This document shows, one piece after another, positions 1 through 64,000 of a DNA stretch of 64,000 nucleotides (position 1 is the first letter of the stretch; the number at the start of each line of letters is the position of its first letter). The stretch lies in assembly GCF_950295315.1 (NCBI RefSeq), contig NC_080181.1, positions 34,935,375 through 34,999,374 on the forward strand, in the 5' to 3' direction. The stretch comes from Erinaceus europaeus (Eukaryota > Chordata > Mammalia > Eulipotyphla > Erinaceidae). A program made the position numbers and the translations under genes. Below the pieces are notes generated by a model that ran no database searches, was not told where the DNA came from, and was given only the letters and a program-made list of their open reading frames with translations.

Positions 1-480
1 AAAATCCTGAGGACTTACATAGTCCTGGTTAGTGATAGTTGGCATCATTTTTATAGTTACACTTCAGAGCACATTGTCAGAACAAGGAAAGCAGGGAATT
101 TCTGGATGTTTAATCTTTGAACTCAAAGGCAACAATATAATAAATTACCCACAAGGATTATCAAGATTTAAAAGAAAATCTGGCCAAGAACTAAACCTGT
201 TTAGTAGTCTGCTCGGTCCTGGCACCTGGCTAGAGAAAGAAATCCTACTTGTCCTTTGAGTACTCAGGAGAAAGCAACTGCCCCATTCTGTTACCACTCA
301 TAAGCCAAAAACACAGTAGTTAAATCCTACATTGACATCACAGGCACTAAACCAGTCCAGAAACACATTTACAAAATCTTCCCTCTGCAGCAATACTATA
401 TAAACTGGGAAACCCAACACTGTAACCTTAGCACCACCTTCTGGCAAAACAACAGAAGTCACATTAAATGTAGAAGCCTC
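1..480. other. unassigned sequence
   Basis: No exon, SINE or LTR signature is recognised here. The AT-rich text runs without an obvious boundary into the degenerate L1 ORF1-like stretch that follows, so it may be the 5' part of the same old element. Confidence 0.3.
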
Positions 481-960
481 AAAATATCACACAGTGATAA
501 CGGAAATTACAAATGACAAGACGGACACCAATATGGAAGAAAAGACAGATACTAATTTCAGAAAACTTTTTATGAAGACAATTCAATAAAGTAAACAATA
601 TACAGACTCATGTTCAAGAACTCAAAGATAAATTCACTAAATAGTTGCAGAAATAATAAAATAAAAAACCTACAAATGCAGTTCCTGCTTAGGTAGCAGA
701 CCTAGAAGGTAACTAAATCAGGTGGAGAAGTGAATATAAGTGCTAGAAGACACACACACAAAAAAAACCACTGTGAATTTAAAGCTCTTGAAAAGAAATT
801 TTTTAGAATAAATGAGCCACTTCTCTATAAAATAGCAGACTTTATCAGAATATTGATTGTGAGAGTTATTGAGATTGATGAGGAGGAAGAGAGAGAGAGG
901 AGAGAACATATTTAAAGAAATTATAGCAGGATAATTTCCACACTTAGACAATGTTAAAAA
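481..960 (+). mobile_element. old L1 ORF1-like remnant
   Basis: Broken reading frames near 520-660 give short coiled-coil-like peptides (for example METEKT-type acidic/basic heptads followed by 'IQTHVQELKDKFTK') that resemble the coiled coil of L1 ORF1p. At least one frameshift and two stops separate the pieces. It could be a HAL1/L1 fragment; assignment is from recalled family features only. Confidence 0.4.
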
Positions 961-1084
961 AATAGATGTTCAGGAGGCTGAATGGATATCTAAGTTTCTT
1001 AATTCAAAATAGCACACACAAGACACATTATAGTAAGTCTGTCCAAAAACAAAAACAGGAAACAAGGAATTCTAAAGAAAGGAA

Positions 1085-1830
1085 AAACCTATCCTAAGGT
1101 TCCAGGACTGGGAAAAATATAGGCTCTATAGTGGAGATGTGAGGTTCCTCCTGTCTTAGGGTTCAAAAAGACAATTGATAGTTGATGTTATCATCACTTT
1201 ATTTGGTAATTGGGTTAACTTTGAAAAGTCCTTTTGTTAGGGTTGCCATATAGTACCCAGTATTTTATAAATAGCTGTGCCACTGGCTGCCTCTGATCTA
1301 CTTGGTCTAGGTTTTTGAGAGAGTCTGCATATCAAATACACAGCCTATATATTAAGAAGACTTAGTCTGTGTTTTAAAAACTTTGAGACATACAATTAAT
1401 TTCCCCCCTCTCATATTAATTAACTAGTGATTTATATGACTACACATTACACATTCCCACCACCAAAAGACTGTGTCCCATCCCACCCACCCCCACCCCC
1501 CACCCCCCACCGGCCCAGGAAGCTGCATGTCTACCCCTCACCACAGAGTTTTTACTTTGGTGGCCTACTTACAATTTGGTCAGGTCCTGCTTTTAGTTTC
1601 CCTTTCAGATCTTCTTACTCAACTTCTGTTGATGAGTGGGATCATCCCATACTCATCTTTATCTTTCTGACTTAGCTCACTTAACATAATTCCTTCTAGC
1701 TCCATCCAAGATGGGTCAGAGAAGGTGGGTTCATTGTTCTTGATAGCTGTATAGTATTACATTGTGTATATATACCACAGCTTTCTCAGCCACTCATCTG
1801 TTGTTGGGCACCTGGGTTGCTTCCAGGTTT
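1085..1830 (-). mobile_element. L1 3' end, 3' part of a 5'-inverted insertion
   Basis: This is the reverse complement of the L1 ORF2 C terminus and proximal 3' UTR seen in sense at 32825-33560. At 1830 it ends at the ORF2 text 'aaacctggaagcaaccc' read in reverse, exactly where the inverted neighbour begins. No poly(T) is seen at its left edge, so the distal 3' UTR is missing. Confidence 0.85.
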
Positions 1831-2102
1831 AGAATGGCATACGTCAAAAAGGACAGCAGCAACAAATGCTGGAGAGGCTGTGGGGACAGAGGAACCCTTT
1901 TGCATTGCTGGTGGGAATGTAAATTGGTCCAGCCTCTGTGGAGAGCAGTCTGGAAAACTCTCACAAGGCTAGACATAGACCTTCCATATGATCCAGTAAT
2001 TCCTCTCCTGGGGTTATACCCCAAGGACTCCATAACACTAAACCAAAAAGAGGTGTGTACTCCTATGTTTATAGCAGTACAATTCATAATAGCTAAAACC
2101 TG
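1831..2102 (+). mobile_element. L1 ORF2 segment, inverted 5' part
   Basis: Sense-strand L1 ORF2 sequence equivalent to 32557-32826 of the long L1 in this window. It is contiguous in L1 coordinates with the minus-strand segment on its left but in the opposite orientation, sharing 'aaacctg' at the joint. This is the usual product of twin priming during L1 integration. Confidence 0.8.
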
Positions 2103-2255
2103 ATAGCTTTCCTATCCCTCACTATTTCTATCACCCCGTGTCCAAAGAAGAAATAAGAAGAGATAAAAGGGGGGGAAGAATGAATGAAGAGGAGAGGAGG
2201 AGATATGTTGGGGGGGAGAAGGAGGAGAATAATAATAATAATAGAAAGGAGAAAT

Positions 2256-2290
2256 AAAGGAAGGAAGGAAGGAAGGAAGGAAGGAAGGAA

Positions 2291-2344
<54 letters not shown>

Positions 2345-2346
2345 AG
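2256..2346. repeat. (GGAA)n then (GAAA)n microsatellite
   Basis: About nine GGAA units run into about twelve GAAA units, inside a purine-rich tract from 2140. Low-complexity reading frames on both strands are artefacts of this tract. Confidence 0.95.
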
Positions 2347-2649
2347 AAAGGAGAAAGGAGAGAATAAACTTACCTCTGGCAATTATGGAACCATGCAGGC
2401 ACTTTCAATAACTCTAGTTTAAAAAAATAGAATTTTCTTTAAAAAATGAATTACTCATATCTGAAGCTAATTACAAGTTTCCATTTCTTTCTTTCCTTTG
2501 TTTGCTTTATTTTGACCAGAGTAGCTCTAGTTCCTGATGGTGCTGACAAACAAGCCTAGACCTCTTGCAAGCAAATTCATGTGCTACTGCTGCACCATTT
2601 CCTTGGTGTTATTTTCATTTTTCTAGTTTTTTTAATAATCTCTTTTTTC

Positions 2650-2850
2650 TTAATTTTTATTATCTTTCTCTTTATTATATAGAGACATCAGAAATTGAGA
2701 GGGAAGAGGGAGATAGGGAGAGAGACAGAGAGACACCTGCAGCCCTGCGTCAACACTCGTGAAGCTTTCCCCCTGCAGGTGGGAACCAGGGGCTTGAACT
2801 TGGGTCCTTGCACACTGTAATGTGTGTGCTTAACCAAATGCGCCACCACC
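2650..2850 (-). repeat. tRNA-derived SINE, family B
   Basis: Reverse complement of the 'gggccaggtggtggcgca' family. The tRNA-like head is at the right end (2835-2850) and the 'gagagacagag' body and A-rich tail lie to the left. Confidence 0.85.
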
Positions 2851-2953
2851 TGGCCCATTTTTTCTAGGTTTTTTTTTATCATGTTTCCTTTTTAGAAATA
2901 CTGTAAAACAGATAAGGGTCTTGATGTTTTGCACGGAAGCTTGTCTGAGGCTA

Positions 2954-2966
2954 AATTCTAATTTTT
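2954..2966. repeat. target-site duplication, left copy
   Basis: The 13-mer 'aattctaattttt' recurs exactly at 5254-5266 and brackets the inverted L1 between them. Confidence 0.75.
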
Positions 2967-4096
2967 TTCTTTTTTTAATTTACTTATAAAAAGTAGACAT
3001 TAACAAAACCATAGAATAAGAGGGGTACAACTCCCCAAAATTCCCACCACCATATCTCCATATCCTATCCCCTCCCCTGGTAGTTTTCCTACTCTTTAAC
3101 CCTCTGGGAGTATGGAACCAAGGTCCCTGTGGAACACAGAAGGTGGCTCCTATAATTGCTTCCCCAATGAACATGGGCATTAACTAGTTGATCCATACTC
3201 CCAGACTGCCTCTATATTTCCCTAGTAGGTGGGGATCTAGAGAAGTGGAGCTCCAGGACACATTGGTCTGTCCAGGGAAGTCTGGTCAGCATCATGCTAG
3301 CATCTGGAACCTGGTGGCTAAAAAGAGAGTTAACATACAAAGCCAAATTGTTGAACAATCATGGATGTAAAAGCTGGAATACTGCAGATGAAGTGTTGGC
3401 GGGGGGGTCCTCCATTTTGTAGATAGTAGGCAAATTTTAGTTATATTCCAAATGGCCTGTGTCTATACTAGTTTTTTTTTTTCCCTGAGCCTAAAATCTG
3501 ATATGCAGGTGGCTCCAAGTTATTGTCTGGAAAGATGATGTTATGGTTAGAAAAGGGACAGAAAGCTGGATCAGGGAAGAAAGTTGCTCCCTAATATGGG
3601 GAAGGGGTATAAATATCATTGAACGTAAACCCCACTGATTTGATTTGGTCTGAGGCCCATATTCAGCTTAGGAGCCTATGTGACCTCTACATCACTGTAG
3701 ATCTGAGCTCACATTCTGTGGTCATCAGTAGGAACATTGCAAGCTGCCCCAATATCAGGAACCCATCTTCCTCAGGTGTAGCATAGAGTATGCTGTCCAT
3801 CCACCCTTTGGAGGATGGAACATTCTCTACTGTTGTTGATCCAAGTTGAGGGCAAGGTCCTACGAGGGCCCACAAAGGGGTCTATTGTGTTGTTCCTGAT
3901 AGAGAAGACAGGTAAAAATGGAGAGAGGGATTTATTAAAGGTCTATGCCCATAATGTCTGTTTGGGAATCTTAGGACTCCCAGACTAGGTCCCCAGCTGA
4001 TGGGGTGGCCTGGTAGTGACTAGAAAGTCATCATGAAAGTATGCCAGTCTCTTGCCATTATTCAGTTTTTGCAGTCCTTGCTTTGCTAAGGTTAGC
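2967..4096 (-). mobile_element. L1 distal 3' UTR, 3' part of twin-primed insertion
   Basis: Starts with poly(T)-rich sequence (the poly(A) tail read in reverse) next to the left target duplication. It then continues as the reverse complement of the roughly 2-kb L1 3' UTR found in sense at 40440-42835. It breaks at about 4096, where the orientation flips. Confidence 0.85.
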
Positions 4097-5253
4097 TTGA
4101 GAAAGAAGAACAGAAAGGGAAACTAAAAGCAGGATCTGACTAAATCTGGAGTAGGACAACAAAGTAAAAAAAAAAAAAACCCTGATGGTGAGGGTGGATA
4201 TTTAGCCTCCCGGGGCAGTGGGGGGTGGGGTGGTGGTGGTGGTGGTGGTGGTGGGTGGGATGGGACATAGTCTTTTGGTGGTGGGAATGTTGTTTATGTA
4301 CATGCCTATTAATTTGTAGTCATAAAAATCAGTATTTAATTAATATGAGAGGGGGGAAATTGTTTGTATGTCTCAAACATTTTAAAGCACAGAGTCTTTT
4401 TAATACATAGACTGAGTCTTTGATATGTTGACTCTCTCAAAAGCCTAGACCAGGGAGAACATAACCAACCGATGGCACAGCAATATACAAATAACGTCAA
4501 AGGACATAAATTATAGTGATGTTGGGCATGATACAGTAAAACAAAGGGATTTTTCAAAGTTAACCCAATTACCAAATAATGTGATTATAACAATAAGTAT
4601 CTGTTGTCTTCTTGAACCCTAATACATCAGGAACCTCACATTTCCCCTGTAGAGCCTATATTTCCCCCAGTCCTTGAACCTCTAGGGTGGGGTGCACTTT
4701 CCTGCATGCTTCTCTCAATTCATACCAAATAATATTGCATCCGTGGATCCCAACCTAATCAACACAATGAGTATTACCCCAGCATGCTTCACTTCAGACT
4801 GTGTCCAGAGACGTCAGGTGTGGAATGTGAACCCTTCTGCTTCATTACTTGGGTGAGACCTTTCCCTTCATAGTATTCTCTAATTTCATTCCAGGAGGTT
4901 CACTTCCTAACGAAGTCCCAAAACCTACATATAGAACATATGTTCACATGTATCCATAAACTAAGACAAAATATATACCTGAAAGCTAAAGTACACAATA
5001 GTCTGCACTGAGTCAGTATAAAGTTCCTAATGAAATAGTATCTACCAAGAAAGATGACAGAGGACTTAGTGGGGGTTGTTTTGTTACATGGAAAACTGAA
5101 AAATGTTATGCATGTACAAACTATTGTACTTACTGTTGAATATAAAACATTAATTCCCCAATAAAGGAATTAAAAAAAATAAATAGTATTTAATTAGATT
5201 AAGATACCCGCCTCACCTATTACAGTTCTCTCACTCACTCCAAAGCTAAATTT
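4097..5253 (+). mobile_element. L1 ORF2 end and proximal 3' UTR, inverted 5' part
   Basis: Sense L1 sequence from just after the ORF2 stop ('tgagaaagaagaacag') to the point where the left segment begins in L1 coordinates ('actccaaagcta'). Together with the minus-strand segment it makes one complete 3' UTR with an internal inversion. A GGT-rich microsatellite lies at 4228-4252. A second retroinsertion sits inside it at about 5040-5182. Confidence 0.85.
5040..5182 (+). mobile_element. short L1 3'-end insertion nested in L1
   Basis: About 140 bp ending in 'ccaataaaggaattaaaa', flanked by 'aaatagtat' on both sides. It interrupts the 3' UTR text that continues at 5190. The same tail ('gttatgcatgtacaaac') recurs at 27006, 48200 and 53270. 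Being nested, it is younger than its host L1. Confidence 0.7.
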
Positions 5254-5266
5254 AATTCTAATTTTT
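5254..5266. repeat. target-site duplication, right copy
   Basis: Exact partner of the 13-mer at 2954-2966. Confidence 0.75.
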
Positions 5267-5289
5267 CTTTATAATGCTTATTGGACATT

Positions 5290-5368
5290 TTTTTTAACCA
5301 GAGCACTGCTCACTTGTCAGCTATGATTGTGGTATGGAAGACTGAACTTGGAACTTCTGAACCTCAGG
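5290..5368 (-). repeat. SINE family C fragment
   Basis: Antisense fragment with 'accagagcactgctca' and 'gaacctcaggcatga'. It stops abruptly where L1 3' UTR sequence begins. Confidence 0.65.
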
Positions 5369-7376
5369 CATGACAGGGAAGTCTGATTGTCATCATGCTA
5401 GCATCTGGAACCTGGTGGCTGAAAAAAAAAAGTTAACACATAAAGCCAAAGAAGTTGTTGACTAATCATGAATTTAATGGCAGGAGTAGTGCAGCTTAAG
5501 AGTTGGGGGGGGTCACCATTCTAAAGATAGCTAGTAAGCCTATTTTAGTTAAATTCAAAGAGCCTGGGACTATACTAGTTTTTTTTTCCCCTGAGCCTGA
5601 AATCTGATATGAAAGTAGATCCAAGTTCTTGTCTGGGGAGATGATGTCATAGCTGGAAAAAAGATCAGAAAGCTGTATCAGGGAAGAGAGTAGCTCCCTA
5701 ATATGGGGAAAAAAGATCAGAAAGCTGTATCAGGGAAGAGAGTAGCTCCCTAATATGGGGAAGGGGAATAAATATCATTGGCTGTAAACCCCATTTATTT
5801 GATGTGATCTGGGACAATATTCAGCTTAGGAGCCTATGTGACCTTTGCATCCCCAGAGAACTGAGCTCACATTCTGTGGTCATGAGTAGGAACTTTCCAA
5901 ACTGCCCCAATATCAGGACCCATCTTCCTCAGGTGTAGCATAGAGTATGTTGTCCAGCCTCCCTTCAGAGGATGGAACATTCTCTACCTTTGTTAATCCA
6001 AGTTGAGGGCAAGGTCCTATGGGAGGCCACAAAGGGGTCTGTTATGTTGTTCCTAATACAGATGAATCGTAACAATAGAAAGGGGGATTTATTTGAGGTT
6101 GAGTACCGTCATGTCTATTTGGGAATCTCAGGACTCCCCTGAATAGGGCTGTACCTGATGGGGTGGCCTTATAGTGACTAAAGAGTCATTAAAGTATGTT
6201 AATCTCTTTCCCTTATTCAGCTTTTGCAGTCTTTCCTTTGATATGGATAGCTTGGGAGTGAGTGAGGGAAGTATAATAGGAAATAGGTGAGGAAGGTAGC
6301 TAAGTCTAAGTAGACACCATTTCATTATGAACTTCATACTGACTCAGTGTAGACTATTGTGTATTTTGCTTTCAGGTATATATTTTGCACTAATTTATGT
6401 ATACATGTAAACATATGCTGTAACTCATGGGACATGGTCTATATCTAGGATTTGGGACTTTGTTATGAAGTGAACTACCTGAAATGGAATTAGAGAATCC
6501 TATGAATGAAAGGTCTCACCCGAGTAATGAGGCTGAAGGGTTGACATTCCATGCCTGACATCTCTGGACACAGTCTGAAGTGAAGCATACCGAGGTGATA
6601 CTCGTTGCATTGATTAGGTTGGTATCAGTAGATGCAATATCATTTGGTATGAGTTGAGAGAGGCATGCAGGAAAGTGAGCCCTATGAGCCCCACTCTAGA
6701 GGTTCCAGAACTGGGGAAATATAGGATCTATAGAGGAAGTGGGAGGTTCCTGCAGCCTTTGACTTGAGAAGGCAATAGATAATTATTGATGTAATCAAAT
6801 TATTTGGAAATTGGGTGAACTTCGAAAAATCCTTTTGTTAGGATTTTCTGTATCATACACAACATCACCATAATTTATGTCCTTTTATATTATTTGCATA
6901 TAGCTGTGCCACTGGTTGCTTCTTTTGTCCCTGGTTTAAGCTTTTTTTTTTTTTTTTTGGTTTAAGCTTTTAAGAGCATCTACATATCAAAGACTCAACC
7001 TATGGTCTGTGCATTAAAAAGTTTGAGACATTCAATCAATTTTTCCTGTCTCATATTAATGAAATAGTGGCTTATATGACTACAGCAATGTACATAAACA
7101 CCATTACCACCACCATAAGACTGTGTCCCATCCTCCCTCACCCCTACCCATGAAGCTGAGCGTACACTCTCACACTTAACCCAGGGTTTTTACTTTGGTG
7201 CCCTACTCTCAATTCAGTAAAATCCTGCTTTGAGTTTCCCATTCTGTTCTTCTTTGTCAACTTCTGTTTATGAGTGGGATTATCCCATACTCGTCCTTAT
7301 CTTCTGAATTAGCTCACTTAACATAATTGATTCCAGCTCCATTCAAGATGGGTCAGGGAAAGTGGGTTCATTGTTC
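5369..7376 (-). mobile_element. L1 3' part (ORF2 C terminus and 3' UTR)
   Basis: Reverse complement of the L1 3' UTR, reaching the ORF2 C-terminal end near 7260-7376. The last part of the 3' UTR and the poly(A) are missing at the left. It contains a direct tandem duplication of about 52 bp at 5656-5760. Confidence 0.85.
5656..5760. repeat. tandem duplication of about 52 bp
   Basis: The stretch beginning 'aaaaaagatcagaaagctg' and ending 'ctccctaatatgggga' occurs twice in direct succession. Other L1 copies (3550-3605, 41880-41950) have it once, so it arose after this copy inserted. Confidence 0.85.
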
Positions 7377-7427
7377 TTTTTTTGTTGTTATTTTATTTAT
7401 AAAAAGGAAACATTGACAAAACCATGG

Positions 7428-7588
7428 GATAGTGGTCCAGGAGGTGGTGCAATGGATAAAGCATTGGATTTTTAAGCATGAGGTCCCGAGTTCAATCCCT
7501 GGCAGCACATGTACCAGATTGATATTTAGTTCTTTCTCTCTCTCCACCTATCTTTCTCATTAATGAATAAATAAAATATTTAAAAAAA
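7428..7588 (+). repeat. SINE family D nested in L1
   Basis: tRNA-like head 'gtggtccaggaggtggtg' with B-box-like 'gttcaatcc', ending in an A-rich tail. Flanked by imperfect copies of 'aaaccatgggata' (7415-7427; 'aaaacatggaata' after the tail), so it is a target-primed insertion into the L1 3' UTR. Confidence 0.8.
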
Positions 7589-9798
7589 CATGGAATAAGA
7601 GGGCTACAACACACAATTCCCACCACCAGAACTCCATATCCCATCCCATTCCCTGATAGCTTTCCTATTCTTTAACCCTTTGGGAGTATGGACCCAAGGT
7701 CATTGAGGAATGCAGAAGGTGGAAAGTCTGGCTTTTGTAATTTCTTCCCCACAGAACATGGGTGTTGACAGGTCATCCATACTCCCAGCCTTCCTCTCTC
7801 TTTCCCTAGTGGGGTGGAGCTCTTGGTTCAGTTTTGTAAGGGCATATGTTTCTAGGAATTTGTCCATTTCTTCCAGATTCTCTAGCTTGGTGGCGTATAG
7901 TTCTTCATAGAAGTCACATGCTTTTCTGGATTTCTGTGGTGTTAGTTGTGATATCTACTCTATCATTTACAATTCAATTTATTTGAGTCTTCTACCTTTT
8001 TTTTCTTCTTCTTAGTGAGTCTGGATAGGGGTTTGTCAATCTTGTTTAATTTTTCAAAGAACCAGTATTTGGCTTAATTGATCTTTTCATGGTTCTATTT
8101 CAATGTTGTTTATTTTTACTCTTATTTTAGTGATTTCCATCCTTCTGTTTGCTTTAAAGTTCCTTTATTTCTTTTCCCCTAAGTCCTTTAAAGATGCAGT
8201 AAGGTTGTTTATTTGAGCTTTTTCTTGTTCTCTAAAATGTGATTATATGGCTATGAATTTCCCTCTCAGTACTGCTTTACCTGTGTCCCAAATATTTTGA
8301 TATCTTGTGTCTTCATTTTCATTTGTTTTTTTCCAGAAACATTTCAGTTTTTTGCTTGAGTGCCTTTATGACCCAGCAGTTCTTAAGCAGTATGTTGAGT
8401 TTCCAAATTCTGTGACTTTTAGTAATTTTCTGTTTGTTGTTGAATGTTATCTTTACTCCACTGTGGTGTGAGAAGATACATGGGATAATTTTAACACTCT
8501 TGAATTTGTTGATATTGTCTTTGTGGCCTAACATGTGCTCTATCCTTGAGGATGTGCTATGTGGATTTGAAAAGAATGTGTATTCGAGTTTTTTTGGGTG
8601 AAAATGTCCAGAAGGTCTAGTCTGTTCATCTCTTTATTTAATTCTCTTCTTTATTAATTGATTATCTGCTTTGTTGATCTCTCTAAGTGTGAGAGTGGGG
8701 TGTTGAAGTCTACTGCTATTATTGTCCTATTACTGATGTATTGTTGTACTTCTTTCAGTAGGTGTTTGTTGTATTTAGATGGTCCCTTACTGTGTGCATT
8801 GATATTAATAATTGTTAAATCTTCTTGGTTGATTTATCCTCTAATCATTATATAATGGCCTTGACTATCTTTTATTTCTTTATTTAATTTAAAGTCTATG
8901 GCATCATTTTTTGTGGTCCATTAGCCTGTATGATAGTTTTCCATCCTTTCACTATAAGTCTGTGTTTGTCTTGTTGGGTCAGGTGGGATTCTTGCAAGCA
9001 GCATATGGTTGGGTTATGTTTTCTGATTTATCGTCCCACTCTGTGCCTTTTAATGGGGGAGTTTAAGCCATTGACATTTACTGATATTATGGATTTAAAG
9101 TATTCTAGTGCCATTATTCAATATTTTTTATTCTCTCTGATATACAGCAAGTATTATAGTTATGTTCTTGTTTATAGGAGGTCTTTTACTACCTCTTTCA
9201 GGGAAGGCTAGGTGATGGTTGCCTCCTTTAACTGTTGCCTGTCTGAGAAGATTTTGATCCCTCCATCTAGTCTGAATGAGAATCTAGCAGGTTGAAACCC
9301 TTTTTCATTGAGGGCTCAACAGATATTTTGCCATTCTCTTCTGGCTTTTAGAGTTTGAATGGAGAAGTCTGCTGATAGTCTTATGGGTTTTTATGTGACT
9401 ATTTGTTTTTATCTTGTAGCCTTTAGGATCCTTTCTTTATCCTTACTTCTTTTCATTGTAACTATGATGTATCTAATTGTCTTCAGGTCTGGGTTCTCTT
9501 TGAGACTGTCTGAGCCTCTTCATCTTAATGTCCAGTTGTTTAGGTCTGGGAAGTTTTCTTCTATTATTTCCTCTAGAATGGTTACTTCCCCTTCCTCTAT
9601 TTCTCCCTCTGGTAGGCCAATTATATGAATGTTACTTCTTTTGAGTTCATCCCATGTCTCGGTTGTTGTTTGCAGTGTCACTCAATCTCTTTTTGAGCTC
9701 TTTTACCTCTTTCTTAGTTTTATCTAACTCATCCTCTGTCTGACTAATTCTGTTTTCTGCTTCTGTTAATCTGCTTTCCCTTCCTTCATCTTTGTTCT

Positions 9799-10059
9799 TC
9801 AGTCAGTTATAGTATTAGCTGGTTCTCCTAATTGGACTTTTAGCTCAACTATTTCAGCTTTCAGTTCTCTAATAACCCCAAGGTAGCTTGTATTTTCTTT
9901 GAGGGTCTCATCTGTTGTTTCCCTAATTCTGATAGCCCATTCCTCCATAGTTGTCTTCATTTCTATGATTATTAGGTATAGTATTGCTTGAATACTTTTC
10001 TTATCTATGGTTACTTCTGACTGATTTGGAGTTTCTTCTGGGCACCTGTCCAGATTCAT
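9799..10059 (-). pseudogene. L1 ORF1p N-terminal coiled coil
   Basis: An 86-residue open stretch rich in E, K, L and I heptads (for example 'VIRELKAEIVELKVQL'), typical of the trimerising coiled coil of L1 ORF1p. Further ORF1 sequence continues to about 9180 in other frames. It is the ORF1 counterpart that the long L1 at 27753 lacks. Confidence 0.7.
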
Positions 10060-10237
10060 TGTGGTAGCAGTTTTCTTTGCTGTGATTTAACCATTTTTTA
10101 GTGATATGGTTTTTATTTTTCTGTCCTGTCGTTCTTCAGTTGTTGTGTTTTGAATACAAGCCACACTATACTAAATACCTTTATGACAAATGCAGTCACC
10201 AACCTCACAAATTACAACAATAGTAACTGAAACAAGG

Positions 10238-10314
10238 ATTGAATGCTCTAGTCACATTGTCTCCAACCTAGAGAGTATGCACCTGGGAAGAGGCACCCCC
10301 ATGTTAGCCCAGCA
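10238..10314 (+). mobile_element. ERV 5' LTR remnant (3' end only)
   Basis: The text 'ctccaacctagagagtatgc' to 'agcccagca' matches the end of the LTR at 14602-14665. The upstream U3/R part is missing and L1 sequence abuts it. Confidence 0.7.
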
Positions 10315-10316
10315 TC

Positions 10317-10335
10317 TGGTGCCCAAATGTGGGAC
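10317..10335 (+). other. retroviral primer-binding site, lysine tRNA type
   Basis: 'tggtgcccaaatgtggga' lies two bases after the LTR-terminal CA. It resembles the tRNA-Lys(1,2) primer site used by beta-like class II ERVs, with CpG-decay changes and one inserted base. Confidence 0.65.
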
Positions 10336-11779
10336 ATATCCCCCCTTGGCTTCACACACAAGCTGCCCCAGCCCCAGATATACTTATCTGGCTGCTTGGC
10401 TCTCTGAAGCCTTGTGTTTACGAAGGCACAGTAGTTCTTTTTCTCCCTCTTCTTATTTTCCTGAGACCCCTCTGTCATGAACAACCTTCCTCTTTATCAA
10501 GAGGATCCCCAAATCCTCGACTCCTTTTCCACTAGACAGTTTCTCTGTCTCTGGGACATTTTGCTCTGGGCCACACCTTGGTTCTGCTTGACCATGATCA
10601 CAGGTTTCAGGAGGTATGCAGGGCTCCCTGCCAAAAAACCAAGGTTGTTCCCGCTAAGACTTCCCCAGCTCTCCCACCCATGTCTCCCGTGGATAGTGGC
10701 AATTCTAACTTGGAAAACAGCCCGAGTCTAAGGGACCTTGAGGCTGTGATTCAAGCTTTAAAGGTCATTCTGCTTGCCCAGAACCATACATGCTTTCTAG
10801 AGAAAGCAAAACCTCCTGAGCCTATCCCCCCACCTGACCCAATCCTGACCTACCATAATTTCGGGGTGTCTCTCTCCTTCTCCGGCAGGGTGGCCTCCAG
10901 GGGAAAGGTAACGGGCTGGTTCTTTCTCGCTCATGACAGGGGTGACATGAAGTAAAAGACACCAGGGGACTCTTAGTGTGCCTAGAATCTGAGTCCTAGA
11001 ATCTCAGAATCCTAGAGTCCATTTATTATCAAAGTGGACATGAGTTAAATAGAAAAGCAATGAAGTTAATGTGTTGAAATATGACAGAAATTACAGGTTT
11101 CTTAACAGTCAGAATGCCCCTAGGGTAGGGGGTTGGTATGACAGGAATTGATGAGATACAAGACAGTTATTTTCCATGACACAAGCAACTTAATTATCCA
11201 AAGGTATTTGAGAGAAGCATATGGGGTTAAACCCTTAGGGTGAGGCAGAGAGAAGATGAATATCAAAAAGCCATATAGTTTGGAATTTCTCTTGTCTGGG
11301 GTCTGAGGTGTGTGATGAAGTGTGTGATAAGATGTGTTCTTCTGTGATCAGAAGGTGACTTTGAATAAGTGAATCTGTGGCCATGTGGCCTGCAGTTAAT
11401 GAAGGGAAGTACTGGGGCTTCTGTGGGCCTGAGAATCAAGAAGGAAAGAACCAAGTCTGAGTTTCCCCCCTTAGGCTCACCTCAGTTGAGAGAGACTTAC
11501 CAAGAGCTAATCTTCTCAGACCTCCATCCAAAGATGGGGGTGGTTCTCCCTAAGCTCTATCAGGCTTACACATTTTCCTAACACCATAAACCCTGTGCAC
11601 TTCACCCAGTGTCTCCCTTTTCAGTAGATACATCTCTGGCTGCCCACCCTGCTTCTGCAACTGATCCTATTGCAGCTCCTCCCCTGCTGCTGTGCCACTA
11701 TCAGACACATAATACCTTTGACAGCTTCATGACAAAGCTTTTTCTGAGGAGCAAGTCCACATATTTCCAGTAAATGTTA

Positions 11780-12110
11780 CCCCCCCCCCCAATAGACAGA
11801 GACCTCAGGCATGGTATCCATATGCCCCCACAGATCTTAATGCACTTTGTCAGGCAATTACTGAGGATGGAATTCACGCTTCATGGACCAGATCCATTTA
11901 ATAAGGCCATCTCCAGAACCTTAACACTCCCCAAGACTGGAGGGACATAGCTCACTCTATGCTGCAAGGCCCACTCTTCCTTCAGTGGGAAGCGTTTTTC
12001 AGGGATGAATGACTGCAGCAATCCCACAGAAACAGTCAGAACCAGCCTAATTGGGATATTGAGGCCCTTTTTGGAGTAGGACGCCTTCCAGGACCCATAA
12101 TGTGACATGG
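11780..12110 (+). pseudogene. ERV gag capsid-like remnant
   Basis: A proline-rich stretch is followed by sequence reading, with frameshifts, as 'DLNALCQAITEDGIH' and later 'GPLFLQWEAFF'. This is the kind of motif found in the capsid of betaretroviral Gag. It is interrupted by a run of ten C at about 11780 and by a stop near 11900. Not functional. Confidence 0.5.
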
Positions 12111-13650
12111 TGGGACCTGAAAAACCTGGTTCTCAAAGCACAAAAACAAAAACTCTCTACTGCTTCTCTCCCCTCCTCATTCTCTCTGAATATCTTAAGT
12201 CTGCTGTCTACCCCCTCTGCTTCACCCGTTACCCTTTGAAAGTATCAGATTAGGCAAACAGTCTGCTGTCACTATTCCAGTAAAAATTCTACAGCTGTAA
12301 ACCTCTGCGCTATGCTATGATTGGCCAATTGTGTTACTGTGAGTGTTATGAAAGACTGAAAATCTTACGTATGACCCATTTTGCTCAGAGTACTCTGAAA
12401 CTTAATTGACCTTATATGGAAATACCAGAAGCAGCAGTGGTTTCTAGAGACATCCAGAAACAGTCCTAAAAAATTGTTTTTTCCTCTTTTGATTTGTTTT
12501 TTTTTAAGTCTTGGTATAATAGTGAAACGTTTAGTCTTGAAAACTGTGTGAGTAAAAATGGTTCAACTAAGACAGTACAGATATAAATTTGTGTTTGACA
12601 TGATATGTCTTCATAACAAAAGTTTTTTTTTCCTCTTGTGTGTTATAGACTACATGTTTATGTGTATGTTTAAAGTTTGGCAAACATTAACTTTAAGGTT
12701 AAAAGTGTAACTTTGAGGCTACATTCTTACCAGGCAAAGTTAAATGAAGGAGTTTTCAACACAATTCTTATAAAGGTAAAATTTACTTGCTAAAGTAACT
12801 GAGTATTTAAAGTAAAAGTCTAAATATGTAACATGACAGTTCTTTATCTCCAAAACTAAAATACAAATTCTCTATACATTTAACTAAAAAGAGTTACAGG
12901 ACATTTTTGGAGGGCCTCCCAAAATGTGAACTAATCTTGTAGAAATTAATCCAAAACAAATCTAGCATCTGTCTGGCATTGTAAATGTTCTAAGAAACTT
13001 TACCACTGATGTGTGTTAACTATTGAAGTAACCTGAGTTTGTTTAAAGTTTAAAGTAAAAATTAGTTAAAAATCAATATACTTTAACCAAATTTGGTCAT
13101 AAAGACATTTAAACCAATTCTATTCACCCAATTACCAACTACAGTAAACTTTTAACTTGGTACAAGGTTTTTCTTCACAAGTAAATCATTACAGCTATGT
13201 CAAGCCTTCACATGAATAGCCAACTGCTCATACGGAATCCCTGAAACCATCTGTACCCCTGCCCTATGACATCACCCACGAGATGTCATAACTACAATGT
13301 CTCCTGAAATCGATGATGTGACCTGACACAATCTGAAGAACCTGATTCATAGAGTCCAAGGACAAAAATTACCTACTGCCCTTCTCTTGCCCATCACTGT
13401 CTGCCCTTCCTACTTCTGCTTCACCAGTCAACTTTTTGGCAGTTTCAACTCACTATCTACAGAAAAACAAAATTCCAGTGGCTGTCTTCCTCCACCAAGA
13501 TAAGATGTGCAGTGTCTCTTCCCCTGGTTGGACTGACACTTCTATCGTATTTGCTAGTGGAGCTCTGGGACACTACCTTTACACTGCTGGACTCGAGGAC
13601 TGACTGTAGCAGTCCATGGACTTTTCAGCCAGCTGTCTCAGGACTCTGCA

Positions 13651-13815
13651 ATGTCAGATCACCCCTCTTGCCCCTCGGCCTATCAGGCTCTTGCTCCTCC
13701 GCCCATCTGCCTACCAGGCCTCCCCTCAGCCTCACACTGGCCCTTGCTACTCTTACTTATTGTTCCCTGTCTGATTCCAGTTCTTTTAAAAATGCCTGCA
13801 CAATATAATTCAGAT
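13651..13815 (+). other. hydrophobic segment, possible ERV env end
   Basis: An open frame with a leucine-rich hydrophobic run near 13735-13790 just upstream of the 3' LTR, where the transmembrane anchor of an env gene would lie. No furin site or fusion peptide is recognisable, so the call is by position and composition only. Confidence 0.25.
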
Positions 13816-14118
13816 TTCTGCCCAAAAGCTTTCTGTTCACCCATACACTGCTATTCCCCTGACAGAAATGGAGTCTTTTACAGACATTGACCCATTCAAA
13901 TATTAGATAAAAAGAAAGGGAGAGATGTTGGGAACTTGTGATGTGTTAGAACCTCGAAGGGCTTGACCTGAGGAGTGCATCTATCCTGTCATTCTCTCTC
14001 TCTCTCTACCAAGAGGTTGAGTAAAGAGGGTCAGAATTAACCCCAAACATTTGCCCCGTCTTATCAGACTCCCTGCCACAAAAAGCACTCCGAAATCCTG
14101 ATATTATGGCCATTATAT

Positions 14119-14132
14119 TAAAAAGGGGGAGA
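14119..14132 (+). other. ERV polypurine tract
   Basis: 'taaaaagggggaga' directly precedes the TG that opens the 3' LTR. A second purine tract at 13908-13924, before 'tgttggga', is an alternative boundary. Confidence 0.6.
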
Positions 14133-14665
14133 TGTCAGGAAATTGTGAGGAGCCTCATAAAGCACCCTGTATTTTTCTGCCTCCAGGAGCCTGGCATTCC
14201 TTAAAACATTAAGCCAGCTCTCCTTGCTCCACCCTACATTCCTGATACTATGGCTTATCTACATAATCATTGTTTTGCCTGAAAGATCCCCACCCATTCC
14301 ATTCCTTTGATCTATCTTCTTTCTATCCTCAAGACCCTCCCTGCCTGCAGGATATTATTAATCCTACCAGTTATAAGCCTCACAATAGCTGCTAAGGAAA
14401 TTCTTACCTTTCCAGCCCGTTTTGCCTTTCTCTGCCCCTTTCCTAGCCATTTCCGTTTCCAACTTGCCACTTCCGGGTCTGCCCTTTAAAAGCCTTGGCT
14501 CTCTGATCAATAAAGATATTGCATTGCCTCGCCACCATGAGCTTGATTCATGAGTCATCTACCTCGCATCACAGAGTGAGTAGCAGCCAAGGCTGGCTCT
14601 GGTTGCATTCTCTCCAACCCAGAGAGTATGCGCCCATGAAGAGGCACCCCCATGCTAGCCCGGCA
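14133..14665 (+). mobile_element. ERV 3' LTR
   Basis: 533 bp beginning TGTCAGG and ending GGCA. It has a TATA-like 'tttaaaag' near 14485 and a poly(A) signal aataaa at 14509-14514. Its terminal region is homologous to the truncated 5' LTR at 10238-10314. Length, layout and the lysine-type primer site fit a class II ERV. Confidence 0.75.
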
Positions 14666-14667
14666 CC

Positions 14668-14962
14668 TCTATCTATTATGAATCCACTGCTCCTGGACGC
14701 CATTTTCCCCCCATTTATTATTACCCTTGTTGTTACTGTTGCCCTTGCTGCCACTGTTATTGGATAGGACACAGAGAAATCGAGAGAGGAGGGGAAGATA
14801 GGGAAGGAAAGAAAAAGACAGACACATGTAGAACTGCTTCACCATCTGTGACATGACCTCCCTGCAGGTGGGGAGACAGGGGCTTGAACCCGGATCCTTA
14901 CTCTGGTCTTTAAGCTTTGCTCAATGTGCAATTAACCTGCTGTGCTACCACCCAGCACCCAT
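14668..14962 (-). repeat. SINE family A, variant A'
   Basis: Antisense copy with the extra 3' segment 'gaatccactgctcctgga' that marks this variant (also at 51395, 54218 and 62218). The tRNA-like head is at the right end, near 14940-14962. Confidence 0.8.
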
Positions 14963-15204
14963 CTACTATTATTTTTAAAAAAATTGGAAAGCAGGGAGAG
15001 GGCTGAGGGGGTTGATGAATCCAATAGAGTACACATGCTACAAGAACTCCAGTTCTAGCCCTCTATCCTCATCTGCTTATGGGAAGCTTCATGAGCAGTG
15101 AGGTAGTGCTGCAGGTGTCTCTCTCCTTATCTCCTACTTCCCTCTCAAATTTTCATCTCTATCAACAAAATTCTTTTCTGCATAACTTAAAAATCTTAAC
15201 TTTT

Positions 15205-15402
15205 TTGAAAAAATTATTTATTATTGAATAGAGACAGAGAAATTGAGAGGGGAGGGGTAGGTAGGGAGAGAGACTGAGAGACAACTGCAGACCTGCTTTA
15301 CCACTCATGAAGCTTTCACTCTGCAAGTGGGGACTAGGGCTCAAACCCAGGTCCTTGAGCAGTGTAGTGTGTGCTTAACCAGGTGTGCCACCACCTGGCC
15401 CC
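15205..15402 (-). repeat. SINE family B
   Basis: Antisense copy; head 'gccaccacctggcccc' at 15386-15402, tail in the poly(T)-rich sequence at 15200. Confidence 0.85.
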
Positions 15403-16393
15403 ATTTAAAAATCTTTGTCGCTAGGTAGAGACTTTGTGCCTGGCCTGCATGATACCATCAATCCTTGTAGACCCCTTTCTCCCTTTTAGATGGATGGTGT
15501 GTGTGTGAGAGTGAGTGAGAAAGACACCACAGCAATGATCTACAGCTCTGAAGTTTTGAGGTACAGGTGCTCCCAGTGCTTGAACTAGGGTCCTTCCCCC
15601 CCTTTGTTTCAATAAAAATGTTTGGATATTTTTTAATTTCTGTATTTGACATGAAAAGAAGCCTGTAGTGTAAACTAATAACTTTAGTAGAAGGGTACAT
15701 GCTTAAGTGTGGCTTCATTTTTGCTACAATATTTGGGAGATCACTTTCTAGAGTAACTAATTCAAATGGGAGACTTGTTTTAGCTATTAGCAGCCTAGTT
15801 CTCACCCCTACCACTAGAATTTAACATTGAAATCAATCAGACATGCTGATTAAAATATTTTCTAGAGGGTGTTAGGAGATAGCTCAACTAATAGGGTGCA
15901 TATTTTACCAAGTGTTAGAATCTGAGTTAAGTTCATGGAACTAGCAGAAACTTCAGGCTTGGATAGAGTGATGGTGAAGATATGAATAGAGGGATTTTCC
16001 TTTAACCCTACCCTACTCTTATGTATCATAAGCCTCAAATTTCATAAGCTACTTTGACATCTTTGAGTCTCTCAGTACCCTAGAAATGTTTGTGCATTTC
16101 CTTGCTTTAGCCAGATGTTCCCCACTGAACTAGTTCCTGTTAACCAATCCTGCATCTTACTCTACCATCAACAAACAGGTTTCAATTCCCTGACAGCCCC
16201 ACTGATATTTCTGAAGGGAACTAGGGTTCACTTACACCTCTAATTACTGTTAATATTTGTCTCCCCCAGTGCCCCTGCTCTGCCTGGACCATTCTATTCA
16301 TATTGTGGTGTGAGCACTTTGTATGATTCCTTTTTATTTAAACTTTTTATAGAAATTTGCTAATGCTTGTTTTGTGGACAAAAATGTCGTATT
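15403..16393. other. intergenic sequence without a recognised gene
   Basis: Contains a GT/GA-rich patch at 15498-15522 and weak SINE-like traces at 15865-15990. I see no exon signature on either strand. Confidence 0.4.
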
Positions 16394-16670
16394 GGGAGTA
16401 AGGCTGTAGCACAGCGGGTTTAGCGCAAGTGGTGCAAAATGCAACAACCAGCGTAAGGATCCTGGTTTGAGCCCTGGCTCCCCACATGCAGGGATGTCAC
16501 TTCACAAGTGGTGAAGCAGGTCTGCAGGTGTCTATCTTTCTCTCCCCATCTCTGTCTTCCCCCTCCTCTCTTCATTTCTCTCTGTCCTATCCAACAATGA
16601 TGACAACAATAATAACTACAACAATAAAACAAGGGCAATAAAAGGGAATAAATAAAATAAATATAAAAAA
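16394..16670 (+). repeat. SINE family A
   Basis: Head 'gggagtaaggctgtagcaca', B-box-like 'ggtttgagccc', CAA/AAT-rich body and A-rich tail. Confidence 0.9.
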
Positions 16671-17261
16671 TGGTATCAAGGTAGGGTTAAGTGTGAGGTA
16701 TATTCCATTGTTGAACTAATCTATGTCAATCTGACTAAATTGAATGATGTTCAGTTCAACCATATCCTGAGTTTTCATCTTCCCATTTCCATTATACATC
16801 TGTTTTTGTATTATGCTCACTTTTCCTGTTAGAGCTCTGAGTATTTTAATCACAGTTGCTCTAAATTCCTACTCTGGTAATTCCAATCTACCTGCCAAAA
16901 CTGAGTCTGGCACAAATACTTAAATCTGTTTCTTCAATACTATTTTGTTCTTTCATATGGTGTGTAATTTTGTTTAAAAGTTGGACATGATGTTCTGAGT
17001 AATGAGGAACTGAGGTAAACAGGCCTTTACTATGATGTCATATGTTCATGAGAGTATAAGTTAGACTGTATTATTTGGTATAGCTATAGATACTAGAGGT
17101 TGAACTTTCCTCATTTGCCCTTGTTTTTGTCCCCTAGAGTATTTTTTTCTTTCTTTTTTTTTTAAATTTACTGAAGGAACTACAGACTAGAGCTCTCATA
17201 AATCACTCTCATAAATCTGTTCAGTGGTGAAGTTTTAAACAATTTTTTTCAATTAAGATTT
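16671..17261. other. probable ancient L1 3' sequence, otherwise unassigned
   Basis: T-rich text such as 'gttggacatgatgttctgag' recalls antisense L1M-type 3' ends, but I cannot define borders. No exon is seen. Confidence 0.3.
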
Positions 17262-17525
17262 GGGGGTCAGATAGTGGCACACTTGATTAAGTGCACATAT
17301 TAACAAGTGCAAGGGCCCAGGTCTCCAAGTTTGAGCCCTGGCTCTCCACCTGCAGTGAAGCAAGTCTACAGGTGTCAATCTTTCTCTATATCTCCCCATT
17401 CTCTATCAATTTCTCTGTCATATCTAATAAAAATGAGAAAAAGGAGAAGTGTCTACCAGGAGGTTTCATAGTGCTGGCACTGAGCCCCAGAAACAATTCT
17501 GGTGGCAATTAAAAAAAATAAAGAT
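17262..17525 (+). repeat. SINE family B
   Basis: Head 'gggggtcagatagtggcac'; its 3' part ('gtgctggcactgagcccc') resembles the tail of the A' variant. Confidence 0.8.
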
Positions 17526-17639
17526 TTAATGACCTACAGACAGATTGGACATAGTACTATTCTGGCATATGAGCACTGGGGATCAAACTCAAGATGTCAT
17601 GTTTGTTAAGCCCAAAACTCTGCTGCGATACTAACATCC

Positions 17640-17925
17640 CAGTTTCTAGTTTTTGTTGTTGTTTTTTACTTATGAAATAGAGATTGGAGTACTAGTTCAC
17701 TCTGTCATATAACAACACCAGGGATTAAACCTGGGGGCTCTGGATTTCAGACATGAAGGTTCTTTTATCTAAGGCCAAGCTGTCTCATCAGTCCTTAGTT
17801 GTTTTTGGTGATCAGTGAATCAGCTCTCTTTTATGGTGGTGTTAGGGATTAAACCTGGAAACTAAGTGGCTTCGGCGTGAAAGACTTTTTGCATAACCAT
17901 TATGCTGTCTCTCCAGGACCATATT
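17640..17925 (-). repeat. two SINE family C-like copies in tandem
   Basis: Two antisense copies with 'gggattaaacctggg/gaa' cores (17710-17740 and 17845-17865), each followed by the reversed tRNA-like head. Confidence 0.55.
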
Positions 17926-18054
17926 TCCTATTTTTAAAAGACTTTTTGTGTAAGGAATAGAAAATGAGAGGTTAAAAGTCCATGGATAAAATCTGGGGCC
18001 TCATGCATGCAAAGAACATCAGTCCCCACATGGCTTTTTTTTCCCCATCTAGAG

Positions 18055-18180
18055 AATTTTTTTTTAAAGATTAGAACCAGAGCATCACTCTGGCACACAC
18101 AATGTCAGGTATCAAACTCTGGACCTCATGCTTGAGAGTCCAATGCTTTATCTACTGTGCTACCTATTGGGTCACTGCTG
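18055..18180 (-). repeat. SINE family D
   Basis: Antisense copy with 'gacctcatgcttgagagtcc' and 'ctttatctactgtgctacc'. Confidence 0.75.
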
Positions 18181-18674
18181 CCCCACCCCTAACACTTCTT
18201 AAATAAGACCTCAGCTTGCAATTCTTTCCATTGTATCATTATTATACAGGACAATTATTAATAATCAGCTGTGAATCATATACTAATTGCATCATCTCAT
18301 ACACTAGTATGCTAATCATATAGTTAACTAGATATTAGTTCTATAGTAACATAGAGATGTTATACATGAGTTTTGAAGCAGTATGATTTGGTTTCAGTCC
18401 ATTCATGAGCTTGTTCTCTGAGCTTCAAAAATGCTGTATCTTTCCCCCTCCAAATCTCCACTTATGCTGGAGTGATGCGCTGGTTCTTTTAACACATAAA
18501 TGTTAAAAACAAGACAAAAACAAAAACCCAGTAAGGACTAGTGAGACAGCTTGACCTTAGAACAAAGAACCTTCATGTCTAAAATCCCAGAGCCCCCAGG
18601 TTTAATCCCTGGCATTGTCATATGCCAGAGTGAAATGGTATTTTGATTTATGTTAATCTCATTAGAAACAAACA

Positions 18675-18952
18675 GGGAGTTGGGTGGTAGCACAGCGGGT
18701 TAAGCACAGGTGGCACAAAGTGCAAGGACCGGTGTAAGCATCCCAGTTCAAGCCCCTGGATCCCCACCTGCAGGGGAGTTGCTTCACAGGCGGTGAAGCA
18801 GGTCTGCAGGTATCTATCTTTTCCTCCCCTCTGTCTTCCCCTGCTCTCTTCATTTCTCTCTGTCCTATCCAACAATGATGACATCAACAACAATAATAAC
18901 TACAACAATAAAACAAGGGCAACAAAAGGAATAAATATTAAAAACAAAAACA
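18675..18952 (+). repeat. SINE family A
   Basis: Head 'gggagttgggtggtagcac'. It is directly followed by a family B copy in the same orientation. Confidence 0.9.
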
Positions 18953-18960
18953 AACAACAA

Positions 18961-19170
18961 AGGGGGCAGACCACCAGTGGTACACCTGGTTAAGCACACA
19001 CATTATAGGTTCAAGGCCCTGGTCCTTACCTGCAGGCAAAAAGCTTCAGGAGTAGTAAAGAAGGGCTGCAGGTTGTCTCTCTTTACCTTACTAATCCCTC
19101 TTCCCCCTCTCAATTCTTCTCTGTCCTTATCCAGTAATAAATAAATTTAAAAAATAAAATAAAAATAAAA
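18961..19170 (+). repeat. SINE family B
   Basis: 'gggggcagaccaccagtggt' head, diverged, with AAAT-rich tail. Confidence 0.75.
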
Positions 19171-19309
19171 AGCTCATATATAGGAATTAGAATGGTGGTA
19201 TAGCAGCAGTTTTGAGCTTGCAAACATGAAGTCCTGAATTTGATCATCAGTACTGCATATGCAGTGTACTGTTTTGGCCAATCTCTCTGTAGGTCATGAA
19301 ATAAATTTT

Positions 19310-19925
19310 AATTAAACAATAATTGTGTTTGAAACTTCACCACTGGGCAGATGGGAGTGATTCTGATTTAAAGGACCAGACCATAAGAGACTTCACATAC
19401 CTTATAGTTACGTAAGTTTAATTTACACTGCAGTTTCTCCTTGAGATTTGAATTTGATGTTTAATCTTGGGTAGGAAGGCCTCTCAGTGAAAATTTCTCC
19501 TGAGATTTCAAAGTAAATGCCCCACATTGAAGCTGAAGGGACTGCTCTCAGACTTTGCAGTCTGCTGCAAGATGTGTGGATGTTGTAAGATAACTGACGA
19601 TATTTCCAATAGTAAGAGGACCCTGGTGCTCAACTTGGAGGCTAAATGGAGCTCACTGGATTTAATAATTTTCCATTTTTTTTCTTGATAGGAGATGAGA
19701 GATAGAGAGGAGAGACATCTACAGTATCTTTTCACTGCTCCTGGAGCTTCCTCCTCATAGGGGCCTCCTCATGTGTGGCAGTATGTGTGTTCCTTATTTA
19801 TATAAAAATAACTTTATTTACTGAGAAGGCGAAATACAGAAAAACAAACACACACACCCAGAGTAGCACTCTGGCATACGTGGTACCAGGGATAGGGAAT
19901 AAGACCTTATGCTTTCAAGTATAAA
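19310..19925. other. intergenic sequence without a recognised gene
   Basis: Mostly unassigned; a poly(T) with a truncated antisense SINE body is at 19674-19760. No splice-bounded open frame is visible. Confidence 0.4.
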
Positions 19926-19927
19926 GC

Positions 19928-20058
19928 ACTTTTTTTTTTTTTTTACCAGAGCACTGTTCAGCTCTGGCTTATGGTGGTACAGATTTGAACCTGGGACTTT
20001 GGAGCCTCAGGCAAGAGAGTCTATTTGCATAACCATTATGCTATCTACCCCACCCAAG
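19928..20058 (-). repeat. SINE family C
   Basis: Antisense copy with 'accagagcactgttcagctc' and 'cataaccattatgctatc'. Confidence 0.8.
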
Positions 20059-20104
20059 TATAAAGCTCTAACATTGTGTCAGCTCCTACGTTCTTTTTAA
20101 AATT

Positions 20105-20262
20105 AAGAGAGGGAGGCTGTGACACACCTGATAAAGTGCATAAGTTACCAATTCCAGGGGGGGGAGACTCACAAGTGAAACAGTACTACCGGTATTTATC
20201 TACTTCCCCTTTCCCTCCCCTCTCAATTTCTCTCTCTCTCTGAATAAATAAATAAATATGCT
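20105..20262 (+). repeat. SINE family B, diverged
   Basis: 'ggaggctgtgacacacctg' head; most of the B-box region is lost; ends in AAAT repeats. Confidence 0.65.
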
Positions 20263-20336
20263 GCCCAGATGGTGGATTTATAATGTAAGCCCTGATTGAG
20301 CAGTAACCCTGGTGACAATGAAAATAAAATAAAATG

Positions 20337-20632
20337 GACACAGGGCATAACACAGTGGGTTAAGCACATGTGGCAGAAAGCACAAGGACCGACGAAAGGA
20401 TCCTGGTTTGAGCCTTCGGCTTAAGCCCCCGGCTCCCCACCTGCAGGGGAGTCGCTTCACAGACTGTGAAGCAGGTCTGCAGGTGTCTATCTATCTCTCC
20501 CTGTCTCTGTCTTCCCCTCCTCTCTCCATTTCTCTCTGTCCTATCCAACAATGATGGCATCAGTAACAACAATAATCATACCTACAACAATAAAACAACA
20601 AGGGCAACAAAAGGGAATAAATATTTTTTTAA
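20337..20632 (+). repeat. SINE family A
   Basis: 'cagggcataacacagtggg' head, CAACAA-rich body and 'aaaagggaataaata' tail. Confidence 0.9.
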
Positions 20633-20688
20633 AAAAGCAAACACAGTGCCGACTTAAGTGTTTAAAGACATGCCAAAAACAAAGAAAG

Positions 20689-20955
20689 GGAGGCGGGAGG
20701 TAGCACAGTGGGTTAAGCGCACATGGCACAAAGCACAAGGATTGGTGCAAGGATCCTGGTTCTAGCCTTGGGCTCCCCACCCACCTTCAGGGGAGTTGCT
20801 CCACAAGTGGTGAAGCAGGTCTGCAGGTGTCTATCTTTCCCCCTCTGTCTTCCACTATTCTATTTCTCTCTGTCCTATCCAACAACAATGACATCAATAA
20901 CAACAATAATAACTACAACAAAAAGGAATAAAATAAATATTTAAAAAATATTTTT
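20689..20955 (+). repeat. SINE family A
   Basis: 'gggaggcgggaggtagcac' head, 56 bp downstream of the previous copy and in the same orientation. Confidence 0.9.
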
Positions 20956-21223
20956 AAAAAGCATACAGAGAAAATGGGGAAAAACCCAAAACTGACAAAA
21001 ACCACAATTTTATTAAAGATAAGGCTGATAAGCTCACAAAAATGGTTCAAAAAACACCAAATAGTAGTATATACTTACAATTTGTTCTAAGTGAAATTTG
21101 TTGTACATCTGATTGAGTAGCTAAAACTACCATATTTTTTTAATGTCCCAGGCATGTAAAAATACTTTCTTTTAGTTAAAAGAAACTTTTTAGGGAAAAT
21201 ATCCTGTAAAGCTATAATAAAAG

Positions 21224-21550
21224 GTGCCTGGTAGTGGTGTGACCATGTAAGCACACGTTACAATGCACAACAACCTAGGTCCGAGCCCATCCTCCCACTT
21301 ATGAGGCGAAGCTTAGTGAGCAGTGAACCAGGTCTTTAGGTCTCTACCTTTCTTTCTCCCCCACTCCTTTCAATTTTTCTCTGCCATATAAAATAAAATG
21401 AGAACAACAAGGGCAACAAAAGGGAATTAAAAAAAAGAATGTAAAAAAAAATTTAAAAATGAGAAAATGACTGCCAGGAGTGGTGGGTTGGTTCATAATG
21501 CTGGCATTGAGCCCCAGTGGTAACCCTGGAGAAAATAAACAATTATATTA
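21224..21550 (+). repeat. SINE family B with A'-like 3' part
   Basis: 'gtgcctggtagtggtgtga' head and a long 3' section with 'gctggcattgagccccag', ending in AAT-rich sequence. Confidence 0.75.
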
Positions 21551-21584
21551 AAACAATCAAGCTCTATGACCAAGCAAAAATGAG

Positions 21585-22157
21585 TCAAAAAATTTAAAAT
21601 TCTTTATTTTGATATCAGTAATTATATTTTCTAAAACTAATATAATTCACATTTAAAGGTGTCAATAACAAATTTATAGTGTACAGTTGGAAATAGAAGT
21701 ATAAATAGCCCATGTACATTTTGCATTATTGATACAATTTTGTACACACAACCCTCTAACTCTTCAATAATTTCCCAGGGAAAATGTAAATTCACCTGTC
21801 TTGCCAGTAAATATGTTTTGTTTTTCTTTTGTGGAGCTGGGGTTTGTAATTTCACTACTCCGGACTGCTTTTTCATTCAGAGACAGAGGGAGGGATAGAG
21901 ATATCACAGCAACAGAGGGTCTTCTGGTGTCAAAGTACCTCCCATGTAGATTGAACCTGGGCCATATCCTGGGCAAGGCGTACATCCTACCTGCTTAGCT
22001 AGCTGGCCTAGTATAGAAGTTTTTGAAATAAATAGAAAGTGTTCTACATCTCAGTATATGTGGTCGAAACATGTATGCAGAAAAAGTGACACTCTTCTTA
22101 TTGAAGACATTTAACTTTATTCCATTCCAGCCAGGAATGATATTGCTAGAGATTCCA
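21585..22157 (-). pseudogene. TUBGCP5: TUBGCP5 pseudogene, terminal exon and 3' UTR
   Basis: Minus-strand exon after the acceptor 'ctttcctcag' (ends at 22158). It reads (L)ESLAISFLAGME then TAA at 22119-22117. Recalled human GCP5 ends ESLALSLMAGMEQS, so the stop comes two codons early, probably a CAA-to-TAA change. The 3' UTR probably runs to a poly(A) signal (aataaa on the minus strand) at 21608-21603. A SINE-like insert is at 21813-22012. The phase joins correctly to the exon at 23552-23652. Confidence 0.85.
21813..22012 (-). repeat. unclassified SINE-like insert in the 3' UTR
   Basis: Antisense tRNA-SINE layout ('gattgaacctgggccat', then 'ctgcttagctagctgg'), not clearly one of families A-D. 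Confidence 0.5.
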
Positions 22158-22198
22158 CTGAGGAAAGAATAAAAACAAGGTTAAAGAAAAAGGTTTAT

Positions 22199-22475
22199 GG
22201 GGGTCGGGTGGTAACGCAGTGGGCTAAGCACATGTGGCCCAAAGCACAAGGCCTGGCTTAAGGATCCTGGTTCAAGCCCCCAACACCCCACCTGCAGAAG
22301 AGTCGCTTCACAGGCAGTGAAGCAGGTCTGCAGGTGTCTTTCTCTCCCCCTCTTTGTCTTCCCCTCCTCTCTCCATTTCTCTCTGTCCTATCCAACACTG
22401 ATGACATCAATAACTACAACAATAAAACAAGGGCAAGAAAAGGGGGGAAAAAGCAAAAGAAAAAAAGATTAAAAA
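22199..22475 (+). repeat. SINE family A
   Basis: 'gggggtcgggtggtaacgc' head, in the last TUBGCP5 intron, antisense to the gene. Confidence 0.9.
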
Positions 22476-23551
22476 AAAAGAAAAAGGTTTATATATATAT
22501 TTGGAGTGAGGCTTTCATAAATTCACAACTAAAATATTTTTAAAATATTTTACTATTTAACTAAAATACAGGTTATTTCTGATAGATAATAAAATGATAT
22601 TTATTAAATACAAATTGAAATAGTAAGATTTATTTCTGTTCCTGATTATTTTAATTTTGAAACAAGGACTCTGAGGATTTCACTAAATAAACCACATCTG
22701 GTTCTTATGGTCCAAAATCCGAAGTCAGTTCTAAAAATAAATAAATAAATAAAACAATTTTGTAATAACTACCAGGGGATCTTATTTGCATAACCACCAA
22801 TCAATGTAAAAATGAACCAAATGCATCAATGTTTCTTCTAACAAATTATTAAAAAAAGATGGGGTTGGAGAAAGCTCACTGAGTATGTATGTCATGGGAC
22901 TATGATGCACAAGTCCCTGCTTCCACACACAAATGTCACTCTTGAGCACATCACTATTTGCATATGAAGGGATAGGGATGAGATTATTTACCCTGCATAC
23001 TTTACCCAAAATAAGTTTTACAAAAGAATACTACTCAGTCCTTTGTTTCTGCAGATTAAATAACTCTCTTCAAGACTTAACCCAGAGACTCTGCCAGTTT
23101 CAGGTATTGTGCTCAGCTATCAGGCCTCACTTCCCAGTATTAAAAGGCAGTGTGAGAGTTTTAAAATTGCTAAAGAAAAATAAACAAAATCACCCCAATC
23201 TTTTGAAAGGGAACAGTTACAAAGGCTACACATGTGAATGAAATCTATTCTTCCATCTACTTGGAACTCACTAGTATAACAAATGGTACAACAGGGGCTG
23301 GGCAATAGCTTATCAGGTTAAGGGCACATAGTACAAAGGGTACATGAACTAGAAAGCAAGGCACTTAATTCTCATGATTTACATTTGAACACTGCAATTC
23401 TTAAATAGCAATTCAAAGCAATATAAAGGAAATTTTCAGGCATGGAAATGGTAATCTAAAAAAGTTCTAATTATTTGTGGGATTAATACCAAAGCAATAG
23501 ACACTGACTGAGCTATAAGAAAGTGAAAAAGTAGTTATATGGTATACTTAC
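22476..23551. other. TUBGCP5 last intron, no other feature
   Basis: AT-rich with weak SINE-like traces at 22855-22930 and 23290-23350. No missing exon is seen here and none is expected from the phases. Confidence 0.5.
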
Positions 23552-23652
23552 ACTGGAGAAAGGATCCTCTCTGAACAGCTTTATTTAAAATGGTTACAAG
23601 AAACATATGGCAGTTTTTAAAGTCAGATTCCGTTTTCTCTATAGATTCCATT
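23552..23652 (-). pseudogene. TUBGCP5: TUBGCP5 pseudogene, penultimate exon (open)
   Basis: 101 nt between acceptor 'ctttcctag' and donor GTAAGT (23551-23546). It reads MESIEKTESDFKNCHMFL, then VTILNKAVQRGSF, nearly the recalled human GCP5 sequence. Phases (one base in, one base out) fit its neighbours. This exon has no disabling change. Confidence 0.93.
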
Positions 23653-23829
23653 CTAGGAAAGAAAGTCGATTCCAATTAGTTAAGTACAAAACATTACTAT
23701 GTATAAAGACCTAGGTTCTAACCTCTGCCCCTACCTTCAGGGGGAAAGTTTCACCAGGGTTAAACAGTGTTGAGGTGTCTTTTTCTACCCTTCTCTAGTT
23801 CTGTCTCCATCAGATAAAAATAAATGAAA

Positions 23830-23985
23830 GGGGGAAGTGCCAGGCAGTGGTGCACCGAGAAGAATGCACACATTACCACTGAGGACCCAGGCTCAAGTCC
23901 TCCTTTCCCCTCTCCACCTGCAGGAGGGAAGTTTCATGAGCAGTCTCTTTTCCTCTTCCTATTTCTCTCTGACTCTATCAGAAAA
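23830..23985 (+). repeat. SINE family B
   Basis: 'gtgccaggcagtggtgcac' head, shortened body. A second B copy follows directly. Confidence 0.8.
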
Positions 23986-23993
23986 AAAAGAAG

Positions 23994-24215
23994 GGGAGCC
24001 CAGGTGGTGGTGCAACTGGTTGAGTGCACATGTTACAATACATAAGGACCTGGTTCAAGCCCCTTGTCCCCACCTGTAGGGTGAAAGCTTAACATGTGGT
24101 GAATCAGTGTTGCAGGTGTCTCTGTCTCCTTCCCTTTCTAGAACCACCCCCCCTCTGGCTACCGCTATCCAATAAATAAATAAAGATAATAAAAAAAATT
24201 TTAAAGTAAAAGGAA
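23994..24215 (+). repeat. SINE family B
   Basis: 'gggagcccaggtggtggtgc' head, 'aataaataaataaagataat' tail. Confidence 0.85.
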
Positions 24216-24304
24216 CAAAAGAAAAAAGCCACAGGGAACAGGTGTCACAGTGTAGGCACAAGCCCCAGAGCAGTAACACTGGAGACAAAAAAAAAGGGGA
24301 AAAA

Positions 24305-24570
24305 AAGGCTTTTTAAAAAAATACTTATTTATTCCCTTTTGTTGCCCTTGTTGTTTTATTGTTGTAGTTATTACTGATGTCTTCATTATTGGATAGGACA
24401 GAGAGAAATGGAGGAGGGGGAGACAGACAGGGGGAGAGAAAGATAAGACACCTGCAGACCTCTTTCACCTCTTGTGAAGTGACTCCCCTGAAGGTGGGGA
24501 GCCAGGGTCTCCAACTGGAATCTTTATCCTGGTCCTTGCACTTCACCTGCTGTGCTACTGCCCGACTCCC
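24305..24570 (-). repeat. SINE family A
   Basis: Antisense copy; head 'gctactgcccgactccc' at its right end. Confidence 0.9.
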
Positions 24571-24582
24571 AAATTAATTTAT

Positions 24583-24740
24583 TTTTAATGACAAGAGAGA
24601 CACAAAGAGAAAGATACACAAAGAGAGCAACCAGCACTGCTCAGCAACGGATTATAGTGGTGCTGCAGACTGAAACTAGAATTTTGGAGCCTCAGGCATG
24701 AAAGTCTTTTGCATAACCATTATACTGTCTCCCCAACCTC
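24583..24740 (-). repeat. SINE family C
   Basis: Antisense copy with 'ctgctcagcaacggattata' and 'cataaccattatactgtctc'. Confidence 0.75.
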
Positions 24741-24882
24741 ACACTGTTTCTCTTATCTGACAGAGAAAAGGAAGAAAGGAAAGACACTGAGAAGTGGTAG
24801 TAGGTGTAGCTGTGACTTAGAAAGTAAGTGAAGGCAGGACCCTAGAAAAAAAATGGAGGGAGGAGTAATGTATATCTATGTG

Positions 24883-24938
<56 letters not shown>

Positions 24939-25092
24939 GAATCATCCCTTATCTGTGACCTTGGGAGAACTACTGTAGTTTCCAGTGGAGGGGATGGGGA
25001 CACAGAACTCTAGTGGTGGGAATGGTATGGGATTATACCCCTTATATCTTATAATTTTGTAAATCAATATTCATTAATTAAAGAAAAATAAA
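24741..25092 (+). mobile_element. older L1 3' UTR end with (TA)n
   Basis: The same 3' UTR type occurs at 47570-48030 ('tctgtgaccttgggagaac', 'tggtgggaa'). A (TA)n tract of about 46 bp lies at 24888-24934. Ends in A-rich sequence. Confidence 0.65.
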
Positions 25093-25094
25093 AT

Positions 25095-25255
25095 AAAAGT
25101 ATATGCTTTTTATTTTTATAAAAACAAAACACACAAAAGTCCCAGAGCGCTGCCCTGTTCTGGTTTATAGTGATGCCAGAGACTGAACCTGGACCTCTGA
25201 GCCCAGTATGAATTCCCTTTTGCATAACTATTATGCTATCTCCCCAGCCCCCTAA
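25095..25255 (-). repeat. SINE family C
   Basis: Antisense copy: 'gagactgaacctggacctct' and 'cataactattatgctatctc'. Confidence 0.75.
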
Positions 25256-25469
25256 CAAAAAACAAAACAAAAAAAAGTATGACATATTTTTACTCAGAGT
25301 ATTTTTGTTACTGTTATAGATTAAATTTGTAAGTTATACTACCACTACAGTAAACACTCATCTCCTTATTCATTGAATTAAGTAAAAGCTATTATTTTAA
25401 TAACTGATCAGTCAGACCAACCAACACTTTTACTTCAGGAAAACTGATAGTAGATATCACTACACAGTT

Positions 25470-25555
25470 TTATTTTATTATATTTATTTATTGAAGAAAC
25501 AGCCAGAAGTGGAGAGGAAGGAGGAGATGAGAGGGAGAGAGACAGACACATGCAG
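25470..25555 (-). repeat. SINE family B, tail half (split by an LTR)
   Basis: Antisense body and tail ending in 'gacacatgcag'. The SINE resumes at 26236 after the LTR. Confidence 0.85.
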
Positions 25556-26235
25556 TGTGGGACTATGTGAAAGCGTGGTAGAACTTAGGGGAGCTCTCCT
25601 TTCCTTGGAAGGAGGTCCAGAAAGACATCCCACTTTTTAGCCTCTCTCCTTATAGAGATGAGCCAAGAGGGAAAGCCTCCCAAACTCAGTTTCTCCTTGT
25701 TAGTCTCTCGGGCTCACAGAATGCCTATTGCCTCTCATACTTAGTTCATTCTTTTGCTAGCTGACTAGGTGGCTGCTTGCTTCAAAGTTCACACATTCAC
25801 TATAACTTCACCTTTTGATCATATAGGAGACCACACTTTATCATACACCCCCTGCCAGTACCCTGGCAGTGAGACCCCATATTCTATTTCCTTGTGTCCT
25901 TTGTTATCTGTGATTTACATCAAATTTTGTTTTTCTCCTTCTTTACCTCACCTTACTGGTTTAACCCCTATTCTTTCCTCAAACACCTTTGAATAATTAA
26001 CTTGCCTGCATCATGGAAACTAATTGTCTTGACCTTTATGAAACCTGTAATTTCTGACACATGTGAAAAATGTTCTTTGTTTAACTCAGTATAAAAATCC
26101 TGTACCCATCTCCAAATAAATGGATGTTTGTACCAGAATATCTCCCTATGCCTCTTTCTATTTCATGCAGTGAGGGAGGGTCAGAGGCTTACCAACCCCC
26201 GCTCCCGTTGGAGCCACTCCACGTGAGCACCAGCA
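25556..26235 (+). mobile_element. solo LTR, about 680 bp
   Basis: Begins TGTGGGAC and ends CACCAGCA. TATA-like 'tataaaaa' at 26090-26097 is followed 18 bp later by aataaa at 26115-26120, giving a short R region. Flanked by 'atgcag' (25550-25555) and 'ctgcag' (26236-26241), a 6-bp duplication with one mismatch, as class II ERVs make. No internal viral sequence remains, so it arose by LTR-LTR recombination. Strand follows the TATA and poly(A) order. Confidence 0.85.
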
Positions 26236-26345
26236 CTGCAGCACTGCTTCACCACTTGCAAAGCTTTCCCCCCTGCAGGTGGGGACAAGGGCCTTTAGCA
26301 CTGCAACATGTGTGCTCCACCAGGTGAACCACCACCTGGTCCTGC
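26236..26345 (-). repeat. SINE family B, head half
   Basis: Continues the SINE interrupted at 25555, with head 'gaaccaccacctggtcc' at 26325-26341. Confidence 0.85.
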
Positions 26346-26637
26346 ACTACATAATTTTATAAACAAGGCAGGTACAAAAACAATTGAGTTGTCTGTTCAA
26401 GTTAGCAGTAGAGGAAGTACTCTAGATATGAAAAAGCTCCATCCCTTTGAGGTATCTCTTTTTCAAAGTGACAGACATCAAAGGTCATAGCTCACCTAAA
26501 TACATCTTTGGAAGTTTAGCTATAATGATGTTCTGAATCTGCTTTAAAATGATTCAGCAAGTATCAGTAAGGGTGGAAGAAAATATGAAAGAGAACCAGT
26601 CATTGTTTGCAAACTACAGAAGTGGGCTGACTTTTAG

Positions 26638-26932
26638 GGAGTCAGGCGGTAGCACAGCAGGTTAAGCACACGTGGAACAAAACACAAGAACTGGCATAAG
26701 GATCCCAGTTTGAGCCCCCAGCTCCCCACCTGCAGGTGAGTCACTTCATGGGCAGTGAAGCAGGTCTGCAGGTGTCTATCTTTCTTTCCCCCTCTGTCTT
26801 CCCCTCCTCTCTCCATTTCTCTCTCTGTCTTATCTAACAACAATGACATCAATAACAACAATAATAACTACAACAACAATGAAAAACAACATGAGCAACA
26901 AAAGGGAAAACAAATATTAAAAAATAATAATA
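26638..26932 (+). repeat. SINE family A
   Basis: 'gggagtcaggcggtagcac' head with intact-looking layout and long CAA/AAT body. Confidence 0.9.
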
Positions 26933-26984
26933 ATTAGAAAAAGAAGTGGGGTGACTTCTCTCCACTTCTGTGTATGTTTAAAGG

Positions 26985-27085
26985 TGTCCATAAAAACTGG
27001 GAAATGTTATGCATGTACAAATTAGTGTATTTACTGTTGAAAGTAAAACATTAATCCCCCAATAAAAAATATGTGGATAAAAAAA
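26985..27085 (+). mobile_element. short L1 3' end
   Basis: 'gttatgcatgtacaaatta' then 'cccccaataaaaaa'; the same tail as at 5100 and 48200. Confidence 0.7.
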
Positions 27086-27196
27086 CATAAATGTGTCCAT
27101 AACAAAAATTTAACAAAACTATATAGCAAGATAGGAATGTGATCTAAGATTATTTGCTGGTCTAAATTGTTAAAGAAAAACTTCAGATTTTTTTGT

Positions 27197-27390
27197 TGTT
27201 AGTTATCCTTATTGATTGCATAGAGATAGCCAGAAATCAAGGGTGGAGGAGGAGAGAGACAGAGAGACACGTGTAGCCCTGCTTCACCACTTGTGAAGCT
27301 TTCCCCCTGCAGGTGGGGATCTGGGGTTTGAACCTAGGTTCCTGCACATTGTAACGTGTGTTTATCCAGGTGCGCCACCACCTGGCCCCT
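27197..27390 (-). repeat. SINE family B
   Basis: Antisense copy; head 'gcgccaccacctggcccc' at 27372-27389. Confidence 0.9.
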
Positions 27391-27578
27391 CATATTTTTC
27401 CTATATGACTCCTTATGCTGCCTAGTGTAGGTAAACAATTCATTCTTTCTGAAATGTAAGTGATATGATACCAAAAAGAAATAAATTGTTCCCAGAATGA
27501 AATCAGCCAATAGGGAATTTATAGGTCATGTTTAAAGAAGTAATAAGTCACAACAGTCTCCACAAATCACGTATTTAC

Positions 27579-27667
27579 CATCAAGCTCCCAGGCCTGCCT
27601 AAAAATCCTCTGCAAACATGAGTACCAAGTTCAATGTCTTCATGATGGCTTCTTTCACAAAGCTGAC
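27579..27667 (-). pseudogene. TUBGCP5: TUBGCP5 pseudogene exon, acceptor lost and two stops
   Basis: 89 nt reading VSFVKEAIMKTLNLVLMF, which closely matches the recalled C-terminal part of GCP5. The donor 'gtaaat' is present. The base pair before the exon is AA instead of AG ('gatctgcaa'), so the splice acceptor is destroyed. A TAG replaces the CAG of the human WQAGLG stretch, and a TGA replaces the last Trp codon. Confidence 0.92.
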
Positions 27668-27740
27668 TTGCAGATCAAAGTCAAAGACAAAACAAAGTAT
27701 CTCTAAAGATACGTCAGCAACACTGAAACTTTTACCTAAG

Positions 27741-27752
27741 AAACCATGTCCA
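27741..27752. repeat. target-site duplication of the long L1, left
   Basis: 'aaaccatgtcca'; partner 'aaacgatgtcca' at 34379-34390, one mismatch. Confidence 0.8.
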
Positions 27753-28174
27753 GGGGTTCCCGGAAGATGGCAGACTGAGAAGCTGCTAGTGGCTTGAGCT
27801 CTGACCACATCTTCTGGAAATGGTAGGATTTTCTGCCTTCAGTAGGCCAGTCAATAAGGGGTCCTAGTGGTGACACCAAGGAGGTGACTATAACTTATTT
27901 TGGCTTAGAAACAGAGTAGAAAAAATGGGAAAAAATTTTTTCTTTTAAATTATTAAGCACACCTCCGCCCCCTTACACCCCATAACCAGTCCCTGGGGAA
28001 CAGCTCCTAGAAGGCTCCCTTGCTGAGCTTCTTTCTTTACCAAGATTCCTGTACCTCCAGGGAGTATCATTCATTCTAAGTCTATCCCATTCTGAAACCT
28101 CTGGCCTTTTTTTCTTTCTAAGTAGCCAATCCCTCCCACCCCACCCCACATAGCTAATTAAAAATTAAAAATAA

Positions 28175-29100
28175 ATAAATAACTCTTTCCTTTCATTGCT
28201 CTTTTATTACTGTTCTTTCTCTTATCTTTTTCTTTTCTCTCTCTCTTTTTTTTCTTTTTCTCATTCTTGTCATCCCTTCTTCCTTAATCCTACAGCCTCC
28301 AAAGCCACAGGCCCCATCCCCCACACCACCAAACAGTGTACTTTTTTGAATTCACTGATACATATTTGGGAATTATTTTGGGGAAGAATTCTAACTCAGA
28401 GTGGACTCTCACTGCGAGTATATCTGCTCAACTTCCCTTCCTATTTAGCTACCCCTAGAATATACAGTGGATAGTAGATTTGCATAACTGTCTATTTCAG
28501 CTATCCTTGTCTAGTACTGAGGTGTTTTTTTATTTCTCTTTCTTAACAACCAGCTGCCTCTGCTCATGAGGTTTGAGGTAATCTGGGACAGGGTTTTTTT
28601 TTACCCTGCTTTATTTTATTATTAATATTATATAAAGGCATATATCTCCCCCCATTTAGGTTGATCAGAATTAACTCTTAGGGTATCTTTCATTGCTGGG
28701 GTAGTGGGCATCTTATCTATTGTGGGAGGAACTTGTCTCCTTACTCCTACCTCCTCTACAGACTCTCCCCTCCCTCCTCCTCCTAGATAATGAAAAAATT
28801 AAATTAAATTAAAAATAAATTAATCAAAAAAACTTTCCTTTCACTGCTCTTTAATTACAGCTCTTTTTCTTATCTTTTCTCTTTTCTCTCTCTTGTCTCT
28901 TTTTTTTCTTTTTTTTATCTTGTCATACACTTCTTACTTACCTTTCTGAATTTGTGAATTATTTTGGGGAAGAAATCTGACTCAGAGTGGACTCTCTATG
29001 TGTGTATCTCTGCTCTAGTTCCCTTTCCCCTCTTGTTACCCCTAGAATATACAGTGGATAGTAGATTTGCATGACTGTCTATTATTGCTATCCCTTCTTT
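28175..29100 (+). repeat. tandem units in the L1 5' UTR
   Basis: A block running from 'ctttcctttcattgctct' through 'agtggactctc' to 'atacagtggatagtagattt' occurs twice: about 28183-28495 and about 28832-29085. The intervening sequence gives a period near 0.6 kb. This is a monomer-like 5' UTR as in mouse L1s. Confidence 0.8.
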
Positions 29101-29245
29101 CTTTTCTCTTTCTTCTTCACTGGGATTTGGTTACTATTTTTTCACGGACTGGAGCAATTGTTTGGCTAACAGGTAGTGATTAAACTGCTTCAATACTTGC
29201 TTCAGTTGCTACTGTAATTCCTGAGGTTGGTGTGTGCAATTGTCA

Positions 29246-29735
29246 AAAAAGGTCAACGGCTTAAATTCACCAAGCAAAGGCAAAGAATTGGGGGATGGAT
29301 CAGAAAACATAACCCAACCATATGCTGATTGCAAGAATCCCATCTGTCACAACAAGATAAACACAGACTTAAAGTGAAAGGATGGAAAACTATCATACAG
29401 GCTAATGGTCCACAAAAAAAGGCAGGAACAGCAATTCTCATCTCAGACACGATAGATTTTAAATTAAATAAAGTAATAAAAGATAGGCAAGGACATTACA
29501 TAATGATTAGAGGATCAATCAGCCAAGAAGACTTAACAATTATTAACATCTTTGCACCCAACGAGGGCCCATCTAAATACATTAAGCATCTACTGAAAGA
29601 ATTTCAAAAATACATCAATAGTAATACAATAATAGTGGGAGACTTCAATACCCCACTCTCACACTTAGACAGATCAACAAAGCAGAGAACCAATAAAGAT
29701 ACAAGAGCTGAATGAAGAGATTGACAGACTAGACC
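29246..29735 (+). pseudogene. L1 ORF2 endonuclease domain
   Basis: Frame pieces include 'HLSQQDKHRLKVKGWKTI' and 'NTIIVGDFNTPLSHLDRS', the conserved GDFN(T)P motif of the APE-type endonuclease. A TGA at about 29713 and a frameshift separate it from the next piece. Confidence 0.9.
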
Positions 29736-29737
29736 TC

Positions 29738-31742
29738 TTGGACATTTTCAGACTCCTCCACCCCAAAAAACTGGAATACACCTTCTTTTCAAATCTACAT
29801 AACACATACTCAAGGATAGACCACATGTTAGGCCACAAAGACAGCATCAATAAATTCAAGAGCATTGAAATCATCCCAAGTATCTTCTCAGACCACAGTG
29901 GAGTAAAACTAACATTTAACAACAAACGGAAAATTATTAAAAGACATAGAATTTGGAAACTAAACAACATGCTCCTTAAGAACCACTGGGTCAGAGACTC
30001 ACTCAAACAGGAAATTCAAATGTTCCTGGAAACTAATGAAAATGAAGACACAACCTATCAAAATATTTGGGACACAGCTAAAGCAGTACTGAGAGGGAAA
30101 CTTATAGCCATACAATCACATATTAAACACCAAGAAGAAGCCCAAATGAACAACCTTACTGCACACCTCAAGGACTTAGAGGAAGAGGAACAAAGGAACC
30201 CTAAAGCAAACAGAAGGACAGACATCACTAAAGTTAGAGCAGAAATAAACAACATCAAAAATAAAAGAACCATACAAAAGATCAATGAAGCCAAATGTTG
30301 GTTCTGTGAAAGATTAAACAAAATTGACAAACCCCTAGCCAGACTCACCAAACAAAAAAGAGAGATGACTCAAATTAATAGAATTGTAAACGATGGAGGA
30401 GATATCACAACTGACACCACAGAAATCCAGAGAATCCTGCGAAACTTCTATAAAGAACTATATGCCACCAAGCTAGAGAATCTGGAAGAAATGGAACAAT
30501 TCCTAGAAACCTATGCATCCAAAACTGAACCAAGAAGAACTACAAAATCTAAATGCACCAATCACAGACAAAGAAATTGAAACCGTTATTAAGAATCTCC
30601 CCAACAACAAAAGTCCTGGACCAGATGGCTTCACAAACAAATTCTACAAAACTTTCAGGAAACAGTTAATACCCATACTTCTTAAGCTATTCCATAAGAT
30701 TGAAGAAACAGGAATACTCCCTTCCACCTTTTATGTAGCCAACATCACCCTGATACCAAAAGCTGATAGGGACAGAACAAAAAAGGAAAACTACAGACCA
30801 ATATCTCTGATGAACATAGATGCCAAAATATAAAACAAGATCTTGGCCAACCGGATACAGCAACACATCAAAAAGATTGTTCATCATGACCAAGTGGGAT
30901 TCATCCCAGGAATGCAAGGCTGGTTCAACATCCGTAAGTCAATCAATGTCATTCACCACATCAATAAAAGCAAAGCCAAAAACCACATGATTTTCTCAAT
31001 AGATGCAGAGAAAGCCTTTGACAAAATCCAACACCCATTCATGCTCAAAACTCTACAAAAAATGGGAATAGATGGGAAATTCCTCAAGATAGTGGAGTCT
31101 ATATATAGCAAACCTACAGCCAACATCATACTCAATGGACAGAAGCTGAAAGCATTCCCGCTCAGACCGGGGACTAGACAGGGCTGTCCACTTTCACCGT
31201 TACTCTTCAACATAGTATTGGAAGTTCTTGCCATAGCAATCAGGCAAGAGAAAGAAATCAAAGGGATACAGATTGGAAGGGAAGAAGTCAAGCTCTCACT
31301 ATTTGCAGATGATATGATAGTATACATAGAAAGACCTAAAGAATCCAGTAGAAAATTACTGGAAGTTGTTAGGCAATATAGCAAGGTATCAGGCTACAAA
31401 ATCAATGTACAAAAATCAGTGGCATTTCTTTATGCAAACACTAAATCTGAAGAAGAAGACATCCAGAAATCACTCCCATTTATTGTTTCAGCAAAATCAA
31501 TCAAATACCTAGGAATAACGTTGACCAAAGAAGTGAAAGACTTGTATACTGAAAACTATGAGTTGCTACTCAAGGAGATAGAAACTGATACCAAGAAATG
31601 GAAAGATATCCCATGCTCATGGATTGGAAGAATAAATATCATCAAAATGAATATTCTCCCCAGAGCCATATACAGATTTAATGCAATACCCATCAAAGTT
31701 CCACCATGCTTCTTTAAGAGAATAGAACAAACACTACAATAA
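29738..31742 (+). pseudogene. L1 ORF2 linker and reverse transcriptase
   Basis: EN-RT linker with 'SRIDHMLGHKDSINKFKS', then RT motifs '[17 protein letters not shown]', '[14 protein letters not shown]' and the catalytic FADD at 31302-31313. A frameshift at about 30520 and an in-frame TAA at about 30831 break it. Confidence 0.92.
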
Positions 31743-31864
31743 TTTATCTGGAACCTGAAAACACCTAGAATTGCCAAAACCATCTTAAGGAAAAGAAACA
31801 GAAATGGAGGCATCACACTCCCAGATCTGAAACAATATTATAAAGCCATCATCATCAAAACAGC

Positions 31865-33031
31865 ATGGTACTGGAAAAAAATTGGCACACAGACCAGTGG
31901 AACAGAATTGAAAGCCCAGAAGTAAATCCCAACACCTATGGGCATCTAATCTTTGATAAAGGGGCCCAAAGGATTAAATGGAAAAAGGAGGCTCTCTTCA
32001 ATAAATGGTGCTGGGAAAACTGGGTTGTAACATGCAGAAGAATGAAACTGAACCCCTTTATCTCACCAGAAACAAAAATCAACTCCAAATGGATCAAAGA
32101 CCTAGATGTCAGACCAGAAACAATCAAATACTTAGAGGAAAACATTGGTAAAACACTTTCCCACATACACCTCAAGGACATCTTTGATGAATCAAACCCA
32201 ATTGCAAGGAAGACTAAAGCAGAAACAAACCAATGGGACTACATAAAATTGAAAAGCTTCTGCACATCCAAAGAAACTATTAAACAAACAGAGAGACCCC
32301 TCACAGAATGGGAGAAGATCTTCACATGCCAGACATCAGACAAGAAACTAATCACCAAAATATATAAAGAGCTCAGGAAACTTAGCACCAAAAAAGCAAA
32401 TGACCCTATCCAAAAATGGGCAGAGGAAATGAACAAAACATTCACCACAGAGGAGATCCGAAAGGCTAACAAACATATGAAAAACTGCTCTAGGTCACTG
32501 ATTGTCAGAGAAATGCAAATTAAGACAACACTAAGATACCACCTCACTCCTGTAAGAATGGCGTACATCAAAAAGGACAGCAGCAACAAATGCTGGCAAG
32601 GATGTGGGGACAGAGGAACCCTTTTACATTGCTGGTGGGAATGTAAATTGGTACAGCCTCTGTGGAGAGCAGTCCGGAAAACTCTCAGAAGGCTAGACAT
32701 GGACCTTCCATATGACCTAGTAATTCTTCTCCTGAGGTTATACCCCAAGGACTCCATAACACCCAACCAAAAAGAGGTTTGTACTCCTATGTTCATAGCA
32801 GCACAATTCATAATAGCTAAAACCTGGAATCAACCCAGGTGCCCAACAACAGATGAGTGGCTGAGAAAGCTGTGGTATATATACACAATGGAATACTATG
32901 CAGCTATCAAGAACAATGAACTCACCTTCTCTGACCCATCTTGGACAGAGCTAGAAGGAATTATGTTAAGTGAACTAAGTCAGAAAGATAAAGATGAGTA
33001 TGGGATGATCCCACTCATCAACAGAAGCTGA
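31865..33031 (+). pseudogene. L1 ORF2 C-terminal region
   Basis: A 388-residue open stretch carrying the Cys-rich C terminus ('[18 protein letters not shown]') and the usual L1 ending with '[10 protein letters not shown]'. It is out of frame with the RT piece. Confidence 0.9.
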
Positions 33032-34364
33032 CTAAGAAGATCTGAAAGGGAAACTAAAATCAGGACCTGACCAAATTGTAAGTAGGGCACCAAAGTAAAA
33101 ACCCAGTGATGAGGGGTAGACATGTAGCTTCCTGGGCCAGTGGGGGGTGGGAATGGGCGGGAGAGATGGGTCACAGTCCTCTGGTGGTGGGAATGGTGTT
33201 TATGTACACTCCTAGCAAAATGTAGACATATAAATCAGTAGTTAATTAATATGAGAGGGGGAAATCAATTGTATGTCTCAAAGTTTCTCAAAAGACAAAC
33301 TGAATCTTTTTAATATATAGGCTATGTATTTGATATGCAGACTCTCTCAAAAGCCTAGACCAAGTAGATTAGAAGCATCCAATAGCACAGCTATATACAA
33401 GATACTGGGTAATGTACAGCAAACCATAACAAAGGGACTTTTCAAAGTTAACCCAATTAACAAATAATGTGATGATAATATTAACTATCGATTGTCTTTT
33501 TGAACCCTAAGACAGCAGGAACCTCACATCTTCACTATAGAGACCCTACTTCCCCCAGTCCTGGAACCCTTGGATAGGGCCCACTTTCCCGTATGCATCT
33601 CCCAATCCAAACCAAATAATATTGCATCTGCCGATCACAACCTAACCAAAGCAACGATTGCCACCTCAACATGCTTCACCTCAGACTGTATCCAGAGACT
33701 TCAGGTGTGGAATGACAACCCTTCAACTTCATTACTCGGGTGAGTCCTTTCCTTTTATAGTACACTCTAATTTCATCTCAGGTAGTTCACTTTCTAACAA
33801 AGTCCCATAATCTAGATATACACCAGTTTCTGTGAGAGAGAGCATATGTTCACACGTATCCGTAAACTACTGCAAAATATATACCTGAATGCAGAAGTAC
33901 ACTAGAGTTTGCAGTGAGTACCCCGCCTAACACTTTCTCTCCACTATTCCAAGTTTTGGGTCCATGATTGCTCAACAATTTTTTTGGTTTTGTATGTTAA
34001 CTCTCTTTTCAGTCACTAGGTTCCAGATGTCATCAGGATGCGGCCAGGCTTCCCTGGACTGAAGACCCCACCAATGTGTCCTGGAGTTCCGCTTCCCCAG
34101 AGACCCACCCTACCTGGGAAAGAGAGAGGCAGACTGGGTGTATGGACAGTCTAGTCAACGCCCATGTTCAGCGGTGAAGCAATTACAGAAGCCAGACCTT
34201 TCACCTTCTGCAACCCACAATGACCCTGGGTCCATGCTCCCAGAGGGATAGTGAATGTGAAAGGTATCAGGGGAGGGGGTGGAATATGGAGATTTGGTGG
34301 TGGGAATTGTGTGGAGTTGTACCCCTCCTACCCTATGGTTTTGTTAATTTATCCTTTCTTAAAT
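33032..34364 (+). mobile_element. L1 3' UTR
   Basis: About 1.3 kb. Related copies at 2967-5253, 5369-7376 and 40440-42835 carry up to about 0.7 kb more in the middle, so this copy has a shortened 3' UTR: the equivalent of about 41340-42090 is missing between 33917 and 33960. Confidence 0.75.
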
Positions 34365-34468
34365 AATAAAAAAAAAAAAAACGATGTCCACCCTCTTTGT
34401 GTGTCTTTCCTGAATAAACTTAACCTTTTTTTATTTCCAGTTTCTTTTCTTATAAATATCCTGAAAAT

Positions 34469-34510
<42 letters not shown>
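34469..34510. repeat. (CA)n microsatellite
   Basis: About 20 CA units. Confidence 0.95.
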
Positions 34511-34574
34511 TATTACAATGACTGCCTTTTATATGTAAGGGAGGGAACGAGGTTACCACAAAAAACACACTTAA

Positions 34575-34772
34575 GGGACCAGGTGGTAGCCAACTGGTTA
34601 AGCCCACATGTCATAGTGTGCACGGACATCGGTTCAAGCCACTGTCCCCCACCTGCAGAGGGAAAAATTCGGAAGTGATGAAGCAGAGCTGAAGATGTCT
34701 CTCTGTATCCCTATTCCCTTCTCAATTTCTGTCTATATCCAATAATAAATAAATGAAAATTTAAAAAATATG
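34575..34772 (+). repeat. SINE family B
   Basis: 'gggaccaggtggtagccaac' head, 62 bp after the CA repeat. Confidence 0.85.
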
Positions 34773-35457
34773 CATACTTAAAGTCAGATGGCATGTGATT
34801 ACATGTGTATTTACTCAAGACACATAGACAGACCAACAGATTGTTCCCTTTTCTTGGGACAGTTCATTAAACTTCCTAGTGAAATAGGGAAGTAATTCCA
34901 GGCCATGAGATAATTTAATTTTATATAATCACACTAACATAGACACACTTGTTGACTACTACTCTACATTACAAGTTCAGTTTTCCAGCAACTCTGACTG
35001 CAGTGCAGAGTGAGTAAAATTTGTCAAAGTAGTCTTCCCCCACCCCAGTGTGGTGCTGGAGGTTGGGGGGGGTAGAGAGATAGTTTGGTCTGTCAGAGGA
35101 CCAACTGATATATATGTAGCCCCAGAGATTGCAGGTTTAATACATAGCACCATCTTATGCCAGAGCTGAGCTATATTCTGGTCCTCTTTCTTATTTTCTC
35201 CTCTTAATAAATATAACTCCATGGACTCCTGCCTATTTGATAATGCTGTGTGGGCTTCCCAGTTCAATTTTGACTCTGTATTTCTTTAGACAGAGGTAGG
35301 CAGAGGGAGAAACACCAGTGAATTGTTTTATTCATAAAGTTGTGTCCACCCATTTGTGTCCATAATGCTGTACACAGAACTCTGATGGAATGCTAGAGAT
35401 TGAACCCAGGATCTCACATAGGGAAAACATGTTTTATACTACTGAGCCATAAAAGTT
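34773..35457. other. TUBGCP5 intron, unassigned
   Basis: One tRNA-SINE-like trace at 35070-35190 ('agatagtttggtctgtcag'); nothing else recognised. Confidence 0.4.
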
Positions 35458-35731
35458 TTTTAATTTTTTATTTATAAAAAGGAAACATTGACAAAACCAT
35501 AGGATAAGAGCGGTACAGCTTCGTAATATTTATACCCCTTTCCCATATTAGGGAACTACTCTCTTTCCTGATCCAGCTTTCTGGTCCTTTTCCTAGCCAT
35601 GACATCATCTCCTCAGACAATAATTAGGATCCACCTGCATATCAGATTTCAGGATCAGGCAAACAAAGAAACAAAAAAACTAGTATAGCTACAGGCCTTT
35701 TGAAATATAACTAAAACATGCCAGAACAGTT
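35458..35731 (-). mobile_element. small 5'-inverted L1 3' end
   Basis: 35458-35524 is antisense L1 tail ('aaaaccataggataagag'). 35525-35727 is sense 3' UTR ('cgtaatatttataccccttt'). This is another orientation switch inside one short insertion. Confidence 0.75.
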
Positions 35732-36065
35732 CTTTTTTTTTAAGTGTCATTTTTTTATTTTATTATTTTTTGTTTGTTTTTTATTTTTTAAATATTTATT
35801 TTATTTATTTATTCCCTTTTGTTGCCCTTGTTGTTTTATTGTTGTAGTTATTATTGTTCTTGTTGTTGTTGGATAGGACCGAGAGAAATGGAGAGAGGAG
35901 GGGAAGACAGAAAGGAGGAGAGAAAGACACCTGCAGACCTGCTTCACCACCTGTGAAGCGACTCCCCTGCAGGTGGGGAGCCGGGGTTTGAACCAGGATC
36001 CTTATGCTGGTCCTTGTGCTTTTGCGCCACCTGCACTTAACCCGCTGCGCTACAGCCCGAATCCC
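35732..36065 (-). repeat. SINE family A with target duplication
   Basis: Long T-rich tail at left, head 'gctacagcccgaatccc' at right. Flanked by 'ccagaacagttctt' (about 35718-35731) and 'ccagaacaattctt' (36066-36079), so it inserted into the L1 fragment. Confidence 0.9.
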
Positions 36066-36269
36066 ACCAGAACAATTCTTATGTGTCTTCCTCAGACATC
36101 ATTTCTAGAAGTGGTACAAATTTTCAAGCTTACTTGATCTGGTTTATCTGAAAGAATATTCTACAGAGTGGAACCTTAATTAGTATAGAATTCCAAATAA
36201 ACAAGACAGCTTTCCTTGGCCATCATTTATGCCACAGTTGCCAGGTCTGTAGGTAGAGATTTCATGTAC

Positions 36270-36395
36270 CTTTTCTCTTAATAAGCATCAGTCATGGATG
36301 GTTGACAAATATCTATAGTGAATTTTAATCAATTGATCTAAATCCTTGGCTTCCTCAACTTGATGTTGGAACTCCAGTCCTGTACCGTGAAGAAT
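36270..36395 (-). pseudogene. TUBGCP5: TUBGCP5 pseudogene exon with TGA
   Basis: 126 nt, exactly 42 codons, between acceptor 'ctttcaag' and donor 'gtacat'. It reads EFQHQVEEAKDLDQLIKIH, then YRYLSTIHD-stop-CLLREK. The stop is TGA where recalled human GCP5 has Arg, the expected result of CGA to TGA at a CpG. Everything else in the exon is preserved. Confidence 0.95.
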
Positions 36396-36493
36396 CTTGA
36401 AAGAGAAAGATGAAGTTTAGTCAGTAGATATCTTTGAGAAATTGTATTTTACACACAAAAGTTTTTGCCAATATTATCTAAATTCATTCATTT

Positions 36494-36645
36494 TTTAAAA
36501 GATTTTATTTATTTATTAATGAGAAAGATAGGAGGAGAGAGAAAGAGTCAGCTATCACTCTGGTACATGTGCTGTCAGGGGATAAACTTGGGACCTCATG
36601 CATGAGAGTCCAATACTTTAACCACCTCCTAGACCACCTAAATTC
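36494..36645 (-). repeat. SINE family D
   Basis: Antisense copy with 'gacctcatgcatgagagtcc'. Confidence 0.8.
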
Positions 36646-37186
36646 ATTCTTTAATAATTACACTGAAATTTTGTAATATCACTCTTTAAAGGTGGCATCT
36701 TTATCCTAGAATGCTGGTGGTGATAATTCATTAGAATAATTTACTGTAGGGTGCATGGGCCAATATATCAGACCATAAAGAAAATGCGTAATTTTTAAAC
36801 AACATGTATACTTATGGTAAAAATAATTACAATGAATTTATCTATTCCTATATTTTACTGTTTATACATTTGTCTTTCTTTTAAAGAAGCATAAAGGTAC
36901 TTTGGTTATAAAATAGAAAACTAAGCAAAAAATTAACCTTCTACCATATATTTGCAATAATCAAGATATAAGGCTGGGCCTCTGAAGACCACCAATGCAG
37001 CCACAGAAAGTAGAGAAGACCACTGCTATACCTAGCATTTCTAAAACTTATATACTACAATGACAAGAAATGAGGTGTTTTTAGGAACAACTTTAAAACT
37101 CAAATAGATAACTATATTCCAATACTACTATTATTATAGTATCTTTAGAATGAACCACTTTAAAAAATCTATTTACTTATTTTAAT
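36646..37186. other. TUBGCP5 intron, unassigned
   Basis: AT-rich; no repeat or exon recognised. Confidence 0.5.
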
Positions 37187-37245
37187 AAAAGATAGATAAG
37201 ATAGGTATCAGAGTGCTGATCAGTTTTAACTAATGATAGTGCTGG
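37187..37245 (-). repeat. SINE family C, left half (split by a LINE)
   Basis: Antisense SINE text ending 'gatagtgctgg'. It resumes at 39495 as 'agtgctagggttcgagcct', so the LINE between them inserted into this SINE. Confidence 0.75.
37238..37245. repeat. target-site duplication of LINE copy 1, left
   Basis: 'agtgctgg'; right partner 'agtgctagg' at 39495-39503, one base different. Confidence 0.6.
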
Positions 37246-39494
37246 AACTTTCGGAAAGCAAATTGGCGTCTGTTCAGTGATCTTACCAACAAATCTATTC
37301 CTGCAATTCCAATTAACTCTATCCCCTCTGAAGATTCCTACAAGTGCTTCCACCAAGCCATCTTCAAAGCAGCTTCCCAAGCCATTCCTTGTGGGAGACG
37401 TGCTAACTATACACCTTGTCTTGATGCTGAATGCGAGCAGCTACTAAAGGAGTATGATGAGTCGGGCGACCCAGATGCGGCTGACCATCTCATTGCCTCC
37501 CTGGATGCAGCACGCCAAACCCACTGGCAACAACTCACGGAAAGTCTGAACTTAACCCACTCAAGTAGGAAGGCCTGGAAGCTTCTTCACAGACTGGGTG
37601 CCAGAAGCCAACCCCCTCCCATCTCCCATCCTCCCGTATCTCCAAACTCAGTGGCCAGTCACCTAACTCAAGTTGGACGTGCTAAGATCGACCCAGTCTG
37701 GAAAAGAGAAATTTCCCATGAGTGGTCATCCCACTTCTGTTTATCTTGTCCATCTCCAAAACTCTCTCCCTTTACACTGTCTGTACTGGAAGACGCTTTG
37801 AAGAGGGTTAAACCGGGAAAAGCTGCTGGCTATGATTACATCACCCCAGAACTCATTCTTAACCTGGGTCCCGTGGCAAAGAAGTGGCTCGCTTCATTCC
37901 TGTCCCACATCTTGGAATCTGAGTCTATGCCCAAAGTTTGGTGTCGTGCGAAGATTATAGCGGTTTTGAAACCAAAGAAAGACCCAACACTGGCTGCCAG
38001 CTATAGACCAATTTCTCTCCTCTCCATGTGTTACAAACTCCTTGAGAGGCTGCTTCTGTCATGTATTTCTCATCTTACAGAGAAATTCCTATCACCCGCC
38101 CAACCTAGTTTCCGCCCAGGAAGATCTACCTGCAAACAAGCCCTGGCCCTCTCAACTTACATTGAAAATGGATTCCAGAAGAATTTAAAGACGGGTGCTG
38201 TCTTTGTTGATCTCACAGCAGCCTATGACACAGTTTGGCACTGTGGTCTCCTAGTCAAGATCTCAAGATGCCTGCCTCCATGGGTGGCCAACACTATATC
38301 GTTTCTTCTCCAAAACAGAAGATTCCGGGTGCATCTGGGTGACAAGTCTAGCAGATGGAGACTTGTCTCAAGTGGCCTCCCCCAGGGCTCTGTTCTGGCT
38401 CCTATGCTCTTTAATATTTACATCAATGACCTCCCAGAAACTTCTTCAAGGAAGTTCATCTACGCCGATGACATCTGCTGTGCAACTCAGGCATCAAAGT
38501 TCGACATCCTCGAGGAAACACTCACGAAAGACATGTCTCTGACATCTGATTACTGTAAAAAATGGTGACTAATCCCTAGAACTGCAAAAACAGAATCATC
38601 GGTTTTCCATCTACACCATGCTTCGGCCTCGCATGAGCTTAATGTGCAGCTTGGCGATACGAGAATCCAGCATGAAGCCCAGCCAGTCTATCTTGGCGTT
38701 ACTCTCGATCACACCCTGTCATTTCAAGAATATCTCATAAAAACTGCAGCAAAGGTGGGCGCGAGGAATAACATCATTGCAAGACTGGCCAGTTCCTCAT
38801 GGGGCGCGAGCGCTTCCTCGCTACGATCATCATCTCTGGCATTATGCTATTCCACTGCAGAATACTGTGCCCCAGTATGGTTCCGTAGCCCCCATGTCCA
38901 TTTGGTCGATTCCAAATTATATTCCTCCATGAGGATAATTTCTGTAACCATCTGTTTCACTCCAGTTCCATGGCTGCCAGTTCTTAGCAACATTGCCCCG
39001 CCAGATATTCATTGGGATGCGGCATCATCTAAGTTCATTTCCCATGTCTACGCTCGACCGGACCGGACCTGCCAATATACGCAGATATCTTCGCCCACCC
39101 TGTCCAATGCTTGACGTCTCGTCACCCAATCTGGTCCCCTACGCCTACACTGAACTTCTCTGTTCCAGACTCTTGGAAACAGAGTTGGCAGTCAGCTGAG
39201 GTAAAGAACACCTCATCACAGACCTCTGCAAGAGTCAACCCAGCTTTGACCTAGCACGTTATGATTGGGCCCTCCTCAATTGCTATTGAACAGGCCATGG
39301 CCGGTGCGCTGCTATGTTCCATCGCTGGGGAGCCAGAGACGACCCGAACTGCCCCTGCAGCTACAGACAGACTATGATCCACATAGTCAACGACTGCCAC
39401 CTCTCCAGATTCAAAGGAGGTCTCGAAACTTTACATCAGGCTCAACCTGATGCTGTTGACTGGCTACGGAAGAAGGGCAAACACTAGAAGAAGA
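37246..39494 (+). mobile_element. non-L1 LINE (Jockey/CR1-like), copy 1
   Basis: 2.25 kb, 5'-truncated, between short duplications of host SINE sequence. One frame is open from 37246 to 38565 (440 codons): a linker ('NFRKANWRLFSDLTNK'), then reverse transcriptase with 'KPGKAAGYDYITPELI', 'AASYRPISLLSMCYKLLE', 'DLTAAYDTVWH', 'SGLPQGSVLAPMLFNIY' and catalytic YADD at 38461-38472. A TGA at 38566 (CGA in copy 2), a 10-bp deletion near 39030 and further stops kill the rest. The element ends at its stop codon TAG (39484-39486) plus AAGAAG repeats. The RT motifs differ clearly from L1 (FADD) elsewhere in the window. The exact clade is not resolved. Confidence 0.9.
39330..39486 (+). pseudogene. LINE copy 1 C-terminal Cys/His motif and natural stop
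   Basis: Reads 'NCPCSYRQTMIHIVNDCH', a C-x-C...H...C arrangement, then 'DWLRKKGKH' and TAG. Copy 2 lacks one base in this last stretch, so the stop in copy 1 is taken as ancestral. Confidence 0.75.
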
Positions 39495-39585
39495 AGTGCT
39501 AGGGTTCGAGCCTGGGACTTCAAGACCCACAGACATGAAAGGTTTTTGAATAAACAGTATGCTGTCATCTCTCTGTCAAGCCTGG
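39495..39585 (-). repeat. SINE family C, right half
   Basis: Continuation of the split SINE, with 'gttcgagcctgggacttc' and 'aacagtatgctgtcatctc'. Confidence 0.75.
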
Positions 39586-39672
39586 AACTGTCAACATATG
39601 AGTAGCTTCTCAGGATGTCTCTCTGTCTCTCTGTCTACATGTACTCCAACATGAAGCTGTTCTCAGTCTACC

Positions 39673-42600
39673 TGAATAAAATTGAAAAGCTTCTGCAAAG
39701 CCAAAGGAACTATCAAACAAAGAGACCCCTCACAGAATGGGAGAAGATCTTCACATGCCATACATCAGACAAGAGACTAATCACCAAAATACACAAAGAG
39801 TTCAGCAAACTTAGCACCAAAAAAAGCAAATGACCACACCCAAAAAATGGGCAGAGGATATGAACATTCACTTCAGAGGAGATCTAAAAGGCTAACAAAC
39901 ATATGAAAAATTGTTCCAGGTCGTTGATTGTCAGAGAAATGCAAATAAAGACAACACTGAGATACCACCTCACCCCTGTGAGAATGGCATTCATCAAAAA
40001 GAACAGCAGCAACAAATGCTGGAGAGGCTGTGGGGACAGAGGAACCCATCTGCACTGCTCGTGGGAATGTAAGCTGGTCCAGCCTCTGTAGAGAGCAGTC
40101 TGGAGAACTCTCACAAGTCTAGACAGTTATTCCTCTCCTGGGGATATACTCCAAGGATTACATAATGCCCAACCAGAAAGATATGTGTACACCTGTGTTC
40201 ATAGCAGCACAACTTATAATAGCTAAAACCTGGAAGCAACCCAGGTGCCCCACATCAGATGAGTAGTTGAGAAAGTTGTGGTATATATACACAATGGAAT
40301 AATACGCAGATATTAAGAATAATGAACCCACCTTCTCTGACCCATCTTGGATGGAGCTAGAAGGAATTATGTTAAGTAATCTAAGTCAGAAAGATAAAGA
40401 TGAGTATGAGATGATCCCACTCATAAACAGTTGAGAAAGAATAACAGAAAGGAAACACAAAGCAGGATCTGACTAAATTTGTAGTAGGGTACCAAAGTAA
40501 AAACCCTGGGTGGAGGGTGAGGGTGGATGTTCAGCTTCATGGGGGGGGCAGGTGGGATGGGATGGTGTTAATGTACACTCCTATTAATATTTAGTCATAT
40601 AAATCACTATTTAAGTAAAATAAGAGGGGAAAAACTGATCAATGTCTCAAACTTTTTGAAGCACAGACTGAGTCTTTTTTTATACATAGGCTGAGTCTTT
40701 GATATATTGAATCTCTTAAAAGCTTAGTCCAGGGAGAACAAAAGCAAATAGTGGCATAGGTATATGCAAATAATGTCAAAGGACATAAAATATGGTGATG
40801 GTGTGTATGATACAGCAAATCCTAACAAAGGCATGTTTCAAAGTTAACCCAACTGCCAAACAATATGATTATTGAAATAGCTATCTATTGTCTTCTTAAA
40901 CCCTAAGACAACAGGAATCTCCTGCTTCCTCTATTGAGCCTATGTATCTCCAATCCTGGAATCTCTGGGGTGGGGCTCACTTCCCTGCTAGCTTCTTTCA
41001 AGTCATACCAAATGATATTACATTCGCCAATTCCAACCTAATCAATGCAACGAGTACCATCTCAGCATGCTTAACCTCAGACTATGTACAGAGACGTCAG
41101 GCATGGAATGCCAACCTTTCACCCTCACCACTCTGGTGAGACTTTTCCTTTCATGGCATTCTCTAATTCCATTTCAGGAGGTTCACTTCTGACAAAGTCC
41201 AAACCTAGATATAGGCCAGGTCCTGTTAGAACATATGTTCACATGTATCCATAAATTAGGGCAAAATATATACTTGAAAGCAAAAAGACAGAATAGTCTT
41301 TAGTGAATCAGTACCAAGTTCATAATGAAATAGAATCCACTTAGGCTTAGATACCCTCCTCACCTACCTCCTATTACAGTTCTCTCACTTACTCCAAAAC
41401 TAATCTTATCAAAGAAAGGACTTTCAAAAGCTGAATAAGGGCAAGAGACTGGCATATTTTAACAATCACTCTTTAGTAACTATCAGGCCATTCCAACAAC
41501 TGGGGCCTTAACTAAGGAATCCTGAGATTTCCAAACAGACTTGATGGGCCTAGAACTCGAAAAAATCCCTCTCTCCATTGTTACTGGTCATCTCTATCAG
41601 TAACAACAAAATAGACCCCTTTGTGGGCCCCCTATAGGACCTTACCCTCAACTTGGATCAACAATGGTAGAGAATCCATCCCTTCGGAGGATGGACAACA
41701 TTCTCTATACTATACCTGAGCAAGATGGGTTGATATTGGAGCAGCATGGAATGTTCCTACTTATGACCACAGAATGTGAGCTCAGATCTAGAGGGATACA
41801 GAGTTCACACAGGTGCCTAAGCTAGTTACGGGCCCCAGATCACATCAGATCGATGGGGTTTACAGTCAACAATATTTATACCCCTTTCCCATATTAGGGA
41901 GCTACTCTCTTCCCTGATCCAGCTTCCTGGCCCTTTTCCCAGAGCCAAGACATCATCTCCCCAGACAATAACTTGGATCCATCTGCATATCAGATTTCAG
42001 GCTCAGGAAAAAACAAACAAGCAAACAAAAACACCCTTAGAAATATAACTAAAATATGCCTACTAGCTATCAACAAAATGGAAACCCCCCCAACACTTCA
42101 CCTGCACTTTTCCAGCCTTTAGGTGCATGAGTGGTCAACAATTTGTTTGGCTTTGTATGTTAACTCATTTCAGCAACCAGGTTCCAGATACTAGCAGGAT
42201 GCAACCAGACTTCCCCAGACAGACAACCCCACCAATGTGCCTTGGAGCTATGCTTGCCCAGAGCCCTGCCCCACTAGGGAAAGAGAGAGACAGGTTGGGA
42301 GTATGGATCAACCTGTCAACACCCATGTTCAGTGGGGAAGCAATTAGAGAAGTCAGACCTTCCACCTTCTGCATCCCACAATGATCTTGGGTCCATACTC
42401 CCAGAGGGGTAAAGAATAGGAAAGCTTGAGAGTTGGGCTGTAGCACATCAGCTTAAGCGCAGATGGCGCAAAGCGTAAGTACCGGCGTAAGGATCCAGGT
42501 TCGAGCCCTGGCTCCCCACCTGCAGGGGAGTCGCTTCACAAGTGGTGAAGTAGGTCTGCAGGTGTCTTTCTCTCCCACTCTGTCTTCCCCTCCTCTCTCC

Positions 42601-42835
42601 ATTTCTCTCTGTCTTATCCAACAATGATGACAACAATAATAACTACAACAATAAAATAACAAGGGCAACAAAAGGGAATAAAATAAATATTTAAAAAAAG
42701 GAATTGGAAAGCTATCAGGGGAGGGGATGGGATATGGAGGTCTGGTAGTGGGAACTGTGTGAAGTTGTACCCCTCTTATCTTATGGTTTTGTGAATTTTT
42801 CCTACTTATAAATAAAAAATTTAAAATAAAAAAAG
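39673..42835 (+). mobile_element. 5'-truncated L1 with long 3' UTR
   Basis: Starts inside ORF2 ('aataaaattgaaaagcttc'), has the C-terminal domain to about 40440 with stops, then a 3' UTR of about 2.1 kb excluding the nested SINE, and an A-rich tail ending about 42835. Flanks 'gaagctgttctcag' (39650) and 'gaaactgttttcacag' (42835) may be a diverged target duplication. Confidence 0.85.
42427..42700 (+). repeat. SINE family A nested in L1
   Basis: Flanked by 'gaataggaaagct' (42414-42426) and 'gaattggaaagct' (42701-42713). It interrupts the L1 3' UTR text and is younger than that L1. Confidence 0.92.
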
Positions 42836-43415
42836 AAACTGTTTTCACAGCACTTCCTGACCTCTAGAAGTATAAGAAATAAATTTCTGCCATTAAACAA
42901 AAAAAGTGAAAGACCTGGAAAAAGCAAAAACAAACAAAAATCCAAACCTATTATGCTGTCTCTCTAGGCTGCATAACCATTTACCATTCTTAAGATAAAC
43001 AAGAAAAGCAGGCATTATCTTTTTTATTTTTAAGAAAAAAGTATTTAAACTGACTACATTTTTCTCTTTGCTCCCATACTACCAAATAGATTCTAGGTGT
43101 CACTAAAAGCTAGTCATTTTCCTGGGATTGCTCTGTCCTTGGGCTAATGGACATTAAAGGACTACATAGCAAGTGTAAAGAGGAATTACTGAAGGAGTTC
43201 TGGGTGCACTTGGTCCAAAGATTGCTGGATGGAGGGATGACAGTCTCTCTGGACATACATGCATGACCAAAGAACATTTCAACCCCCCTGCCATGTCATG
43301 ATATGATTAAATTTCTAATATGTGTTTACATTCACAGATGATAATTTGTGGGCTCAGCTGTATTTACACATATATCACAAGTAACATATTGTCATTGAGG
43401 CCAATGGACACTAAC
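42836..43415. other. TUBGCP5 intron, unassigned
   Basis: No repeat or exon is recognised between the L1 tail and the next exon. Confidence 0.5.
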
Positions 43416-43593
43416 CCTGGTCACGATGTAGTTGTGTAAACTGTTAACAAAGTGTATGAGTTTCACTCTTAACAGAAACATACGATGGATCTGCTGCTTT
43501 ACTGGCTCCTTTTGTGTTCCAAAGTCAGTGGTTTGTCTTGTTCAGATGCAAGTCCTTCTTTAAATTGTTGCTTTTCAGCAGTACTAGCTAGTT
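43416..43593 (-). pseudogene. TUBGCP5: TUBGCP5 pseudogene exon, 1-bp frameshift
   Basis: 178 nt between acceptor 'atcttttacag' and donor 'gttagt'. The first part reads LASTAEKQQFKEGLASEQD. After a one-base loss near 43530 the other frame continues as FGTQKEPVKQQ, IHRMFLLRVKLIHFVNSL and HNYIVTR. By recalled human sequence the intact exon would be 179 nt. Uncorrected, the frame stops at TAA soon after the deletion. Confidence 0.94.
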
Positions 43594-43814
43594 CTGTAAA
43601 AGATTAAAAAAACAGAGCAGGTAAGAATAGCACCTTCTAAAATCCCAACCACACTATCACAGGCTGGAACTCTAAGGGTGTGTGGGCACTACCCTCAGAA
43701 AGGAGACTCTGCTGAAGGAATCCCACCTTTAGTCTCTGGAAGGTGAAGCAGTGAAAAGTTCCCATATCACCTTGATTACCACTGTCACAAAGTTCTGTGG
43801 GCTTGTCATTTAAA

Positions 43815-44440
43815 AAAAAATTGACTCTCTGCCCTGATCCAGCTTTTTGGTCCTATTCCCAACTCTGACACAATCCTCCCAGACAACACTTACAGCCCAC
43901 CTGCATGCTATCAGGCTCAGGCAAAATTTAGTAAAGTCATGGGCCACTTGGATTGTACCTAACATAGATTTCCTAGCTTCTTCCAATATGAAGGCTCCAA
44001 ACCTCACCTGCCATCTTCTTACCCTTAGGTTCCTGATTATTTAAAAAATTGTTCTGCTTTTTTAATGCTTTTTTCAGCCACCAGGTTGCAGAAGCTACCA
44101 CGATGCCAACCTGATTTCCCTGGGCATAATCTCATCAACGTGTCCTGGAAATGCATCTCCCCAGAACCTTGCCCCACTACAGAAAGACAGAAACAAGCTA
44201 GGGGTATGGATTGACCTGTCAACACCCATGTCCAGCAGAGAAGTAGTTATAGAAGCCAGACCTCCTACCTTCTGCACCCCCAAAATATCTCTGTTCCATA
44301 CTCTTAGAGGGATTAAGAATAGGGAAATTTCCAATGGAGGGGATGGTATACAAAATTCTGATGGTGGGCATTGTACCCCTCTTATGCCACAATCTTGTTT
44401 ATTATTATTAACTCACTAATAAAAATTATTTTTAAAAGTC
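43815..44440 (+). mobile_element. L1 3' UTR fragment
   Basis: Sense, from 'ctctctgccctgatccagc' to an A-rich end after 'ctcactaataaaaatta'. More diverged than the copy at 39673. Confidence 0.8.
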
Positions 44441-44556
44441 TTTGAATAACCTAAGAATATTTATTATGGCTAAATTCCCAATTAAGTCACTGTATTTCAG
44501 AATGATTATGGTATGACTTCTGGGTAGCTCATTCAGAGAAGTTAATTGTGAGGTTT

Positions 44557-44570
44557 AAGAAATAGTTGCT
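44557..44570. repeat. target-site duplication of SINE, left
   Basis: 'aagaaatagttgct', repeated exactly at 44868-44881. Confidence 0.95.
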
Positions 44571-44867
44571 GGGAGTCGGGCTGTAGCGCAGCAGGTTAAG
44601 CGCAGGTGGCGCAAAGCACAAGGACCGGCATAAGGATCCCGGTTCGAACCCCGGCTCCCAACCTGCAGGGGAGTCACTTCACAGGCGGTGAAGCAGGTCT
44701 GCAGGTGTCTATCTTTCTCTCCTCCTCTCTGTCTTCCCCTCCTCTCTCCATTTCTCCCTATCCAACAACGACAACAACAATAACTACGACAATAAAAAAA
44801 AAAACAAGGGCAACAAAAGGGAATAAATAAATAAAATAAACATTTAAAAAAAAGAGTAAAAAAAAGA
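44571..44867 (+). repeat. SINE family A, best-preserved copy
   Basis: Perfect 14-bp target duplication on both sides, near-consensus head 'gggagtcgggctgtagcgc', and RNA polymerase III B-box 'ggttcgaaccc' at 44641-44651. Likely one of the youngest insertions here. Confidence 0.95.
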
Positions 44868-44881
44868 AAGAAATAGTTGCT

Positions 44882-45225
44882 GTAAGAAAGTTGTGGCATA
44901 TAAACAAAATGGTACACTACACAGCTATAAAAAATGATGGATTCTTCTACTTTGCTTCATCCTGATGGAACTTGAAGGGATCATGTTGAGTGAGATGCAG
45001 AACAAGGGCAAATACTGGCTGATCTCAGCCAAAGATGGAAACTAAGAAAAAAGAGCAGGGGAGGAAGAGGACATTGGGCCAGTGGTGGATGAAGAAATAT
45101 TTGGATGGTTGATAGGAGTGGTGTACAAATACTAGATACTAATCCTGAGGAGATGAGAAGCTGTGCCTATGTCCTGTAAGTCATTATTTTACCAACACAA
45201 TTATCAGAAAAAGAAAACAAAACAA
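44882..45225 (+). mobile_element. older L1 ORF2/3' fragment
   Basis: 'aagttgtggcatataaac' and 'ggaacttgaagggatcatg' match the L1 ORF2 C terminus but diverge strongly from the other copies. It runs to an A-rich end near 45225. Confidence 0.7.
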
Positions 45226-45314
45226 AACAAAAACAAAACTGCTGTAAGGCAATGCATACTTTTGAAAAAAGGTTAAAATTAAATGATAAATTACCTGTTG
45301 AAAACACACCTTAC

Positions 45315-45355
45315 CACCAAATAGCAACATCAAGACTGTATTTTGCCCACTTTAT
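45315..45355 (-). pseudogene. TUBGCP5: TUBGCP5 pseudogene mini-exon, 2-bp deletion
   Basis: 41 nt between acceptor 'cttactacag' and donor 'gtaaggt'. It reads IKWAKYSLDV, then shifts frame; recalled human sequence continues LLFG. The intact exon would be 43 nt, so two bases are lost. The last G joins to the first two bases of the exon at 43593 to give Glu, confirming the phase. Confidence 0.9.
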
Positions 45356-45750
45356 CTGTAGTAAGAGAAGGAACACTTTATTATAAAATTTTTAATATTC
45401 TGAACTTATAACGATGTGTGGCCATGGAACCTATGAAAATAAAAGCACAAAACCAGGATAAAAGTATCCTACAACTTGTATGCTTTAATTTTAATGAATT
45501 TTTCCCCTGCTAGGGAGTTAGTTTAAACTTGGGAGATAAAGTGAAGGACTTGTATACCTGAGGCATTGGCTTTGATCCCAGGAATTATATCTGCAAGAGC
45601 AGTGTTCTGATATTTCTCTAATTACAAAAAGTATTTTCATAGCACATAACTTGTAGCTAAGTGTGAGGTCATCTAAGATATGAACAGGAAGTTTTTTCTT
45701 AGCTGTGTCAACATTTTCAAAAGATATAGACAGTCTAGATAAGTAAAGCT
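45356..45750. other. TUBGCP5 intron, unassigned
   Basis: The exon expected next upstream (human residues around ILDGLTLSYKVPWPVD) is not visible here or further right, up to 50472. Confidence 0.5.
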
Positions 45751-47560
45751 TATTTTTAGTTTATTAAGGTATCCTGCTCATATACAATGTTCTTTGAAAA
45801 ATTGTATTTATTAATGCAACCAATGCCACCATGCTATATGTTATGTTGTTATTGACCTTTGCTTCGGATTATATAGAGATGGCAAGCCTGAGATGTCATC
45901 TTTCCACCTCCAATAACCTGGTGAGATCTTCCTAACACATGAGATTGCCCAGTTCCAGTTCAGATGTCACACTCTCCATCAAAGTTACAGATCCTAGATA
46001 GAGGCTAGGGCCTAGAGGACTGGGTACATGTATACATATATACATAAACTAGGGGCAACTATATACATCAGAGTAAAAGTGCTTAATAGTTCACTGGGAT
46101 TAGGCTGAGACATACTAAATTTGGCAATCTAGTAGAAAGGCCTAAAGTAGGCACCATAAATTGTCTACTCACACATTTATTACTTAGATATACATACCCT
46201 CTTCTCCTACCCCACTGCTTCACATTCCTCCGTCACTCTATTTACTCAACTACACAAAAGAATAAGTAAAATACATCTCTTAATCTCTTCTGACAGCATA
46301 GCATTATTATCACCCCTTGATCTTTAGAAGATACACTATATATATAATTTGGCCAAGAGCTATATTGGCAAAAATTTTATATCAACTAAAAAACAATTAT
46401 TGTCCCTATGACTACCTTCATTAGAACTATCAAACAAGTAAATGCAGTAAAACTTGAGGCCCCACTAAAATCCTACATGTGTTTCCTCTCAAACTTGAGG
46501 CCAGACCATATAGACCAATTTGGATACAAGTGAAAATGCTTAATAGCTGGGAGAAAATCCAAGCTTGTCAGATAAAGGGACTTACAAAAGCTGAAAAGGG
46601 CAAGAAACTGGCTCACTTAATGGTGGCCTCTTTGGTCAGTACTAGGCTACCCCATCACTTGGTGCCCAAGTCAGGGAGTCCTAGGATCCCTTCATAGATA
46701 TGATGGGCCTAGACCTCTAATAGACTCTTCTTTCCACCATCACTGGTCACTTCCATCAGGAACATTACCATAAACCCTCCTGTGGCCCTCTCTAGGACCC
46801 TGAACTCACTATAAAATAGCAATAGTAAGGCTGCCCCACCTTGCTGTATCATACTACTCTGCCACTTGAGGAACACTGGTCCTAAGTGAGTGCAGCCTAG
46901 AATACTCCCAGCTGTGAAGCTGTGATCACTGACTGTAAAAGCTCAGATTGACAAGGACACAGAGGTAATAAAGGCTCCTGTGTTAAGTATGAATATACAT
47001 GGGCCCTGGGTCAGATTGATGGGGTAAACAGTTAATTGTATTTATATATGTTCTTCAAGTTTGGAAGCTACTCCCTGCCCTAAACCAGCTTTCTAGTTCT
47101 AGTCTCAACTCTTAACTATATCTTCCCAGACAATATTTTCAGTCCACCTCTATGTTGCTCAGGCAAAAGTCACTAAAGTCATGGGCCCGTAGGAACTTAC
47201 CTAAAACAGACTTCCTAGATTCTTATCACTCTAAAATTCCCATTTTCATCTACTCTATTCCTACTTTTTGGTTTCTATTTATTGAACACTTTGTCCTGTG
47301 TCATAGCTTATTGCCTTTCAGACACAAAGGTACAGATGCTACTGAACTCCATGGGCAGAAGGTCTCACCAGTGTTCTAGAACCTTACCTCTCTAAAACCT
47401 TACCCCACTAGGGAAAAACAGAAACAGGCTGGGGGTACGGATCAACCTGCCAATACTCATGTCTGGCAGACAAGCAATCACAGAAGCCAAAACTCCTATC
47501 TTCTGCAACCCCAAAAGAATTTTGGTCCATAATCCCAGAGGGGGGGAAATGATAGGGGAA
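45751..47560 (+). mobile_element. diverged L1 3' UTR
   Basis: Sense 3' UTR text with many changes ('ttgaccttgg', 'gggtcagattgatggggta', 'cagctttctagttctagtc'), older than the copy at 39673. Confidence 0.7.
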
Positions 47561-47569
47561 TATGGTTAG

Positions 47570-48040
47570 AAAGCTCTGAAAATCTATTCTATCAGGATCC
47601 TGAGAGAGAAAAGGAAAAAAGAAAAGATATTCAGAAGTTGTAATAGGTGTAGGTGTGACTAGAAAGAAAGAGAAGGCAGGACCATAGGGGAAAAAAAAAT
47701 CTGTATCTGGATAGAATGGCAGATATTTGTAGAAACAGGGTGGGGATAGATAGCATAATGGTTATGTAAATAGACTCTCATGCCTGAGCCTCTGAAGTCC
47801 CAGGTTCAATCCCCTGCTCCACACCATAAGCCAGAGCTGAGCAGTGCTCTGGTAAAAAAAAAGAAAAGAAAAAAAAAAGCTTACAAAAAGATAGTTATAG
47901 AAATAATAGTCAACATATATCTGTGACCTTGGGAGAACCACTATAGTTTCCAGTGCAGGGAAAAGTCTGATGGTGGGAACAGTGTGGAATTGTATACCTG
48001 TTATTTTGTAATTTTGTAAAGTAATAGTAAAAAAATAGAA
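47570..48040 (+). mobile_element. older L1 3' UTR end, with SINE insert
   Basis: The same 3' UTR type as 24741-25092, interrupted by a family C SINE at 47733-47880. Confidence 0.65.
47733..47880 (+). repeat. SINE family C
   Basis: Sense copy: 'gatagcataatggttatg', 'ggttcaatcccctgctcc', ending 'gcagtgctctggt' and poly(A). Confidence 0.85.
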
Positions 48041-48109
48041 GAAAATAATAGTGCCTGCTATTTCACTATAGGAAAATACTCAAAATATTTGTAAAATAAA
48101 TAGCTACTG

Positions 48110-48280
48110 TTAAAAAAATAAAGAAGGGGGAGGATTCAGGTCCTGGAACATGACGGCAGAGGAGGATCTAAGTGGGGGTTGAATTTTTATGTGGAAAACT
48201 AGGAAATAGTATGCATGTACATACTACTGTGTTTTGCTGTCAACTGTAAACCATTAATCCCCCAATAAAGAAATAAAAAA
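48110..48280 (+). mobile_element. short L1 3' end
   Basis: From 'ggattcaggtcctggaaca' to 'cccccaataaagaaataaa', the longest copy here of this tail type. Confidence 0.65.
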
Positions 48281-48289
48281 GTGAAGAAA

Positions 48290-48460
48290 ACAGCTCAAGT
48301 AAATTATCTAATTGAATGTCAAAAGAATTAGACAAATAAAAGCAAAAGAAATGCAAAGCTAACAGGAGATAAATGCTAAAAACTAGAGAAAAAATAAATG
48401 ATATTGTAAACAAAATAAAAAATACAGAAGATTATAAAATAGAAGGGACAAAGTTTTGGT
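48290..48460 (+). mobile_element. old L1 ORF2 fragment
   Basis: A-rich text 'ataaatgatattgtaaac' to 'gggacaaagttttggtttt' resembles the ORF2 EN-RT linker region. Low confidence. Confidence 0.35.
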
Positions 48461-48461
48461 T

Positions 48462-48742
48462 TTTTAAAAATATTTATTTATTCCCTTTTGTTGTCCTTGT
48501 TTTATTGTTGTAGTTATTATTGTTGTTGTTATTAATGTCATAATTGTTGGATAGGACAGAGATAAATGGAGAAAGAAGGGGAAGACAGAGGGGGAGAGAA
48601 AGACACCTGCAGACCTGCTTTACCGCCTGTGAAGCGACTACCCTGCAGGTAGGGAGCCTGGGGCTCTAACCGGGATCCTTATGCCAGTTGTTGTGCTTTG
48701 TGTCACCTGCGCTTAACCCACTGCCCTACTGCCTGACTCCCG
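48462..48742 (-). repeat. SINE family A
   Basis: Antisense copy; head 'ctactgcctgactccc' at right. It may have inserted at 'gggacaaagtttt', which recurs on its right at 48742. Confidence 0.9.
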
Positions 48743-48888
48743 GGACAAAGTTTTAAACACACACACCTTGATTGCTTATCTGGTAAAATTCAGGTTGAGA
48801 AGGTGGAGATGGAGGGTACTCAGGGAGAACATGCAGGCATGTGCACTGACAATATGGGACATTTCTAAAGCATAGCTTCATCATTTTT

Positions 48889-49095
48889 TTATCTTTTTAT
48901 TTATTGGATAGAGACAGCCAGATATCAAGAGTAAGGGGGTGATAGAGAGGGAGAGACAGAGAGACTCCTGCAGCCCTGCTTTACCACTCGTAAAGCTTTC
49001 CCCTGCAGGTGGGGCCTGGGGGCTCAAACTCAGGTCCTTGGACATTGTAATAGGTGCGTTCAAGTTGACCAGGATCACCACAACCTGGCCCCACT
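48889..49095 (-). repeat. SINE family B
   Basis: Antisense copy; head 'caccacaacctggccccac' at 49076-49094. Confidence 0.9.
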
Positions 49096-49755
49096 TTATC
49101 CATTTCTTCCAGATGCTGGTTGAAATGTGACTCTTAGTAGGAAAAACAAATAAAAAAAACAACAACAACAAACTAATACAGGTTATAGAAATGATGCTGA
49201 GCTTTATATTATTTGGTCTCTATAAAAATCTTGTCAGTGCACAGAGAAGTTATGTCACTCTTCTGTGGTTAGAGTTCCACATGATGATGCTGGTTGAACA
49301 CTGAAGATTTAAGTGTGAGCCAGATGCAAGAAGTGAGGTAACAAGCAGACAAAGAAAAGGTCTGTCTGTGGTTTGTGTACTAGTTGCCTCAATTCACATC
49401 AGTTACTGGTCAGCATTTATTTTATTTAGCTTCTAACATGTGCAGCCACTAAGCGATTAGTAAGTACCTCATGAAAATCTTCCTGAGGCATTAGAAGGCT
49501 AATCCCTCACCCACCCAGGGGTACATACCCCGCAGCAAGTAGTCACCTTCTGAACCATAGAAGACTAGGTGAGCTGTGCAGAGGACTAGACCACTGTTGG
49601 TCACACAAAAAGGAATGCACATGGTGGGAGGAAACATCACATGTGAAAACACTAATGAGTTTGGGGTGGGGGTGGAAAGCACAGCTATTAGGGAAACAGG
49701 AAATGATACATGCCTATACGCTGTGAAGTTGTGGGAGAATAAAATGTAATGGGGG
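49096..49755. other. TUBGCP5 intron, unassigned
   Basis: No repeat recognised. Two open frames occur, but without splice-bounded similarity to TUBGCP5. Confidence 0.45.
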
Positions 49756-49965
49756 GCCAGGTGGTGGTGCACCAGGTTGAGTGCACATGTTACAATGCAC
49801 AAGGACCCAGGTTCAAGCTCTTGGTCCTCACTTATAGGGGGAAAGCTTCATGAGTGGTGAAGCAGGTCTGTAGGTGCCTCTCTCTCTCTCCCCTTCCTCT
49901 CAGTTTCTGGCTATCTCTAGCCAATAAATAAATAAAGATAATAAAGAATTTTTTTAAAAAAAGAG
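49756..49965 (+). repeat. SINE family B
   Basis: 'ggggccaggtggtggtgcac' head, close to the family consensus. Confidence 0.9.
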
Positions 49966-50471
49966 AATAAAGTGTAATGTGTAAGAAAGAAGGCTGGGAA
50001 AATGAGTCAGACAGTAAAATACATCCTCTCATGAGAAACATTTCATCAATCTGTTCTGAGGTGCCAAAGATCCAGACAATTAATGGTAGAATCTATTTCC
50101 CACCCCTGAAGATGAGCTAACCTATAACTTTCTAACAGAATGTGGTAGGAATCATGGTCTCTGAAGCCTTGAGGAGTTTGTTCTCATTTGTTTCAGATAA
50201 GGCCTAAGGAACAGAGGTGGGGGTGGGAAGGATAAGTCAGCATAGTTGTCATCCCAGGAGGGGACTCTCAAGACTTGACAAGGCATCTCTCTCACTTCAT
50301 AGTGACTTAACTCAGTCAGCTCCCCTTAGTTTCCTGATATGTAAAATAACAGTGCATTTCATAGAGTTAGCATAAAGATTAAAAGGACATGGAGAAATTC
50401 ACAGAAGAGTGCTAGAGAATATGGATTATTCTATATAACCTTTAAAATAAAGCATGTCTCCCATGATTTAC
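49966..50471. other. TUBGCP5 intron, unassigned
   Basis: Nothing recognised on either strand. Confidence 0.45.
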
Positions 50472-50656
50472 TGAGTGCTGTCTTCAGGTTAATGTTGTCC
50501 TCCTGCTTTTTGGAGCTGGACATTAAGAAAAAGACACATTCTACCATGTTTTTTTTTTCTCTTATTTTATCAAAAATTGATGTGCAGAAGTCATACATGG
50601 TATCTCCACTTTCCATTAAGAAAAAACTTCTCATGGTCTGCAAATATTCAACCAAC
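50472..50656 (-). pseudogene. TUBGCP5: TUBGCP5 pseudogene exon, two insertions and a stop
   Basis: Starts after acceptor 'ctccattcag' and reads LVEYLQTMRSFFL, then MESGDTMYDFCTSIFDKI. A run of ten A (nine expected if the human Glu codon simply mutated) shifts the frame. TAG stands for a Gln codon just after, and an extra T a few codons on shifts it again. The 3' border at 'gtaaatc' is approximate. Confidence 0.92.
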
Positions 50657-50702
50657 CTGAATGGAGAAATAAGGGAGAAAAATTTTGTTATTAATACAAA
50701 AT

Positions 50703-50985
50703 TTAAAAAAATATTTATTTACTTATTTCCCCTTTTGTTGCCTTTGTTTAACACCGTTGTGGTTGTTGTTATTGATGTCCTCATTGTTTTATAGGACAGA
50801 GAGAAATGGAGAGGGGAGGGGAATACAGAGGGGTAGAAAAAGATAGACACCTGCAGACCTGCTTCACTGCATGTGAAGCGACTCCTCTGCAGGTGGGGAG
50901 CTGGGGGCTTGAACTGGGATCCTTAAGCCAGTTCTTGTGCTTTGGGCCATGTGCACTTAACTCGCTGCACCATTGCCCAACTCCC
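50703..50985 (-). repeat. SINE family A
   Basis: Antisense copy about 50 bp upstream of the exon; head 'ccattgcccaactcccc'. Confidence 0.9.
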
Positions 50986-50992
50986 CTAGTAT

Positions 50993-51157
50993 TAAATATT
51001 TATACACTCCCTTTTGTTGCCCTTGTTGTTTTATTGCTGTAGTTATTATTGATGTTGTTGTTGTTTGATAGGACAGAGAGAAATGGAAAGGAGAGGAAGA
51101 CAGAGAGGGGGAGAGAAAGACACCTGCAGACCTGCTTCACAGCTTGTGAAACGACTC
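50993..51157 (-). repeat. SINE family A, head missing
   Basis: Antisense tail and body only; stops at 'gtgaaacgactc'. Directly adjacent to the previous copy, same orientation. Confidence 0.85.
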
Positions 51158-51394
51158 TTAAGACAAAAATTCTTAAGACAAAGGTTTAGAAGTACTAACA
51201 CCTCTTTTGACCAGACCATTATTCAGCTCTGGTTTATAGTAGTACAAGGGACGGAAACTGGGACTTCGGGGTCCTACGAAAATGTTTTATCAACGACATT
51301 GCTCCGACTATCTCTCAGATCCTATTAATACTTTTTAAATTTCTTTATTTTCTTTTGCATCCAGGGTTACTGCTCGAGTTTGGTGCCTCCCCTA

Positions 51395-51640
51395 TGAATC
51401 CACTGCTCCTGGAGACCATTTATTTTTCCCCATTGTTATTATTATTGTTGTTGGATAGGAGAGAGAGATTGAGAGTGGAAGGGAAGACAAAGGGGGAGAG
51501 AAAGACAGACACCTGAAGACCTGCCTCATCACTTGCGAAGCGACCCCCACTGCAGGTGGGGAGGTGGGGGTTAAAACTAGGATCCTTGCACCAGTACTTG
51601 CATTTTGCACTATTAAGCAGATGTGCCCGACCCCACTACT
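51395..51640 (-). repeat. SINE family A'
   Basis: Antisense; 'gaatccactgctcctggag' at left, head near 51615-51640. Confidence 0.85.
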
Positions 51641-51869
51641 GTTACCTCTTAGTGACTTGCTGCTGTTATTTGTTTTAATGCATTTCAAGCCTATGAACAT
51701 TTTTAATGCCACAACCTCTGGGATAAACTCTTTCATTGTAGACAGATACCACAGCATCTAATGGAGCTTCCCCTAGTGCTATGCTGCCCCCAATGTTGTG
51801 CTAGGGTACTAATAGATAGTCTTAGGCACAGTAAGGTGGTCATTCTACTGGGTAAGTTATTTATTTTCT
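51641..51869. other. TUBGCP5 intron, unassigned
   Basis: No feature recognised. Confidence 0.4.
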
Positions 51870-52083
51870 TTTTAAAAAAATATTTTTATTTATTGGTGTA
51901 TAGAGACAGAAATTGAGAGGGGAGGAGGGAGATACAAAGGGAGAGAGATTTAAGAGTCACCTGTAGCCCTGCTTCATCACTTGTGAAGCTTTCCCTCTGC
52001 AGGTGGGGACCAGGGTCTTGAACCTAGGTCCTAGTACATTGTAATGTGAGCACCTAACCTGGTATGCCACCACCTGGTCCCAA
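51870..52083 (-). repeat. SINE family B
   Basis: Antisense copy; head 'gccaccacctggtcccaa' at right. Confidence 0.9.
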
Positions 52084-52335
52084 ATTATCTCTTTTCCAAG
52101 GCCTTTTTAAAATATGCAATGTGGAAACTGAAATCACGGACTCTATAAGAGTAATACTGCTGAGCTCCCTCCCTGTCTTAATGCTCATATATTTTTAGAG
52201 AGACACCAAAGCAATATTCCACCATTTTTATGAACTCCTCTATTTCTGTTTGTGGTGTTCTTTGTGGCACTCAAACCTGTAGTCTCACACATGAAAGACA
52301 ATTGAGTTCTGCCAAATGAGCCACTACTCAGGCCC

Positions 52336-52354
52336 TTTAAAAAGTTTTAAAATT
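52336..52354. repeat. target-site duplication of the TRIM retrocopy, left
   Basis: 'tttaaaaagttttaaaatt', repeated exactly at 53349-53367. Confidence 0.92.
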
Positions 52355-53348
52355 ACATCTCCACCACCATGGCTCAGCTCCAGGAAGTTTCAGAGAGATG
52401 TGTGATGCCAGACATGAACATTCTGAGTGAGGTCAAGAGGATTTATCTTATCTATGAGAGCAGAGAGGTCCCATCTGTGTGCTTATCCCAGCTACGGAGG
52501 GAGGTATATAATCTCCCTCCCATGGAATCAGCCCTGGAGAAGATTCAACAGAAATTCAGAGTAGAAGTGGCTCTGGATCCACATACCACAGATCCTCATC
52601 TCTGTGTGTCCAAGGACAAACGACCTGTGACACTGAGGAAGAGAAGGAGTAATGTTCTCCAGAGACAGCAGATGATTCCCTTTGATCTTGAAGTCCTGGG
52701 CTCTCAAGAATTCCATGCTGGCTGCCATTACTGGGAGGTGCAGGTGAATGACAAGCCCAGCTTGGCCATAGGGCTGTGTAGCCACTGCCCCTCCAGCAGG
52801 GGCAGCAGCAGCTAATGTCTGTTCAGAACAGGTGCTGGACTATTCACCTACAAGATGGACACTATGTGGCAGGTGGTGGACGTCCTGTTGTTCTGTCCTT
52901 GAAGAGAAGAAAGCCCAGATGGATTTGAATTTACCTGGACTGGGAGCTAGGGCAGATTTCCTTCTACAACTTGAGTGACAGGTCTGACCTCCATTCTTTC
53001 CAGGAGACATTTTCCCACTCACTGAAGCCTTATTTCTGTGTGGGACCAGATTTGATTCCTCTCTCCCTCTGTGGAGTACCTGATCTTTAGAATGCTGTAC
53101 AATGGTTTTGGATCTTTTTCTGAAATTTTTAAGTGTCTCATCTAGAAAAGCTGAGTCTCCTGCCTTGCCTATATGAAAACTTACAACTCTGTACAGGAAA
53201 ATTGCTCATGCTGAAACCTTCATTCAATCACATCATGCTTTGTGCTAACAAAAGTTACTATTTATGTGTTATGCATGTACAAACTATTGTATTTTTCTGT
53301 GTAAACCCTTTATCCTCCAATAAACAAATTTAAAAAACAATTAAAATT
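52355..53348 (+). pseudogene. TRIM-type PRY-SPRY retrocopy, 5'-truncated
   Basis: An intronless insertion bounded by a perfect 19-bp duplication and an A-rich 3' end, the mark of an L1-mediated mRNA copy. The open part (52369-52815, 148 codons) has a coiled-coil end ('LQEVSERCVMPDMNILSEV'), a PRY motif ('VALDPHTTDPHLCVSKDKR') and a SPRY start ('EFHAGCHYWEVQVNDKPS'). In other frames it continues as 'FRTGAGLFTYKMDTMWQVV' and 'ELGQISFYNLSDRSDL', ending PYFCVGPDLIPLSLC. RING and B-box are absent, and frameshifts near 52805 and 52905 disable it. The exact TRIM paralogue is not identified. Its 3' end is an L1-type tail (53268-53335). Confidence 0.85.
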
Positions 53349-53366
53349 TTTAAAAAGTTTTAAAAT

Positions 53367-53650
53367 TGGGGCCTGGAGGAAGAGTGTCTGAGAGTATACA
53401 GGGTGGTAGCAAAGTACACATTATTATGCCTGATGATATGGGTTCAAACCCCTGATCCTCCACCTGCAAGGTTGGAAACTTCAAAAGTGGTGCAGCATTG
53501 CTGCAGGTATCTTCTTCTTCTCTCTCTCTCTACTGATGATTTCTCTCTGTCTCTACAATAAAAAAAGAAAGAAAATGGCCCCTGGGAGTGGTGGAATTGT
53601 GCACTGCATCCCAATGATAACCTTGGTGGTAAAGCTACCTTTTACAATTA
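53367..53650 (+). repeat. diverged SINE family B
   Basis: 'ggggcctggaggaagagtg' head, 'cctgatcctccacctgca' core, ending in A-rich sequence near 53650. Confidence 0.6.
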
Positions 53651-53874
53651 AAAAAATAGTGTATATTTTACTTTAAAAATCAGAAGAACATGTAAAATAC
53701 TGTAGAAAATTGGACAAAGTAGCAGAAATATAACAAAAACATTTAAGTCTTGCCATTCTTGGTGAATTTCCACTTCTAATATTAAGGGCACTTCTTTTCT
53801 ATTCCTGCACCCCCCCCACACATTAAAAACGTATATTTACCAACCACATATTCTGTTTAAGAATAATGATTCAG

Positions 53875-54080
53875 AGGGGCCAGGTGGTGGCTCACCTGGT
53901 GGAGTACACGTTACAATGTGCAAGTAACCAGTTTCGAGCCTCTGGTCCCCACCTGCAGGGGAAAAGCTTTGCAAGTGGTGAAGAAATACTGCAAATGTCT
54001 GTCTCTCTTCCTATCAGCCCACTTCCTTCTTGATTTCTGGCTGTCTTTAATAAATAAATAGATAATAATTAAAATAATTA
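53875..54080 (+). repeat. SINE family B
   Basis: 'ggggccaggtggtggctcac' head, AAT-rich tail. Confidence 0.9.
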
Positions 54081-54217
54081 TTCATTTATTTTATGAAAGA
54101 GACATATACAAAGTGCCAGTTGTCAAACCTGCAAATGCTTTATTCACTGGACCATCTCCTTGGCCACATGTCCTTCTTTTTTAAGCTTTAAGGAGATGGG
54201 TTGTTTTTTTTTGCCTC

Positions 54218-54533
54218 GTGGGTTACTGCTGGGGCTCAATGCCTGCACTATGAATTCACTGCTCCTGGAGGCCATTTTCCCCCATTTTGTTGCCCTTGTT
54301 GTTACTATTGCTATTGCTGCCATTGATGTTGTTGTTGTTGGATAGGACAGAGAGAAAATGAGAGGGAAGGGGAAGATAGAGAGGGAGAAAGATAGACACC
54401 TGAAGACCTGCTTCAATGCTTGAGAAGTGAATCCCCGGCAGGTGGGGAGCCTGGGGCTTAAACCAGGATCCTTATGCGGGTTCTTACACTTTATACTATG
54501 TGCGCTTAACCGGGTGTGCCAACACCCAACCCA
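54218..54533 (-). repeat. SINE family A'
   Basis: Antisense; 'gaattcactgctcctggagg' at left and head 'ccaacacccaaccc' at right. Confidence 0.85.
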
Positions 54534-54916
54534 CAAAGATTTTACAATTTTTAAAACTCTGTAAAGTTCATACATAAATATAGATATGCCATATTTGACC
54601 AATGGTAGACTACTAAATAATTTCATATTTCTTTCTGATAGAAAAATTTGTGATAAGAATTTTTTGGTACAATTCTCATATATAATTCTCATGTATTTCT
54701 TTTGATATATAATCTCACATGTAGGTAAGAAAATACCAGTAAATGATTGATCATATCAAAAATAAAAACTGTTTACTATACATATATTTGCTACTCAAAC
54801 AAAAATGACCTAAAAATGTAGGCTTTAAAATAATTTCTGCATGTGCCAGAGTGCTACTCTGGTCTCTGTCTCACAAATAAATAAATAAATAAAAATTCTT
54901 TTTAAATTAAGTAACT
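54534..54916. other. TUBGCP5 intron, unassigned
   Basis: AT-rich; no exon or clear repeat. Confidence 0.45.
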
Positions 54917-55125
54917 TGGGGCTGGGTAGTGGTGCATCTGGTTGAGCACACACATTACAGTGCACAAGGACCCAGGTTTGAGCCCCCGGTCCTCACCTGC
55001 AGGGGGAAAGCTTTGCAAGTGGTGAACAGCACTGTAGGTGTCTCTGTCTTTCTTCCTCTCTATCCCCTCTCTCTAGATTTCTGGATTTCTCTATTCAATA
55101 AATTAATTTTTAAAAAATTAAAAGT
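54917..55125 (+). repeat. SINE family B
   Basis: 'ggggctgggtagtggtgcat' head. Confidence 0.9.
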
Positions 55126-55149
55126 TAAGTAACTTCAGTTGTTCTCATT

Positions 55150-55315
55150 TATTTTTAAAAAAATTTTACTTATACACAAAAAAGATAATTTGACACAGAA
55201 ACAGAAATAGCATCAAAGCACTACTCTGGTACAGGTAGTGCTGGTAGTGAACCAGGAAATCCAGGTACATAAGTTTGATGCTCTACCAGTTGAGCTGTTT
55301 CCCTAGCTGCCTTAT
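55150..55315 (-). repeat. SINE family D-like
   Basis: Antisense: 'agcactactctggtacagg' and 'gctctaccagttgagctgt'. Confidence 0.55.
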
Positions 55316-55431
55316 TTTATTTTTATATGGTTCCAGAATATGAAGCAAGGGTCTTGTGCATGCATTACAGTTCTGAGCAGCCTCCTCATAATTTTTTTAT
55401 TCTATATCCTTAGGGGATATAAAATTCCATC

Positions 55432-55655
55432 ATGAAGAGCTGAGTAGTGGTGCACCTGGTTGAGCACACACATTACAGAGCTCAAAGGACCCAGGTCTGA
55501 GCCCCCACCCCCACCTTCAGGGGGAAAGTTTCATAAGTGGTGAAGCAGTGCTGTGGGTGTCTCTGTCTCTCTCCTTCTCTATAACCTCTTCCCCTCTCAA
55601 TTTCTGACTGTCTCTATCCAATAAATAAATAAAGATAATAAAATTTTTTTAATCC
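55432..55655 (+). repeat. SINE family B
   Basis: 'gagctgagtagtggtgcacc' head and 'aataaataaataaagataat' tail; about 165 bp from the next TUBGCP5 exon. Confidence 0.88.
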
Positions 55656-55820
55656 CATCATGGAGCTCCCCAATTATGTCACCCCCTAGCTGTCTATGAC
55701 AATCTCACATGGTGATAGGGACTTAATTTACAGCCTTAAGTAAAGCATCCACTTTACCCACTGAGATAGCTCCAGGTCCCTCAACTGGTAAGTACAATAA
55801 ACTAAACTACTCCCTTATAC

Positions 55821-56007
55821 CTGTAATCTTTCTTTAGTTTGCATAAGGTTTCCACAGCAATTTAGATACTGTTTGTCAATATGAGGATAAAGGAAAGATC
55901 TCGGTGTTAATTCAAAAGTCTAGCAGGCCACAGATTCTGATGATCTATCCAAACAGGTATGTCCAGCAGCAAACTTCTCATGAAAATCACTCTGTTCCAA
56001 TTACAAC
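55821..56007 (-). pseudogene. TUBGCP5: TUBGCP5 pseudogene exon, two stops and a 2-bp deletion
   Basis: 187 nt; acceptor 'tatgttaaag', donor 'gtataag'. It reads L-stop-LEQSDFHEKFAAG, then DRSSESVAC-stop, then TFELTPRSFLYPHIDKQY and NCCGNLMQT. Recalled human GCP5 has MYLEQ and CQTFEL: the Tyr codon became TAA and the Gln codon TAG. Two bases are missing before the donor compared with human TLKKDY. The split Arg codon (AG|G) matches the exon at 59385. Confidence 0.95.
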
Positions 56008-56535
56008 CTTTAACATAAAAGAAAAAGTCTTTTAGAAGATGCTGTCAATAGAATTCACTTGTATTAAAATGTTGAAGTCCTGTATTTTACTTTTAGTCTT
56101 AGAATTGACAACTGCTATAGAAAAAGCAATCAGTTTTCCTTAAACTATCATTTGCACAAACCGATTGTTCATAGTCAGGTACTGAATAGGGCACATGTGG
56201 GCATTAATCATTTATTTCTCTGGGCTGAGCAGCTAAGAGCATGGACCAAGATTTATTTTATGTAGGTAGGGGTCTGATTCAATATGACACCCACTTCTGA
56301 CTCAGACTTTTTAGTGTTATCTTGGCAGCATTTCCTCCCCATGGACCCAGGGTACAAGAAGACAGAAATTGGTGGATTTCCTCAAGTTAGAGGCTCTATT
56401 ACACACTTGAAATAAGTAAATACAGTATTTGTTCCTATCAATTTACCAGAAGGAAAAGGCTTCAAAAGTTCTTGCTTTCAAGGCTGGAAAAGCCCTACCT
56501 GGAAGTAAAAAAGTTATTAAATATTGTCATTTTGT
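56008..56535. other. TUBGCP5 intron, unassigned
   Basis: No repeat or exon recognised. Confidence 0.45.
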
Positions 56536-56539
56536 TCAC

Positions 56540-56670
56540 TGAAGATGCAACCAGTGTATCAAAAAAGAGGATATTGTGTTCTTGGGGACAAAATTGATGG
56601 AATTAAAGGTGATTATGCTCAGAAAAATAAGAGATGAAAGACAATTACCAGATGGTTTCACTCATGTGGA
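56540..56670 (+). mobile_element. old L1 3' end, left half (split by LINE copy 2)
   Basis: 'ggtgattatgctcagaaaa' and 'ccagatggtttcactcatg'. It continues at 59165-59350 with 'ctcatgtggaatctagag' and 'gagaactatggtggttatc'. The same L1 type is at 61000-61490. Confidence 0.8.
56660..56670. repeat. target-site duplication of LINE copy 2, left
   Basis: 'actcatgtgga', repeated exactly at 59165-59175. Confidence 0.88.
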
Positions 56671-59164
56671 CTGGGCTTCAGCAAATGACCTCTCCCTATT
56701 ATAGGATCCCAAACAGTCAGGATCTTTTCACAGTGCTAGATGGAGTAAAGACTGGTCACCCGACCTATGCTGGATTAGCACAGTCAACGGCCAAACCTTT
56801 CCCACTACGAGACTCGTTCTTAAGATCTTCCCGCACAGTCATCACCGCCCAGCTATCATCCACATTGGTCTCCAGCTCCCACTGATTCTGTGCTCAGAGA
56901 AACTAAGATGGAACTTTTGGAAAGCAAACTGGCGTCTGTTCAGTGATCTTACCAACAAGTCTATTCCTGCAATTCCAATTAACTCTATCCCCTCTGAAGA
57001 TTCCTACAGGCGCTTCAACCAAGCCATCTTTAAAGCAGCTTCCCAAGCTATTCCTTGTGGGAGACATGCTAACTATATGCCTTGTCTTGATGCTGAATGC
57101 GAGCAACTACTAAAGCAGTATGATGAGTCGGGCGACCGAGATGTGGCTGACCATCTCATTGCCTCCCTGGATGCAGCACGCCAAGCCCGCTGGCAACAAT
57201 TCACGGAAAGTCTCAACTTCACCCACTCAAGTAGGAAGGCCTGGAAGCTTCTTCATAGTCTAGGTGCCGGTAGCCAACCCTCTCCCATCCTCCCGTATCT
57301 CCAAACTCAGTGGCCAGTCACCTAACTCAAGTTGGATGTGCTAAGATCGACCCAGTCTGGAAAAGAGAAATTTCCCATGAGTGGTCATCCCACGTCCATT
57401 TATCTGGTCCATCTCCAAAACTCTCTCCCTTTACACTGTCTGAACTGGAAGACGCTTTGAAGAGGGTTAAACTGGGAACGGCTGCTGGTTATGATAACAT
57501 AACCCCAGAACTCATTCGTAACTTGGGCCCCGTGGCAAAGAAGTGGCTCACTTCATTCCTGTCCCACATCTTGGAATCTGAATCTATGCCCAAAATTTGG
57601 CATCATGCGAAGATAATAGCAGTTTGAAACCAAAGAAAGACCCAACACTGGCCGCCAGCTATAGACCAATTTCTCTCCTCTCCATGTGTTACAGACTCCT
57701 TGAGAGGCTGCTTCTGTCACGTATTTCTCCTCTTACAGAGAAATTCCTATCACCCGCCCAAGTTGGTTTCCGCCCAGGAAGATCTACCTGCAAACAAGCC
57801 CTGGCCCTCTCAACTTACATTGAAAATGGATTCCAGAAGAATTTAAAGACGGGTGCTGTCTGTGTTGATCTCACAGCAGCCTATGACAAAGTCTGGCACC
57901 TTGGTCTCCTACTCAAGATCTCAAGATGCCTGCCTCCATAGGTGGCCAACACTATATCGTTTCTTCTCCAAAACAGAAGATTCCGGGTGCATCTGGGTGA
58001 CAAGTCTAGCAGATGGAGACTTGTCTCAAGTGGCCTCCCCCAGGGCTCTGTTCTGGCTCCTACACTATTTAATATTTACATCAATGACCTTCCAGAAACT
58101 TCTTCAAGGAAGTTCATCTACGCCGATGACATCTGCTGTGCAACTCAGGCATCCAATTTTGACATCCTAGAGGAAACACTCACGAAAGACATGTCTCTGA
58201 TATCTGATTACTGTAAAAAATGGCGACTAATCCCTAGCACTGCAAAAACGGTATCATCTGTTTTTCATCTACACCATGTCTCGGCCTCGCATGAGCTTAA
58301 TGTGCAGCTTGGCGATACGAGAATCCGGCATGAAGCCCAGCCAGTCTATATTGGCGTTACTCTCAATCGCACCCTGTCATTTCAAGAATATCTCATAAAA
58401 ACTGCAGCAAAGGTGGGCGCGAGGAATAACATCATTGCAAGACTGGCCAGCTCTTCATGGGGCTCAAGTGCTTCCACACTAAGATCATCATCTCTGGCAT
58501 TATGCTATTCCACTGCAGAATACTGTGCCCCAGTATGGTTCCATAGCCCCCATGTCCACTTGGTCGATTCCAAATTATATTCCTCTGTGAGGATAATTTC
58601 TGGAACCATCCGTTTCACCCCGGTTCCATGGCTGCCAGTTCTTAGCAACATTGCCCCACCAGGTATTCGTCAGGATGCGGCATCATCTAGACATGGGAAA
58701 GTTCATTTCCCATGTCTACGCTCGACCGGACCGGACCTGCCAATATACGCAGATATCTTCGCCCACCCTGTCCAACGGTTGACGTCTCGTCACCCAATCT
58801 GGTCCCCTACGCCTACACTGAACTTCTCTGTTCCAGACTCTTGGAAACAGAGTTGGCAGTCAGCTGAGGTAAAGAACAAACACCTCATCACAGACCCCTG
58901 CAAGCGTCAACCGGCTTTGACCTAGCACGTTATGATTGGGCCCTCCTCAATCGCTATCGAACAGGCCATGGCCGGTGCACTGCTATGTTCCATCGCTGGG
59001 GAGCCAGAGATGACCTGAACTGCCCCTGCGGCTACAGACAGACTATGACCCACATAGTCAACGACTGCCACCTCTCCAGATTCAAAGGAGGTCTCAAAAC
59101 TTTACATCAAGCTCAACCTGACGCTGTTGACTGGCTACGGAAAAGGGCAAATGCTAGAAGAAGA
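56671..59164 (+). mobile_element. non-L1 LINE (Jockey/CR1-like), copy 2
   Basis: 2.49 kb between exact 11-bp duplications of the L1 tail it entered. It starts inside the endonuclease: 'WASANDLSLL', TAG, then 'WSPDLCWISTVNG', 'SHHRPAIIHIGLQLPLI' and 'LRWNFWKANWRL'. Reverse transcriptase (57420-58210) carries 'PQGSVLAPTLFNIYIND' and YADD at 58119-58130. Then comes the C-terminal region with 'CPCGYRQTMTHIVNDCH'. Breaks: TAG at 56702, a 7-bp length difference near 57280, loss of one T near 57624, TAG at 57939-57941 (Trp in copy 1), and single-base losses near 58915 and 59148. It ends in AAGAAG directly after the C terminus. Confidence 0.92.
58688..58718. repeat. 13-bp perfect inverted repeat in the LINE ORF
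   Basis: Arms 'tagacatgggaaa' (58688-58700) and 'tttcccatgtcta' (58706-58718) flank a 5-base loop. Copy 1 has lost 10 bp of the left arm at the matching place, near 39030. Confidence 0.95.
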
Positions 59165-59355
59165 ACTCATGTGGAATCTAGAGAACTGACATACATGAAG
59201 TTACACAAAAAGCCCAGAAGACTTTGTGAGAACTATGGTGGTTATCTTTGCGAAGTGGAAAGTTGGCAACACAGAACTTTAGTGGTGAATATGAGGTAAA
59301 ACTACAGCCTCTAATTTTATAGTCTGGTAACTATTCATTATAAATTTAAAAAATG
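59165..59355 (+). mobile_element. old L1 3' end, right half
   Basis: Continues the split L1: 'gaactatggtggttatctt' to an A-rich end at 59345-59365. It lies 20-30 bp from the TUBGCP5 exon. Confidence 0.8.
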
Positions 59356-59384
59356 AAAAAAAGGAAATACTGCAGGTGTGTCAC

Positions 59385-59583
59385 CTAGCAAAGTTAATAG
59401 GTAACAGAGGATCGTGAACATCATCCAGTTCAAGATGCCTCTCAGCAATGGACTGCATCTTGATTAGGTTTTCTTTGGTTGCTTGCTGCTCAGAGAGGGC
59501 ATGTGCAGTGCTTTTGTATCCATGTAGAAGCCGTGACTTCACAGATTCCAGGAAAAGGGTATATAAACTTTTTCTTTCTGCAC
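59385..59583 (-). pseudogene. TUBGCP5: TUBGCP5 pseudogene exon (open)
   Basis: 199 nt between acceptor 'cttctttctatgttgcag' and donor GTGACA. Two phase bases, then 65 open codons: AERKSLYTLFLESVKSRLL, EQQATKENLIKMQS and HLELDDVHDPLLPINFA, very close to recalled human GCP5. In the complex, this gene's product is a gamma-tubulin ring complex subunit that helps nucleate microtubules at centrosomes. This exon alone shows no damage; the gene's 5' exons lie beyond the window or are lost. Confidence 0.95.
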
Positions 59584-59666
59584 CTGCAACATAGAAAGAA
59601 GTAAAGTAAACTACATCTTGGTAGCCAATATTAGGAAATACTAATAATATCTTTAAAAAATTATTA

Positions 59667-59850
59667 AGGGGCTGGGCAGTGGTGCACCTGGTTAAGCATA
59701 CTTATTAACAAGTGCAAGCCCCTGCTCACCACTCGGAGGGAAAACACTTTACAAATGGTGAAGCAGGTCTGCAGGTGTCTTTCCCCCCTCCCCTCTTTAT
59801 CTTCCCCATCTCTCTCAACTTCTCTCTTTCCTATCTAAAAAAAAAGAAGA
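59667..59850 (+). repeat. SINE family B
   Basis: 'ggggctgggcagtggtgcac' head, 80 bp from the TUBGCP5 acceptor, antisense to it. Confidence 0.88.
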
Positions 59851-59884
59851 AGGGAAAAAATGGCTGCTAGTGAACAGTACATTC

Positions 59885-60990
59885 ACAGGGCATATTACTT
59901 AGTCCTGTGAGAATGTCATACATCAGAAAAGGTAGCAGCAGCAAATGCTGGAGAGGTTGTGGGGACAAAGGAACCCTCCTGCACTGATGGTGAGAATGAA
60001 AATTGGTCCCACTTCTGTGGAGAGCAGTCTGCAGACATCACAGAATCTTGAAATGGACTTTCCTTATAATCCAATAATTCCTCTCCTATATTGTATCCTA
60101 AGGACACAATCGTACTCATCAAAAAAGATATATGTACACCTATGTTCATAGCAGCACAATTCATAATAGCCAAAACCTGGAAGCAACCCAGGTGCCCAAC
60201 AACAGATGAAGGGCTGAGAAAGTTATGGTCTATATACACAGTGAAATACTACTCAGCTACTAAGAATAATGAACCCACATTCTTTGACCCATCATAGGTG
60301 GAGCTAGAAGGAACCATGTTAAGTGAGGTAAGTCAGAAAGAGAAAGATGAGTATGGGGTGATCCCACTCATAAAAAGAAATTGAGAAAGAAGAACAGACA
60401 GGGAAAAACAAAGTAGAATTTGATTGAGTTTGGAGTATCTCACCAAAGTAAAAAAATTCTGGATGGGGGTGGGGAAACAGACCTTTGGTGGTAGGAACAG
60501 TGCTAATATACACTCTTATTAACTTATAATCTTATAAATCAATATTTAATCAATATGTGAGGGGAAAACAGATTGAAACTCTCAAACTTTTTTATGCATA
60601 GACCCCGGTTCTGAGTATATATTCCTTCCTTAATTTAAGCACTTATGGTTTCAAATTGGTAACCTGACTGAATTTTAACAGTGGGTTCAAATTTTTTAAT
60701 GTAATTCTAATAAAGAATGTTGAAGTGAAATATTAAATCACCCAGAGTCTTGGACCAGGGAGACCAGAAGCTACTGGCTGTGTCACTATATAAGATACAG
60801 TTATATGTAAATAGCATTAAATGGCATAAGTCATGGTAAGGTCTTTATGATACAACAAATCCTAACCATGGGGTAAACCAAATTCTCTAATAGCTTAGTT
60901 ACAATAATCATATATTGCCTTCTTAAGCTTCAAGACAGCAGGAACCCTACCCTTTATCTATAAAACCCATATTTCTCCTAGTCCTGGAAA
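59885..60990 (+). mobile_element. diverged L1 ORF2 end and 3' UTR
   Basis: ORF2 C-terminal text 'agcagcaaatgctggagag' to 'gatgagtatggggtgatcc' with many changes, then 3' UTR. Confidence 0.8.
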
Positions 60991-60994
60991 CTCC

Positions 60995-61490
60995 AGGGCA
61001 TTCAGAGCTGAGTTATTCATAGTAGCCAAGGAATGGAAGCAGCCTTAGTGCCCATCAACAGGTGACTGGCTAAAGAAGTTATGGGTTCCATATTCAAAGG
61101 GAGACTACTCTGTAATCCAAAAAGATGATATTGTATCCTTTGGGATAAAATGGATGGAACTGGAAGTGATTATGCTCAGTAAAGTAAGTTAAATTGGTGA
61201 AAGACAACTACTGTAGAGATTCACTCGTAGGTGGAACCTAAAGGACTGATGCACATGAAGAAGAAGAAGGAGAAGGAGGAGGAGGAAGAGGAGAAGGAGA
61301 AGGAGAAGGAGAAGGAGAAGGAGAAGAAGAAAACTGAAGCCAACCAACCATTTCTAAGACTTGCGAGAGAGCTATGACGGTTATCGTCAGGAGGCAGGAC
61401 ACAGAACTTGGATGGTGCATGTGGCATCGAACTAGACCCTGTAATCTTACCATCTTGTAATCTACTATTAGAGACAGGGAGAGAGAGCAG
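60995..61490 (+). mobile_element. old L1 3' end with GAA/GGA repeat
   Basis: 'ggaactggaagtgattatg' and 'gctatgacggttatcgtc' match the L1 type split at 56540/59165. A (GAAGGA)-type microsatellite occupies 61257-61330. Confidence 0.75.
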
Positions 61491-62217
61491 TCAAAACCAT
61501 CTGACAAAAGCAATCACTCATCCTTTTGAACGGAGCAGTCCTGAGTCTTAACCAAATATAGCCTCACACCAAAGACTAGTCGCTTTTTTGTTTTTAATTC
61601 TGGCACTTTTTAACCCTTAGAAGGATAATGTATTCACTCCCAGACCCTAGAGCAAAGAATGAATAAATAAATAAATAATGAATTGATTGGATGACTCCCA
61701 TTTAGTCAGGTTGAGGTTACTTTTCTGACAGTTTCCTTCTGATAAAGTCTTTTAAGTTTTTTTTTTTGTTTGTTTGTTTGTTTAGCATTAGAGGATGGCA
61801 AGGGTCTTTGGTGGAGCTGCACCTCAGCCAAGTGTCAAGTGCTGATTTTATTGTATAGTTGATTCACGTCATCACTCCTTAAAAAGCCAGGTACCCCCCC
61901 TCCCCCCCCAAAAAAGAACATGGTTAGAAAGAAGCACAGGAAGAACCTGCAGGAGCTGTGTGGAAGCCCCACCCTCCACCCCCAGCAGCTGCTCTTCAAG
62001 CTTTGCAACTACCGGCATCTGCCTTGAACTCTACCTCAACCTTCTGGGAGCTCACTTCCTACGCCTGACTCTCAGCTACCAGAGATTTGCAATGCCTGTG
62101 GTTATGTTGATTCATTGCCTCATGGCCAGAATGCAGTCAACTTTCTGGGTGGAGCAGAATTTAGTATGAAACCCCATATTATCAATTCAGACATATTTAA
62201 TCAATGGCTAAAAAACA
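61491..62217. other. intronic or flanking DNA, unassigned
   Basis: Contains AAAT (61659-61678) and T-rich (61761-61783) simple repeats and a C-rich run at 61895-61910. I looked for the next upstream TUBGCP5 exon here and did not find it. Confidence 0.45.
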
Positions 62218-62500
62218 TTTTTTTTTTTTTGCCTCACTGGAGCTTGGTGCTGACACTATGAATCCATTGCTCCTGGCAGACATTTTTTTATGTTTTATTG
62301 AACAGGAGAGAGAAACTGAGGAAGGAGGAGAAAATAAAGAGGAAGAAAGAAATATAGACACACCTGCAGAGCAGCTTCACTGCTTCTGAAGCATCCTTCC
62401 TGCAGTTGAGGAGCTGGGGGCTTGAACCCGGATCCTTCCACAGAACCTTACATTTAGTACTATGTGCACTTAACCAAGTCCACCATTGCCCAGCCCCCCA
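62218..62500 (-). repeat. SINE family A'
   Basis: Antisense; 'gaatccattgctcctggca' at left and head 'accattgcccagcccccc' at right. Confidence 0.85.
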
Positions 62501-62685
62501 AAAGAAATTTTAATAGAAAAAGATATAAGGAGATGATTTTAGAGAAATAAACCATATATAAATGACTAACAGCTTTGTCATAAAATACCCCCAACCAAAT
62601 ATAAACCACCCAAAAGTCCTTTAACATTTGGTTAAGCAAGCTGGACTATATCCATATAGTGAAGCCCTACAAAGAAATACTCCCC

Positions 62686-62965
62686 AGGGAGTTTTGCAGT
62701 GGCGCAGCAGGTTAAGCTCACGTGGTGCAAAGCACAAGGAGTGGTGTAAGGATCCCAGTTCGAGCCCCCAGCTCCCCACCAGCAGATGAGTCGCTTCACA
62801 AGCGGTGAAGCTGGTCTGCGGGTGTCCATCTATCTCTAGCCCTCTGCCTTCCCCTCATCTCTCCATTTCTCTCTGTCCTATCCAATAATGATGACAACAA
62901 TAATAACTACAACAAGAAAACAACAAGAGCAACAAAAGGGAATAAATAAATGAATAATTTTTTAA
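62686..62965 (+). repeat. SINE family A
   Basis: 'gggagttttgcagtggcgc' head. Its tail meets the tail of an inverted copy, forming a palindrome-like pair. Confidence 0.92.
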
Positions 62966-63243
62966 AAAATATTTTCTTTTATTTATTTATTCTTTTGTTG
63001 CCCTTGTTGTTTTCTTGTTGTAGTTATTATTGTTGTTGTTGTTGTTGGATAGGACAGAGAGAAATGGAGAGAGGAGGTGAAGACAGAGAGGAGGAGAGAA
63101 AGATAGACACCTGCAGACCTGCTTCACCACCTGTGAAGGGACTCCCCTGCAGGTAGGGAGCCGGGGTTCGAACCGGGATCCTTATGCCAGTCCTTGTGCT
63201 TTGCGCCACCTGCGCTTAACATGCTGCACTACAGCCCAACTCC
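62966..63243 (-). repeat. SINE family A, inverted partner
   Basis: Head 'gctgcactacagcccaac' at right; intact B-box reversed in 'gggttcgaaccgg'. Tail-to-tail with the previous copy. Confidence 0.93.
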
Positions 63244-64000
63244 AGTAAATAAATATTTTTTAAAAAAGAAAAGGAATACCCCCCAAAGTAAGTATTACAC
63301 CCACAGCTATCTGACTATGTTTCCAATTATGTAAAGGATGGGAATTTTTAAAAAAATCCTAAAAGGTCAGGTGCAGATGCCATATGAAACCATTTCTATA
63401 ATATTCTTGAAGTACAGAATTATAATGATGAAGATGGTTGTCAAAGGTGATGCAGTAACAAAGGAGGCAAGGAATTCTGGGTGGTGAGATGGTAATGTGA
63501 GCTTCCTTATGTGAACGGAAATGTGAGTCTATTTCTCTGTGAATCACCTCATCGGTAGATACATACTATGTTTCAGTCTGGAGAGTTATCACCATGGGGT
63601 CAAATAGGGCACAAGTCTTATGAAATCACTGTGGTTTCCTAAAAACTGTATGTGAGTCCACAGTTACCTCCTAAGAAAATGATTTTTTAAAAAAAAACAA
63701 CAGCCATCTAGAAAGCCAGTCTGCCAATTGGTCAGTTAGGGCAGGGCATGAGCCTTAGAATGTTGCCATTGCAGATCTGTGACCATGACTACTGTGGAAT
63801 CCTCAGAGTAGAAGAGTGAGTTGGCAGGGTTTGGAGCGATTACTCAACTTTCAAGTCAGTGTCAAAGAGTGAAGAGCAAAGTATGTCTGCATCCTCTCGA
63901 AAGCCTTCCAGGCATTCAGGGTGTTTTAGTTGGTTGGCCAGGCTGAGGTAGGTAGTCTTACTACATACTTCTGGATGTGGTCATCAGAGAAGGAGGGCAG
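63244..64000. other. unassigned right edge
   Basis: No SINE, L1 or TUBGCP5 exon recognised. On the minus strand a stretch near 63860-63990 gives a short open peptide ('LEGFREDADILCSSLFDTD') without splice sites that I can support. Confidence 0.4.

What the first reader, a model, noticed from the sequence alone, without database searches (positions are those of the whole stretch)
37246..59164. A non-L1 LINE (Jockey/CR1-like) in a placental mammal, in two similar copies
Two insertions (37246-39494 and 56671-59164) share a protein unlike L1: the endonuclease C terminus with 'SHHRPAIIHIGLQLPLI', RT with 'GRSTCKQALALSTYIENG' and YADD, and a C-terminal 'CPCGYRQTMTHIVNDCH' motif. By recalled family features these resemble elements annotated as Jockey-like in arthropods and cnidarians. 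Placental mammals are known for L1 and some RTE (BovB), not for this type. Long blocks, such as 80 nt around the PQGSV motif, are identical between copies, and much of the difference is CpG decay, so activity was fairly recent. Horizontal transfer, for example through ticks, is an inference.
Basis: partly seen in the sequence, partly recalled or inferred. Interest (0 to 1): 0.92.

Follow-up and report, generated by a model that had tools for sequence, protein, structure and literature searches.

The report
Ribozyme-carrying jumping gene in a mammal
A jumping gene of a type whose named relatives are arthropod and fish genes has recently multiplied in this mammal's genome, probably after crossing from another animal; its front end looks like a self-cutting RNA, and shortened copies that keep that front end have spread with it.

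Summary
Confirmed: two 5'-truncated copies of a non-L1 LINE (37244-39494, 56671-59164), integrated in the host genome; copy 1 splits a host repeat. The element is of Jockey-superfamily type (APE-like endonuclease plus reverse transcriptase, one ~995-codon frame, ~3.08 kb). The five species-named relatives found are four arthropod proteins and one eel protein; the window's own L1, as control, gives only mammals among its named hits. CpG observed/expected is four to six times that of the surroundings, and copies are young: most likely horizontal transfer (inferred; donor unknown, tick route and other mammals untested).

Beyond the finding: 26 of 30 loci share one 5' terminus that folds like a hepatitis-delta-type self-cleaving ribozyme (prediction; no Rfam match, no assay). 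9,896 places match its first 32 nt. Of 36 sampled, 25 are internally deleted derivatives; five deletion junctions recur at separate loci: a ribozyme-bearing SINE family of the SIDE type. An uncommented 'I-Jockey' row (4,476 copies) is in print for the African hedgehog (PMC12026660). The host is a placental mammal; 'hedgehog' is inferred. The clade is open.

The parts
37244..39494 (+). Copy 1 of the LINE, 5'-truncated, endonuclease lost, RT and C terminus present, stops and frameshifts
37240..38565 (+). Longest open stretch of copy 1 (442 aa, RVT_1)
37238..37243 (+). Target-site duplication of copy 1, 5' side (AGTGCT, only 6 nt, weak on its own)
39495..39500 (+). Target-site duplication of copy 1, 3' side
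37168..37237 (+). Left flank of copy 1 used in the empty-site test; left part of the SINE-like host repeat that copy 1 split
   Evidence: 9 alignments to other places run across the joined site
39495..39572 (+). Right part of the same SINE-like host repeat
56671..59164 (+). Copy 2 of the LINE, 5'-truncated inside the endonuclease
56660..56670 (+). Target-site duplication of copy 2, 5' side (ACTCATGTGGA)
59165..59175 (+). Target-site duplication of copy 2, 3' side (perfect, 11 nt)
56705..57322 (+). Open stretch of copy 2: endonuclease C terminus with SHHRPAIIHIGLQLPLI and the linker to RT (no Pfam match of its own)
57942..58922 (+). Open stretch of copy 2: RT palm with PQGSV and YADD, then the C-terminal region

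Best explanation
The two insertions are dead, 5'-truncated copies of a ~3.08-kb single-frame LINE of the Jockey superfamily type that multiplied recently in this mammal lineage, most likely after horizontal transfer from another animal. It moves by target-primed reverse transcription (shown by duplications, variable 5' truncation, a common 3' end and inversions). Its RNA is probably released from host co-transcripts by an HDV-like self-cleaving ribozyme that forms the 5' end (predicted fold, not assayed). The open frame begins about 85 nt inside that end, and the stop codon TAG is followed only by AAGAAGAA. The LINE machinery also mobilises internally deleted derivatives that keep the ribozyme end and, where the 3' end was seen, the 3' tail: a SINE family of the SIDE type (recurrent junctions and duplications shown; mobilisation in trans inferred).
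For: Integration: duplications of 8 nt or more in 14 of 23 copies against 3 of 506 mismatched flank pairs; copy 1 splits a host repeat. Family: Pfam EN and RVT_1 in one frame, 995-codon frame. Foreignness: 5 species-named proteins among the 208 distinct listed hits of two searches (best 120 of 2700 and of 2384), none a mammal, while the window's L1 gives 17 species-named rows in the best 120 of 7642, all mammals; CpG o/e 0.50-0.66 against 0.12 for the rest of the window and 0.11 for its L1; stem of 0.48 and shallow crown in the tree. Recency: 22 copies differ by 0.013 at non-CpG sites (20 of the 22 picked by similarity), copies 1 and 2 by 0.024; private non-CpG changes fall 34/34/33 on the three codon positions. 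5' end: 26 of 30 loci reach one terminus, within a few nt; 10 of 30 satisfy a full HDV-like descriptor exactly there, against 1 hit in 128 kb of window strands and 0 of 3000 shuffles. Numbers: 9,896 matches to the first 32 nt, control 0. Derivatives: 25 of 36.
Against: 20 of 30 loci do not satisfy the strict ribozyme descriptor. No Rfam HDV family matches, even at E 10 on the 121-nt stretch. Covariation among copies does not exceed shuffles, as expected for recent copies. The descriptor was written after I had seen the sequence. The minimum-energy fold without pseudoknots is not the HDV fold and is not unusually stable (z -1.3). 9 of 23 copies show no duplication of 8 nt. The donor is unknown: nearest relatives, about 57-61% identical over most of the query, are unnamed metagenome proteins. 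The protein searches score only candidates that share most words, so absence of mammals there is not proof. Presence in other mammals was not tested. The sample of 36 was chosen by a perfect 32-base 5' match on one contig.
Confidence: 0.72

Rival explanations
1. Vertical inheritance: the element is an old vertebrate LINE lineage (CR1/L2/Jockey group) that survived in this lineage and was lost elsewhere.
For: The eel protein lies in the same 28-row clade, so vertebrates are not excluded as long-term hosts; CR1 and L2 belong to the same superfamily (PMC4120745 passages).
Against: CpG o/e of 0.50-0.66 while the rest of the window is at 0.12; no mammal among the five named relatives while all 17 named L1 hits are mammals; long stem to a shallow crown.
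Confidence: 0.1
2. The conserved 5' end is a promoter or structured leader, not a self-cleaving ribozyme.
For: No Rfam match, covariation uninformative, ordinary minimum-energy fold, 20 of 30 loci fail the strict descriptor; L1Tc's ribozyme region also acts as a promoter (PMC8256844 passages).
Against: P1 of 7 bp, P2 of 6, P3 of 3, P1' directly after P3', P4, CTGA before P2' and a G in L3 all fit at the first base of the element; background about 1 hit per 130-220 kb of strand; all 25 sampled derivatives keep at least 79 nt, beyond the 32 nt used to find them; 21 of 25 derivatives carry a P1' that pairs throughout by Watson-Crick pairs.
Confidence: 0.2
3. The short derivatives are separate one-off deletions of long copies, not a mobilised family.
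For: Several junctions occur once in the sample of 36.
Against: Five junctions recur at separate loci (6, 3, 2, 2 and 2 times); 16 of the 20 short copies have a duplication of 8 nt or more (no null was run for this set); six members of one group differ by 1-6 of 157 nt.
Confidence: 0.05
4. Assembly contamination by foreign DNA.
For: None found.
Against: Thousands of matches, with fetched copies on contigs of tens to hundreds of Mb, insertion inside a host repeat, duplications.
Confidence: 0.01

Closest known systems
I-Jockey row of the African hedgehog repeat table (PMC12026660; abstract, section 3.3 and passages seen)
   Same: Non-L1 LINE with the I-Jockey label in an erinaceid, 4,476 copies, 2.232 Mb, 4 consensi of which 3 de novo
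   Different: Only a table row; no structure, origin, ribozyme or short derivatives in what was seen. Identity with this element could not be tested
R2 LINEs with 5' HDV-like ribozyme and their SIDEs (PMC3774820 passages; PMC3414825 search listing)
   Same: Ribozyme at the 5' end, single ORF, internally deleted parasites keeping ribozyme and 3' end
   Different: R2 is site-specific in 28S rDNA and, by recall, has another endonuclease type; here scattered insertion and an APE-like endonuclease
L1Tc/ingi, NARTc and SIDER of trypanosomatids (PMC4035085 and PMC8256844 passages)
   Same: LINE clade with 5' HDV-like ribozyme and short non-autonomous relatives
   Different: Protist hosts; L1Tc has RNase H activity, and no RNase H domain was found by Pfam in three full-length relatives or in the window pieces
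RTE1_Sar in the common shrew (PMC6542046 passages)
   Same: LINE probably acquired horizontally by one eulipotyphlan lineage
   Different: RTE with nematode relatives; that study reports no significant hit in hedgehog
BovB and L1 horizontal transfer (PMC6036668 passages); vertebrate survey (PMC7070016 passages)
   Same: LINEs crossing between animals
   Different: The word jockey does not occur in PMC6036668; in PMC7070016 Jockey is discussed for selection, hedgehog is not mentioned

Membership tests
Jockey superfamily/group LINE | APE-type endonuclease and RT in one protein | tested here: met
   PF14529, PF03372 and PF00078 in the frame of L036 (first 670 codons) and of three relatives
Jockey superfamily/group LINE | Placement in an RT tree among Jockey, CR1, L2, Daphne references | not testable with these tools
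   No named reference proteins of these clades were at hand; the tree holds only homologs
Jockey clade in the strict sense | ORF1 with one or two RRM and three CCHC domains (PMC4120745 passages) | tested here: not met
   The full-length copy L036 has one frame of 995 codons starting about 85 nt from the 5' end; the only other open stretch of 80 codons or more on that strand lies inside it. Only one of the six copies read end to end has an unbroken frame
HDV-like ribozyme | Double-pseudoknot fold with P1, P2, P3, P4, P1' directly after P3' | tested here: met
   descriptor met by 10 of 30 loci at the terminus; 95.8% of pair cells standard in 26 copies, 25 distinct
HDV-like ribozyme | Match to a curated covariance model | tested here: not met
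   the HDV models may not cover retrotransposon types (recalled), so this weighs little
HDV-like ribozyme | Self-cleavage | not testable with these tools
   needs a bench assay
SIDE-type SINE | Internally deleted, both ends kept, repeated insertion with duplications | tested here: met
   25 of 36 sampled 5' ends internally deleted, 20 of 36 with the 3' part in view, 5 recurrent junctions, duplications of 8 nt or more in 16 of 20
Horizontally transferred element | Patchy host range with closest relatives in distant hosts | tested here: inconclusive
   named relatives arthropod and eel only, named L1 hits mammals only; no other mammal genome searched
L1 | Closest relatives mammalian L1 ORF2 | tested here: not met
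   human L1 ORF2 is only a distant PDB match, E 2.6e-8, behind two R2 proteins

The most novel reading that the evidence does not exclude
A mammal lineage acquired, and within the last several million years amplified, an arthropod/fish-type LINE that brought a working HDV-like ribozyme; it gave rise there to a SINE family of about 7,000 ribozyme-bearing internally deleted copies, so that this genome now holds up to about 10,000 potentially self-cleaving RNA sites.
Probability: 0.55. Interest if true: 0.9.

Novelty: new variant of a known kind. Interest (0 to 1): 0.82.

Why it matters
In the papers seen here, horizontal transfer of LINEs into placental mammals concerns RTE/BovB and L1 types; a Jockey-type case with thousands of young copies would be a datable natural experiment in how a mammal genome meets a foreign LINE (CpG decay, silencing, parasitic derivatives). 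Ribozyme-bearing SIDEs are described for insects and trypanosomatids in those papers; thousands in a mammal would make it possible to test how self-cleaving sequences inside transcripts are tolerated, and how a LINE without a known promoter of its own is expressed.

Tried and rejected
Contamination rejected. Mammalian L1 rejected. An exact genomic source for the 95%-identical protein P0003 was sought and not found among 75 scored places, best 98%; 15 of its first 20 residues match the antisense strand of the element, so it probably comes from an inverted copy. Relatives in viral contigs: none confirmed; prokaryote genome contigs: one 30% relative in a Flavobacteriales MAG contig, not used. Rfam: no HDV family. 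Covariation: uninformative. Minimum-energy fold: unremarkable. tRNA scan of the window: none, so the tRNA origin of the SINE is not tested here. Structure prediction was not run, since the RT fold was not in doubt. Literature: ten searches; no listed title or start of abstract describes this element. Ruminski 2011 on LINE ribozymes is not held. In PMC13052205 (gymnure genome) and PMC6036668 the word jockey does not occur.

The genome-wide count of RT copies could not be made: that pattern request did not complete, nor an earlier shorter form of it.
Full report
What is in the window. Two stretches on the + strand, 37244-39494 and 56671-59164, are 93.6% alike over 2267 columns and encode a reverse transcriptase (Pfam RVT_1). 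Neither is intact. Copy 2 is flanked by a perfect 11-nt duplication, ACTCATGTGGA. Copy 1 is flanked by AGTGCT, which at 6 nt is weak alone, but it lies inside a SINE-like host repeat: with the two flanks joined, nine alignments to other places (two in the window, seven in fetched loci, 64-71% identity) run across the junction. So both are real insertions in the host genome.

The host. The window's L1 RT finds proteins named from horse, bats, rabbit, porpoise, orca, pig, pangolin and others: 17 species-named rows in the best 120 of 7642, all mammals. The genome G000 has 2.72 Gb in 1172 contigs. A placental mammal is therefore well supported.

The element genome-wide. A 984-base probe had 5517 first-look candidates, of which 40 were scored, all at 95% or more, the window copy included. 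Twenty copies were fetched. They end at the same place, the stop codon TAG followed by AAGAAGAA with small variants, and begin at many different points. L009 has an inverted 5' part; among 30 loci found with a 5' probe, L032, L035, L038 and L048 also carry inverted parts, as twin priming would leave. In 14 of 23 copies a duplication of 8 nt or more was found, against 3 of 506 mismatched flank pairs; 9 of 23 showed less. The 23 are 18 of the 20 fetched copies (L022 and L027 left out), both window copies, and L036, L041 and L044; in L036 and L044 the duplication overlaps the first bases of the terminus. This is ordinary target-primed reverse transcription.

Full-length structure. Of the 30 loci found with the 5' probe, 26 reach one and the same 5' terminus within a few nt, preceded by unrelated flanks or by an inverted part of the element; L030, L035, L042 and L045 do not. 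One fetched copy (L036) runs 3081 nt from that terminus to the tail and has a single open frame of 995 codons with endonuclease and RT domains; no room is left for an ORF1. Of the six copies read end to end, the other five have broken frames. Of 75 best-scored places for the RT protein, 43 have no stop in the matched part (my count), so long open copies exist; that set is chosen by similarity.

Age. Among 22 copies (20 picked by similarity, plus the two window copies) the mean K2P distance is 0.028 at all sites and 0.013 without CpG columns; window copies 1 and 2 differ by 0.051 and 0.024. Twenty copies compared over element positions 600-2000 differ by 0.017 without CpG. With 2e-9 per site per year (6e-9 per generation and 3-year generations, from a figure legend of PMC13052205) copies 1 and 2 are about 6 million years old; with twice that rate, about 3. 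This is rough. Private substitutions fall 34, 34 and 33 on the three codon positions outside CpG columns, as expected for copies dead on arrival; shared ones 3, 7 and 11.

Foreign origin. CpG observed/expected is 0.50 in both window copies and 0.58-0.66 in six of the 20 fetched copies, against 0.12 for the rest of the window and 0.11 for the L1 there: this sequence has not been exposed to mammalian CpG decay for long. In two protein searches (120 rows listed of 2700 and of 2384, 208 distinct proteins) five rows carry species names: Phlebotomus, Cordylochernes, Nilaparvata, Choristoneura and the eel Synaphobranchus, at 42-49% identity. The nearest relatives, about 57-61% over most of the query, are unnamed metagenome proteins. 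P0003 (95% to copy 1 over 58% of that query) looks like an inverted copy of this same element in an unnamed ENA contig. In the tree the element forms a group with P0003 (100/100) on a stem of 0.48, next to three unnamed proteins (96/95). The eel and further unnamed proteins make up the rest of a 28-row clade; the four named arthropod proteins, with eight unnamed ones, lie on the other side of the midpoint root (100/100). Horizontal transfer is the best reading, but no donor was found and no other mammal could be searched.

The 5' end as a ribozyme. The terminus reads GGGATGC ATT GGATCG ACC TTCCCGT GGT GCATCTC GTGAGTA CCCA TTCAT TGGG GAAA CTGA CGATCC. It gives P1 (7 bp with one G-U), P2 (6 bp), P3 (3 bp), a seven-nt L3 with a G, P1' directly after P3', P4, and CTGA before P2'. 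This is the arrangement of HDV-like ribozymes (for R2: P1 typically 6-7 bp, P2 at least 5, a catalytic C; a G in L3 highly conserved; PMC3774820 passages; the CNRA motif and other descriptor details are from recall). A descriptor that I wrote after seeing the sequence is met at exactly this place in 10 of 30 loci and nowhere else in them, and once in 128 kb of window strands. A faster version of it gave 1 hit in 222,792 bases (both strands counted) of the first 20 loci, 0 in 3000 shuffles of the 90-nt end, and 1 in three shuffled windows. Against: 20 of 30 loci miss the strict descriptor, no HDV family of Rfam matches, covariation does not exceed shuffles, and the pseudoknot-free fold is ordinary. 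In the passages read, such ribozymes at LINE 5' ends are named for R2, R4, RTE and L1Tc/ingi; two searches listed no paper for the Jockey group, but Ruminski 2011, which may name more, is not held.

Copy number and short derivatives. A 32-base pattern (the terminus from its third base on) with up to three mismatches occurs 4876 + 5020 times, its reversed control 0 times. The first 36 perfect matches listed, in genome order on contig C1, were fetched. 25 of 36 are internally deleted: 20 of these show the 3' part within the fetched stretch and measure 100-565 nt (L067 aligned only to position 3061), four (L082, L083, L094, L098) run on beyond it, and one (L095) joins 145 to 668. 11 of 36 are contiguous for at least 402 nt. 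The same junction recurs at separate loci: about 150/3028 six times, 173/2677 three times, 130/3015, 117/3042 and 207/2962 twice each. 16 of the 20 short copies have duplications of 8 nt or more (no null run for this set). The shortest, 100 nt, keeps 79 nt of the 5' end and the last 20 nt. Six members of the commonest group differ by 1-6 of 157 nt. GG precedes GATGC in 30 of 36. The P1' is GCATCCC, fully Watson-Crick, in 21 of 25 deleted copies and 1 of 11 long ones; 7 of 11 long ones keep the G-U form. Scaled to 9,896 matches this would be about 6,900 derivatives, with wide error because the sample asked for a perfect 5' match on one contig.

How it works, with the status of each step. Integration by target-primed reverse transcription: shown by its traces. 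Endonuclease and RT in one protein: shown by Pfam. Release of the RNA from host transcripts by the ribozyme: predicted. Translation close behind the ribozyme: inferred from the ~85-nt leader (start codon not determined). Recognition of the short 3' end, and mobilisation of the derivatives in trans: inferred from what the 20 derivatives seen to the 3' part retain.

What is known. PMC12026660 lists I-Jockey, 2.232 Mb and 4,476 copies, in the African hedgehog; the word occurs once in the main text, in that table (abstract, section 3.3 and passages seen). In the listings of ten literature searches I saw no description of it as a transfer, nor of its ribozyme or derivatives. R2 SIDEs (PMC3774820 passages; PMC3414825, search listing only) and trypanosomatid elements (PMC4035085, passages) are the closest precedents for ribozyme-bearing derivatives.

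Noticed in passing
29669-33031: An L1 ORF2 in three open pieces; the middle piece is closest to L1 proteins of placental mammals (named ones 67-76% identical); used as a control query.
   Followed up: partly
39676-40200: L1-like 3' sequence downstream of the repeat that holds copy 1, seen by eye as similar to the L1 at 29669-33031.
   Followed up: no
52351-52812: An open stretch with a PRY domain (PF13765), probably a fragment of a TRIM or butyrophilin-like gene.
   Followed up: no
L029: A contig filed under a Flavobacteriales MAG encodes a 30% relative of the element, probably eukaryotic contamination.
   Followed up: no
L066-L101: The short derivatives favour a P1' (GCATCCC, 21 of 25) that turns a G-U pair of the LINE's predicted ribozyme into G-C, as if selected for a stronger P1.
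   Followed up: partly
56558-56648 and 61115-61211: The left flank of copy 2 is 77% alike to a stretch 4.5 kb downstream, an unidentified host repeat.
   Followed up: no
P0003: A 582-aa frame in an unnamed ENA contig looks like an inverted copy of this element and was not found exactly among 75 scored places in G000; it may come from another individual or a related species.
   Followed up: partly
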